Source of the DNA: Diplocarpon mali
Taxonomy: Eukaryota; Ascomycota; Leotiomycetes; Helotiales; Drepanopezizaceae
Direction: 5' to 3'
Length of the DNA: 64,000 bases
Assembly (NCBI GenBank): GCA_024741835.1
Contig: JAENRP010000015.1
Location: 1 to 64,000 of the forward strand
A program made the position numbers and the translations under genes. Positions within the stretch are counted from its first letter, which is position 1. Each line of letters opens with the position of its first letter. Shown one piece after another: positions 1-64,000 of the stretch. Under the pieces are notes generated by a model, which saw nothing but the letters and a program-made list of their open reading frames with translations, made no database searches and was not told the DNA's origin.

Positions 1-5
1 ACTTT

Positions 6-33
6 TTACCTATAGGCCGGGCCTAGGAGTTAG
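6..33. repeat. Palindromic unit, H-1
   Basis: Arms CCTATAGGCC / GGCCTAGGAGTTAG. It lies just 3' of ORF B in copy H. Its counterpart in copy I is lost in the run of N at 38526-38601. Confidence 0.75.
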
Positions 34-431
34 AAAACGAAACTAGCAAAATAAACAAATAAGCTATAGAGTTGTAAAAACAATTAAAAATAGTACTAAC
101 CTAGATATCAATTTTCCTTAGTTCTCTTTAAAGGATAAGGAGAACTATTATTAGATAATACTCTTTTTATAAAGCGCTTACTTCTTTTTAATAGTTTACT
201 ATTAGTATTAAAAGAGTCTGGTCTTAGTATTATAAGAGCTTTAGTATTTTATAAAGATGCTAGTATAGTTTGATAGCTTCTGCTAATAGGAAGGGAGACT
301 TATATCGCGGCGTTATTTATTATTATCCTCTTTATTATTATTATCATCCTTTAAAGAGTTATCTACTACTAAGGAGGACGCAGTAGGAGATTCTATAGCT
401 ATAACCTCCTTAGCCTTGCCTTTCTTTAGAT

Positions 432-458
432 TGAGTTGCGGACCGGGCCTAGGAGTTG
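432..458. repeat. Palindromic unit, H-2 (ORF B C-terminal region)
   Basis: GAGTTGCGGACC / GGGCCTAGGAGTTG. It is the counterpart of 38110-38136 in copy I, where it is read MTPRPGLQF. Confidence 0.8.
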
Positions 459-1252
459 TATTAGGGGTTTTTGCATAAGGCTTTTTAGTGCTGTACTTCT
501 TAAGAAGAATTGTCTTATTAATTACATTATTAGCCTTAATATTATTATTAGTGCCTTTCGTCTTGGCCTAGGATTTGTCCTTATATAGTTATAGCTCTAA
601 GTATTAAATCAGTTTTTAAGTATAGGTAAAATTATTAAAAAGTTCTTACTTATACTTCTTTAGATAGGTTATTAGCTGACCTATATCTTTGGATAGCAAC
701 TCTTTTACTATTATTACTACTAATAGATCGTTCTATAGTTATCTCCCTATAAGTGCTTCTGATAGTAGGCCACCTTTTATTATACTAAGTATTATATGAA
801 ACTTAGCTAACGATTCCCTAGCAATACTCTATCTTATAGTACTCGGTTTCTTTATACAGATAGACTTAATATAAAACTCGTCTAAGTCAGTACTATTTTC
901 AAGTGAGTTATTGCTAATAACTTCTATATAATTATTACTAATAGCAAGGAACCTACCTTTTCCAAGCTCTTTACTAGACTTCAAGTTAACAAACGTTCCT
1001 TATCTTATAAATATAGAGAATAGGATAGTCTTATTAGAGATATATTCCTTAAGTAGCGTCCTAGTCTTAATATTTAATTCTTTCTATTATATTGCGTTTT
1101 ATACCAGATTTAGTAAGACCTATTAAGCATTCTTTAGGCGCAAGGGAGTAAGAGCTAATAATTTATAGGATTTTTCCTATATAGCGAATTCTCTAATTGA
1201 TTATTTTACTATAAGTATCATATAGTAATTAATAGTCTTACTATCAAGGGAG

Positions 1253-1281
1253 CTGACCTATAAGCTAGGCCTAGGAGTCAG
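1253..1281. repeat. Palindromic unit, H-3 (ORF B)
   Basis: CTGACCTATAAGC / GGCCTAGGAGTCAG. Counterpart of 37288-37316 in copy I (peptide LTSRPSLQV). Confidence 0.8.
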
Positions 1282-2482
1282 CCTTACGAATCTTATATTA
1301 GCGTCAATCTTAGTAGAAATAACTCTCAAATAGTAGTCAATGCCTATAAACTATACAGCCTTAGGATATACTACTAGCTTATATAAAGAATTATAGCAAG
1401 TTAATAAAGTACTAAGATATAGCTTATAATACATCCTCAAAGTCTATTGTATTAAACTGTGAGTTATATTATAAAGGAAGGTAGAAGGAGGGAAAGGCTT
1501 CTTATCTAAGATTCAGAAATAGTGCCTATACATTTCCATTTCCTCTTATGCTAATATTAAAAATGAATTCTTTCCTTAAGAACTATGACTATATATGCGA
1601 ATTATGCTTAGGAATGCGCAATTAAATAATTTAAGCATATTTAAGAAACCCTTAATGCAAAGCGATATTAAGGTATCTTTAATTAATATTGTTTTATATT
1701 AGGCAAGGGTTTAAGTGATATTATAGAATAATTTCAAAGCCTTAGGTGCTACTTTAAACTTAGAGAAACCTAGCGACATATCTTTTTTAATCTAATTAGC
1801 TATTCTATTACCAATAGCCACTATTATATAATTTCTAAGGTATAATAAGAATAATCTTAGATCGGGAGCAATATAAAATTTATAAAGGTTAGATGATACT
1901 TCTTCGTTAATAATGCCTATTAATGCTAGTCCGCAGTATAGTATATATTATTATTTATAGAAGGTATAAAATTTCTCAAAATAGAAGTCTTTAAATATCC
2001 TTATTACGAATTTACTTAGGCGAGTTTTCATTTCTAGTATTACTATAATTCTAAATTTATTACTATAGTATAGTATTATCTTAATATTAAGAGGGACTTA
2101 ATAATATTTTATAAAGATTATTATCGTAGTATCTTTAGGCTTCTCCTTAAGCATATAATAGTCGCCCTTTGATTTCTTATAGTCGATAAAGAACTATATA
2201 ATATTATCTAAGGAGAATTCGTTTTATTACAGTTTTATAATCTATTTAATAGCTCTTGCTATTGCCTCTTATACTAATAAAACATCTCTCTAGTTTTCCT
2301 TTTTCAAATGCTTTATTATAGACTTATAGAATTTTAAAATAAACTTTTGCAGATCTTCGGGAAAGGTCTATATAATATCCGCAATATCCTTCTTAGTATT
2401 ATTAAAAATTTCTAAGATATTAGTAATAGTACTCCCTTCTTTATCTGATAAATCTTCTTCTAAGTCTATAATATTATATATA

Positions 2483-2512
2483 CTAACCTGTAAGCTAGGC
2501 CTGCGACTTAAT
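2483..2512. repeat. Palindromic unit, H-4 (ORF B)
   Basis: AACCTGTAAGCTAGG / CCTGCGACTT. Counterpart of 36058-36087 in copy I (peptide LTREPGLQI). It ends about 90 bp before the Copia C1 insertion point. Confidence 0.75.
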
Positions 2513-2604
2513 TTATTTACTACTAGTATTTGAGGTATTCTAGGCATTTCTAAGGATAGTGATTTAAACTTATCTAAGTCTAATGATTCGGGATTATAAT
2601 AGTT

Positions 2605-2799
2605 TATTAAGATGGGTGATACAGCTATCACTCCGATGTATTGTCATATGACCCTATTGCTTAATCAGTAGGATATTGATACATATATAGCTATAGGTAA
2701 GAAAGGGGTAACCTTCCTTTCCTAACTCTTATTAATATATCGACTATCGACCTTTAGAAGTTTTTATTACCTACTGCGCCGACTTACTTAAGCTCAATA
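2605..2799 (+). repeat. 5' LTR of Copia C1
   Basis: This 195-bp LTR is near-identical to 8512-8706. It starts TATTAAGATGGGTGATACAG, ends AGCTCAATA, and is followed directly by the primer-binding site. The same LTR bounds C2 and C3. Confidence 0.93.
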
Positions 2800-2814
2800 G
2801 GTTATAAGCCCTGG
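2800..2814 (+). other. Primer-binding site, initiator-tRNA anticodon half (C1)
   Basis: GGTTATAAGCCC follows the LTR end immediately. Before RIP (TGA to TAA) it would read GGTTATGAGCCC, the complement of the anticodon stem-loop of initiator tRNA-Met. This matches the half-tRNA priming known for Drosophila copia, not 3'-CCA priming. C3 has the same sequence and C2 a more decayed one. The pairing is inferred from general tRNA knowledge; no tRNA gene of this species is in the window. Confidence 0.6.
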
Positions 2815-2916
2815 ATAGATTAATAATAGATTATTAACTTCCCTTAGAAAGCACTTGCGCTGCAACTATTAGTAGGAAGTTGAATAAGACTTATAGTAAG
2901 AGGCGAGCAATCGGCG

Positions 2917-3050
2917 AATAGGAGGTATGATTCCCTATTTAGCTAACCTGTATTGCAAGAGGTGTGATTCCTTGCTTTATAACCCCTTTGGTACTGCAAG
3001 AGGTATAATTCCTTGCTTTACTATGTTTCGTAGGAGGTGTGATTCCTTGC
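2917..3050 (+). repeat. Four leader repeats in the C1 5' UTR
   Basis: The core GCAAGAGGTGTGATTCCTTG and variants occur at about 2917-2936, 2955-2975, 2996-3016 and 3030-3050, spaced 34-41 bp. Weaker AGGAGG-bearing relatives lie near 3075 and 3140. The same array is present in the leader of C2 (about 31280-31425, reverse) and C3 (51032-51165), so it is a family character and not a chance duplication. Its function is unknown; packaging or translational control are possible. Confidence 0.7.
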
Positions 3051-3124
3051 GTTATAGCTTACAAACTCTTTTCGATAAGAGGACTTCCTTCCTATTTAAT
3101 ACTTCTATAATACCTGCTATTTAA
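2927..3124 (+). CDS. Possible upstream ORF in the Copia leader (65 codons)
   Basis: This is an open frame starting MIPYLANLYC and covering the leader repeats, so that the peptide repeats RCDSL. The corresponding stretch in C2 and C3 also stays free of stops for about 50 codons, although ATG became ATA in C3. It may be a real upstream ORF. It may also stay open only because the repeat lacks Gln and Trp codons, the ones RIP turns into stops. It has no similarity that I recognise. Confidence 0.25.
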   Translation: MIPYLANLYCKRCDSLLYNPFGTARGIIPCFTMFRRRCDSLRYSLQTLFDKRTSFLFNTSIIPAI

Positions 3125-3198
3125 TTATTTCAACTTTTCGATAGGAGGAGTGCCTTTAACCATTTAATTTATTTGATTTTAAACGCAATTCTATTCGA

Positions 3199-6100
3199 AA
3201 TGGCAATAGTATCCGATTCTGATCGAAACACTAAGCCTAAAGACCTCTAACTCTCTTAGAAGAACTGGCAATAATAGTTCAACGATTTAGAGCTTTACTT
3301 TAAGAGCAAAGGCATCGAAATAGCAATTTAAAAGACACTTATTAAATACGCGAGAATAGCCTCCTATACTCCTTCTACTGATTTGTCTACTTCCACTTTA
3401 ATAGCTAATACAACTGCTAAGGATTTGCTAGATATATTAAATAAGCTTAGCTTAAGAGCTTTAGTAGATAATAACCGAGAATCCTAAAGGCAGATTTTAA
3501 ATATAGAAAAGGAGAAAGAGTATAGGCTGGCCTTAGCTAAATGCAAGCTTAAGATTAATAGAGGTTTAAGCGACGAAGATTAAGATTTTATTTAAGTTTA
3601 TAATAATGTAAAGATAAGATAGGATATATTAAAGGTAAAATACTCTTAGACAATTGCCTTTAATACTTAGCATCTGCTATAGCAAATCACTTCATTTTAG
3701 TATAGAAAAGACAAAGATAGCAAGGATATAGATATAAATATAGACTTTGCCTAGTCTATACTACGTAAAGCAAGGAGGAGAGTAAGAGCTATAGATCTTA
3801 GGATAGCTATGACTTTTAGGGAAACTTAGCTTTTTAGTTTCCTATTTAATAGTCTCCCTTTTAAGTTTGCTATTGCAAAATAATCTCTTCTTGTTTAACC
3901 TAACCTTAAGATCTATAAGAAGATCGACCTCCTTCGAACTATCGAGTAAGACCTTAAAGGACGCTCTAAATCGGCAAATGCCGCGTTATAGGGCAACGAT
4001 AAGCCCGAGAAGAGGAAGGAGCGTAGGATAAGCCCTTGAGCTTATCGGAGATGCTACTTCTATAATAGTACTTATAATATTACTAATTATAAAGTTAGAA
4101 GGCAATTAATTAATATAGTTGCTAGCTTTAATATTAAAAAGCAATTAAAGCAGAAGTTAAGAAGCAAACTGCCCTTATCCTACCGAAGGCCGCAACTACT
4201 AAGGAAAGGCAAAGGAAAAGGCTATTTAGTTAAAACTTTAGCAAATACCTCTAATAATAATAGTAGGTTATTTAAACCTAAATCCACTTCTAATAATTTA
4301 GATAATAATTATAATAAAGATGCTTACGTTTTAAAAGCCGATCTTTGTAAGATCCTTGAATCCGACTAATATAGTGATACTAGTTGTATAGTATATATGA
4401 TTAATAAATCCTACCTATTTAAAGGCCTGCTTATTAAAATAAAAAGGCGCTCTATTAAAGTTAGTAGTAGAAGGTTATATATAGACTTAATAGGTATAAT
4501 AGAGATAAATATCGCTAGCGTTTCTTTCCTTTTGCAAAATATTCTCTTTATACCTAGCTTAAGTATTAATCTTTTATTTAGCTATAAGATTTATATAGAG
4601 TTAAATTATATAGGAGTTTTTAATAATTAATTTATATAATTTATAAATGATAATTATAAAGTGATCTTTAAGGCTAAAATCAAAGATGGACTTTATATTA
4701 TCTTAAAGGTGATATTATAGAAATTAACTCTTAGGCTAGACTTATAAGTGGATTCCTTTAAGGAAAGTGCACTCTCCACCCTAATACAATTGAGTGAGAA
4801 TAAGGAGAATAGATAGACTTTTAAGCTAGGATTGCAAGTAAAATTCGCGAAAATGACTCTTAAGCTAGGACTATAGGTAGAGTATAAGGTATCCTCGAAG
4901 ATGACTCTTAAGCTAGGATCATAAGTGAATTTAGTAGAAATGACTTTTAAGCTAGGACTGCAAGTGGATTCTGCAAATTCGCTAATAATAACTCTTAGGC
5001 TAGGACTGCGAGTGAAATTCGCAAATTCGTTAGAGATGACTCTTGAGCTAGGACCGCGAGTAGATCTTGCGGTTTTACTAAAAACGACTCTTAAGCTAGG
5101 CTCGCAATTAGAAAATGGCAAAACCTCAAACTACTATTACTAGTCCTTTCTAGCTGCTAATAATAAAGTATCGACTGATAATAGGCTATTAAAGCTATTA
5201 GAAGCCGAAAGCCTATTAAGGTATTAGCTAATATATAGAAGATTCGCATATCTAAGGCTAAAGAAATTAAAGGGCTTATATAAGGTCTTAACTTTAAAAT
5301 AGAAGATCTAAGTATTAAAGGATCGCCTAGTATACTGAATTTGTAAGCTAATAAAATTTTAAAATCAAACGCAAACTAAGCTTAGTTTATAGAAAGATTC
5401 GATACTAGCACTAATATCTATTAATACTGCTAGACTATTTATAACCTTAATTAAAGGAAATAATTAGTTTTCTTAAATAGTAGATAACTCTATTTAGTAG
5501 ATATAGACTATTTGCGCTAGGACTAAATCTAAGCTTATAAAAAAGCTGGAAACTTGGAAAGTGATAAAGGAACGCTAGACCTAGTTAAAGCTAATAGCTA
5601 TTAGGTCTAATAACATATTAAAGATTAGGGCAAAGCTTAACAAATAGGTAAAATAAGGAGTTTGTTATAAACTAATTATAATATACAAAGGTTCCTATTA
5701 GAATAGTATCGCTAAGCAAAGCATCTAATAAGCAGAGACTGATTATCGCGCTCTATTATAAGATGCTAACCTACTATTAGAATTCTAAGACCTTGCGGTT
5801 AAGGTAGACGTATACTTATAAAATAGAATAGGTAGTAGATTAATAGTTAATAGCACCCGAATATCGCTATATAAGGCATATTTCAGATAGAAACTAAGCT
5901 TAGACTATATCTGCGTTTTTAAAAGCATCTACTACTCCTATATTAGTCTGAAGTCCTAGCCTATAGGTATAAAGAGTAAGAAGCTAATAGACTAAGGTAG
6001 AGAGTATATATTTGTTAAGTATATTAAATAGATAATAAAGCAATAGATAGTATATGCACTAGACCTAGGGTAAGTAATTATATCTTTAGTAGTTGAGTTT

Positions 6101-8206
6101 GATAAATCTCGAAATAGGAAAGAGCTATCCTTAAAGCTCTATATACCTAAAGATTCGCAAGGTATACCACTCGATAGTAATACTATTAAGCCGAACTAAT
6201 AACCCTTCTCTCTAAGCTTAGGTATATTAAATATACCTATTGATTAACGACCTGCTGGTCGCCTAAAGGCCAAATAGACTATTCCTATTGTCTGCGAACT
6301 ACTTAAAGTATAGAATAACTTTAATATTGTCATCCCTTTAATTAAAGCACCTATAGTAAAGGATATTCCTAAAATAGGTATAAGTAATAATAAGCCTTTA
6401 CTACTAGAAAGCGGTTCCTTAGATAATAAGCCTATAGAACCTATAGCTGAACCTACGCCTTTAAAGAGGAATAGAGACTTAGAACTAGAAGATACCTTAG
6501 ATAAATGCGAGTTTAAGCGTATCTAAGCTATAATAGCGCATAGGATCTACGAGCTTAAACTCTAATAGAGCTTCGATAAAGATAATGCGTTCTTAGCCGC
6601 TAGGGGAATAATGAAAATCTTTCTTTTAAAGACGTACGATAAAGCTATTAATAACTTAAAGAATAGAGCAGTATAGAATAAGGCAATCTAAGAGGAGATA
6701 AGCTCTCTTATTGCGAATAGTATATAAATAGAGGAACTGACGCTAAAGGATATGAACCTAGTATTAATAAAGTAGGTCTTTATAATTAAGATATATGCAG
6801 ATAGGACCTTAGAATGTTATAAGGTAAGGCTTATAGCTAAAGGCTTCTCCTAATAGTATAGAGAAGACTACTTCGACACATTTGCGCCGATAGTTCGTAT
6901 AGATACCCTTTGCATATTTATAGTAATAGTAGCCGCTAAGGACTTTAAATGCAAATAGTATAATATTAAAAATGCATTTATTAAAGCGATTATAAAGGAA
7001 TGGATTTTTCTCTTTTAACCTAATAGTATTCCTATACGCGCTGGCCACTCCCTTTATATATTCTACAGTATTTATAAGCTTAAATAATCAGCCTGTGATT
7101 AGAACCTCTTATATAGCTTTACTCTAATAGAAATAGGATTTATTCAAAGCCTAACTGACCCTTATCTATTTACCTATGCTAAGCGTAGAATCAAGTTGCT
7201 ACTATATATCGATAATATTACTATAATTATAAAAACAACTACTTAATTGGATTAGTTCTTTATAATAATTCGGAAACATTTTAATACTAAGGATCTAAAG
7301 GGAATTCATAAGATCCTTAGTATCTGCGTTATAAGGAACCGCTCTACTTAAGAACTCTAGTTGGATTAAGAGCAGTATACTAAGAAGATCCTAGACCAAA
7401 TAGGACTCTTTACTTATACTTCTAACTTTAAGCCAAAGCGTACTCCAATCGAAGGAAAGTATAATAAGTTAGAGCCTACTAATGAAAATAAGTAGAGAGG
7501 AGATTTAAAGAAGTACTAATAGGATATTAGAGCGATTATATATACTATAGTATATATAAGACTAGATATTACCTTTATTACTAAGCAACTTAGTTAGAAC
7601 CTAAAGGATCTAACGATTTAATATAAGAATGCAGTCAAGCGACTTAAAAGGTACCTTCGATTGATAATTATATAGAAGGTAAGATACAGACTAACGAAAT
7701 ATATAAGTGCAAAGCTTAAGGTATATACTGATTCCAACTAGGCAAATATAAAAGGTTGGAAAAGTATATCTAGAAGCGTAGCAATACTATATAGCAGACT
7801 TATATTATAAGGAAGTAGGAAGTAGAAATCAATAGCTACTGCAAGTACTAAGGCTAAATATATATTAATATTATCAAATTGTAAGCAAAGATTATAGATC
7901 GCCTAAGTTCTAAAAGATATAGGTTTTGCTAAGTATATTAGATAAGATAAGAACTATATTAATCTTTAAGTAGATAATATAAGGGCGATTGCACTTATAA
8001 AGAATCCATACTTATATAAGCGATTGAAATATATTGATATTACCTACTACTTTATCTATAACCTTATTGTAAAGAATAAGTTGTCGATCACTTATATTCT
8101 AACCAATCGAATGGTAGCAGATGGATTTATAAAGCTATTAGAGATAGTTGCAAAGTTCGAAGCGTTTAAAGATATGCTAGGGTTGTAGAAGATAGTAAGG
8201 GCTTAG
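3199..8206 (+). pseudogene. Copia C1 Gag-Pol polyprotein, RIP-inactivated
   Basis: Ancestrally this was one reading frame of 5007 nt, the exact length in C2 and C3; C1 carries one extra base between the ATG and 3968. Domains: Gag from 3199 (MAIVSDSDR), a zinc-knuckle remnant near 4050-4090 whose Cys/His now read Tyr, and an aspartic protease near 4372-4630 (DTS, later INLLF). The repeat array follows at 4725-5111 and the GAG-pre-integrase motif (RRFAYL) near 5230-5270. The integrase core spans about 5370-6000, RT about 6760-7500 with YIDN for YVDD near 7205, and RNase H about 7690-8199. It ends at TAG 8204-8206. Dozens of in-frame TAA/TAG replace Gln/Trp codons, and the second RT Asp is Asn, as TpG-to-TpA change predicts. 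It cannot make an active protein. Confidence 0.92.
4725..5111 (+). repeat. In-frame palindromic array in C1 Pol (8 units)
   Basis: Eight copies of a motif like ACTCTTAAGCTAGGACTGCG-AGTG lie between protease and GAG-pre-integrase. Most repeat with a period of 48 or 39 bp (16 or 13 codons); the first spacer is longer. In the Gag-Pol frame they read T-L-K-L-G-L-Q-V followed by a short linker such as K-F-A-N-S. No known Copia domain sits here. The opposite strand is also largely open, as expected for palindromes. C2 and C3 have the same number of units; the truncated C4 has more. Confidence 0.9.
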
Positions 8207-8218
8207 TAGGCTTAAGGA

Positions 8219-8375
8219 CGACTCCTGGGCCCGCCTTGCGAGTCAGGTTACGTAGTCTTATAGAGTAAAGTTTTTTTTTTAAATTGACTCCTAGGCCTAG
8301 ACCGCGAGTCAAGTCATATAGTCTTATAAAGGAACGCTTTTGGAAATTTAACTCCTAGTCCTACCTTATAAGTAA
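8219..8375 (+). repeat. Three palindromic units in the C1 3' UTR
   Basis: Units lie at 8219-8246, 8284-8312 and 8349-8375, about 65 bp apart, between the Gag-Pol stop and the 3' LTR. The first two share the following sequence TAGTCTTATA, so the spacer was duplicated along with the unit. The same trio exists in C2 (25964-26119) and C3 (56336-56491). Here they are probably not translated. Confidence 0.85.
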
Positions 8376-8511
8376 GATTAGTAATTTTAATAGAGGTTGC
8401 TATTAATTAATTGTTTTTAATTTAGAAAGATACTTAAGAGTTGGATTAGCGCAAAAGGATAGTTATTATTTTCTTAACTGCAGGTCAATCAGAGTAAGGT
8501 CTAAGTAAGGG

Positions 8512-8706
8512 TATTAAGATAAGTGATATAGCTATTACTTTAATATATTATCATATAACCCTACTACTTAATTAATAGGATATTGATACATATATAGCTA
8601 TAGGTAAGAAAGGGGTAACCTTCCTTCCCTAACTCTTATTAATATATCGACTATCGACCTTTAGAAGTTTCTATTACCTACTGCGCCGACTTACTTAAGC
8701 TCAATA
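8512..8706 (+). repeat. 3' LTR of Copia C1
   Basis: This 195-bp LTR pairs with 2605-2799. It is preceded by the purine-rich stretch AAGTAAGGG, the likely polypurine tract, and followed by the target duplication TAGTT at 8707-8711. Confidence 0.93.
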
Positions 8707-8775
8707 TAGTTAGCAGTTTGTATTTCTAGTATTATAAGTACCTTATATTTAAGGACTTCTCTATTATATGCTAAT

Positions 8776-8804
8776 TCTACTTATAGGCCAGGCCTATAAG
8801 TCAA
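8776..8804. repeat. Palindromic unit, H-5 (ORF B N-terminal third)
   Basis: ACTTATAGGCC / GGCCTATAAGTC, a near-perfect palindrome even after RIP. Counterpart of 35881-35908 in copy I (peptide LTRRPSLQV). Confidence 0.85.
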
Positions 8805-9689
8805 ATTTTCTTCGTTAATTAGTTCTACCAGGGGTAGTAGCATTTTCTAAGCAGCGGAAACTACAAATTCCTATCTCTCTATTTTATTATTAAAATAGTT
8901 TATAGTATACTTAGTAAGATAGATCATCTTTTCTTTTATAATAAGTAGATTATATTATAACTATTATAGGCCAAGGGTGTTTAAAATTGTCTGATTAGGA
9001 AAGGCCAGATTGTCGTACTACGCTAGATCGTCTTTTATAGTCTGAATAGTAGAGTGTATAATAATGCTTAAGAACCTAATAAATTTTCTGCCTCTTATAT
9101 TATTGCCTTAGAGTTTCTTTATACCTTCTTAGATAGTGAAATGATTTAATACCTATATAGCCTTTGCTACTAGTTGGTATATTTTAAAAATCTTGCCTAG
9201 TCTTTATAGGGTGTTATTAGTAGTGATATTAGTCATAAAGTAGGTTCAGAAGAGGGTGCTACGAGTGCTACTTATAAATTATAGCAATCTTTTTATACCC
9301 TTATTCTTTTTATCTCAGTTTCTCTAAAACAAATCCACTAATATAGAGTAACTTTAATACTTTTATAAAAACTTTTCACAATCAATTCCTTTGACCTTAA
9401 GCTCTCCTTTAAGAAAATCATCAAAGCTTAGGAACCCTTCCTTAATAGTAGAAATTCTATAGTTTAATACTTCAATAAAGGAATTTAAGAATACTTATTA
9501 TTCTATTTCACCTAACGTTCTATAGGTAGTTATAACGTCTTCTAATAATCTTAGTGACTTACTATCTTATAAAAACCCTCCCTTTAATATTAGTTCATTA
9601 TTAGTAGTGCTTAAGGACTTGCTACCTAAGGCAATAACTGATATATTCTTCTTAGGTATGGCCTTTTTACTTATAGTTAGTGGTGCTAT

Positions 9690-10259
9690 AATAAATTATT
9701 TAATAAGGGGGGGGTAGTTCTAAATAAAGAGATGATTGTTTTTAAGAAAGATTAATAATATAAGAGGCTTATATTAGAAAAGATTGATAATAGAAAGATA
9801 ATAGTAGTAGTACTACTTATGCTAGTACTAGGGTTTAGTAGGATTATAGAAAAGGTAAAAAAAAGTATGATTGTAGTATAGAAAGAGATTTATTTATAGA
9901 GATAGGAACTATACTAGTATACAAAGGAAAAGTAGGCATAAAGAGGCTAAAAGTAGGAATAAAAGTAGGGTATAACGCATATAAGGACCTATAATTAGTA
10001 AATGATAATTATCAAAGGTAAGGATGATATTTTAAAGGTAAGCGTTAGAAAGTTGTAAATAAAAGGAATAATTAAAGAATGAATTATATAAAGAGTAAAG
10101 TAAATAAAGAATATATATAGAATGGAATAATAGGTTAAGAATAAAGAGGTATAGGTATATAGAAAGTAGATAATCCTAAAAAAATTCAATATTTAATTCG
10201 CAATCTCTTTAAATGGTTTTCAAAGGGAGGTAGATTATAATTCTTTAAATTAAGTTAAC
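9690..10259 (-). other. Spacer between ORF A and ORF B in Gypsy copy H
   Basis: About 570 bp without a supported gene. It matches 34435-34995 in copy I. A hydrophobic reading frame in it (9995-10189) is judged a RIP artefact. A G-run (nine G) lies at about 9708-9716. No promoter or terminator could be supported. Confidence 0.5.
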
Positions 10260-10436
10260 TCAATTGTTAGTTCTATTATTACTTTAGAGTCTTCTTCTCT
10301 TGCATTAGTTCTTATTTCTTAGCGATTTCTTAGCTTTAGGGACCTCTCTTAAAGGATCTTCTATTAATACTCTTAGATTTAGTAACTGAGGTTTATTTGA
10401 ACTATCTCATAGGCTTAAGCCAGCCGAATCTATCCT

Positions 10437-10463
10437 CACTTGCGGGCCGGGCTCGCAGGTCAG
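10437..10463. repeat. Palindromic unit, H-6 (ORF A C-terminal region)
   Basis: ACTTGCGGGCC / GGGCTCGCAGGTCAG, one of the least mutated copies. Counterpart of 34231-34258 (LTRKPGLQV). Confidence 0.85.
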
Positions 10464-11319
10464 TCTTGGCGTTTCTAAGCTTAAGGGTAAAAACAGGGGA
10501 TTAGTTTCCAAATTAGGGTCTAATACTATACTAGCGTCTTAGTTCGTCCCTTTTCCAAATCTTCTTATAATAATGCCTTTATCAATTAATGCATTAGGCT
10601 CTCGGATAGCATTTACTTTATTATATTATCTTTAAGACTTAAGTTTATAAAGAAGCGACTTAGTATTTGTAACGTTTATCTAAGCCTTAATAAGGGCGTT
10701 AAATAGCTTCTGATTATATTCTATAAGGTGGATTTTTAATTCGTCTTTATTAAGAAGAAACAACTCTTATACTTCGATTATAATTAATGGATCCGTTTAA
10801 GAGTATTGATTAATAATGGCTTTAAAGAGGCTACTGCAGTTTTTAAGATGAAAAGCTGCCTTAAAAGGTATAGTAGTTTTACTTGCGTTAATTTATTAAA
10901 GTACTAGAGGTTGCTTTAAAGCAGAGACTAAAAAGATAAGATTAGAGATTCGAGTCTTATTTTCTAAGGTATTCTTATTATAAATAGCTATATAATTATT
11001 ATAAAAGGCTATAAAACCACTAGTCCTATAAGAATTATCCAAAAGCATTTTAAGAAGGTGTCTCTATTTTATTATTACTATAATTAGATTACTATTATTA
11101 GTAATAGGTCGTAAGATCTCCTTTCGCTTTAATTTTACAGTTATTTAAGCTAGTTAAGATTTTGAACCAAGTGCTTAGGAAGTCTATTGACTTATCTTCT
11201 TTATAAATAGAGTGAGTTTTATATTTAACTAAAAGCCGACCTACCTATTAAGGCTTTTAAAAGCTAGCCCTTATTTAATTAGTAGGATCTAATAATTTAA
11301 GACTTGCTTTCTAATAAAA

Positions 11320-11348
11320 TTGACTCGCGGGCCAGGACTGCGAATGAA
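11320..11348. repeat. Palindromic unit, H-7 (ORF A)
   Basis: TTGACTCGCGGGCC / AGGACTGCGAATGAA. Counterpart of 33346-33374 in copy I. Confidence 0.85.
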
Positions 11349-12705
11349 AATCGGAATTTCTTTATTAGTAGCACTTGCATCTCTTTTTATTAAAACGATT
11401 TAATTATAAAGACTAAGGCCAATTAATTAAAGAGGTTTAAAGTAGGCTATAAGCTAATAGGTTCCTTTACTTCTTACTATTATAACTAAGAGGTAGAGTC
11501 TATAGTGCATTCGAAGGACTTATTAAGTAAGACTGAATATCATATTATAAAGAAAATAAGAAGGTATAAAGGTTGCGTTATCTATAGGGCAGAAGTAATA
11601 AAGATATATCTTTGCTTTTTATCTTATAATAGAGAGGAATATACTTATAAAAGCACTATTATTAGTAGTAAAATTATTAGTTAAAAAGCGGTATCCGAAG
11701 GGTTTAAGCATTACAATTGACCCTTCTTCCTCTATTTCCTCTTGCTATTTATTGCTTAATAATATTAATAAAAAGGAATTATTCTATTTAATTAGCTTTA
11801 ATACTTTTAAAGCTTTAGGATTAGCCTTGAATTTTATAATACTTAAAGATGCCTCTATTATTAATAGGTTAGATTTGCATAACTTTAAAGAGACGAAGAA
11901 TTAATTATTAAAGTAGATTAGAAAAAGATCAATATCTTCTGCTATATAAAGAAGTTCAAGGTATTTAATAGTTTTATTAATATTAAATCCTTTATAATTA
12001 AGACTATAGTAAACCGAAAGAGAGCGAATATAAAGGTTGTAAAGTCTTCTTCCTTTGATTTCTACGCTAAGAAGATACTATCAAAAGCGAGTTTTTATTG
12101 CAAAGGACACTTGAATATTATATCATTCTCTAAGTTTAAAGTTAAGAATGACCGATTAAGGTATATTACTATAATTACAAATATCCTAATCAATAGATTC
12201 CTCTTTGCGTTCTCTTTCTTATAAGATAAAATAGTCCTACTTAGCATCCGAGAGACTAGGTTTTTAACTTCTATAGTTATTAAAGAATTAAACAATATCT
12301 ATAAGGGCAAACTTATCTAGGATAAGCTATTAAATCTATTTAATAACTCTCTTAATTATCTCTAAAGCAGTAGGAATAAGGTCTTCTCTTATATTATCAT
12401 TTCTAAATTAGTTGCATATAGATATAAAGAAGTTAAGAACTAGCTCCTTTAAGTTATTAAAGAAGGAGTTTAAGCAAGCGCATAGTCTTTTAGTTTTAAA
12501 TTGCAAATCAGCTAAGGTAGCTATTAAACGATCTATCCTTCTTAAAGGTTGAGCTAAAATTAGTCATTTAGCTAAAGGAGAGTCCTTTAAAGATTTTGAA
12601 AATTCCAAAGAGGCTGCACTAAGCGTTTAAGCAATCTATTTAGTAGCGATTTCTAAAATTATTTTAATAAAAGGCAGGTTAGGTCCAGTTTTAAAATTCT
12701 CATTT

Positions 12706-12735
12706 CTAACTCCTAGTCTAAGACCGCAAGTTAAA
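12706..12735. repeat. Palindromic unit, H-8 (ORF A)
   Basis: AACTCCTAGTCT / AGACCGCAAGTT. Counterpart of 31960-31988 (LTRSPKLRV). The Copia C2 insertion in copy I is about 230 bp away. Confidence 0.8.
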
Positions 12736-13969
12736 TTATATAGTTTAACGCTTATTATATCTTTAGGCTAAGAGGCGAATTTTAAGGTAGGCTTAATTAC
12801 AAATAACTAATTCTCTTCTTTATCTTTAAAGAAATCTTATCTAAACTCTAGTATAAAAGTCCAGTTTTCTTTTAAAATAAGTAAACTATAAGTAGAAGCG
12901 CAAAGCCTTAATATATTAATAATAGTACTATTAGGTAAAGTAATATTTGCAGCCTAATTTGATCTTTTTATAGCTTTATTAGCTGCTATAAGTACTATAT
13001 TAGATAGGCCTATAAATCTGCAACTGCGAATTCGATTGCTTTAGAATTTTGCTACTCCTTTTTAAATGATAAAGAAATTGAGAATTTGAATAGCTTTAGC
13101 TATAGGAGTATTTTCCTTAAGAATTTTTAATAATACTCGCCTTCTATTATTAGAATCAATATTTATTAAGAAATGTAAACGAAATAGGAGTCCTCTCTTA
13201 TTAGTAGCTAAATTATCCAGTTGTCGAATAGATTCTTTCCTTTTATCTTAGTCTATTTTAAAAGTATCGGCTAAGGTTATATATTAATTTGCGTTAGCTA
13301 AGAATTCCTTTTTAAAGATTCCCTTTAGTCTTAATTCTTCAGTTAGGAAGTTATTAAATTAGAGAATTCTAAGGGCTACTTAGGTTAAAAGGTTACTAAT
13401 AGCATTTGCATAAGCTAAAAGGAGTTTTTATTACTCTATATCTCCTAAGGCTATATAGGTCGATTTAAAGCTCTTTAATAATGCAATAGCTTTACTATCT
13501 TAAGAGAAGTTTATAACTAGTGCTTATTTATCTCCTATTATAGTAGATAAAACCATTTATAAGTTCTTTAAAGGTATATTACTTATGAAAGATAGGGAGT
13601 ATAAATAAGAGAGTTTAATAAGGTATAAGAATTAAAAGGGTATATAAGCTGCAATAGGTTTATTATATATATATTAAGAAAATTAGACTTTTTATTTATT
13701 ATTTAAGGAAAGTAATAGGAATATTATAATTAAAGGCTAATATTAAGAATATAAAATAAGTTAAAGTAGGCAAGAATTTAAAGTGATCTTAAAAGATCTA
13801 TATTTTAAATAATAAAGGAGGCGACCTTGCTAAAAATGTAAAAATAAGGATTAAAGGAAGGTAGGATAATTAATAGGCTAGGAAATCGTTTAGTATTCCT
13901 ATCTGCGTTCCTTAGATATTTTAGGAATAATAACTTAAGGTTGCGATTAATTAGGTATTTTAATATTCT

Positions 13970-13998
13970 TTACTTATAAGACTAGCTTATAGGTTAGG
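13970..13998. repeat. Palindromic unit, H-9 (Pol C-terminal region)
   Basis: ACTTATAAGACTAG / CTTATAGGTTAG. Counterpart of 24590-24618, read LTYKPVL-stop-V in the Pol frame. Confidence 0.75.
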
Positions 13999-15403
13999 TT
14001 AGAAAAATCTTAGTCTTTATCCAAGGGTTTAAAATTGCTTATATTGCCGTTGGTTCTTATAGAAGATTCAAAGGTTATATCAATTTTTAATTCGTCTTCT
14101 AAAGGGAATAAGGTCTAATCGTATTAATAAAAGCGCTTTAGTTAATTAGCTGCGAAGGTTCCTTTGATATTAACTCTATTAAGTTCCTAAAGAGAATAGT
14201 ATCCCTTTTCTTTCTACTTAGATTTAACCTTAAATAGACTAAGCTATTAATAGTTAAGTTTAATATCTATTAATATATTAATACTTCTTATAATATTATA
14301 AACTAAAATAAGATCATCTTTTCAAATAGGGTGCGATTTGAGTACTTTAAAAGTAGCTTATACTTCCTTAGCTTTTTCCTAATATCGTTTCTTTTATAGA
14401 ATGATTTCCTTTATATTTATATCTTAAAGCTTAAGTTATTAGCATCTTATTACTAGCAAATCGGAACGGTTTTGAATTTGATTATAATTAAATAATCTCT
14501 AAATAGGCTATCGGGATTCAAAAGGGAGCTATGCCTCTCTACTATAAATAAGGAAAAATAGTATAATTCTAATTAGTTTATAGATTATTATTTAATAAGC
14601 AAAGAGTATTTTATAAAAGTATTTTATCTAATTCTTAAATCCTTTATAAGTAACTTTAGATAGCTTATTAAAAATGTTATAATATCCTTGCTCTACTACT
14701 TTATTAGCTTTTGAGTTATACGCTAAGATTTGAACCTATTTAATATTATATTTTTATAAAAAAGCTTTAATTACTCCTTTATTTTTAAGGCCTCTATTAA
14801 TAGTTAGTCTACTAAAAAGTCCATAGTAATAGACTATATCTTCTTAAAGGAACTTTGCAATAGATTTAGAGTTAGAAGATCTTAAAGGTTGTCCTTTAAG
14901 CTATTTTAATAGGTCTTCCTTAATTAGAATAAAATATATAATCCTATTTTTAGTTATTAGTACTTATATAATATTAAAACTGACTTTATAGAAAAGGCCT
15001 AATAGCTAAGTTAGGAATAAGGGATTCTCTTTATAATTAGGTTTTCGTTTCTAATAAGGGACGCAACTTTTTATAAAGGCTTTACAGTCCTTAAAAGAAC
15101 CCTTTTAAAAGAATTTCCTTAAGAGTTAGTAGTAGGTAGACTTAGCTCCTTAGTAGCTAGTTTCCTTATAAATATCTTAGATAGCCTTAGCCTTTAATTT
15201 TTTATTATCTAAGCAGAGTTATATAAGAAATAAGTTATTACTTCTTTTAAATAATCGTCTTTTTTATATTAGATAAATTAGAGCTTTAGTTTTAAATTTC
15301 TAAAAATCCTTAAGAGCAACTGTCTTTAATTATTTAAGTATAATTAAAAATTTTGCAATTTCTTTAAAGTCATTTAAGTAGTTAGGTAATAAAATTCTCT
15401 TAT

Positions 15404-15433
15404 TTAACTCATAGGCTAGGCTTGCGAGTTAAG
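15404..15433. repeat. Palindromic unit, H-10 (Pol, before the integrase finger)
   Basis: TTAACTCATAGGCTAGG / CTTGCGAGTTAAG. Counterpart of 23156-23184. In Pol it is read in a different register from the other coding units. Confidence 0.8.
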
Positions 15434-17186
15434 TCCCTTTAAGGCAATATATTAATAGATAACTAACTTTATTCTTTACTCACTTATTAATATCTATTTT
15501 ATCTTCTTTAATCAAATCAAAGGGGTAGGGACGAGTTCTTCTTAAAAGGCTATTAGCAGTAGTATTTTTTATCCTTAGAATGTATTTGACTTCAAAGTCT
15601 ATTAGTCTTATCTAAGCAATCCATTTTATTAGTAAGGCTCTTAATAGGTCGCTTATAGCTCTATTCAGTTGTTCTACTAGCACTTTAACATTAATTTTAA
15701 AGATGAAGTAAGTGCTATAGAGGTTGCTTCTTATCTTTTTCATTACTTTTAAAGCTCTTTTGCATTCCTATTTAATAGTATTATACTTTATCTCTACTAG
15801 ATTCTAAAGACTACTTTTAAAGCAAGTTAAATGTCTTTTCTATTAGCTATTAGCTTATTAAAGGACGGTACCTTATCCGATTAAGCTTATATCAACTATT
15901 AGTATAATTGGCCTAGCGTCAGCTCTATAGTCTATTTTAATTAAATATAGCGCTTTAAGTAATGCTTACTTTAGTTGTTTCATAGCCTCTATTTAAGGTT
16001 CCTCTTATTAAAACTCAGCCCCTTTTTAAAATAAGGTATAAATAGGTGCTGCCTTTTTAGCGAAATCCTTAATTTAAATGCGATAGTATACTATAATGCT
16101 AATAAACGCGCAAGCTTTTACTACGTTATTATACCTCTTCTATTTATCGATTTTAAGTACTTTAGCCCTTTAAGGACTTCGGCTATTAGAATTAATAATA
16201 AAACTAACAATTTCTATTAATAGAAGATAGTATTATAACTTCAGACTAACTATTGCTCTTGCCCTTTCGAATTGTATAAGTACCTAGTCTAGGTTCTAAA
16301 TGTATTCTATTATAAATCGTTATATACTAAGAAGAACTTCTTTATAGTTATAGAATGATCTTAATCCTTTTACTCCTATATTATCTATATAAGGGAGCGT
16401 AATATTAGGTATATAATCTATTAGTATCTTATAGATTACTTAGACAAATTGAGCGATCGAATTTATAGCCCTTTAAGGTAATCTTATCATTTGAAGTAGC
16501 TTAAGAGGGGTTTGAATTGCTATTATATCTCTTAATTTAATATTAAGAATAAATTAGTTATATCTAAAGAAGAAGTTGATAAAAGAGCTATAGGTTAATC
16601 CTATGAATTCATTTAAGAACTTATTTATATTTAAAGGAATATTAGCGTCCTTAACTATTACTTAGTTTATCTCTACTACTACTATTATTAGTCTGTAAGT
16701 TCCCTTCTCTTTCTTAGTAATTAGGAACTATTTATTTTTATAAGGGCTATTATAAAACTTAAGAATACCTTGCTTTAGCCTATCCTTTAATATTTCGATT
16801 ACCTTTTCTTAAAGAGCTTTAAGGACCTTGAATGTTTTCTTTTACTAGGCTTTATAAGGTATTATCTTAATCTTAATATAAGGCGTAACCTCTTTTTAAA
16901 TTTAGCTAAGTTCTATCTAATCAAAAGCTAAGGCGTCCTCTCGATTTGTTAAGGTTTTATAAAGTAGTTCGCGTTCTTATTTTATTAAGTTATCTCTAAT
17001 TTTTAGCATATTGAAACGTTCTTTTATTAGCTAATATCTAATAGGTTTATTAGAAAATCTGCTTATAATAAATTTGTCGAATTTACTACCTAGCTTTAGA
17101 GGTTGAAGCTTCTTGTCTTATTTAAACCAATCATCTAGTCCTCTAGGCTTTAAGCTATCAGAGATTCCCTAATCCACCGGTTGTAC

Positions 17187-17431
17187 TATGGAGACCTGAG
17201 ATGGATAGGTCTTATGACAAATACTATATAATTGGCGCAGGACGGTGGGAGGATAAAAGGGCCATCTTCTATATATAGAGATAGCGCGTGTTACTATAGT
17301 ATTGAATATACCTTATACTTAGGACTTATTCCTAATATCTTATCTAAAAGAGCCCGCTTATAGTGCTTCCTCCTTTTGTTTTTAAGTCTTCCCTTAGGCC
17401 TATTCTTGTATTATCTTCCTTTAGTTTTATA
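17187..17431 (+). repeat. 5' LTR of Gypsy copy I
   Basis: A 245-bp LTR, starting TATGGAGACCTGAG and ending AGTTTTATA. It has the same length as 38770-39014 and, reversed, 42985-43229. The ends are probably TG...CA before RIP. Confidence 0.92.
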
Positions 17432-18128
17432 TTAATGACCTATATAAGGACCGATTTCTTAAGATTTCTATTCTTATACGACCTTATCGATCTCTTAGTT
17501 TGCAGATAAGAGACCGGCCTTTAAAATACGTCTTTGAAATACTTATAGCATTTTAATCAACTTTAAAACCCTTATCCTCAATCGCTTAATTACTTAGAAC
17601 TGTCGATTTTTATTTAGCAACTATTAATAACTTTAGATTTTCCCTTTTCAGCTCTATTTCGAAAACCCCTATTTTCTTCCTTAACTTTAAGATTTTCGGA
17701 ATTTTCAGCTTCCTAATATAAAAAGTTTGGCGAGCCTTATAATAGCAATCTTAAATAGCAGTAGTTTTAAGTACTTAAGTAATACTAAGCGCAAACTCTA
17801 ACTGGAAGTGCCTCTTTAAAATCTTTAGAAATCCGAATCTAATAATTCAGCCGCCTTAGCTTAATAGAACTTTAAAAACTGCCTTAGAATCGTCTCTAAA
17901 GACCCCTTTATTTTAAGGACTAATAGGAATTGGCTTAAAGGTTAAGAAGAATCTTAGATATAAACCTTATCTTAGAAATTAGTCTTTAATTAAGTAAACC
18001 TTATCTTATTGCGATTAATTGCAACGCTCTTATTAGCTATTTAGTACCCACTTAGAATCTTTTAGCAAACTTAGATTAAACTTTTAGTAGAATTCGGAAT
18101 TCTACTCTTAGGCTTAGCTTATAAGTAG
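17432..18128 (+). other. Leader of Gypsy copy I
   Basis: About 700 bp between the 5' LTR and the gag frame; copy H has the same at about 42290-42984 (reverse). Directly after the LTR copy H reads TTAGTAACC and copy I TTAATGACC. A primer-binding site beginning TGGTGACC is possible but not secure. A palindromic unit closes the leader at 18101-18129. No gene was seen. Confidence 0.5.
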
Positions 18129-18129
18129 G
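18101..18129. repeat. Palindromic unit, I-1 (start of gag)
   Basis: CTACTCTTAGGCTTAG / CTTATAAGTAGG. Counterpart of 42287-42314 in copy H. Confidence 0.75.
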
Positions 18130-20999
18130 AGGATAAAAAGATATCTTTAAACAACTTAAGACTGCTACCTACTTTTTTAATATTAATACTTAAAAACACT
18201 AATAATAATAACAATTTTGAACTTTTCACTAACCCTTTGTCCGAATCTTTTTAAACTTATCCTAGTTACTTTAAGATTAACTCGGATTCTAAATATTCTT
18301 TAAGCCCTTTTGAATTTTAAAGTACTCCTCCTAATAATTAATCTTATAATATTAAAGCTTCCCCTTTACCTTTAATAGATTCTATTAACTTAAACGATTA
18401 GTATAAAACGATAATAGCTATATTTAGGGCTATTACTAGTCACTTTCCCCTCTCTAGTTCCCTTAGCGCTCCTTACTTTATAGGCGCTAATATTACTAAT
18501 TTCCTTAAGCAATATAAGGAAACTTATTACGATTTTAGTATTATATAAGAGGATATGATTTCTCGACTTCCTTGCTACTATAATTATATAAGTAAGGATA
18601 TTATCAAGTCCTTCCTTAAATAGAAAACTCATAGTTTATAGGAACTCCTTATTAAGGCCCTTAAATCTGAATTCTGCGAATTTGATAGATAGTAGATTCG
18701 CAATACCTTGGCTTTCTTAAAGGAATTTGTTCTAGTTACTTATACTCTTAAGGAACTTAAGAACTACTATCAGACTTTTACTTATATATCAAATACCTTA
18801 ATCAGCTAGAAAATACTTAGCAAAGTTGAAAGAGGCCGCCTTTTTTTACTTAGATTACCTATTGGACTTTGAAATAAGATTATTAAGCATTTTAGGATTA
18901 ATAAGTAAGACCCTATAACCTTTGCCTTATTTAAGGAATTCGTAGGCTTTACTTTAAAATCAGATCTTAATAAGAGAACTATTAATGCTATAGAGTAGGA
19001 AAAAGCCCCTACTCCCTTTTATACTAAAGACCTTAAGAGCCTGGTCCAAGAATACTCAAAGGCTTTAGAAGTCATAAAGGAGGTAAAGAAGAACCTAGTA
19101 GTTATACCTTTTACTCGTAGGCCTAACTTAAGAGTAAGATCTAACCTTAGAATTAAGGAACTTAAGACCCAATTTGCAGAACTCTAAATCTAGAGCTTAG
19201 AAACTAGGATTAATAATCTCTTATAAGAAAAATAGCATATTCCCTAATTTAGTAATAGGTAAAACTCAGCTACTATAAGCTAATATAATAGTTTCTATTA
19301 CTAGACTCCTGCTTCTTATTATTTGGAACAACTAGCTAATATAAGAACTCAATAGTTGATTAAAGAAGGAGAAATTAATCCTAATTAGCACTCTGCTAAT
19401 ATTAATGTTATAGGATATTAAAGGAATAGCAATAGAAGACGACTAACCTATAACTTTTGCAATAATAAAGAACCTAACTGCGCTTTATATAAGTATTATA
19501 ACAATTGCCCTCTTTTCTATCGTTTTATTAATACTAGGGTTATATATATTAATAAGTATAGGATGCTTTGCATTAGAGATCTTAGGCTAAAAGCTATCCC
19601 TATTAAAAAGTATTAGAATCGCTTATAGTTATAGACTATTCGAATAATAATATATAGTATGAAATAGGATAAGAATTTAATCGAACGATAGCGTATTATA
19701 GATATAAATGCTAAAATTCCAACTTATATATATACTAGTTTAACTAACAACCTACTTAAGGGAGTTCTCAAAGACCTAGCTTCTAATTAAATAGCTATAG
19801 AAGTTAAAGGCATCTCTATCTTAGGATAGGTTAATAATAATATATCTGCTAATATTAATACTACTTCTATGTCTAGAAACCCTTAGAATACTTAGCGTCC
19901 TTTTAGATCTACTACTCCTTTAATACTAATAAAACCAGCTAAAGTCTAGAAATCAATGCGTATAACTTAGGAATCTTAATATAGAGTCCAAACGCTAAAA
20001 GATACCTAATAATCTAGAATTGCAATAGATAAGGATAAAGCTAATATAGTAGATAAATTGATTAAAGATATAATAGATAAAGATAGCTTTAAGCTTAAAG
20101 ATTAAGAAGTTGAAGTTATTGCGTAGACCTTTGACCTTAAGCGAAAGAGATAGATATTAAAATAGGAAAAATTCGTTAATAAATATGCTAATTCAATTGC
20201 AATAGAGAAAGCTATAGAGAATATTATAGCTTAGCAAATTAACCTTATATTTAAAGACCTATTTAGTTTAATTAGACGCTTTAATAAAGTGCTAGGAAAG
20301 CATATCCTAGTTGCCTTTAAAGATTTGAATAATAATAAGGAAATAGAAATTGTAATATAAAAGAACTTTAAGAAGTACCTAGCTTTAATTAAATGTCTTT
20401 AGATTATAGAAAACGAAGGAACCTAAAGGTATTATAATATTATAATAATAGCTTTAATATCTTAGAATATCAATTGAAATTGTTTAGCAGTTGCGATAAA
20501 AAGCCCTATTGTTATTTATTTAGTAGAAGAATCAGTTAAAGCAAAGGCTCTAATTGATTATAATTTAGAAGTTAATGCGATAATTAGAAAAGTGGTAGAA
20601 ATAGCTCGATTGATAATTGTTAGCAATCGACTCCTTATTTATTCAACTGTCTTTAGATCGAAATACAATTTTAATAGATAGGTGAAAAACGTAAAGGTTA
20701 GAGTTAGAGGAATTATTAATTATACTGACTTTCTAATAATAGAGAATTCTTTAAATAATATTCTTTTAAAAATGCCTTTTATTTTAAAATCTTAGCTAAT
20801 ATTTAACTATTTTAAAGATAATCTTATAAAAGCTAGTCTTTAAAATATAGATCGATCTTTAAAAGGATAAATGGTTATCGTAAGAGATATAGCCGAATTT
20901 TAGAATAAGGTTTTAGGAAATGATTAGCTAGTATAAGGGCTAAGCTTAATGCTAGTAAAGGAAGGCACTTAGCAAGGAGTTATAGTAAAAGAAAGGTGA
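18129..20999 (+). pseudogene. Gypsy copy I Gag-protease
   Basis: This is one reading frame ending at TGA 20997-20999. Copy H has TAA there, so TGA is probably the original stop. No ATG could be fixed, so the start is approximate. The Gag body lies at about 18400-19400, with a Cys-rich stretch (FCNNKE...C...CPLF) near 19455-19515 that may be a zinc-binding motif. The aspartic-protease-like motif LID-x-x-x-EVN is near 20550-20580, followed by about 140 residues ending in a conserved VIVKER. Pol follows in another frame (frame 2 against frame 3). It contains a unit at 19110 read TRRPNLRV in frame. Role by family: capsid, nucleocapsid and processing protease. RIP stops make it inactive. Confidence 0.75.
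19110..19138. repeat. Palindromic unit, I-2 (Gag)
   Basis: TTACTCGTAGGCCT / AACTTAAGAGTAAG, read F-T-R-R-P-N-L-R-V in the Gag frame. Counterpart of 41278-41305. Confidence 0.85.
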
Positions 21000-21025
21000 G
21001 TTTGCCGATTTTAAATAATAGCAAT

Positions 21026-21055
21026 TTGACTTATAGTCCTAGACTAGGAGTCAAA
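21026..21055. repeat. Palindromic unit, I-3 (between Gag-PR stop and Pol)
   Basis: TTGACTTATAGTCCT / AGACTAGGAGTCAA, a near-perfect 14-bp-arm palindrome. Counterpart of 39364-39393. Confidence 0.85.
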
Positions 21056-21188
21056 TCTGGAATTTTGAAAAATAGTATAATTAGCGTTTTATTAGAATAA
21101 TAATTAAGAAAAAAGAAAAATAAGGTAGAGAAGAGGGTTTATTTTACAAATTTCGATAATTTACTAATTATTTTAAAAAACCTAAAAA

Positions 21189-21216
21189 CCACTTATAAGC
21201 TGGACCTACGAGTGAA
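21189..21216. repeat. Palindromic unit, I-4 (between Gag-PR stop and Pol)
   Basis: CCACTTATAAGCTGG / ACCTACGAGTGA. Counterpart of 39204-39231. Confidence 0.78.
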
Positions 21217-23155
21217 AAATAATAAAATTACTAATAACATTTCTATCTATGCACTTTAAATTAACAACTTAGAAAATCTTTTATTTGTTTTTAAAAAGGA
21301 AAATTCGGACCGTTTTATAAGATTTGATAAAAAAGGAAAGAAGTAGAGAAGTATAGTATTAGCTAATATTCGAACTATATATAAAAGTAAGGCTGATAAA
21401 GTACGACTGGTAGATTAGGGAATCTCTAATGGCTTAAAGCCTAAAGGACTGGATGATTAGTTTAAATAAGATAAGAAGCTTTGACTTCTAAAGCTAGGTA
21501 GCAAATTCGATAAGTTTATTATAGGCAGATTTTCTAATAAACCTATCGGATATCGGCTAATAAAAGAACATTTTAATATATTAAAAATTGAAGAAGACTT
21601 AATAGAGTAAGAATGTAAATTACTTTATAAAACCTTAATAAATTAAAAGGACGCTTTAGCTTTTGACTAAATAGAACTTAGCTAGATTTAAAAAGAGGTT
21701 ACGCTTTATATTAAGATTAAGATAATACCTTATAAAGCTTAATAAGAGAAAATATTTAAGGTTCCTAAAGCTCTTTAAGAAAAGGTAATCGAAATATTAA
21801 AGGATAGGCTAAAGTAAGGTATTCTTAAGTTTTATAATAGCCTTTATAAGAACAAATAGTTCTTAGTTACTAAGAAAGAGAAGGGAACTTATAGACTAAT
21901 AATAGTAGTAGTAGAGATGAATTAAGTAACTATTAAGGACGCTAATATTCCTTTGAATATAGATAAGTTCTTAAATGAATTCGTAGGATTAACCTATAGC
22001 TCTCTTATTGACTTCTTCTTTAGATATGACCAATTTATTCTTAATATTAAATCGAAAGATATAATAGTAATTCAAACCCCTCTTAAGCTACTTTAAATAA
22101 TAAGATTACCTTAAGGGGCTATAAATTCGATCGCTTAATTTGTTTAAGTAATCTATAAAATACTAGTGGATTATATACCTAATATTACGCTCCCTTATAT
22201 AGATAATATAAGAGTAAAAGGATTAAGATCATTCTATAATTATAAAGAAGTTCTCTTTAGCATATAGCGATTTATAATAGAATACATTTAGAACCTAGAC
22301 TAGGTGCTTATATAATTCGAAAGGGCAGGAGCAATAGTCGGTCCGAAGTTATAATACTATCTTTTATTAATGGAAATTATTAGTTTTATTACTAATTCTA
22401 ATAGCTGAAGTCCTTAAAGGGCTAAAGTACTTAAAATCGATAAATGGAAGAGGTATAACGATATAGTAGAAGCTCGCGCGTTTATTAGTATTATAGTATA
22501 CTATTACATTTAGATTAAGGATTTTGCTAAAAAGGCAGTACCTATTTACTCCTTGTTTTAGAAAGGGGCTGAGTTTTAGTAGGAGGAACCTTAAATAGAG
22601 GCTATGAAACAACTAAAGTAAGCGTTGCTTAAAGTGCTATATTTAATCAAAATAGACTATAGAGCTAACGCTAGGCTAATAATACTAATAGTTGATATAA
22701 GCTTAATTAGATAGGGTACTATCCTTTAATAAGCTAATAGCTAATAGAAAAGATATCTAGCTTACTTTAAAAGTAGTCTTTAGAATCTAATAGAGATAAA
22801 GTATAATACTATTAAATAGGAATGCAAAGGAGCTTTAAAAGTAATAAAAAAGATGAGAAGCGACCTTTATAGCACTTACTTCATCTTTGAAACTGATATT
22901 AAAGTGCTAGTAGAATAATTAAATAGAGCTATAAACGACCTACTTAAAGCCTTATTAATAAAATGGATTACTTAAATAAGACTAATAGACTTTGAAGTTA
23001 AATATATTCTAAGAATAAAAAATACTACTATAAATAGCCTTTTAAAAAGAACTTGCCCTTACCCCTTTAATTTAATTAAAGAAGATAAAATAGATATTGA
23101 TAAGTAGGTAGAGAATAAAGTTGGTTATTTATTAATATATCGCCTTAAAGGGACT

Positions 23156-23184
23156 CGATTCCTAGTCCTAGCCTACGAGTCAAA
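23156..23184. repeat. Palindromic unit, I-5 (Pol)
   Basis: ATTCCTAGTCCTAG / CCTACGAGTC. The Pol frame reads T-R-F-L-V-L-A-Y-E-S here, a different register from the usual peptide. Counterpart of 15404-15433. Confidence 0.75.
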
Positions 23185-24589
23185 TAAGAGAATTTTATTA
23201 CCTAACTACTTAAGTGACTTTGAAAAAATCGCGAAATTTTTAGTTATACTTAAATAACTAAAGATAGTTGCTCTTAAGGATTTTCAGAAATTTAAAGCTA
23301 AAGCTCTAATTTATCTAATATAAGGAAAACGATTATTTAAAAGAAGCGATAACTTATGCCTTATATAACTCTACTTAGATAATAAAAAACTAAGGGCTAA
23401 GGCTATTTAAGATATTTATAAGGAAATTGGCTACTAAGGAGCTGAGTCTACCTACTACTAACTCTTAAGGAAATTCTTTTAAAAGGGTTCTTTTAAGGAT
23501 TATAAAGCTTTTATAAAAAGTTGTATCCTCTATTAGAAATGAAAACCTAGTTATAAAGAGAATCTCCTATTCCTAACCTAGCTATTAGGCCTTTTTTATA
23601 AAGTTAGTCTTAATGTTATATAAGTACTAACAATTGAAAATAGGATTATATATTTTATTTTAGTAAAGGAAGACTTATTAAGATGGCCTAAAGGACAACT
23701 TTTAAAATCTGCTAACTCTAAATCTATTGCGAAGTTCCTTTAAAAAGATATAGTCTATTGCTATAGACTTTTTAGCAGACTAACTATTAATAGGGGCTTT
23801 GAAAATAAAGGAGTAGTTAAAGCTTTTTCGTAAAAATATAGTATTAAATAGGTTTAAATCTTAGCGTATAATTTAAAAGCTAATAGAGTAGTAGAGTGAG
23901 GATATTGCGATATTTTTAATAAGCTATTTAAAGTTACTTATAAAGGATTTAAGAATTAGATAAAACACTTTTATAGAATACTCTTTACTTATCGAATGAT
24001 AATTTATAAACTAACTAGAGTTATACTATTTTTCCTTATCTATAGTAAAGAGGTATAGCTTCCTTTTAAATCCTAATAGCCTATTTGGAGATTATTCGAC
24101 TATAGTTAAATTTAAAACTATTCCAATTTGCTTGCAATAAAATGCTAATAACTTAAGCTTTAAGATATAGATATAAAGGAAATCATTTTATAAAAGAAAT
24201 GATATTAGGAAAAAGCTAAGGAAGCATAGGCTGCTTTTAAAGTACTTAAAACGCACCCTATTTAAAAAGATGATCTTATTTTAATCTATAATATTATAAG
24301 AAGTATTAATATATTAGCAAATACTAAACTTAACTATTAATAGCTTAGTTTATTTAAGGTTAAGTTTAAATAGAAAGAAAAGGGATACTATTCTCTTTAA
24401 GAACTTAATAGAATCGATATTAAAGGAACCTTTGCAGCTAACCGATTGAAGCGCTTTTATTAATGCGATTAGACCTTATTCCCTTTAGAAGATAAATCAG
24501 AAATTGATACAACCTCCGAATCTTTTATAGGAACCGATAGTAATATAAGCAATTTTAAACCCTTAGATAAAGACTAAGATTTTTCCAAC

Positions 24590-24618
24590 TTAACTTATAA
24601 GCCGGTCTTATAAGTAAA
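24590..24618. repeat. Palindromic unit, I-6 (Pol C-terminal region)
   Basis: AACTTATAAGCCGG / TCTTATAAGTAAAG, in frame as L-T-Y-K-P-V-L-stop-V. Counterpart of 13970-13998. Confidence 0.8.
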
Positions 24619-24709
24619 GAATATTAAAATACCTAACTAATCGCAACCTTAAGTTATTATTCTTAAAATATCCAAAGAACGCAGATAGGAATACTAAACG
24701 ATTTCCTAG

Positions 24710-25030
24710 CCTATCAATTGTCCTACCTTCCTTTAATCCTTATTTTTACATTTTCGGCAAGGTCGCCTCCTTTATTATTTAAGATATAGATCTTTTAGGA
24801 TCACTTTAAATTCTTGCCTACTTTAACTTATTTTGCATTCTTAATATTAGCCTTTAATTATAGCATTCCTATTACTTTCCTTAAATAATAAATAAAAAGT
24901 CCAATTTCCTTAATATATATATAGTAAACCTATTGCAGCTTATATGCCCTTTTAATTCTTATATCCTATTAAACTTTCTTATTTATACTCCCTATCTTTT
25001 ATAAGTAATATGCTTTTAAAGAACTTATAA
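24710..25030 (+). other. Spacer between Pol and ORF A (copy I)
   Basis: About 320 bp. It lies in the same reading frame as both Pol and ORF A. All interrupting triplets are TAA/TAG that RIP could have made, and copy H (13557-13877) shows the same ones where checked. Whether Pol and ORF A were one polyprotein therefore cannot be settled. Confidence 0.45.
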
Positions 25031-25632
25031 ATGGTTTTATCTATTGCAATAAAGGATAAATAAGTATTAGTTATAAACTTCTCTTAAGATAGTAGAGCTA
25101 TTATATTATTAGAGAACTTCAAATCGACCTACGTAGCCTTAGGAGATATAGAGCAATAAAAACTCCTTTTAACTTATGCAAATACTATTAATAACCTTTT
25201 AACTTAAGTGGCCCTTGGAATTCTTTAATTTAACAACTTCCTAACTAAAGAATTAAGACTAAAGGGAATCTTTAAAGAGGAATTCTTAGCTGACGCAGAT
25301 TAATATATAACCTTAGCCGATACTTTCAAAATAGATTAAGATAAAAGAGAAGAATCTATTTGACGATTGGATAATTTAGCCACTAATAAGAGAGGACTCC
25401 TATTTCATTCGCGCTTTTTAATAAATATTAATTCTAATAATAGAAGATAAGTATTATTAAAAATTCTTAAAGAAAACACTCCTATTGCTAAAGCTATTTA
25501 GATTTTCAATTTCTTTATTATTTAAGAAGGAATAGCAAAATTCTAAGGCAATCGAATTTATAGTTGCAGATTTATAGGCTTATCTAATATAGTACTTATA
25601 ATAGCTAATAGGGCTATAAAAAGATTAAATTA

Positions 25633-25827
25633 TATTAAGCTTAAGTAAGTCGGCGCAGTAGGTAATGGAAACTTCTAAAGGTCGATGGTCGATATATTAA
25701 TAAGAGTTAGGGAAGGAAGGTTACCCCTTTCTTACCTATAGCTATATACGTATTAATATCCTACTAATTAAGTAGTAGGGTTATATAATAATATATTAGA
25801 GTGATAGCTATATTACCTATCTTAATA
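25633..25827 (-). repeat. 3' LTR of Copia C2
   Basis: 195 bp, reverse orientation. It pairs with 31540-31734. Confidence 0.93.
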
Positions 25828-25963
25828 CCCTTACTTAGACCTTACTCCGATTGACCTGCAGTTAGGAAAATAATAACTATCCTTTTGCGCTAATCTAACT
25901 CTTAAGTATCTCTTTAAATTAAAAACAATCAATTAATAGTAACTTCTATTAAAATCACTAATC

Positions 25964-26119
25964 CTACTTATAAGGTAGGACTAGGAGTCAAATTTCCAAA
26001 AGCGTTCCTTTATAAGACTATATGACTTAACTCGCGGTCTAGGCTTAAGAGTCGATTTAAAAAAAAACTTTACTTTATAAGACTATATGACTTAACTCGC
26101 GGGGTAGGCCTAGGAGTTA
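25964..26119 (-). repeat. Three palindromic units in the C2 3' UTR
   Basis: Units at 25964-25992, 26025-26055 and 26091-26119, the same trio and spacing as in C1 and C3. The second and third share the neighbouring TATAAGACTA. Confidence 0.85.
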
Positions 26120-26131
26120 TCCTTAAGCCTA

Positions 26132-29100
26132 CTAAGCCCTTACTATCTTTTGTAACCTTAGTATATCTTTAAACGCTTTGAACTTTGCAACTGTCTCTAA
26201 TAGCTTTATAAATCCATCTGCTACTATTCGATCGGTTAGGATATAGGTAATTAATAACTTATTCTTTATAATAAGGTTATAAATAAAGTAATAGGTAATA
26301 TTAATATATTTCGATCGCTTATGCAAGTATGGATTCTTTGCAAGTGCAATCGCCCTTATATTATCTATTTAAAGATTAATATAGTTCCTATCTTATTTAA
26401 TATACTTAGTAAAACCTATATCTTTTAAAACTTAGGCGATTTATAATCCTTACTTGCAATTTGATAATATTAATATATATTTAGCCTTAATGCTTGCAGT
26501 AGCTACTGATTTCTACTTCCTATTTCCTTATAATATAGGTCTGCTATATAGTATTACTACGCTTTTAGATATACTTTTCCGACCTTTTATATTTGCCTAG
26601 TTGGAATCGGTATATACTTTAAGCTTTGCGCTTATATATTTCATTAGTCTGTATCTTACCTTTTATATAATTATCGATCGAAGGTACCTTTTAAGTCGCT
26701 TGACTACATTCTTATATTAAATCGTTGGATCCTTTAAGTTCTGACTAAGTTACCTAGTAATAAAGGCGATATCTAGTCTTATATATACTATAGTATATAT
26801 AATTGCTCTAATGTCCTATTAGTACTTCTTCAAATCTCCTCTCTACTTATTTTCATTAGTAGGCTCTAACTTATTATACTTTCCTTCGATTGGAGTACGC
26901 TTTGGCTTAAAGTTAGGAGCATAAGTAAAGAGTCCTATTCGGTCTAGGATCTTTTTAATATACTGCTCTTAATCCAACTAGAGTTCTTAAGTAGAGCGGT
27001 TCCTTATAATGCAAATACTAAGGATCTTATAAATTCCCTTTAGATCCTTGGTATTAAAACGTTTCCGAATTGTTATAAAGAACCAATCTAATTAAGTGGT
27101 TGTTTTTATAGCTATAGTAATATCGTCGATATATAGTAGCAACTTAATTCTACGCTTAATATAGGTAAATAGATAAGGGTTAGCTAGGCTTTAAATAAAT
27201 CCTATTTCTACTAGAGTAGAGCTATATAAGAGGTTCTAATTATAGGCTGATTATTTAAGCTTATAGATACTGCGGAGTATATAAAAGGAGTAGCTAGCGC
27301 GTATAGGAATATTATTAGGTCGGGAGAGAAAAATCCGTTCCTTTATAGTCGCTTTAGTAAATGCATTTTTAATATTGTACTATTTGCATTCAAGGTCCTT
27401 AGCAGCTACTATTGCTATAAATATGCAAAGGGTATTTATATAAACTATTAGTGCAAATGTATTAAAGTAGTCTTTTCCATACTATTAAGAGAAGCCCCTA
27501 GCTATAAGCCTTGCCTTATAACATTCTAAGGTCTTATCTATATATATCTTAATTATAAAGACCCACTTTGTTAATACTAGGTTTACGTCCTTTAGCGTCG
27601 GTTCCTCTATCTATATACCATTTGCAATAAGAGAGCTTATCTCCTTTTAAATTGCCTTATTCTATACTGCTCTATTCTCTAGGTCGTTGATAGCTTTATT
27701 ATATGTCTTTAAAAGAGAGATTTTCATTATCCCCTTAGCGGCTAAGAACGCATTATCTTCGTCGAAGCTCTATTAGAGTTCGAGCTTATAGATCTTATAC
27801 GCTATTATAGCTTAGATACGCTTAGACTCGCGTTTATTTAAGGTATCTTCTGGTTCTAGGTCTCTATTCCTCTTTAAAGGCGTAGGTTCAACTATAGGTT
27901 CTATAGGCTTATTATCTAAGGAACCGCTTTCTAATAGTAGAGGCTTATTATTACTTATACCTATTTTGGGAATATCCTTTACTATAAGTGCTTTAACTAA
28001 AGGGATGATAATATTAAAGTTGTTTTATACTTTAAGTAGTTCGCGGATGATAGGAATAGTCTGTTCGGCCTTTAGGCGACCAGCAGGTTGTTAATTAGCA
28101 GGTGCGCTTAATATACCTAAGCTTAAAGAGAGGGGTTATTAGTTCGGCTTAATAGTATTATCGTCGAGTGGTATACCTTGCGAATCTCTAAGTATATAGA
28201 GCTTTAAGGATAGCTCTCCCTTATTTCGAGATTTATCGAACTCAATTACTAAGGATATGATTACTTGCCCTAGGTCTAGCGTATATACTATCTATTGCTT
28301 TATTATCTATTTAATATACTTAATAAATATATACTCTCTACCTTAATCTATTAGCTTCTTACTCTTTATACCCGCAGGCTAGGACTTTAGGCTAATATAA
28401 GAGTAGTAGACGCTTTTAAAGACGCAGATATAGTCCAAGCTTAGTTTCTATTTGAAATATGCCTTATATAGCGATATTTAAGTGCTATTGACTATTGGTC
28501 TATTACCTATTCTATTTCGCAAGTATGCGTCTGCCTTAACCGCAAGGTCTTAGAATTCTAGTAATAGGTCAGCATCTTATAGTAGAGTGCGATAATTAGT
28601 CTTTGCTTGCTAGATACTTTACTTAGCGATGCTATTCTAATAGGAACCTTTGTATATTATAGTTGGTTTATAGCGAACTCCTTATTTTACCTATTTATTA
28701 AGCTTTGCTTTAATCTTTAATACATTATTAGACCTAATAGCTATTAGCTTTAATTAGGTCTAGCGTTCCTTTATTACTTTTTAAGTTTCTAGCTTTTTTA
28801 TAAGCTTAGATTTAGTCCTAGCGTAAATGGTCTATATCTGCTAAGTGGAGTTATCTACTATTTGAGAAAACCAATTATTTCCTTTAATTAAGGTTATAAA
28901 TAGTCTAGTAGTATTAATAGATATTAGTACTAGTATCGAATCTTTCTATAGACTAAGCTTAATTCGCGTCTGATTTTAAAGTTTTATTAGCTTGCAAATT
29001 CGGCATACTAGGCGATCCTTTAGTACTTAGATCTTCTATTTTAAGGTTAAGACCTTATGCAAGCCCCTTAATTTCTCTAGCCTTAAATATGCGAATCTTT

Positions 29101-31138
29101 TATATATTAGCTAATACCTTAATAGGCTTTCGGCTTCTAATAGCTTTAGTAGCCTATCGTTAGTTAATACTTTATTATTAGCAGCTAGAAAGGACTAGTG
29201 ATAGCAGTTTAAGGTTTTGCTATTTTCTAATTGCGAGCTTAGCTTAGGAGTCGTTTTTAATAAAACTGCAAGATCCACTTGCGATCTTAGCTTAAGAGTC
29301 GTCTCTAACGAATTCGCGAATTTCACTCGCGGTCTTAGCTTAAGAGTTATTATTAGCGAATTTGTAAAATCCACTTACAGTCCTGGCTTAAAAGTTATTT
29401 TTATTAAATTCACTTATGATCCTAGCTTAAGAGTTATCTTTAAAGACACTTTATACTCTACTTATAGTCTTAGCTTAAGAGTCATTTTTATAAATTTTAC
29501 TTATAATCCTAGCTTAGGAGTCTATCTATTCTCCTTATCCTCGCTTAATTATATTAAGGTAGAGAGTGCACTTTCCTTAAAGGAATCCACTTATAGGTTT
29601 AGCTTAAGAGTTAATTTTTATAATATTACCTTTAAGATAATATAAAGTCTATCTTTGATTTTAACTTTAAAGATCACTTTATAGTTATTATTTATAAACT
29701 ATATAAATTGATTATTAAAAACTCCTATATAATTCAACTCTATATAGATCTTGCGGCTAAATAAAAGATTAATGCCTAAGCTAAGTATAAGGAGAACATT
29801 TTGCAAAAGGAAAGAAACGCTAGTAATATTCATCTCTACTATACCTATCGAGTCTGTATACAACCTTCTACTGCCAACCTTAGTAAAGCGCCTTTTTATT
29901 TTAGTAAATAGGCTTTTAAATAGGTAGGGTTTATTAATTATATATGCTATATAACTAGTATTACTATACCAGTCGGATTCAAGGATCTTATAAAGATCGG
30001 CTTTTAAAATATAAGCATCTTTATTATAATTATCGTTTAAATTATTAGAAGTGGATTTAGATTTAAATAACCTACTATTATTATTAGAGGTATTTGCTAA
30101 AGTTTTAGCTAAATAGCCTTTTCCTTTGCCTTTCCTTAGTAGTTGCAGCCTTCGGTAGGATAAAGGCAATTTGCTTCTTAACTTTTACTTTAATTGCTTC
30201 TTAATATTAAAGCTAGCGACTATATCGATCAATTGCCTTCTAACTTTACAATTAGTAATATTGTAAGCACTATTATAGAAGTAGCATCCCCAATAAGCTT
30301 AAGGGCTTGTCCTGCGCTCCTTCCTCTTCTTAGGCTTATCGTTGCCTTATAACGCGGCATTTGCCGATTTAAAGCATTCTTTAAAGTCTTACTTAATAGT
30401 TCGAAGGAGGTCGATCTTCTTATAGATCTTAAGGTTAGGTTAGATAAGAAGAGATTGTTTTATAATAGTAAACTTAAAAGGGAGGCTATTAAGTAGGAAA
30501 TTAAAAAGCTAAGTTTCCTTAAAAGTTATAGCTATCTTAAGATCTGCGGCTCTTACTCTCCTCTTTACTTTATATAGTATAAATTAAGTAAAGTCTATAT
30601 TTATATCTATATCCTTGCTATCTTTATCTTTTTTATATTAAAATAAAGTGATTTACTATAGCAGATGCTAGGTATTAAAGGCAATTGTTTAAGAGTATTT
30701 TACTTTTAAAGTATCCTATCTTATCTTCGCGTTATTATAAACTCGAATAAAATCTCTATCTTTATCGCTTAAACCTCTATTAATCTTAAGCTTGCATTTA
30801 GCTAAGGCTAGCCTATACTCCTTCTCCTTTTCTATATTCAAAATCTGCCTTTAGGAATCTCGGTTATTATCTACTAAGGCTTCTAGGCTAAGCTTATTCA
30901 ATATATCTAGCAAATCTTTAGCAGTTATATTAGCTATTAAAGTAGAAGTGGACAAATCAGTAGAGGGAGTATAAGGGGCTATTCTCGCATATTTAATAAG
31001 TGTCTTTTAAATCGCTATTTCAATGCCTTTGCTCTTAAAGTAAAGCTTTAAATCGTCGAACCATCGTTGCCAATTCTTTCGAGAGAGTTGGAGGTCTTTA
31101 GGCCTAATGTTTCAATCGGAATCGGAAGCTATTGCCAT
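26132..31138 (-). pseudogene. Copia C2 Gag-Pol polyprotein, RIP-inactivated
   Basis: From ATG 31138 to TAG at 26132-26134: 5007 nt, identical to C3. The Gag-protease segment is unusually well preserved: 29699-30169 stays open for 156 codons, with the protease motif D-x-S/T near residue 70 of that stretch (SDWYSNTSY). The GAG-pre-integrase motif is near 29090-29130. Integrase ends in a clear IN-C region near 28330-28500. RT is at about 27570-26830 and RNase H at about 26640-26135. It has the same product and order as C1. The frame is broken by many TAA/TAG at former Gln/Trp codons. Confidence 0.92.
29229..29613 (-). repeat. In-frame palindromic array in C2 Pol (8 units)
   Basis: Eight units with 48- or 39-bp periods, the last separated by a longer spacer. 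Position and number match C1 and C3. The plus strand is also open for 142 codons with the repeating peptide T-R/C-x-P/L-S-L-R-V, as expected when a palindrome is read from either strand. Confidence 0.9.
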
Positions 31139-31279
31139 TTCGAATAGGATTGCGTTTAAAATCAAATAAATTAAATAGTTAAGGGCACTCCTCCTATCGA
31201 AAAGTTAAAATGATTAAATAGCGGATATTATAGAAGTATTAAATAGGGAGGAAGTCCTCTTATCGAAAAGGGTTTTTTA

Positions 31280-31425
31280 AGCTATAACGTAAGGAATTAT
31301 ACCTCTTATAAAATATAGTAAAGCAAGGAATCATACCTCTTATAGTACTAAAGGGGTTATAGAGTAAGGAATCATACCTTTTACAATATAAGTTAGCTGA
31401 ATAAGGAATTACACCTCTTATTCGC
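31280..31425 (-). repeat. Leader repeats of Copia C2
   Basis: Reverse copies of the AGAGGTATGATTCCTTGC-like repeat in the 5' UTR, as at 2917-3050. They show that the array belongs to the family. Confidence 0.65.
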
Positions 31426-31539
31426 CGATTGCTCGCCTCTTACTATAAGTCTCGTTCAACTTCCTACTAATAGTTATAGCGCAAGTGCTTTCTAAGGGAA
31501 GTCAATAATCTATTATCGGTCTATCTAAGGCTTATAACT

Positions 31540-31734
31540 TATTAAGCTTAAGTGAGTCGGCGCAGTAGGTAATAGAAACTTCTAAAGGTCGATAGTCGAT
31601 ATATTAGTAAGAGTTAAAGAAGGAAGGTTACCCCTTTCTTACCTATAGCTATATATATATCAATATCCTACTAATTAAGCAGTAGGGTCATATAATAATA
31701 CATCGGAGTGATGGCTGTATCACCTATCTTAACA
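31540..31734 (-). repeat. 5' LTR of Copia C2
   Basis: 195 bp, reverse orientation. Its outer end keeps TGTT (AACA on the plus strand), the only unmutated terminus among the three full copies. Confidence 0.93.
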
Positions 31735-31959
31735 AATTAGGCTATAGATATTACTTTACCTAATAGTACTATTATTAATATACTAAGGCTTTGCGCTTTT
31801 GCTTATAGTTTGCTTATTTTAAAAGAGAACTAAACTCTTATAATAGGGTTTAAATAAGATTTCTTTAATAATAAAGAAGGGAATTGGTTATTTATAGTTA
31901 AGCCTACTTTAAAATTCGCTTTTTAATCTAAAGATATAATAAGTGCTAAACTATATAAT

Positions 31960-31988
31960 TTGACTCGCAGTCCTAAACTAAGAGTTAA
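31960..31988. repeat. Palindromic unit, I-7 (ORF A)
   Basis: TTGACTCGCAGTCCT / AAACTAAGAGTTAA, read in frame LTRSPKLRV. Confidence 0.85.
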
Positions 31989-33345
31989 AAATAAGAATTT
32001 TAAAACTAGACCTAACTTGCCTTTTGCTAAAATGATTTTAGAAACCGCTGCTAAATAAACTGCCTAAACGCTTAGCGTAGCCTCTTTAGAATTTTCAGAA
32101 TCTTTAAAGGACTCTCCTTTAGCTAAATGACCTATTTTAGCTCGACCTTTAAGAAGGATAGATCATTCGATAGCTACCTTAGCTAATTTGCAATTTAAAA
32201 CCAAAGGATTATACGCTTGCTTAGACTCCTTTCTTAATAACTTAAAGGAGCTAATTCTTAACTTCTTTATATCTATATACAACCGTTTTAGAAACGATAA
32301 TATAAGAGAAGACCTTATTCCTATTACTTTAAAGATAACTAAGAGAGCTATTAGATAGATTTAATAGCTTATTTTAAACGAGTTCGCCTTTATAGATATT
32401 ATTTAATTCTTTAATAATTATAAAAGTTAAGAACCTAGTCTCTTAGATACTAAGCAAGACTATTTTATCTTATAAAAAAGAGAATATAAAGAGGAATCTA
32501 TTGATTAAGATATTTATAATTATAGTAATATGCCTTAATCGGTTATTCTTAACCTTAAGCTTAAAGAACGATATGATATTCAAGTGTCCTCTATAATAAA
32601 GACTCGCTTTCGATAGTATCTTCTTAATATAAGAATTAAAGGGAGAAGACTTTATAACCTTTATAATTGCTCTCTTTCGATTTACTATAATCTCAATTAT
32701 AAAGGATTTGATATTAATAAAACTATTAAATACTTCAAACTTCTTTATATAGCAAAAGATATTGATCTTTTTCTAATCTACTCTAATAATCAGTTCTTTA
32801 TCTCTTTAAGGATATGCAAATCTAACTTATTAATAATAGAGGCATCTCTAGGTGCTGCAAAATTTAAGGCTGATCCTAAAGCCTTAAAGGCATTAGAGCC
32901 GATTGAATAGAACAATTCTTTCTTTTTAATATTATTAAGTAATAAATAGTAAAAGGAAATAAAGGAAGAAGGGTCAATTGTAATGCCTAAACCCTTCGGA
33001 TACCGCTTCTTAACTAATAATTTTACTACTAATAATAGTGCTTTTATAAGTATATTCCTCTCTATTATAAGATAAGAAGTAAAGATATACCTTTATCACT
33101 TCTACCCTATAGATAACGCAACCTTTATACCTTCTTATTTTCTTTATAATATAATATTCAGCCTTACTTAATAAGTCCTTTAGATATATTATAGACTCTA
33201 CCTCTTAGCTATAATAGTAAAAAGTAAAAGAGCCTATTAGCTTATAGCCTACCTTAAACCTCTCTAATTGATTAGCCTTAGTCTTTATAATTAAGTCGTT
33301 TTAATAAAGAGAGATGCAAGTGCTACTAATAAAGAAATTCCGATT

Positions 33346-33374
33346 TTCATTTATAGTCTTAGCCTGCGAGTCAA
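33346..33374. repeat. Palindromic unit, I-8 (ORF A)
   Basis: TTCATTTATAGTCT / TAGCCTGCGAGTCAA, in frame as I-Y-S-L-S-L-R-V. The first two residues are RIP-altered Thr and Arg or Cys. Confidence 0.8.
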
Positions 33375-34230
33375 TTTTATTAGAAAGCAAGTCTTAGATT
33401 ATTAGATCCTATCAATCGGATAAGGGCCAGCTTCTAAAAGCCTTAATAGGTAGGTCGGCTCTTAATCGAATGTAAAACTCACTCTATTTGCAAAGAAGAC
33501 AAATCGATAGACTTCCTAAGCACTCGGCTCAAAATCTCAACTAGCTCGCATAATTATAAAAATGAAGTAAAAAGAAATCTTACGGCCTATTATTAATAAT
33601 AGTAACCCTATTATAATAATAATAAAACAAGGGCACCTTTTTAAAATGCACTTAGACAAACTTTATAGAATTGGAGGCTTTATAGCCTTTTGCAATAATT
33701 ATATAGCTATTTGCGATAAGAATACCTTAGAAAATAAGACTCAAATCTTTGATCTTATCTTTTTAATCTTTACTTTAAAGCAACTTCTAATGCTTTAATA
33801 GATTAATATAAGTAGAACTATTGCACCTTTTAAGGCAGCTTTTCATCTTAAGAACTATAGTAGTCTCTTTAAAGCCATTGTTAGTCGGCGCTCTTAGATG
33901 GATCCTTCTATTATGACCGAAGTACAGGAGTTGTTCCTTTTTAATAAAGATAAATTAAAAATCCACCTTATAAAATATAATTAAAAACTCTTTAACGCCT
34001 TTGTTAAGGCTTAGACGAATATTATAAATACTAAGTTGCTTCTTTATAGACTTAAGTCTTAGGGATAGTATGATAAAGTAAATGCTATCTAAGAGCCTAA
34101 TGCATTAATTAATAAAGGTATTATTATAAGAAAATTCAAAAAAGAGACAAACTAAGACGCTAGTATAGTGTTAGACCCTAATTTGGGAACTAATCTCCTG
34201 TTTTTACCCTTAAGCTTAGAAACGCCAAGA

Positions 34231-34258
34231 CTAACTCGCAAGCCTGGCCTATAAGTAA
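34231..34258. repeat. Palindromic unit, I-9 (ORF A)
   Basis: CTAACTCGCAAGCC / TGGCCTATAAGTAAG, in frame LTRKPGLQV with a stop for Gln. Confidence 0.85.
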
Positions 34259-34434
34259 GGTTAGACTCGGCTAGCTTAAGCCTATAAGATAGTTCGGATA
34301 AACCTTAGTTACCAAATCTAAGGGTACTAATAGAAGATCCTTTAAGAGAGGTCCCTAAAGCTAAGAAATCGCTAAGAAATAAGAACTAATGTAAGAGAAG
34401 AAGACTCTAAAGTGATAATAGAACTAATAATTGA

Positions 34435-34995
34435 ATTGACTTGATTTAGAGAATTATAAGCTATCCTCCTTTTAAAAACCATTTAAAGAGATTGCGAATT
34501 AGATATTGAATTTTTTTTAGGATTATCTACTTTTTATATACCTATACCTCTTTATTCTCAACCTATTGTTCTATTCTATATATATTCTTTATTTACTTTG
34601 CTCTTTATATAATTTATTCTTTGATTATTCCTTTTATATATAACTTTCTAATACTTACCTTTGAAATGTCGTCCTTACCTTTGATAATAGTCATTTACTA
34701 ATTATAGGTCCTTATATGCGTTATACCCTACTTTTATTCCTACTTCCAGCCTTTTTATACCCACTTTTTCTTTATATACTAGTACGATTCCATTTTTATA
34801 AATAAACCTCTCTTTGCACTACGATTATACTTTTTTTTACCTTTTCTATAACCCTATTAAACCCCAGTACTAGCAATACCACTACTACTATCTTCTATTA
34901 TCAATTCTTTTCTAATACAAGCTTACCGTCTTATTAATCTGCCTTAAATAAGCTTCTACGAGTTCTATCATCCCATCTCCGACAAATAATTTATT
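34435..34995 (+). other. Spacer between ORF A and ORF B (copy I)
   Basis: 561 bp, T-rich, matching 9690-10259 in copy H. No supported gene or regulatory site was found. Confidence 0.5.
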
Positions 34996-35880
34996 ATAGT
35001 ACTATTGAGCTTAAGTAAAAAGGCCATACTTAAGAAAAATATATCAGTTGTTGCCTTAGGCAGCCAGTCAATAAATACCACTAGCAATAAACTAATACTA
35101 GAGGGTAGCTTTTCATAGGATGGAAAAGCTCTAAGATTATTAGAAGATATTATAACTACTTATAAAACGTTAGGTGAAACGGAATAATAAGTATTCCTAA
35201 ATTCGTCTATTAAAGTACTAAACTATAGAATTTCTACTATTAAAGAAGGATTTTTAAAGTTCGACGATTTTCTTAAGAAAGAGCTTAAGACTAAGGGAAT
35301 CGATCGGGAGAAGTTTCTATAAGAATATCAAGGGTATGCTAATTCGATTGATTTATTTTAGAAGAATCGAGATAAGAAAAATGAGTATATAAAAAGACTA
35401 ATGCAGTTTACAAACGGAATATGTGAAACGCTCTTTTAAAGCCACTTTATAAATAATATCATAGCTAATAATGCTTTACAAGGACTTAGTAAGATTTTTA
35501 AGATATACTAACCTGCGGCAAAAGCGATATAGGTATTAAATCATTTCACTATATAGGAAGGAATGAAAAAGCTGCAAGGAAATAACGTCAGAAGTAGGAA
35601 ATTTATAGGATTCTCGAGCACTATTGTACACTCTACTATTTAGATTATAAAAGACGATCCCTTATAGTATAATAATTTTGCACTCTCTGATCAGACCATT
35701 TTAAATACCCTCGGCCTATAATAGTTATAATGTAGTCTACTTGTAGTAAGGGAGAAGATGGTCTATCTGGCCGAGTATACTATAAATTACTTCAATAATA
35801 AGACGGAAAGATAGGAGTTTATTATACCTGCTGCTTAAAAAATGCTGCTACCCCTGGCAGATTCAACTGACGAGCCAAAT

Positions 35881-35908
35881 TTAACTCGTAGGCCTAGCCT
35901 ACAAGTGG
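35881..35908. repeat. Palindromic unit, I-10 (ORF B)
   Basis: TTAACTCGTAGGCCT / AGCCTACAAGTGGA, in frame LTRRPSLQV. Confidence 0.88.
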
Positions 35909-36057
35909 AAGCGCTATATAATAAAGATGCCCTTAAGCATGAGTTGCCTATAATACCTTGTGTATAAACAATAGACTACCTTGACCGCTAATCAGCTGAG
36001 TCAGACGACTTTGATTCCCCGTCTCTCGAAATCCCCTAAACACTTATAGTAATAAAA

Positions 36058-36087
36058 TTGACTCGCGAGCCCGGTCTACAGATCGAC
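36058..36087. repeat. Palindromic unit, I-11 (ORF B)
   Basis: TTGACTCGCGAGCCC / GGTCTACAGATCGA, in frame LTREPGLQI. It is the one ORF B unit with no partner in ORF A. Confidence 0.85.
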
Positions 36088-37287
36088 ATACGTAATATCA
36101 TTGACTCAGATAGTGATTTGATAGATGAAGAGAATAACCCTATTACTAATATATTAGAAATTTTTAATAAAACTAAGAAGGATATATCTGATATCGTATA
36201 GACTTTGCCCGAAGACCTGCAAAGGTTTATTTTAAAATTTTACAAGTTTATAATAAAGCGTTTGAAAAAGGAAGACTGAGAAGAAGTTTTATTAGCGCAG
36301 GAAGGGATGGCAAGAGCTGTTAAATAGATTATAAAGCTTTGAGAAGATGGATTTTCTGCCGATAATATTATATAGTTTTTCATTAAGTATAAAAAGCTAA
36401 AGGGTGATTACTATGTTCTTAAAGAAAAATCAGACGATAGTATAATAACTATCTTTATAAAGTGCTATGAAGTCCCCTTTAATATTAAGATAATACTATA
36501 GCATAGTGATAGATTCAAGATTATAGTAATACTAGAAATAAAGATACGATTAAGCAGATTTGTAGTAGGAATTTCTAAAGATACTAATGATAAAAAATTT
36601 TATACTTTTTATAAAAGATAATATGCGCAGTATTATAGGTTGGTATTAATAGGCTTTAATAATAAAGATATATTATCTAATATCTATAAATTTTATATAG
36701 CTCTAGACTTGAAATTGTTCTTATTATATCTTGGAAATTATACTATTATAGCTATTGGCAATAGAATGGCGAACTAAGTTAAAAAGGATGTATCGCTAGG
36801 CTTTTCTAAGTTTAGAGTAGTACTTGAAGCCCTTAAATTGTTTTATAATATCGCCTGGACCCTGGCCTAATATAACGCTATACTAACTAATGATAGCTTA
36901 ACATCGCTCTATAGCAAAGGCTTCTTGAATATGCCTAAGTTGCTTAGCTATGCCTTTTTAGGCACTATGCGCACGTATAGTTATAGTAATTGTAAAAAGA
37001 ATTCATTTTTAACATTAGTATAAGAGGAGCTAGAAATATACTAATACTATTTCTGAACCTTAGATAAGAAGCTAAGCCCCCCCTTTGCCTTCTTTTATAA
37101 TATGACTTATAGCTTAATATAGTAGACCTTAAGGATGCACTATAGTCTGTATCTTAGTGCTCTATTAACTTGTTATAATTCTTTATATAAGCTGGTAGCG
37201 TATCCTAAGCCTATATAGTTTATAAGCATTGACTACTATTTGCGAATTGTTTCTACTAAGATTAATACCAACTTAAGATTTGTAAGG

Positions 37288-37316
37288 TTGACTTCTAGGC
37301 CTAGCTTATAGGTCAA
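37288..37316. repeat. Palindromic unit, I-12 (ORF B)
   Basis: TTGACTTCTAGGCCTAG / CTTATAGGTCAA, in frame LTSRPSLQV. Confidence 0.85.
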
Positions 37317-38109
37317 TTCTCCTAATAGCAGAACTATTGACTATTATATAATTCCTACTGCTAAATAATCGACTAGGGAATTTGCTATATAGGAAAAGTC
37401 TTATAAGTTATCTACACTTATATCCTATCGCCTTAAAAACTCTTAATGGATCTTGCTAAACCTAGTATAGAGCGCAGCTTAACGAAAAGAATTAAATACT
37501 AAGGATAGAACAATTCTAAAGGAGTATATCTTTAATAAGACTACTTTATTCTCTATATTTATAAGATAAGGCACTTTTGTTAACCTGGATTCTGATAGAG
37601 AGCCTAGGAAGGGTGGTTTTCTTACTATTAGTAACAACTATATAGAAGTTGTTAGTAATGACACGCTTAAGAATAGAGCTGATTTGGAAGATTTCCTTAT
37701 TAACTCTATTAATATGAAAAAGCCTTAATTATCAAGATAGGGCGTGGTCTATAAATCTTCTGCGAGATTCCGAGCAATAATCGGAATGACGAAAGGTGGT
37801 CTGTTGTCAGAAGCCCTTATAGGCAGAAGATTATAAAACGATCTATTAGTAGTAATGACTATAAAAGATTTATTTACAAAAGACGTATCTCAGCTAATAG
37901 CATATCTAAAGAAGTACAAATAAGAACTTTTTAAAGATTTTATTAATACTTAGAAGCTAGTTCAATAACTAGAGCTACAATTGTATAGCGATAAGTCTTA
38001 GACAAAGACCAAAGATATAGAAGATAATATTAAGGCTAATAATATAATTGATAAGACGATTCTATTCGAGAAGTATAGCATTAAGAAACCCTATGCAAAG
38101 ACATTTGAT

Positions 38110-38136
38110 ATGACTCCTAGGCCCGGCCTGCAATTT
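38110..38136. repeat. Palindromic unit, I-13 (ORF B)
   Basis: ATGACTCCTAGGCCC / GGCCTGCAATTTAA, in frame MTPRPGLQF. Confidence 0.85.
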
Positions 38137-38221
38137 AATCTGGCAAAGGGCAAGGCTAAGGAAGTAGTATTTATAGAATCTCCTACCTCCCCTTCCTCTA
38201 TTACCGACAATTCCCTTAAGG

Positions 38222-38248
38222 ATAATAATAATAATAATAATAATAACG
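38222..38248 (+). repeat. (AAT)n microsatellite in ORF B
   Basis: An ATA/AAT run encoding Asn. Copy H has a longer, interrupted version at about 300-360, which explains part of the length difference between the two ORF B copies. Confidence 0.8.
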
Positions 38249-38525
38249 CTATTATATAAGTCTCTCTCCCTATTGGTAGAAGCTGCTAAAGCATACTAGC
38301 ATCTGCCCGAACTACTAAAGCTTTAGTTATACCGAGACCTATCTTGTCGGACACTAATAGCGATGCTATAAGAAGAAGTGGTCGTTCGGCAAAGAGAGTA
38401 TTATCTGGTGATAGTTCTCCCTATCCTTTAAAGAGAACTAAGGAAAACTAATACCTAGGTTGGTTCTATTTTAATTGTTTTTGCGATTCTATAGCTTATT
38501 TGTTTGTTTTGCTAGTTTCGTTTTC

Positions 38526-38601
38526 NNNNNNNNNNNNNNNNNNNNNNNNNNNNNNNNNNNNNNNNNNNNNNNNNNNNNNNNNNNNNNNNNNNNNNNNNNN
38601 N
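38526..38601. other. Assembly gap (76 N)
   Basis: This is a run of N just 3' of ORF B in copy I. In copy H the sequence at this point is a palindromic unit (6-33), so the gap begins exactly where a hairpin-forming repeat is expected. Its true length is unknown. Confidence 0.95.
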
Positions 38602-38769
38602 TTTCTTTTACCTTTGATAATAATATAGCCTTAGTTTAGGCCTTTTAATATATTAGTTTTCTCGCACTTAAGGTTTGCTAGTAATTGATATACTATTACC
38701 TTGACTTATATTATTTTATATTCTTTACTAATAGTAGTAGGAGCTACTACTTTTATTATTTAGGATATA

Positions 38770-39014
38770 TATAAAGACTTAAGATAGATAGGTCTTATAA
38801 CAAATACTATATAATCGGCGTAAGACGGTAGGAGGATAAAAGGGCCATCTTCTATATATAGAGATAGCGTATATCGCTATAGTACTAAATATACCCTATA
38901 CTTAGGACTTGTTCTTAACATCTTATCTAGGAGAGCCCGCTTATGGTGCTTCCTCCTTTTGTTTTTAGGTCTTCCCTTAGGCCTATTCTTGTGTTGTCTC
39001 CCCTCAGTTTTATA
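38770..39014 (+). repeat. 3' LTR of Gypsy copy I
   Basis: 245 bp, same orientation and length as 17187-17431. It is followed by GTAC (39015-39018), and copy H resumes at 39019. Confidence 0.92.
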
Positions 39015-39203
39015 GTACTTTATCAGCCTTGCTTTTATATATAGTTCGAATATTAGCTAGTACTATACTTCTCTACTTCTTTCCTTTTTTATCAAATCTT
39101 ATAAAGCGGTCCGAATTTTCCTTTTTAAAAACAAATAAAAGATTTTCTAAGTTATTAATTTAAAGTGTATAAATGGAAATGTTATTAGTAATTTTATTGT
39201 TTT

Positions 39204-39231
39204 TCACTTGCAGGTCTAGCCTATAAGTGGT
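39204..39231. repeat. Palindromic unit, H-11
   Basis: TTCACTTGCAGGTCTAG / CCTATAAGTGG. Counterpart of 21189-21216. Confidence 0.8.
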
Positions 39232-39363
39232 TTTTAGGTTTTTCAAAATGATTAGTAAACTATTGAAATTTGTAAAACAAACCCTCTTTTCTACCTTATT
39301 TTTCTTTTTTTTAATTGTTAATCTAATAAAATGCTAATTGTACTATTTTTCAAAATTCCAGAT

Positions 39364-39393
39364 TTAACTCCTAGTCTAGGACTGCGAGTCAAA
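39364..39393. repeat. Palindromic unit, H-12
   Basis: TTAACTCCTAGTCTAGG / ACTGCGAGTCAAA. Counterpart of 21026-21055. Confidence 0.85.
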
Positions 39394-39418
39394 TCGCTAT
39401 TATTCAAAATCGGCAAAC

Positions 39419-42290
39419 TTACCTTTCTTTTACTATAACTCCTTGCTAAATGCCTTCTTTTACTAGTATTAAGCCTAGCCCTTATGCTAGCTAATCGTTT
39501 CTTAAAACCTTATTCTAGAATTCGGCTATATCTTTTACAATAACCATTTGTCCTTCTAAAGATCGATCTATATTTTAAAGACTAGCTTTTATAAGACTAT
39601 CTTTAGAATAGTTAAATATTAGCTAAGATTTTAAAATAAAGGGCATTTTTAAAAGAATATTATTTAAAGAATTCTCTATTATTAGAAAGTTAGTATAATT
39701 AATAATTCCTCTAACTCTAACCTTTACGTTTTTCACCTATCTATTAAAATTGTATTTTAATTTAAAGATAGTTAAATAAATAAGGAGTCGATCGCTAACG
39801 ATTATCAATTGAGCTATTTCTACTACTTTTCTAATTATTATATTAACTTTTGAATTACAATCGATTAGAGCCTTTACTTTAACTGATTCTTTTATAGAAT
39901 AAATAATAATAGGGCTTTTTATTATAACTGCTAAACAATTTCAATTAATATTTTAAGATATTAAAGCTATTACTATAATATTATAATACCTTTAGGTTCC
40001 TTTGTCTTTTGCAATTTAGAGACATTTAATTAAAGCTAAGTGCTTTTTAAAGTTCTTTTATATTACAATTTCCATTTCCTTATTATTATTCAAATCTTTA
40101 AAGGCAACTAGGATATACTTTCTTAGCACTTTATTAAAGCGTTTAATTAAATTAAATAGGTCTTTAAATATGAGGTTAATTTGCTAAGCTATAATATTCT
40201 TTATAGCTTTCTCTATTATAGTTGAAATAGTATATTTGTTAACGAATTTCTCTTATTTTAATATCTGTCTCTTTCGCTTAAGGTCAAGGGTTCGCGTAAT
40301 AACTTCGACTTCTTAATCTTTAAGCTTAAAGCTATCTTCGTCTATTATATCTTTAATCAATTTATCTACTATATTAGCTTTATCCTTATCTATTGCGGTT
40401 CTAGATTATTAAGTGTCTTTTAGCGTTTAGACTTTATATTAAGATTCCTAAGTTGTATACATTGATTTCTAGACTTTAGCTAGTTTTATTAGTATTAAAG
40501 GAGTGGTAGATCTAGAAGGACGTTAAGTATTCTAAGGGTTTTTAAATACAGAAGTAGTATTAATATTAGTAGATACATTATTATTAACCTACTTTAAAAT
40601 AGAGATTCCTCTAACTTTAGTAGCAGTTTAGTTCAAAGTTTAATTAATAAGCACTCCCTTAGGTAGATTGCTAGCTGGACTTATATATATATAAGTTAGG
40701 ACCTTAGAGTTGATTTTAATAATACGCTTCCGTTCAGCCAAATCCTTATCCTATTTTGTACTATATGTTATTATTCGAATAGTCTATAACTATAAACGAT
40801 TCTAGTGTTTTTTAATAGGGATAGCGTCTGGCCTAGGATCTTTAATATAAAGTATCCTATACTTATTAATATATATGACCTTAGTATTAATAAAATAAAG
40901 GAAAAGAGGGCAATCGTTATAGTACTTATATAAAGCATAGTTAGGTTCTTTATTATTGCAAAAGTTGCAGGTTAGTCGTCTTCTACTGTTTCCTTAGTAC
41001 CCTATAGTATTAATATTAATAGAGTGCTAGTTAGGATCAATTCCTCCTTCTTCAGCTAGCTATTGCATTCTTATATTAGCTAATTGTTTTAAATAATAAG
41101 AAGTAGGAGTCTGGTAATAAGAACTACTAGGTTGGCTTATAATAGCCGAGTTTTATCTATTACTAAACTAAGGAATATGCTATTTTTCCTATAAGAGATT
41201 ATTAATCCTAGTTTTTAAACTTTAGATTCAGAGTTCTGTAAATTAGGTCTTAAGTTCCTTAATTCTAGGGTTAGATCTTACTCTTAGGTTAGGCCTGCAA
41301 GTGAAAGGTATAACTATTAGGTTCTTTTTTACCTCCTTTATAACTTCTAGCGCTTTCGAGTATTCTTAGACCAGACTCTTAAGGTCTTTAGTATAAAAGG
41401 AAGTAAGGGCTTTTTCCTATTCTATAGTATTAATAGTTCTTTTACTAAGATCTGATTTTAAAGTAAAGGCTAAGAATTCCTTAAATAAGGCAAAGGTTAT
41501 AAGGTCTTGCTTATTAATCTTAAAATGCTTAATAATCTTATTTTAAAGGCTAGTGGGTAATTTAAGTAAGAAAAGGCGGCCTCTTTCAACTTTGCTAAGT
41601 ATTTTCTAGCTAATTAAGGTATTTGATATATAAGTAAAAGTCTAATAGTAGTTCTTAAGTTCCTTAGGAGTATAAGTGACTAAAACAAATTCCTTTAAGA
41701 AAGCTAGGGTATTGCGAATCTGCTATCTGTCAAATTCTCGGAATTCAGACTTAAGAGCCTTAATAAGGAGTTCCTATAAACTATACGTTTTCTATTTAAG
41801 GAGGGATTTAATAATATCTTTGCTTATATAGTTATAGTAGTAAGGAAGTCGAGAAATTATATCCTTTTATATAATACTAAAATCGTAATAAGTTTCCTTA
41901 TATTACTTAAGGAAATTAGTAATATTAGCGCTTATAAAGTAAGGAGCGCTAGGAGAACTAAGAAGGGGAAAGTGACTAATAATAGCTTTAAATGCAGCTA
42001 TTATTATTTTATACTAACTATTTAAGTTAATAGAATCTATTAAAGGCAAAGGAGAAGCTTTAATATTACAAGATTAATTGCTAAAAGGAGTACTTCGAAA
42101 TTCAAAAGGGCTTAAAGAACGTTTAAAATCTAAGTCAATCTTAAAGTGATTAGGACGAGTTTAAAAAGATTTAGACAAAGGGTTAATAAAAAGTTTAAAA
42201 TTGTTATTATTATTAGTATTTTTAAGCGTTAATATTGAAAAAGTAGGTAGTAGTCTTAAGTTGTTTAAAGATGTCTTTTTATCCTCTTAC
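39419..42290 (-). pseudogene. Gypsy copy H Gag-protease
   Basis: Minus-strand counterpart of 18129-20999, ending at TAA 39419-39421 where copy I has TGA. The protease-like motif is near 39840-39870 and the Cys-rich stretch near 40930-40990. The start is approximate because no ATG can be fixed in either copy. Palindromic unit at 41278 (in Gag), with another just upstream at 42287. Many TAA/TAG interruptions; inactive. Confidence 0.72.
41278..41305. repeat. Palindromic unit, H-13 (Gag)
   Basis: TTACTCTTAGGTTAGG / CCTGCAAGTGAAA. Counterpart of 19110-19138. Confidence 0.8.
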
Positions 42291-42314
42291 TTATAGGCTA
42301 GGCCTAAGAGTAGA
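42287..42314. repeat. Palindromic unit, H-14 (start of gag)
   Basis: TTACTTATAGGCTAGG / CCTAAGAGTAGAA. Counterpart of 18101-18129. Confidence 0.8.
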
Positions 42315-42984
42315 ATTCCGGATTCTATTAAAAGTTTAATCTAAGTTTGCTAAGAGATTTTAAGTAGGTACTAAATAGCTAATAAGAGTATTGTAACTAA
42401 TTATAATAAGATAAGGTTTACTTAATTAAGGACTAATTTCTAAGATAAGGTTTATATTTAAGATTCTTTTTAGCCTTTAGGCCAATTCCTATTAGTCCTT
42501 AGAATAAAGGGGTCTTTAGAGACGATTTTAAGGCAATTCTTAAAGTTCTATCTAGCTAAGGCAGCTGAATTATTAGATTCGGATTTCTAAAGATTCTAAA
42601 GAGATACTTCTAATTAGAGTTTGCGCTTAGTATTACTTAAGTACTTAAAACTACTGCTATTAGAGATTGCTATTATAGGGTTTATCAAACTTTTCATATC
42701 GAAAAGCCGAAAATTCCGAGAATCTCAAAGTTAAAGAAGAAAATAGGGGTTTTTAAAGTAGAGCTAAAAAGGGAAAATCTAAGGTTATTAATAGTTATTA
42801 AACGAAAATCGATAGTTCTAAGTAATTAAGCGATTAAGGATAAGGGTTTTAAAGTTTAATTAAAATGCTATAAGTGTTTTAAAGACGTATTTCAAAGGCC
42901 GGTCTCTTATTTGCAAACTAAGAGATCGATAAGGTTGTATAAGGATAGAAATCTTAAGAAATCGGTCCCTACGTAGGTTACTAA

Positions 42985-43229
42985 TATAAAACTGAGGGGA
43001 GATAATATAAGAATAGGCCTAAGAGAAGACCTAAAAACAAAAGGAGGAAGCATTATAAGCAGGCTCTCTTAGATAAGATATTAGGAACAAGTCCTAAGTA
43101 TAGGGTATATTTAATACTATGGCGATATATGCTATTTCTATATATAGAAGATGGCCCTTTTATCCTCCTACTGTCCTGCGCCGATCATGTGATATATATT
43201 ATAAGACCTATCTATCTTAGGTCTTTATA
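42985..43229 (-). repeat. 5' LTR of Gypsy copy H
   Basis: 245 bp, reverse of the copy I LTRs (TATAAAACTGAGG ... GGTCTTTATA). The flanking 4 bp are ATAT (43230-43233); the matching duplication would lie left of the window. Confidence 0.9.
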
Positions 43230-46200
43230 ATATACCATTTTTAGTCTGCTTATAATAATTCGATAAAATAGGAGCTAAATATGATAATCTGCGCAATTTA
43301 CTTATAATTAGTAAGGAGAAACACTTAATTATCAGAAAACACAGGTACCTATAGCTTTTACTTAATATAATAAAGCAACTTCTAATAACTTTAAAGGGTA
43401 CGATTAATATATACTACTTAATAGAAATGGAGATCCGAAGGCTATATAAAAGATTCGGATATCCTTTAGTAAAGCGCCTTAAATACCTCTTAAACTAGGC
43501 CGGTTATAATATTAACTCTAGTATTATAGCAAGAGTAAGGGAAATATACTAATATTATTAACTCTACGCTAACGCCCCTTATAGATTCCGATTCAAGCTA
43601 TAAGATAATATCGACTTTAATTATATTATATATATCGATATTGCTTAATTTAGTAGAAGGAACGCCCTTTATATAGTTGATAAAGCGATAGGATTTAGAG
43701 CTATAAGGTTCTTATAAAAGGGAATAGGAGCATATTCGGCCGACGCAGTATTTCGAGCCCTTAAATTAGCTTAGCTAGATACGTATATTAGACCTCTTGA
43801 TTTTATAATATACGACTATAGCATTAACTTCAACTTAGCAGAGTTCAAAAGCTCTTTAAGATCTATAGGAATAACCCTTAAACTGGTTCCTATAAAGGCG
43901 CACTACTCTATCGGTAAGGTCGAACGGTATTATCGCCCTTTAAGATATGCCTTTAAGATAATAATAGCTGAATACCCTTAATTGAGCGATAATAAGAGGC
44001 TGCAAATAGCTATTAAAGCAGTTAATAATATAGTAGGGCCTAATAGAATGATTCTTACCTTGCTCGTTTTCGGGGTATATTTAAGGCTAATTAAACTAGA
44101 TCTACCAAATCTATTGGTAGAATAGAGGGTAGTAATAATTAAAAAGGCTATAAAGGAAGTAAGGAAGATCTACGCTATTCGCAAGGTTAATAACGCTTTA
44201 GGTATAAGAAATGGCCCTAGAACTACTTATATTTACAATTTAAGGTTGAAAGACCTAGTATTAGTATATTAGGAGAAGGGAGGATAGATAGGCCTATTTA
44301 AGTTCCTAGGCTTAGAGAACGAAACCTATATAGTTGATATCGGCAGCAGAATAAGGCACTTTAGATCGATAAGCGTACGTCTATTTAAAATCGATAATAA
44401 AGAAAACTGCCTAAAGGAAACTAGAGGAATTGAACCTAAGGATCGAACGACTATTAAAAGGGAGTAGAACGCAACTGATATTAATAAAGAAGTAGAGCCC
44501 TTTCGCTTAGCTGAGCCGCAACTTAATAGCTGTAAGCAATTGCTAAGAGTAGAAGTTCCCTTTGTTAAGCCTATTTCTAGCCTTCTTATAATCGATAATA
44601 ACTATAATACTAAGATATAGATATCCTTTAAAGTAGATAATAAGCTATATATGGCTAAATTAGAGGTATTCCTAATAGAGAAGGAGAATAGGGATTAGGA
44701 ACTATTGCAGAAGCTATAGGCAGAAGGCAAGATTATCACTCCTAAGCGCCCTTTTTAGCAATCTCGCCTAAAGGAGTACTAAGGGCTGATAAATAGAGGG
44801 GTATTTATATTAATAAATAAAAATGACCTTATTATAAAAGGTAAAAGGATCTTTAAATTGAGAATAGTTGATAAGATAAAGGGGAAGGAGATAGATCACC
44901 TATTTGAGAAATCACGCTTAATTGTATAGGCCTGGAATAATACTAGTAAGAAGGAGGAAGGTATAATCACTTAATCCTTAATTATTTAATAAGTAAGCCA
45001 ATGCCTTTTAATATCACTTTTGGTATCAATCTGGGAATACTTTAAGGAATAGGGCAAGGAGGGCATTCTTGGCCTATAGGATATTATATAAGCATATACT
45101 TAGGCAGCTTCGAAGCTACTATGCGATATATTTATATTTCTCTTATAAGATATCGCTAAGCTATTCCTTGCAAGTATAGTCTTTAAAGTGGTACTGCTGC
45201 TCTACGGCATTCCCGAATTAGGAAATCACTAGTTTAGTACTTATTATAAGTACTATTGTAGCAATCTTAGTATAGCTAATTCAACTTATAACCCCTGTCT
45301 ATTATTAACCTTAAGCACTTCTCCCTTTTTCGGTATAGTAGGAATACAAATAGACGACACTTTGATACTTAGAGAAGTAGACTTTTTAAAAAAGGAAGAG
45401 GATAAGATCAAAAGGGTAGGATTCCTTATAAAGCTAATATAGCACCTATTAAGCATCGAATTACTGGCTTTTAATAGGTATATTATTTCCTAGGAAGGGG
45501 ATATAGTATATATGCGATAAAAGGGCTAGGGCTAAAGGCTGGAACTAGTCGATACTTCTCAAGAGGGCTATAAGTAATAATACCTAAAGCAGAGAGCAAG
45601 AGGAGCTTATTTAGCTATAATCTGCCAGCTAGAAGCTTCCTTTGATTTATTAGCAGTAGCCTAATACTAGGATCCGATAGTTTAGGATATAGAGAATTTG
45701 AATAAGCGACTTAAATAGATCTGAAACAACCTTGAAAGAGGCCTAACCTACCTTGCTATCAATTTGTAAAACGCTAAACTATTTGCATTTATCAATAGAT
45801 CTTTTGCTAATAATAAGGATTTAAGCTCGCAGATCGGCTATATTATTGTATTAGCTACTAAAGAGGAAGGAGAATCGCAGTTTACTTTAAAAGGCAATAT
45901 TCTATACTATAGCTTAACGAAGTATAAGAGAGTGACGAGAGCTATACTAGCTTTTGAATTATATACTATAGTGGCGGGTATTAATATATTAGTTTCTATA
46001 GCTATAATAATCGATATAGTGACAGCTAAGCTAAGTCTACCCTGCCTCTTTATTGTTATATATATAGATTCCCTCTCCTTATATAAGTGTATTATTAAAT
46101 TAGGCACTATAAAGGAGAAGCGATTGATAATTAATATAATAGCTATTTAATAATCGTATAAGAATAGGGAGCTTATAGAGATATATTAGATCGATAGCGC

Positions 46201-46340
46201 TAGTAACCCTGCTAACGCTATAACAAAAGCTAATCCAAATTAGGCCCTTTAGCAATTAGTAGATATTAATTCAATAATTATTAAGAAGGAGGGATGGGTA
46301 CAAAGGCCTATTAAGGTATAATCAGACTTGAAAAGGTCTT
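43230..46340 (+). pseudogene. Copia-B Pol remnant: GAG-pre-integrase, integrase, RT, RNase H
   Basis: This is a second, unrelated Ty1/Copia family on the plus strand, truncated at 43230 by the H element. The GAG-pre-integrase motif (LYKRFGYP, for L-H-R-R-F-G-H-P) is near 43435-43465. The integrase core has D near 43637, D near 43812 (IIYDYS) and E near 43920 (GKVERYYRPLR). An integrase C-terminal region is near 44210-44380 (GPRTTYIYNL, NETYIVDIGSRIRHFRS). The RT start is near 44780-44970 (FEKSRLIVQAWN), with a catalytic D-D near 45352 (VGIQIDDTL). RNase H spans about 45830-46290, with conserved DSLSLYKC and SNPANAITKANPN. It has fewer stops than the C family but is still RIP-hit. No palindromic unit was found in it. 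Confidence 0.85.
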
Positions 46341-46619
46341 AGATTAATAATCTCTGATATTTTTAATTGTAAGCTATTAGCAATTTTTTTATTTATTTTT
46401 TTTATTTTTACTATAAGATATATTTATATACTTGCTATTACTACCTTCTTTTTATCTTTTCTTACTTATACTTGCTATTACTACCTTCTTTTATCTTTTC
46501 TTATTTACCTATGCGTACTTGCATTTTTTTTATTACTTAAGTAGTACTTAAGAAGGAGGTTATAGTAAAGAAGCAATTATTATATTACTAAAGATAACGA
46601 TCTATTAATAATTCTACCC
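46341..46619 (+). other. 3' flank of Copia-B
   Basis: T-rich, non-coding; it includes the tandem duplication at 46431-46508. No LTR could be matched to another sequence in the window. Confidence 0.4.
46431..46508. repeat. Two-copy tandem repeat, about 40 bp
   Basis: CTTGCTATTACTACCTTCTT and following bases occur at 46431-46470 and again at 46471-46508, differing by one T and a few substitutions. Confidence 0.85.
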
Positions 46620-47220
46620 TTAATAAGCACTTATCTTAAGCACTAGGATTTCTAAGGCATAGATCCCTAAACTCCTAAGGCCTAGAAGCCTTACTATCTA
46701 AAGTAGCAGCTAAGTTGGCCTGCTTCTCTTAAGCTCGCACTTAAGTAAGAGCGGCCGCGATCTCCTTTGGATTCGGCTTATTTAGATCACTAAGATCCAG
46801 ATCCCTACCCTTTAAAGAGCCCTTAAAAGGCACTTATCTACCCTTGCCTTTTTAGCAGTAGATATTATTAAAGGGAGCCTAAGAGCGGCCTCTAGCCGAG
46901 CTAAATAGCCCCTTTATATGCTAAAGGGAGCCGAGTACCTTAGTACCTTAAGTTTTAAAACGCTTAAGGGTAGCATTACCACCTTAGACAACGCGCAATA
47001 GATCCTGTAAATAGTTAGTTATTAATATTAGATAGATTCAAAGGCATATATAGCTTGCTAAGTATTCGTAAGGTCGATACTATAGTAGAGAGCATAAGCT
47101 TTATTTAGCTAGGTTAGCTAAAGGGCATCCTAAGTCTTTAGGACTATAGAGATTTATATCTAAGTCTCCTTAGATAGGATTTAGGCCGCCTTTTAAATCG
47201 CTTTAATATTGCTATTAACC
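46620..47220 (-). pseudogene. Unidentified coding remnant
   Basis: On the minus strand one frame reads well for roughly 150 residues if TAA/TAG are taken as former Gln/Trp codons. It includes KGKGR, GSLKGRDLDLSDLNKPNPKE and IAAALT-x-VRA-x-EKQANLA toward the C-terminal side. The composition suggests a nucleic-acid-binding Gag or LINE ORF1 protein, but no diagnostic motif was found. It may belong to a separate element. Confidence 0.3.
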
Positions 47221-48414
47221 TAAGTATCCTAAAGGATAATATACTTATCTTAAGCTTAGATAGGTATTTAAAATAGATATCTATTAAAGGTTATTAAAGT
47301 AAAAGGATATTAAAGGGCACTTACTAGGATATACTTTACCTATTGCGCAATATAGTAGTTATACTTCTTAGAAGTAAGAGTATTAAAGGCGTATATATGG
47401 CTGGTATTATTCTTATTAGCCTCCTTTCTTAATATCATATGTATATAACGTATATATAGTATTCGAAAGGCTTTAGGCAGATCTTTTAGGTTGCATTTAA
47501 GCACTATCTAAGTTAGTAATATATATATCAAAGGGGGTCGGCTAACTATTAGAGCACTTATTAATAATAATAATATTAGTAATAAGATAATATGAGATAA
47601 GATCTACTAAAGGGTTAATCAACTTAAAAGTAAGAAGGGGAATCGACCTACTTATAAGAAGTAGGAGTTAGAGTTAAGAGATTAAGGGAAGAGGGAAGCT
47701 TAATATATATACCTTTTTAAAGGCCCCTCTTTTCCCTTCTATAGATTATTATAATTTATAGTTATAGTAGATTACAACTTTAGATAACTCTTTAATAAAG
47801 AGTCTCGAACCTACTAAAATGCAACCGGATTATAATCGCATTACTATAAGGCTTAAATAAAGACTTTAGATTACTTCTATTACTTAGATACCTTTCCTTT
47901 CCCTCTTTACTATTTGCCTTTATCTTTACTATTCTACTTTCTATATACTATCCTTACTACCTATTATACCTGCCTTTGCTATTAAGCTATTTGTCTTTGC
48001 TATTTTATTCTTTATTGCCATTTGATTATTTGCTACCGATCTGCCTCCTTTATATACCTATTTTATATACTTCCTTATGCGAGTTAAAAAGGTCTTTTTA
48101 AAAGAGAGTACTGCTAGTATTAATACGCAGATTCCTATATAGGAGGCAATCTGCCCTTATTCTTAAGGTCATCCTATATAGCTATACCATATGCGATATA
48201 TGGGGTTTTGTATATATTCCAAATAGCTATTTAGCTAGAGGACCTTAGAAGGATATCTATATACAGCTAGGAGGGACTATAAGAGGGAGGACATTTATAG
48301 GTATAAAGGTACTATCTCAATTATATAAAGATAGACAGATATTATAATAGATTCCTTTTTATAATAAGTACTTAACTATATTCATATGAATATCGATTAC
48401 CAGTATAGAACCTA
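47221..48414. other. Unassigned AT-rich sequence
   Basis: No supported gene. Pyrimidine-rich stretches (47890-48060) and a tRNA-like box near 47798-47853 (rejected) are the only structures noticed. It ends at the truncation point of Copia C4. Confidence 0.4.
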
Positions 48415-50720
48415 TAGCTACTGATTTCTGCTTCCTACTTCCCTATAATATAGGTCTGCTATATAGCACTATTATACTTCTAGATATACTTTTCCGACCT
48501 TTTATATTTGCCTAGTCGGAATCGGTATATACCTTAAGCTTTGCGCTTATATGTTTTATTAGTCTATATCTTACCTTCTATATGATTATCAATCGAAGGT
48601 ACCTTTTAAGTCGCTTAACTACATTCTTATATCAAATCGTCAGATCCTTTAAGTTCTAACTAAGTTGCCTAATAATAAAGGCGATATCTAGTCTTATATA
48701 TACTATAATATATATAATCGCTCTAATATCCTATTAGTACTTCTTCAGATCTCCTCTCTACTTATTTTCATTAGTAGGCTCTAACTTATTATACTTTCCT
48801 TTAATTAAAGTACGCTTTAGCTTAAAGTTAAGAGTATAAGCAGAGAGTCCTATTTAGTCTAAGATCTTCTTAATATCCTATTCTTAGTTTAACTAGAGTT
48901 CTTAAGTGGAGCAGTTCCTTATAATGCAAATGCTAAGGATCTTATAAATTCCCCTTAGATCCTTAATATTAAAACATTTCTAAATCATTATAAAGAATCA
49001 ATCTAATTAAGTAGTTATTTTCGCAGCTATAGTAATATTATTAATATATAATAGCAACTTGATTCTACGCTTAGCATAGGTAAATAGACAAGGGTTAGCT
49101 AGACTCTAAACGAATCCTATTTCTACTAAAGCAGAGCTATATAAGAGGTTCTAATCGCAGGCTGACTATTTAAGCCTATAGATACTACAGAATATATAAA
49201 GAGAGTAGCTAGCGCATATAGGAATACCGTTAGGTTAGGAGAGAAAAATCCATTTTTTTATAATCGCTTTAATAAATGCATTCTTAATATCGTATTATCT
49301 ATATTTAAGGTTCTTAGTAGCTACTATCGCCATAAATATACAAAGGGTATCTATATAAACTATTAGCGCAAACGTATCGAAGTAGTCTTCTCTATACTAT
49401 TAAGAGAAGCCCTTAGCTATAAGCCTTGCCTTATAACATTCTAAGGTCCTATCTGCATATATCTTAATTATAAAGACCTACTTTATTAATACTAGGTTCA
49501 TATCCTTTAGCGTCGGTTCCTCTATCTATATACCATTTGTAATAAAAGAGCTTATCTCCTTTTAGATTGCCTTATTCTATACTACTCTATTCTTTAAATC
49601 ATTAATAGCTTTATTATACATCTTTAGAAGAGAGATTTTCATTATCCTCCTAGCGGCTAGAAACGCATTATCTTTATTAAAGCTCTATTAAAGTTCGAGC
49701 TTATAAATCTTATACGCTATTATAGCCTAGATACGCTTAGACTCGCGTTCATTTAAGGTATCTTCTAGTTCTAAGTCTCTATTCCTCTTTAAAGGCGTAA
49801 GTTCAGCTATAGGTTCCGTAGGCTTATCATCTAAGGAACCGCTTTCTAATAGTAGAGGCTTATTATTACTTATACCTATTTTAGGAATATCCTTTACTAT
49901 AGGTGCTTTAACTAAAGGGATAATAATATTAAAGTTATTCTATACTTTAAGTAGTTTGCAAACAATAGGAATAGTCTATTCGGCCTTTAAGCAATTAATA
50001 GGTCGTCGATCAGCAGGTGCGCTTAATATACCTAAGCTTAAAGAAAGGGGTTATTAGTTCGGCTTAATAGTATTACTATTAAGTGGTATACCTTACGAAT
50101 CTCTAAGTATATAGAGCTTTAAGAACAGCTCCCTTTTATTTTAAGATTTATTAAACTCAACTATTAAAGATATAATTACTCGCCTTAGATCTAGCGCATA
50201 TACTATCTATTGCTTTATTATCTATTTAATATACCTAATAAATATATATTCTCTACCTTAATCTATTAGCTTCTTGCTCTTTATACCTATAGGCTAAGAC
50301 TTTAGGCTAATATAAGAGTAGTAGACGCTTTTAAAGACGCAGATATAGTCTAAGCTTAGTTTCTATTTGAAATATGCCTTATATAATAATATTTAAGTGC
50401 TATTAACTATTAGTCTACTACCTATTCTATTTCGCAAGTATGCGTTTGCCTTAATTGCAAAGTCCTAGAATTCTAATAGTAGGTTAGCATCTTATAGTAG
50501 AGCGCGATAGTCAGTCTTTGCTTACTAAATACTTCGCTTAGCAATACTATTCTAATAGGAACCTTTGTATATTATAGTTAATTTGTAATAAACTCCTTAT
50601 TTTACCTATTTGTTAAGCTTTACCCTAATCTTTAATACGTTATTAGACTTAATAGCTATTAACTTCAACTAAGTTTAGCGTTCCTTTATCACTTTTTAAG
50701 TTTCCAGCTTTTCTATAAGC
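48415..50720 (-). mobile_element. Copia C4, truncated: RNase H start, RT, integrase (part 1)
   Basis: Minus-strand C-family copy. It matches C2 from within RNase H (break at 48415, in the segment encoding GSRK-x-KS) through RT (about 49480-48740) to integrase. It is interrupted at 50716-50720 (TAAGC) by C3 and continues at 56822. Its 3' UTR and 3' LTR are missing. Confidence 0.9.
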
Positions 50721-50915
50721 TATTAAGATAGGTGATACAGCTATCACTCCGATGTATTATCATATAACCCTATTGCTTAGTCAGTAGGATATTAATATAT
50801 ATATAGCTATAGGTAAGAAAGGGGTAACCTTCCTTCCTTAACTCTTACTAATATATCAACTATCGACCTTTAAAAGTTTCCTATACCTACTACGCCGACT
50901 TACTTAAGCTTAATA
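50721..50915 (+). repeat. 5' LTR of Copia C3
   Basis: 195 bp, TATTAAGATAGG ... AAGCTTAATA, followed by the primer-binding site GGTTATAAGCCC at 50916-50927. Confidence 0.93.
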
Positions 50916-51031
50916 GGTTATAAGCCCTGGATAGACCGATAATAGATTATTAACTTCCCTTAAAAAGCACTTGCGCTACAACTATTAGTAGGAAGTTGAA
51001 TAAGACTTATAGTAAAAGGCGAGCAATCGGC

Positions 51032-51165
51032 GAATAGGAGGTATAATTCCCTATTTAGCTAACCTATATTATAAGAGGTATGATTCCTTGCTTTATAACC
51101 CCTTTGGTACTATAAGAGGTATAATTCCTTGCTTTACTATATTTCGTAAGAGGTATGATTCCCTA
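51032..51165 (+). repeat. Leader repeats of Copia C3
   Basis: Same four-copy AGAGGTATGATTCC array as in C1 and C2. Confidence 0.65.
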
Positions 51166-51316
51166 CGTTATAGCCTAAAAAACCCTTTTTAATAAGAGGA
51201 CTTCCTTCCTATTTAATACTTCTATAACACCCGCTATTTAATCATTTTAACTTTTCGATAGGAGGAGTGCCTTTAACTATTTAATTTATTTGATTTTAAA
51301 CGCAATTCTATTTGAA

Positions 51317-54300
51317 ATGGCAATAGCATCCGATTCCGATCGAAATACTAAGCCTAAAGACCTCTAACTCTCTCGGAAGAACTAGTAATAATAGTTCGAC
51401 GATTTAGAGCTTTACTTTAAGAGTAAAGGCATTAAAATAGCAATTTAAAAGACACTTATTAAATACGCGAGAATAGCCCCTTATACTCCCTCTACTAATT
51501 CGTCTACTTCTACTTCAATAGCTAATACAACTACTAAAGATTTGCCAAATATACTAAATAAGCTTAGCCTAAGAGCTTTAGTAGATAATAACCGAGAATC
51601 CTAAAGGCAGATTTTAAATATAGAAAAGGAGAAGGAGTATAAGCTAGCCTTAGCCAAATGCAAGCTTAAGATTAATAAAGGTTTAAGTAATAAAGACTGA
51701 GATTTTATTTGAGTTTATAATAATGCGAAGATAAGATAGGATATATTAAAGGTAAAATACTCTTAAACAACTACCCTTAATACCTAGTATCTACTATAGC
51801 AGATTACTTCATTTTAGTATAGAAAAGATAAAGATAGTAAGGATATAGATATAAATATAAACTCTACTTAGTCTATACTATATAAAGTAAGGAGGAAAGT
51901 AAGAGCCGCAGATCCTAGGATAGCTATGACTTTTAAAGAAACTCAGCTTTTTAATTTCCTACTTAATAGCCTCCTTCCTAAGTTTGCTATTGCAAAATAA
52001 TCTCTTCTCATCTAACCTAACCTTAAGATCTATAAGAAGATCGACCTCCTTTGAACTATTAAGCAAGACCTCAAAGGACGCTTTAAATCGGCAAATGCTG
52101 CGTTATAAGGCAATAATAAGCCTAAGAAGAGGAAGGAGCGTAGGACAAGCCCTTAAGCTTATTAGGGATACTACTTCTATAATAGTGCTTATAATATTAC
52201 TAATTATAAAGTTAGAAGGCAACTAATCAATATAGTTGCTAGCTTTAATATTAAGAAGCAATTGAAGCAAAAGTTAAGAAGCAAACTGCCCTTATCTTAC
52301 TAAAGGCTGCAATTACTAAGGAAAGGCAAAGGAAAAGGCTATTTAGCCAAAACTTTAGCAGATACCTTTAATAATAATAGTAGGTTATTTAAACCTAAAT
52401 CCACTTTTGATAATTCAAATGATAATTATAATAAAGATGCTTATATCTTAAAAGCCGATCTCTATAAGATCTTTAAATCCGATTGGTATAGTAATACTAG
52501 TTGTATAGCATATATAACTAATAAACCCTACCTATTTAAAGGCCCGCTTATTAAAATAAAAAGGCGCTTTATTAAAGTTAATAATAGAAGGTTATATACG
52601 AATTCGATAAGTATAGTAAAGATGAATATTGCTAGCGTTTCTTTCCTTTTGCAAAATGTTCTCCTTATACTTAGCTTAAGTATCAATCTTTTATTTAACT
52701 GTAAGATCTATATAAAGTTGAATTATATAAGAGTTTTTAATAATCAATTTATATAGTTTATAAATAATAACTATAAAGTGATCTTTAAAGTTAAAATTAA
52801 AGATAGACTTTATATTATCTTAAAGGTGATATTATAGAAATTGATTCCTAGGCCAGACCTATAAGTGGATTCCTTTAAGGAAAGTGCACTCTCTGCCTTA
52901 ATATAATTAAGTAAGGATAAGGAGAATAGATAGACTCTTAAGCTAGGATCGCAAGTAAAATTCGCAAAAATGACTCTTAAGCTAGGACTATAAGTAGAGT
53001 GTAAGGTATCTTTAAAGATGACTCTTAAGCTGGGATTATAAGTGAATTTAGTAGAAATAACTCCTAGGCTAGGACTATAAGTGGATTCTATAAATTTGCT
53101 AATAACGACTCTTAAGCTAGGATTGCAAGTGAAATTTGCGAATTTATTAAAGACGACTCTTAAGCTAGGACTGCAAATGGATCTTGCAGTTTTATTAAAA
53201 ATAACTCCTAAGCTAGGCTTGCAATTAGAAAATAGCAAAACCTTAAACTGCTATTACTAGTCCTTTCCAGCTGCTGATAATAAAGTATTAACTAATAATA
53301 GGCTATTAAAGCTATTAGAAGCCGAAAGCCTATTAAGGTATTAGCTAATATATAGAAGATTCGCATATCTAAGGCTAGAGAAATTAAAGGGCCTATATAA
53401 GGTCTTGACTTTAAAATAGAAGATCTAAGTACTAAAGGATCGCCTAGTATACCGAATTTGTAAGCTAATAAAACTTTAAAATCGGACGCAAACTAAGCTT
53501 AGTCTATAGAAAGATTCGATACTAGCGCTAATATCTATTAATACTATTAGACTATTTATAACTTTAATTAAAGGAAATAATTAGTTTTTTTAAATAATAG
53601 ATAACTCCACTTAGCAGATATAGACTATTTGCACTAAGACTAAATCTAAGCTTATAGAAAAGCTAGAAACTTAAAAAGTGATAAAGGAATACTAGACCTA
53701 GTTAAAGCTAATAGCTATTAGGTCTGATAATATATTAAAGATTAAAGCAAAGCTTAATAAATAGGTAAAATAAGGAATTTATTATAAACCAATTATAATA
53801 TATAAAGGTTTTTATTAAAATAGTATCGCTAAGCAAAGCATCTAGCAAGTAGAGACTGATTATCGCACTCTACTATAAGATACTAACCTACTATTAGAAT
53901 TCTAAGACCTTGCGATTAAGGTAAACGTATACTTATAAAATAGAATAGGTAGTAGACTAATAGTTAATAGCACTTGAATATTGCTATATAAGGCATATTT
54001 CGGATAGAAACTAAGCTTAGACTATATCTGCATCTTTAAAAGCGTCTACTACTCCTATATTAGCCTAAAGTCCTAGCCTATAGGTATAAAGAGTAAGAAG
54101 CTAATAGATTAAAGTAAAGAGTATATATTTGTTAAGTATATTAAATAGATAATAAAGTAATAAATAGTATATGCGCTAGACTTAAGGCAAGTAATCATAT
54201 CTTTAATAATTGAGTTTAATAAATCTTAAAATAAGGGGGAGCTATCCTTAAAGCTTTATATACTTAAAGATTTGCAAAGTATACTACTCGACGGTAATAC

Positions 54301-56323
54301 TATTAAGCCGAACTAATAACCCTTCTCTTTAAGCTTAGGTATATTAAGCGCACCTGCTAATCGACGACTTACTAATCGCCCAAAGGCCGAATAGACCATT
54401 CCTATTATCTGCGAACTACCTAAAGTATAAAATAACTTTAATATTATTATCCCTTTAGTTAAAGCACTTATAGTAAAGGATATTCCTAAAATAGGTATAA
54501 GTAATAATAAGCCTCTACTATTAGAAAGCGGTTCCTTAGATAATAAGCTTATAGAACCCACAGCCGAACCTACGCCTTTAAAAAGGAATAAAGACCTAGA
54601 ACTAGAAGACACCTTAGACGAACGCGAGTCTAAGTGTATCTAAGCTATAATAGCGCATAAGATCTATAAGCTCAAACTCTAATAGAGCTTTAATAAAGAT
54701 AATACATTCTTAGCTATTAAGAGGATAATGAAAATCTCTCTTTTAAAGACGTATAATAAAGCTATTAATAACTTAAAGAATAAAGCAGTATAAAATAAGG
54801 CAATTTAAAAGGAGATAAGCTCTCTTATTGCAAATAGCATATAGATAAAGGAACTAATACTAAAGGATATAAACCTAGTATTAATAAAGTGGGTCTTTAT
54901 AATCAAGATATATGCAAATAGGACCTTAGAACGTTATAAGGCAAGGCTTATAGTTAAGGGCTTCTCCTAATAGTATAAAGAAGACTACTTTAATACATTC
55001 GCGCTAATAGTTTGCATAGATACCCTTTGTATATTTATAGCAATAGTAGCTGCTAAGGACCTTAAATGCAAATAGTATAATATCAAAAATGCATTTACTA
55101 AAGTGACTATAAAGGAACGGATTTTTCTCTCCTAACCTAATAGTATTCCTATATATACTAGCCACTCCCTTTATATACTCCGCAGTATCTATAAGCTTAA
55201 ATAATCAGCTTATAATTAGAACCTCTTATATAGCTCTACTTTAGTAGAAATAGGATTCATTCAAAGCTTAGCTAACCCTTATCTATTTACCTATATTAAG
55301 CGTAGAATCAAGTTGCTACTATATATTAATAATATTACTATAGCTGCGAAAATAACTACTTAATTGGATTAGTTCTTTATAACAATTTAAAAACGTTTTA
55401 ATACCAAGGATCTAAGGGGAATTCATAAGATCCTTAGCATCTATATTATAAGGAACCGCTCTACTTAAGAACTCTAGTTAAATTAAGAGTAGTATATTAA
55501 GAAGATCTTAGACTAAATAGGACTCTCTACTTATACTCCTAACTTTAAGCCAAAGCGTACTTCAATTAAAGGAAAGTATAATAAGTTAGAGCCTATTAAT
55601 AAAAATAAGTAGAGAAGAGATTTAAAGAAGTACTAATAGGATATTAGAGCAATTATATATACTATAGTATATATAAGACTAGATATTACCTTTATTATTA
55701 GGCAACTTAATCAAAACTTAAAGGATCTAACGATTTAATATAAGAATGCAGTCAAGCGATTTAAAAGGTACCTTCGATTAACAATCATATAGAAGGTAAG
55801 ATATAGACTAATAAAATATATAAGCGCAAAGCTTAAGGTATATACCGATTCCAATTAGGCAAATATAAAAGGTTAGAAAAGTATATTTAAAAGCGTAGCA
55901 ATACTATATAATAGACCTATATTATAAGGAAGTAAGAAGTAGAAATCAGTAGCTACTATAAGCACTAAGGCTAAATATATATTAATATTATTAAATTGCA
56001 AGTAAGGATTATAGATCGCCTAAGTTCTAAAAGATATAGGTTTTATTAAGTATATTAGATAAGATAGGAATTATATTAATCTTTAAGCAGATAATATAAG
56101 GGTAATTGCACTTATAAAGAATCCACACTTATATAAGCGATCGAAATATATTAATATTACCTACTACTTTATCTATAACCTTATTATAAAGAATAAGTTA
56201 TCGATTACCTATATCCTAACCGATCAAATAGTAGCAGATGGATTTATAAAGCCACTAGAGACGGTTATAAAGTTCGAAGCATTTAAAGATATGCTAAGGT
56301 TATAGAAGATAGTAGGGGCTTAG
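51317..56323 (+). pseudogene. Copia C3 Gag-Pol polyprotein, RIP-inactivated
   Basis: ATG 51317 to TAG 56321-56323: 5007 nt, 1668 codons, in frame throughout with no net indel. Domains as in C1: Gag from 51317; protease about 52490-52740; array 52842-53227; GAG-pre-integrase near 53350; integrase to about 54200. A linker follows with a conserved polar stretch (KRNKDLELED, about 54580). RT spans about 54880-55620 (YINN for YVDD) and RNase H about 55810-56320. In contrast with the perfect length, it has very many TAA/TAG codons. It serves as the length reference for the family. Confidence 0.92.
52842..53227 (+). repeat. In-frame palindromic array in C3 Pol (8 units)
   Basis: Eight units in the Gag-Pol frame (for example M-T-L-K-L-G-L-stop-V at 52970). 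Number and spacing match C1 and C2. Confidence 0.9.
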
Positions 56324-56335
56324 TAGGCTTAAGGA

Positions 56336-56491
56336 CGACTCCTAGGCCCGCCTTGCGAGTTAGGTCATATAGTCTTATAGAGTAAAGTTTTTTTTAAATC
56401 AACTCCTAGGCCTAGACTATAAGTCAAGTCATATAGTCTTATAAAGGAACGCTTTTGAAAATTTAACTCCTAGTCCTACTCTATAAGTAGG
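56336..56491 (+). repeat. Three palindromic units in the C3 3' UTR
   Basis: Units at 56336-56362, 56400-56427 and 56463-56491, as in C1 and C2. Confidence 0.85.
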
Positions 56492-56626
56492 ATTAGTGAT
56501 TTTAATAGAGGTTGCTATTAATTGATTATTTTTAATTTAAAAAGATACTTAAAAGTTAGATTAGCGCAAAAGGATAGTTATTATTTTCCTAACTGCAGGT
56601 CAATTAAAGTAAGGTCTAAGTAAAGG

Positions 56627-56821
56627 TATTAAGATAAGTAATATAGCTATCACTTTGATATATTATCATATAACCTTACTACTTAATTAATAGGATATTA
56701 ATATATATATAGCTATAAGTAAGAAAGAGGTAACCTTCCTTCCCTAACTCTTACTAATATATCGACTATCGACCTCTAGAAGTTTCCTATACCTACTACG
56801 CCGACTTACTTAAGCTTAATA
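56627..56821 (+). repeat. 3' LTR of Copia C3
   Basis: 195 bp, preceded by GTCTAAGTAAAGG (polypurine tract candidate) and followed by TAAGC. Confidence 0.93.
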
Positions 56822-57743
56822 TAAGCTTAGATTTAGTCTTAGCGCAAATAGTCTATATCTATTAAGTAAAGTTATCTACTATTTAAGAAAACCAATTATT
56901 TCCTTTAATTAAGGTTATAAATAGTCTAGTAGTATTAATAGATATTAGCGCTAGTATCGAATCTTTCTATAGATTAAGCTTAGTTTGCGTCCGATTTCGA
57001 AGTTTTATTAGCTTATAAATTTAATATATTAAGCGATCCTTTAATACTTAGATCTTCTATTTTAAAGTTAAGACCTTATATAAGCCCTTTAATTTTTCTA
57101 GCCTTAAATATGCAAATCTTTTATATATTAGCTAATACTTTAATAGGCTTTCGGCTTCTAATAGCTTTAATAGCCAGTTATCAATCGATGCTTTATTATT
57201 AGCGGCTAAAAAGGATTAGTGATAGCAGTTTGAGGTTTTGCCGTTTTCTAATTGCAAGCCTGGCTTAAGAGTTATTTTTAATAAAACCGCAAGATCCACT
57301 TGCAGTCTTAGCTTAGGAGTCGATTTCCTAGAAATGGCAAGATCTACTTGCGGTCCTAGCTTAAGAGTCGATTTCCCAGAAATAGCAAGATCCACTTGCG
57401 GTCTTAGCTTAAGAGTTGTCTTTAACGATTTTGCGAATTTCACTCGCAGTCTTAGTTTAAAAGTCATTTCCGTAAGTTTCACTTGCGATCCTAGCCTAAG
57501 AGTCGTTATTAGCGAATTTGCAAAATCCACTTATAGTCTTAGCTTAAGAGTTATTTCTACTAAATTCACTTATAATCCTAGCTTAGGAGTCATCTTTAAA
57601 GATACTTTATAATCTACCTATAGTCTTAGCTTAAGAGTCATTTTCGCGAATTTTACTTATAATCCTAGCTTAAGAGTCTATCTATTCTCCTTATCCTTAT
57701 TTAATTATATTAAGGCGAAGAGTGCACTTTCCTTAAAGGAATC
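56822..57743 (-). mobile_element. Copia C4, truncated: integrase start and repeat array (part 2)
   Basis: This continues C4 after C3. It matches C2 from 28795 to about 29583. It breaks at 57743 inside the long spacer before the last array unit, so C4 lacks Gag, protease, leader and 5' LTR. The sequence beyond is unrelated and less AT-rich. Confidence 0.9.
57247..57687 (-). repeat. Expanded palindromic array in C4 (10 units present)
   Basis: Ten units remain where C2 has seven before its last one. Compared with C2 there are three extra: two of 48 bp (about 57300-57395, with the linker GAAATGGCAAGATC) and one of 39 bp (about 57444-57482). The net gain is 135 bp, or 45 codons, in frame. The two 48-bp extras are close copies of each other, so they look like recent duplications. 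Confidence 0.85.
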
Positions 57744-58860
57744 TTGTCATGCTGTATTTAGAGGTGGATTCTCAGTGGTGGCAGAAGCTTGTAAAATTCT
57801 ACTCTAACTGTATACCTGAGCTCCCTTTATAAAAGTGCTCCGTGGCCACTTCAGGGGTACATTACATAAGCCAGTCCTTAGATGCCTTAGTGCCTGAGGC
57901 TCCTTATAGCGCAATATACCCCCTAGGTGAGAAGCAGCTCTTAAGCTAGGCTTAGCTATAACTAGCGCCAGATCTAGTATATAAGACTCCTTTATTATGC
58001 TCCCTAGCTTCTAGAATAATGAAAATTGCTTAATAAAGCTGTAATAAATAAAAGAGGAAGCGCGTTCCAAGTGCTTCCTCTATAGAATAGAAGCTAAATC
58101 AGGTGACAAAGGAAAGTCAACAAAGGCAGCGCGCCTATAAAAGTACGCGTTTTTCCCTTATAAAGCTTTCCTTCCTTATACTTCTTCAAATAATCACTTT
58201 AAAATAGAGAATAGTAATAATAACTTTAAGGAGCGCCCTACTAAGGCTACCACTATAAGCTTCCTAATCGTGCTCCCTTACTCCTACTAAAGACTTATAG
58301 CGAAGTCGTTATGCTTAAACACAGCTTAGAGCTTCTCAGCGCGGCAGATAGCAGAAGGATAATAACGCGCCTAAGACGTTCGATATAGTGCCACCCCTAA
58401 GAGGGAGCGCGCCTCCTCCCCTCCCCGCCACCCCCTAGGCCGTAGTTCCTAGAATACCGGCGGTCCCTTCCGCAGCTCCCTCCTCTTATCGCAAGCCGGA
58501 GCAGGGGCTAATAAGGAATATACTATATAAGGGGTGCATTCAAAGCTTCCTAGCTAGGAAGTCGGCTGGCGTATGCTTTAATAATATAGTAGGAGTATGC
58601 TACTTTTGTTATACAAAGGGAGGCCACGCATGCTAAGAGCTTCCTATCGGCGCCTTAAAGGCGTAGGAAGATTATATATTCTTATTAGAGGAGAACGACA
58701 GTGACTCTGCAGTACATTCTCAAGCTTCCTTTAAGTGGTTTACCACTAATAAGCAGTTTAAGGCCTCGCCGCCACTAAAAGGAAGGTAAGAGAGGAGCTT
58801 CAAAAGGCGCGCTAGAAAGAGATAAAGGAGGTAGTATTATCAAAGGGTACATTAATCATA
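57744..58860 (+). pseudogene. Cysteine-cluster protein fragment (Gag-like), plus strand
   Basis: Frame 2 reads almost continuously from 57746 (VMLYLEVDSQWWQKLVKFYS) to about 58850 with stops only at TAA/TAG. The 5' end is cut at the C4 junction. A Pro-rich part (about 58390-58500) precedes a cysteine cluster at about 58540-58645: C, then C about 13 residues on, then C-Y-F-C, then H-A-C. An acidic stretch (LLEENDSDSA) and a basic tail follow. Similar Cys clusters are known to me from repeat-derived fungal proteins, probably Gag-type. It is closely comparable to 62760-63230. Much less mutated than the C family. Family uncertain. Confidence 0.5.
58054..58080. other. Hairpin GAGGAAGC / GCTTCCTC
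   Basis: A perfect 8-bp inverted repeat with an 11-base loop inside the fragment above. The word GCTTCCTC recurs nearby, so it may be chance. Confidence 0.35.
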
Positions 58861-59060
58861 AGCTTTCTTATACTATAGCTAATAGCTTCTTAAAACCAAT
58901 TGGTCAGGAGCTCTTACCGCTGCCGATTATAGTACCTCTTAGCCTCGCCGCCCGCCTTGCAAAGGCTTTTAAGGCTCCTGCGGCTGCTCCTATTATTGCT
59001 CCTGGCGTTATTCCCCAGGCGGCTCCTAAGGCTATACCACCAGAGGAGTCGGTTGCTTCT
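58851..59060 (+). pseudogene. Pro/Ala-rich fragment, plus strand
   Basis: Frame 3 reads about 65 residues (for example LPLPIIVPLSLAARLAKAF then APAAAPIIAPG) before a TAA that may be a former CAA. It follows the Cys-cluster fragment in a different frame, so a frameshift or a separate segment is possible. It resembles the longer Pro/Ala tract at 63270-63605 in composition and in position relative to a minus-strand Copia RNase H. Confidence 0.4.
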
Positions 59061-59214
59061 TAACAGGGACGCGCCCTTATATTATTCGCAGAGCTGTTAA
59101 AGGTTCTAATTATCTAAGGGAGTTGGTTTTAGGCCTTCCTATATATTAGTATAAGGAAATTGAACCCTGTCTTGCGCTTCCTTCTCACTTGCTATTATAA
59201 AGGAGATATAAAAG
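59061..59214. other. Gap between convergent fragments
   Basis: Short stretch between the plus-strand fragment and the Copia-D C-terminus; nothing supported. Confidence 0.4.
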
Positions 59215-62205
59215 GATTATGAAGCATTTAAAATGCTAGCTTCTCGACTAGACCTCTTGCGTCTTAAAGGTTCAAAAGCTTAATAAAGCTCTCGAACTTT
59301 TATTAAGGAAGGTTTTTAATAAGGCCATCAGCGTGCATATCCTTAGTAGGGAGATAGGCCATTTGAAAGCTCCCTTTTTAATGCTCCTATTATAGCCATA
59401 TATTATATATATTAATATGTTAGAGCTTTGTAGAAATCCTTTAAGAGTCTCCTATAATAAGCCGTATTATCTATTGATTATCGCAAAATATAGACTATAG
59501 AGCTTCTACCTCAAGCTGTATTTCCTTAAAGAACCGTCTTAAAGCCATTATCTCCTTCGCTATATGCGCTACTCCTAGGAGCTCAGCCTCTGTAGTAGAA
59601 GTAGTAACTATCGGTTGCTTCAAGGCCTTCTAAACGATTGCTCCTCTAAATAGGAATATAATAAAACCGTAAGAGGAGCGCCTTATCTTTGGATCATCTG
59701 CGAAGGAAGCATTTGATAATACTACTAGGTTATTTGATCTGCTAAATCGACTATAAGTGATTCTTAAGAAGCGTATATTAAAAAGGTAGCGTATTATCTA
59801 ATTAATAGCTTTAAGGTATTTGGAGCTTAGGTTTATATAGAAATAAGATAGCTAGGCGATTGCAAAAGCTATATCTAAGCGCAGTATAATAGCTGTATAT
59901 AAGGCGGAGCCTACTTTTTCCTGGAACTCCTTAATTCTTAAGTAGGGAGCTGTTTTATAGTTCTTTTTAAGTTCGAAGTAGGGGAGCGGCGTACTAGGGA
60001 AACGCCCTATATTAAGGCCGAACCTCTTCGCCATCTTCTTGATGTAAGCGTTATAGAGTAGAGTAATTGTACCCTGCTTCTTGTCTTAAGAGACTCTCAC
60101 CCCTAAGAACTACTTAATATCTCCTATAGCTGTCAATTCGTATGCTTCGCGCAGTCCTTCTATAGTCTTCTAAGCTTCTTTTATATAAGAGGAGTAGTAT
60201 ATTACTTATATATCGTCAATATAGAAGGCTATAAATATAGTTCTCTTTTTATTAACGAATATGCAAGGCTCCTTACTAAGAGGGGTAAGCTTTAGAGACT
60301 TAAGAGTACTAGTGAAATCCCTGTACCAAAGCGCTAGGGAGTCTCGAAGGCCGTATAAGGCGCGATCGAGCTCTACTACCTTATCTTTCTACTTCTAACC
60401 ATCTGGCAAGAAGCAAACAACTAGCGCGCTCTAAGGGTCTCTCTTAGTATTTATAAAGGCGTTAATAACGTCGAACTATCGGAGCTCTATATCGAATTTA
60501 GCGGCTATTGCTATTATAACCCTAAAAGATCTTAATGCGAGCGTTGCAGCATAGGTAGAGAAAATAGAAGCTTCCTCCTAAAGATCTCCCCTTATTACAA
60601 TTCTTAACCTAAAGCGGCTAATCTCCCTAGAGGAGCTTAGCTTATAGGTAAAGACCCACTTTAGTAGTATAGGCCTTATTATAGCCTCGCTTCTATCGAT
60701 CACTCTCTAGCAATTGCGCGCTTTTAGGTTCTTAATCTCAGTTCTGGCTCCCTCTTTAAATTGCTTTTCAAAAGGGTGATTTGCAAGCTCCTTCCAGTAA
60801 GTTGGCGCTTTAAGAAGCTTATCTTAAGGTAGAATTAGAAGGGTAGAGTTTCCTTTAAAGCTTCTAGATTAAGTCGCCGCGGTAATGATATAGTATACTG
60901 CTTTATACTCTTCTCTATTAGTTCTCGCAGGCTCTTAACTTAGCCAAAAGGTTAATATAAAGCTATTTACCTACTCTAACTGATATATTTTAAGTTCTTT
61001 AAGGGCTAGTAGGAGATCCCTGACGCATATTGCGTATATGGTATTCCCGCTCCCTCTTCTCCTTTTCAACCTGCAGAGTAGTATAGGTACTATTTCCTAC
61101 TCTTCATTAGGCTTTTTGCGTTTTCAAAAGGCCCTTATATTAAGTACTTTAGGCTGAGCTTCTATTAGTTTTAAAGAGCTCCCTCTTTTAGTATTACCCT
61201 TAAGAGCTTCCATATCTTAGTGTAGCTCCCGATCGATCGGTGCTTTTAGTAAGAGCTAGCGTGCTTCTTCACCAGTTACCTATAGTAGAGCTTCTAGTAA
61301 TTGAGGGGCCTGCTCCTGCCCTTGCGATTGCTTAGTCTGTATAGTAACTAAAGGCCTGGTATTGCGCTCCTTAGCGGAACTGGCATTTATAATATCGCTT
61401 TCGACGCTCCTTTCAACTATTGACAGTTATCTTAAAGCGTCTAACCCTTCGCTATTAGGCAGCTGCTCTTAAGTAGCTAAAGTAGAAATGCTATAAGTAG
61501 CCTTATAAGGAACGACCGCCTTTAATAGATCTAAGCTCAGAGCTTCTATTAGTAATAGATTAATAGGCTTACCTCCTACTAGGTTATCTATAAGCTGCTT
61601 ATCCAAAGCTCTCTCTACGTTCTTAACAATTAACTTAGCGTCCTAAGCTTCCTCCTCCTCCTCTTCGATCATTTGTATAATCTCCTTAATAATTAGAAGT
61701 AGATGGCCAGCCACCTTTTTGTACTCCTTAGAGTAGAATTTAGACTTGTCGAACTCGACGTTTTAGGAGATTATAACCTTTTAGAGCTTAAGCACTTAGA
61801 TCCTATATATATTAGTGGCGCAGTAACTAACTAAGTATCTAATATGCCTTTGTAGCATAGTCTTAAAAGCTCTCTTATTCTTTAAAGCTTCCTATTCCTT
61901 CGCCAATAGGTACGCGCGCGCTTTATACGCCTTTATACCCTCCTATTCTAGTCTTAAATCGGTAGTAAGCTTTATAGTAATCTACGGATCATACTACCTA
62001 AAGTATTATCTAAACTAGAGCTAGAGCACCTCATTTAGACTCTTCCATCCCTTGCGCTTTAATAGGCCGATATTATAAAAGTATATTGCAGCTAGTACGG
62101 CTTTAGGCTATAGGTGCTCTAAGAGGTTAGCAGAGATTAGCATAGTAAGTGCCTTTTCAATAATCTCTGCTCCTGCTCTCTTAGAAGCTCTATTGTAGTG
62201 CGGTC
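59215..62205 (-). pseudogene. Copia-D Pol: integrase C-terminal half, RT, RNase H
   Basis: A third Ty1/Copia family, minus strand, and the best-preserved pol of the window. The integrase end begins about 62190 (RAGAEIIEKALTMLISANLL); the catalytic Glu before it reads Lys, a change RIP explains. The integrase C-terminal region is near 61990-61750 (NKRAFKTML, IYRI-x-VLKL). A Glu-rich linker is near 61660. RT runs from about 60810 (WKELANHPFEKQFKEGA) through RPILLKWVFTYKLSS, with FYIDDI intact near 60213-60230, to SALYTAI-x-LRLDIAFA near 59860. RNase H spans about 59720-59270 with TTSTTEAELLGVAHIAKE near 59590 and a C-terminal YLPTKDMHADGLIKNL near 59330. TAA/TAG are sparse compared with the C family. 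No palindromic unit was found. Confidence 0.88.
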
Positions 62206-62759
62206 GGCTGGAGGGCCTTCATTGGGTCGCTTAGGAGGCTCGCTGATATGGATAAAGATGATTGATTATATTATTATCTAGTGTATATATGGTAAGGAGA
62301 CTTCGGAAAGAAAAGGGAGAGTCTATGACTTAGTAGGAGTTACGTAAAGGGTCTTTAAAATAAGTAGAGACTTCGCCTATTCTATATAATATACCCCTTA
62401 ATTGGGCAATGCTCTTAGAATCGCTTAGCTATATAGATAAAACAAAAGAAAGAATAGCAATTGTAAAGAAAAGAGGCTCTATCTTATATGCCGCCTTTCT
62501 AAAGGTCGTTCCTTTTAGAATGAGAAGGGTCACTATAAGCAATAAGCGCGCTTAGGAATCTTTGCGATTTTACGCTAGTGCTCTATTAGGCTTCCTATAG
62601 AGTATTTCTATTGCAGAGGTTCTCCTTTCCTTCTTTTAAAAATAACCCTCCTTTATTATTTAAAAATATCGTCTTTATATTAATAATTTTTAAATATAAA
62701 AGGAACTCCCGCTTGTTATAGCCCTAGCCGCCCTTGTAAAGTAAGACCCTTGGAGTCCC
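62206..62759. other. Unassigned sequence upstream of Copia-D
   Basis: About 550 bp without a supported gene or LTR. The Copia-D similarity stops near 62205, so the element is truncated there or its earlier domains are unrecognisable. Confidence 0.4.
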
Positions 62760-63230
62760 TATACCCTGCGTTATATTGACTTTGCGCTAAGTCGCTGGCG
62801 CTCTTACAGGAGCTATAACCCTAGCGCGCTTATCCTAGCGTTTGCTAAGCAACGAGCCGCCGCCGCCGTCGCCGCCGCTCCTGCCGCTGCCGCCACCGCC
62901 GCCGCCGCTAGAAAGCCCTGCCCCTACTGCGCGCTATATGCCTAAGCCTATAATAGAGCGCGATAACGCATACGTATATTGCATCGTACGCAGGAGCACT
63001 AGCAATCTCGATTGTTAGTGCTTTAATAGTACCTTTGGTGCGCGTTGCATTTGTTATATAGTATTAAGCAACGGCTGCTAGCAGGCTAGCAGACCTCTCC
63101 TCGCCTCCTAGGAGGCTATTGTATCGGCCCGCGCCTGCGGCGCCTCTAAGAAGGAGGTGGCACTACTGCTTAATATAGTAAAGGGTGCGCTTTAGAGCTT
63201 TTATAATACGTTTATTAAGTCTTATTAAGT
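62760..63230 (+). pseudogene. Second Cys-cluster fragment with Pro-rich tract, plus strand
   Basis: Frame 1 reads from about 62780 to a TGA near 63238. A Pro/Leu-rich stretch encoded by the GCC repeat is followed by ERDNAYVYCIVRRSTSNLDC, another Cys pair, ARC-I-C, and a final Cys near 63070. A segment with KKEVALLLNIVKGAL follows. The spacing of cysteines is like that of the fragment at 58540-58645, so I read both as the same fungal zinc-binding module. Few RIP stops (one TAG inside the cluster). No start is visible. Confidence 0.45.
62855..62909 (+). repeat. (GCC)n-rich microsatellite
   Basis: CCGCCGCCGCCGTC-type triplets, interrupted. It has strikingly high GC for this window and encodes Pro-rich sequence in the frame of the Cys-cluster fragment. 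Confidence 0.85.
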
Positions 63231-63242
63231 TCTAGGCTGATT

Positions 63243-63870
63243 TTAAAAGATGGGAGCGATTGGACCCTAGTGCTAGGAGGGCCTGCCACTCCTGCGAGTA
63301 GTAGTGCTGCTGCCTCCCCCGCTCCTAGCGTACCGTTCCCGTTCGCTCCTAGCCCCTCCGGTTTGGACCCGTTCGCCCCTATCGCTGCCGCCGCCGCTTC
63401 TGTTCCCTTTGCCTCTGCCGTTGCAGCTGCTGCCATAGTCTCCCCGTTCATCTCCCCGGCCCCTGCCGTCGCCGCGCCCGTCCTCGCCCCCGCCGCCCTT
63501 GCCCCTACCGCCCCCGTCGCCGTACCCCCCGCCTTCGCTCCTGCCGTCGCTAGTATATTCGCCGGCGGGCCTCTGGCCGAGGGAATGCCGGTAGGCCTTT
63601 CTTAAGAGGAGATCTATGCGAAGCTCTTGGCTATAGCGTCCTAGCTCCTGGCCCTAGCTAGGAGAATCTAAGAGAGGGTCGCGCCTTGTAATAATAGCTT
63701 AAGAACGTTACCCATTCTATATTTTTAAAAAAGGAGAAGCTTTTGCAGTGCGCTTTGCAAAAGAAAATAAATAAACGTAACTATAAGAGAGTAGGAGCTT
63801 GTAAGTATAAGTCTCTTAGTAATAAGTAACTACTTGCTAGCGAGTGCGAATTGTTAAACAATTATTTAAA
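63243..63870 (+). pseudogene. Gag-like fragment with Pro/Ala-rich domain, plus strand
   Basis: Frame 3 opens with ILKDGSDWTLVLGGPATP, reminiscent of the N-terminus of Copia-type Gag (a 'DGSNW' motif). A Pro/Ala domain of about 100 residues (63285-63590) follows, then after a TAA that may be a former CAA a helical-looking segment EEIYAKLLAIAS-x-LLALARRI. The Ala/Pro codons are GCC/CCC/GCT types without CpA, which explains why this part kept its GC. The downstream part reads on with only TAA/TAG to about 63870, where a minus-strand Copia fragment starts. The start codon is not certain. Confidence 0.45.
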
Positions 63871-63871
63871 A

Positions 63872-64000
63872 GCTTTAGAGGTTTAATAAACGAACGAAGC
63901 TCTTAAACTTCTAGCGGTCTAGGTTCTTAATAAGCCTATCTGCGTATATCTCCTTAATAGGGAGGTAGATTATTTGAAAGCTTCCTCTTTAATACTCCTA
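63872..64000 (-). pseudogene. Copia-E Pol C-terminus (RNase H end), continues past the window
   Basis: On the minus strand from about 63998 one frame reads RGSFQIIYLPIKEIYADRLI then KNLDR and KFKSFVRLLNL, the same C-terminal RNase H motif as Copia-D near 59400-59215. Only the last ~40 residues are in the window. It lies convergent with the Gag-like fragment, as Copia-D does with 57744-59060. Confidence 0.8.

Follow-up and report, generated by a model that had tools for sequence, protein, structure and literature searches.

Our analyses showed that a single DNA sequence, a GC-rich imperfect palindrome with a core of roughly 29 bp, recurs at 20 distinct locations, which fall into five groups of elements of Diplocarpon mali, namely Gypsy H/I, Gypsy G3, Copia C, Copia K and the unclassified element D. 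In the window, i.e., the whole 64,000-nucleotide stretch of DNA analyzed here, a weight matrix of 33 columns, built by iterative training from the window together with eight loci, gave 74 matches, 72 of them with a score of at least 14. Four matches (5941, 28365, 50280 and 54058; scores 11.8–14.3) mark one recurring Copia C place and were judged chance; the match at 54058, the only translated one of the four, is conserved coding sequence read in another phase. The 70 units accepted after their removal comprise 14 in Gypsy H (including D), 13 in Gypsy I (including D'), 34 in Copia C arrays of 8, 8, 8 and 10 units, and 9 in three Copia C 3' regions with three units each. The weight matrix thus returned the numbers of the original prediction, which had counted 14 sites in H, 13 in I, three per Copia C 3' region and arrays of at least 8, and with no match in the reversed window used as control the observation as a whole was confirmed.

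Structure and occurrence of the unit

The core corresponds to columns 3–31 of the weight matrix. Outside of it, most columns hold at most 0.25 bits and a few 0.3–0.5 bits, as calculated from sites that still include the four-site chance cluster, as do the 24-site sets used below for arm pairing, direct repeats and third-codon columns and the sets for flank clustering and arm covariation. The center reads ACTCSYRGGCC-N-GGCCYRSGAGT. The original prediction of a palindromic unit of about 28 bp hence held for the short palindrome but not for its exact form: the core is slightly longer and the palindrome is imperfect, with columns 10 and 24 paired in only 6 of 24 sites, although the unit at 8774 in ORF2 of Gypsy H comes close to perfection. 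Rfam gave no match on the window.

Genome-wide, the 14-mer of the original prediction was found 158 + 163 times with up to one mismatch, compared with 2 + 1 matches for the reversed pattern. A 23-mer palindrome with up to two mismatches occurred at 1472 places and its reversed pattern at none. When 132 units were clustered by their flanks, 23 clusters resulted, or 22 without the chance match; tandem neighbors partly merge or split in this clustering, and counting by place leads to the 20 locations. Coding units sit in interdomain linkers, in tails and in a long ORF, others near 3' ends outside coding frames. The claim that the unit is common to Gypsy and Copia families that are not related, and to coding as well as non-coding parts, was thus borne out. 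The closest proteins are from Diplocarpon coronariae.

Occurrence was uneven with regard to base composition. In 20 pieces of 10 kb taken at chosen set places rather than drawn at random, bins with a GC content below 0.42 held 22 units in 32,000 bases, all within two of the pieces, and bins of gene-like GC (at least 0.42) held none in 164,016 bases. This sample therefore lends no support to units in host genes, an extension that the original prediction had raised. Nor was a unit present in pol of three other Gypsy families (9 of 10 regions, about 2.7 kb each) or in the Copia element at 57.7–64 kb of the window; being a retroelement is hence not enough to carry it. The first 2.1 kb of the third Copia C copy in the window contained no unit either. 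The sites mapped fell within ORFs, linkers and 3' regions.

Units within the window

All units of the window were assigned as weight-matrix matches, those in Gypsy H, Gypsy I and the D elements without strand. Gypsy H carries units at 3–35 and, within ORF2, at 429–461, 1251–1283, 2481–2513, 8774–8806 (the near-perfect palindrome), 10433–10465, 11318–11350 and 12704–12736. Its pol has one unit in the C-terminal tail, where the local frame is ambiguous (13967–13999), and one in the RNase H–integrase linker, in phase 2 (15402–15434). In Gypsy I, the pol linker unit, also in phase 2, is found at 23153–23185 and the C-terminal tail unit at 24588–24620, followed by ORF2 units at 31958–31990, 33344–33376, 34229–34261, 35879–35911, 36056–36088, 37286–37318 and 38108–38140. 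Whereas the counts predicted for H and I stood, both stretches turned out to span a separate element of 4.2 kb, D, which has no Pfam match and remains unclassified. Its units lie at 18099–18131 (common to L051, 66% identity), 19108–19140, 21024–21056 and 21186–21218, and those of D' at 39201–39233, 39362–39394, 41275–41307 and 42284–42316.

The paralogues of every H/I, D and C cluster stayed together, except for the H site at position 3. In I, the corresponding place falls in a gap of the assembly (76 N, 38526–38601) that begins at the expected start of the unit, and the alignment of the H and I flanks around this site runs up to the gap edge. The difference between 14 units in H and 13 in I is this assembly gap. 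With this sole exception, corresponding sites were filled across the copies compared, as had been predicted.

Copia C contains tandem arrays of eight units in copy 1 (4722–5114, plus strand), copy 2 (29224–29616, minus strand) and copy 3 (52839–53231, plus strand, all in phase 0), whereas a partial copy has ten (57245–57682, minus strand), part of which is a stretch of 48-bp units matching at 90%. The array of copy 1 is located in the linker between the Pol_BBD and GAG-pre-integrase domains, as seen in the homologue P0133. Three further units each lie in the 3' regions of copy 1 (8216–8378, plus strand), copy 2 (25961–26122, minus strand) and copy 3 (56333–56493, plus strand; phases 2, 0 and 1).

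Between copies, arrays differ in steps of 39 or 48 nt in Copia C and of 45 nt in G3. Relative to the D. coronariae proteins, 46 Copia C copies showed differences of −201, −66, −27, −18, +21, +60 and +108 nt, with the partial match C55:28327-30735 left out. For 48 G3 copies, differences were −45, 0, +9, +45, +63 and +90 nt, of which +9 and +63 lie off the 45-nt step; the G3 states of two, three and four units were inferred from length, the copies read being those with one unit. In 10 of the Copia C copies and 3 of the G3 copies, two matches were merged into one. Growth of the arrays by in-frame steps fits tandem duplication rather than repeated insertion.

Reading frame and encoded peptide

In 13 of 14 coding groups the unit is read in one phase (phase 0) and encodes the peptide T-P/R-x-P-G-P/L-R/Q-V. 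This applies to 8 of 8 units in the Copia C array, 7 of 7 in Gypsy I ORF2, 5 of 5 in the Copia K ORF and the linker and gag units of G3; in Gypsy I pol one of two units is in frame, the RNase H–integrase linker site being the one read in another phase. Copia K holds the unit in both orientations, with the readings TPRPGLRV and TRRPGLGV, and a short flank, TTAAGGGGTGATTT, recurs there beside two unit groups. This bias is stronger than open frames would lead one to expect (13 of 14; p = 0.0014 against 0.52) and comes to 6 of 7 once linked sites are collapsed (p = 0.075); it hints at selection at the peptide level. The pol tail site (13967/24588) was counted as coding despite ambiguous local stop counts, and without it the ratio is 12 of 13; the Copia K unit at 2271 was counted outside the ORF, although in L028 it keeps to phase 0 of the RVT_2 frame. 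One Copia K unit is located beyond a stop common to three copies, in a stretch where the frame shifts with the length of poly-T.

Over the 24 sites, coding or not, seven third-codon columns had a mean of 1.02 bits, compared with 1.39 bits at first and second positions. Given this third-codon conservation and the units outside coding frames, the unit is more than a set of vertically inherited protein motifs. Of 133 proteins scanned for the peptide pattern, the Gypsy protein P0017 was the sole one from outside D. coronariae to contain it. There, STREPGPRV stands at another place, the best match in the D. mali genome is at 61%, and the pattern may be due to chance.

Flanks, traces of insertion and folding

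We found no clear flank homology between families beyond the core of about 29 bp. Among 23,864 cross-family comparisons of 16-mer flanks, 410 had at least 10 matches, as opposed to 118 for random 16-mers, an excess that may reflect composition and non-independent copies or a shared flank. Exchange of long patches between families was rejected for want of clear common flanks, in spite of this mild excess. No empty site, for which the original prediction had suggested looking in orthologues, was found at the DNA level; outgroup proteins in two comparisons were free of the unit, and their linkers vary in length, are partly equally long and are not one unit shorter, so replacement is possible. Direct repeats of 2 bp adjoin the core in 9 of 24 sites, with 3.3 expected, in one of 1280 combinations tried, and none of the 24 sites had a convincing target-site duplication. 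All 29 arm matches in the window belong to full units. The absence of lone arms there also led us to reject the unit as the end of a larger DNA transposon, and no parent transposon was found. The unit is older than the present copies, in agreement with the claim that its insertion predates transposition; insertion itself, for which the analysis turned up neither an empty site nor a parent transposon nor a target-site duplication that convinces, is inferred.

RNA folding gave −10.6 to −14.6 kcal/mol for five of six units. Compared with shuffled sequences, three of the six had z values below −3, the others −1.5, −1.7 and +0.2. Arms were as similar to their own partner (0.668 identity) as to other arms (0.652), i.e., they do not covary within a unit. 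Nothing thus shows that the hairpin is maintained, and we rejected selection for it.

Origin of the unit

As the mechanism, we tentatively favor template switching between retroelements at the reverse-transcription stage, with open frames acting as a filter. A hairpin-forming stretch in the RNA or cDNA of one element would be copied into another during reverse transcription, and such switching in the particle could create new unit sites. Copies that break an ORF would be lost, whereas those encoding a flexible peptide rich in proline and glycine might persist; each site would then multiply as the element is amplified, and the arrays could be altered by slippage or unequal exchange. No transfer step between elements was seen. 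The unit is probably a passenger without function of its own. It is possible, if doubtful, that it represents a eukaryotic counterpart of the Rickettsia palindromic elements (RPEs), i.e., a selfish coding palindrome of about 29 bp that lives as a parasite of LTR retrotransposons, passes between Gypsy and Copia families during reverse transcription and is kept because, in its main phase, it is read as a harmless flexible linker.

Alternatively, the unit could be a minimal MITE- or RPE-like mobile palindrome, inserted as DNA by a putative transposase or nuclease, of which the in-frame copies survive. The edges at the 29-bp core without clear common flanks, the two orientations in Copia K and the 2-bp direct repeats would agree with this. 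We nevertheless consider it rather unlikely, as the 2-bp excess stems from one of many combinations, a 31-bp insertion would break the frame, the window lacks lone arms and the 164,016 bases of gene-like GC lack units. It is also unlikely that the peptide TPGPGPRV itself matters, for instance as a functional linker in retroelement proteins or as a motif for their processing or assembly, kept and multiplied by selection. The single phase of nearly all coding groups, the same peptide encoded in G3 gag and pol and in Copia C, and length changes in whole codons point in this direction; against it stand the conserved third-codon positions, the three different phases in the Copia C 3' region, the Copia K unit beyond the common stop with its shifting frame, the pol site in another phase and the near absence of the pattern from those of the 133 scanned proteins that are not from D. 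coronariae.

Very improbable, in our view, are cis-regulatory palindromes, perhaps comparable to the CGG-CCG repeated motifs in the LTRs of plant Sireviruses; their putative binder would presumably be a fungal zinc-cluster factor. Such a role would suit GC-rich palindromes that occur many times per element, but the units mapped are located in ORFs and 3' regions, none falls within the initial 2.1 kb of the third Copia C copy in the window, and this reading leaves the phase bias unaccounted for. Look-alike coding minisatellites, or a motif made by composition or RIP-like mutation, can hardly be expected either: the arrays are true tandem repeats and lie in an AT-rich region depleted in CA + TG, yet the same core recurs in unrelated families and reversed patterns gave only 3 and 0 matches, controls that argue against such an origin as a complete explanation. 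RIP-like mutation as a source was rejected because a G3 copy with 47% GC also carries the unit.

Relation to known systems

The best-documented coding palindromes with a spread across unrelated genes are those of Rickettsia, and RPEs are described in passages of the same source as palindromic repeats of about 150 bp in unrelated ORFs of bacterial genes that encode a conserved peptide in frame (PMC10969869). Like these, the D. mali unit is a dispersed palindrome read in frame in all but one of the coding groups; unlike these, it is short, forms tandem arrays and was found only in nuclear retroelements of a fungus. The RPE comparison of the original prediction therefore stands for the in-frame reading and fails for size, host organism and arrays: the unit is RPE-like but not an RPE. 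Among the matches listed from open-licence literature, no title or abstract described the unit, and the main text of both Diplocarpon genome papers (PMC11527701, PMC5628827) contains no instance of "palindrom". An example in nuclear retroelements, with well over 1000 copies and close copies that differ in length, would let one ask how such a unit moves and whether retroelements host sub-parasites. It would further supply retroelement proteins with linkers and with variable repeat numbers, and would give rise to assembly gaps.

Two mitochondrial systems are covered in part of PMC6649704. Nematomorpha genes have long perfect inverted repeats with both arms encoding conserved protein parts; the fungal unit likewise places inverted repeats within translated genes, but is short, imperfect, of one common sequence and nuclear. 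Palindromic elements in protein genes of the fungus Magnusiomyces remain untranslated via bypassing, whereas the Diplocarpon units, which likewise interrupt fungal protein genes as palindromes, belong to nuclear retroelements and stand in open frame. The Sirevirus motifs, according to passages of PMC2829016, are GC-rich palindromes in LTRs and before env that differ between elements. Both systems thus have many such palindromes per LTR retrotransposon, but the units mapped here occupy ORFs and 3' regions with one sequence across Gypsy and Copia. MITEs share the short inverted-repeat units, although no target-site duplication, parent element or host insertion was found here. As in coding minisatellites (VNTR), in-frame tandem units vary in number by whole units, seen in the arrays of 8 and 10 and in the Copia C and G3 length classes; unlike them, the unit is not tied to one locus or gene family but spreads over 22 flank clusters in five element groups and also stands single at many unrelated sites.

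Sequence and distribution of the unit

A weight-matrix scan of the window gave 74 matches of the GC-rich palindromic unit. We judged four low-scoring matches at one place of the Copia group C to be chance, and the remaining 70 units bear out the numbers of the original prediction. Outside the core of about 29 bp (columns 3-31 of the matrix), columns mostly carry at most 0.25 bits, with a few at 0.3-0.5. The unit, with the centre ACTCSYRGGCC-N-GGCCYRSGAGT, is an imperfect palindrome in which columns 10 and 24 pair in 6 of 24 sites, and a search for arm covariation within units found none. When six units were folded as RNA, five reached −10.6 to −14.6 kcal/mol, and for three the z score was under −3. 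No advantage over shuffles was seen for the array unit at 57293.

Genome-wide (49.4 Mb in 676 contigs), a 23-base form of the unit occurs at 1472 places, compared with 0 for the reversed pattern. Scaling these places by the ratio of matrix to pattern matches, 94 to 7, suggests a rough total of the order of ten thousand units. In a sample of 20 pieces of 10 kb spread across contigs and binned by GC, bins below 0.42 (32,000 bases) held 22 units, all within 2 of the pieces, and the gene-like bins of higher GC (164,016 bases) held none. If host DNA were hit like unit-bearing elements, for which we estimate a density of 20 locations in roughly 29 kb, the gene-like sample should hold about a hundred units. 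Of ten Gypsy pol regions retrieved, nine, forming three families, had no unit, and the tenth belongs to the Gypsy group G3. The unit is also absent from the Copia at 57.7-64 kb of the window. This Copia (57700-64000) is less AT-rich, with a reverse transcriptase (RVT_2) match at 60011-60679 on the minus strand.

Unit-bearing elements

The window is mostly AT-rich, packed with retroelements and depleted in CA+TG (ratio 0.60), as RIP-like mutation gives. Self-comparison showed two Gypsy copies, H and I, oriented away from each other, an unclassified 4.2-kb element D between them (17184-21404) and again after I (39015-43232), and Copia C copies at 2600-8749, 25586-31739 and 50721-56823. In domain searches, Gypsy I matched RNase H and an integrase zinc-binding domain weakly, and Copia C matched RVT_2; a Pfam search of D gave no match. 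Behind pol, Gypsy I carries ORF2 (31735-39012), about 2,400 codons in which every frame is interrupted, one of the three sense frames having the fewest stops overall. Its Pfam search gave no match. It holds seven units, all in phase 0 of the fewest-stop frame.

Relatives of these elements occur among Diplocarpon coronariae proteins. A G3 locus (L033, 47% GC) matches them at 87-88%, and the best G3 copy, among the best 48 of 762 genome candidates scored, reaches 90%. The third Copia C copy of the window aligns gaplessly with PZA11_002196 (P0133) at 56% over 672 residues; among the best 47 of 1,116 candidates scored, the top copy is at 79%, with 89% over part of one copy. By these matches the genome is Diplocarpon-like.

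Flank clustering of 132 units yielded 23 clusters, or 22 once a chance match was removed. Counting tandem neighbours as one, units occupy 20 separate places: 10 in H/I, four in D, two in Copia C, three in the Copia group K and one in G3. The D. coronariae protein P0016 adds a G3 gag site with one unit, on protein evidence. Four more genome sites fetched were three Copia K and one relative of D. P0133 holds eight units at residues 501-628, seven of them pattern matches and the last one, TPEPGSQL, identified by eye; they lie between Pol_BBD (381-455) and a GAG-pre-integrase match below cut-off (663-710). P0001 has two, located between its RNase H (216-321) and its integrase zinc-binding domain (475-531). 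Copia K (L028) carries three between an SH3 match just below cut-off (565-634) and RVT_2 (793-1033), with a pair upstream and a single unit behind the RNase H end, past a stop common to the three copies read. This stop is possibly RIP-made, and around the last unit poly-T length shifts the frame from copy to copy. Close to the Copia C 3' end, three units lie in phases 2, 0 and 1. In three Copia K loci (L053, L054 and L052), the short stretch TTAAGGGGTGATTT recurs close to the 3' end and adjoins units there and mid-ORF.

Arrays of 8 and 10 units were read directly in the window. With P0133 as reference, the length differences of 46 Copia C copies are −201 (1 copy), −66 (1), −27 (13), −18 (1), +21 (21), +60 (1) and +108 nt (8). 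Neighbouring main classes are separated by 39 or 48 nt, which are the periods of the arrays. The copy at G000:C33:229972-232662 is the one 201 nt shorter; its gap falls within the array, which would fit recombination between two units. Measured against the two-unit protein P0001, the length differences of 48 G3 copies are −45 (16), 0 (28), and +9, +45, +63 and +90 nt (1 each), +9 and +63 being off the step. A single unit was present at each of the 12 G3 loci read; other numbers in G3 are inferred from length. Both sets of lengths come from the best-scoring copies.

Reading frame and origin

We counted 14 coding groups: seven in ORF2, two in pol, one for the Copia C array, two in Copia K and two in G3. 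In 13, the exception being the H/I pol linker, units share one phase and encode T-P/R-x-P-G-P/L-R/Q-V. The 41 least mutated units gave 82 readings, of which 75 were open in phase 0, 41 in phase 1 and 29 in phase 2. An open-frame filter alone predicts about 52% phase 0, against which 13/14 gives p = 0.0014; when ORF2 and Copia K are each treated as a single group, 6/7 gives p = 0.075. Much of the bias is thus accounted for by frame survival, with a possible further contribution from selection on the peptide. Over 24 coding and non-coding sites, the seven third-codon columns average 1.02 bits versus 1.39 at first and second positions, a conservation that argues against a purely protein motif.

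A search for an empty site at the DNA level found none. At both the G3 linker and the H/I linker, the unit is absent from outgroup relatives, whose linkers are of variable length but not a unit shorter. At 9 of 24 sites, where 3.3 would be expected, two-base direct repeats adjoin the core, an unconvincing excess as one among 1280 combinations. Cross-family 16-base flanks reach 13 matches at most. At least 10 matches occur in 410 of 23,864 comparisons versus 118 for random pieces, which we read as composition and repeated copies, a reading that falls short of proving flank homology absent. Taken jointly, the edges at a short core, the restriction to some retroelements and the in-frame survival lead us to favour short-patch copying, in which a unit would pass between retroelement RNAs or cDNAs, a transfer that we infer, and would then be multiplied by element amplification and tandem slippage. 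Some units are old, since D and its relative L051, 66% identical, have one site in common. Every H site is matched in I except one, whose expected position there marks the start of a 76-N assembly gap (38526-38601); the contig itself starts two bases ahead of a unit.

Rickettsia palindromic elements, with which the unit had been compared, are its closest parallel in function; membership among them fails on size and on organism. Another Gypsy protein, P0017, carries STREPGPRV at residue 241 in its protease-RT linker, either by chance or as a unit in another fungus.
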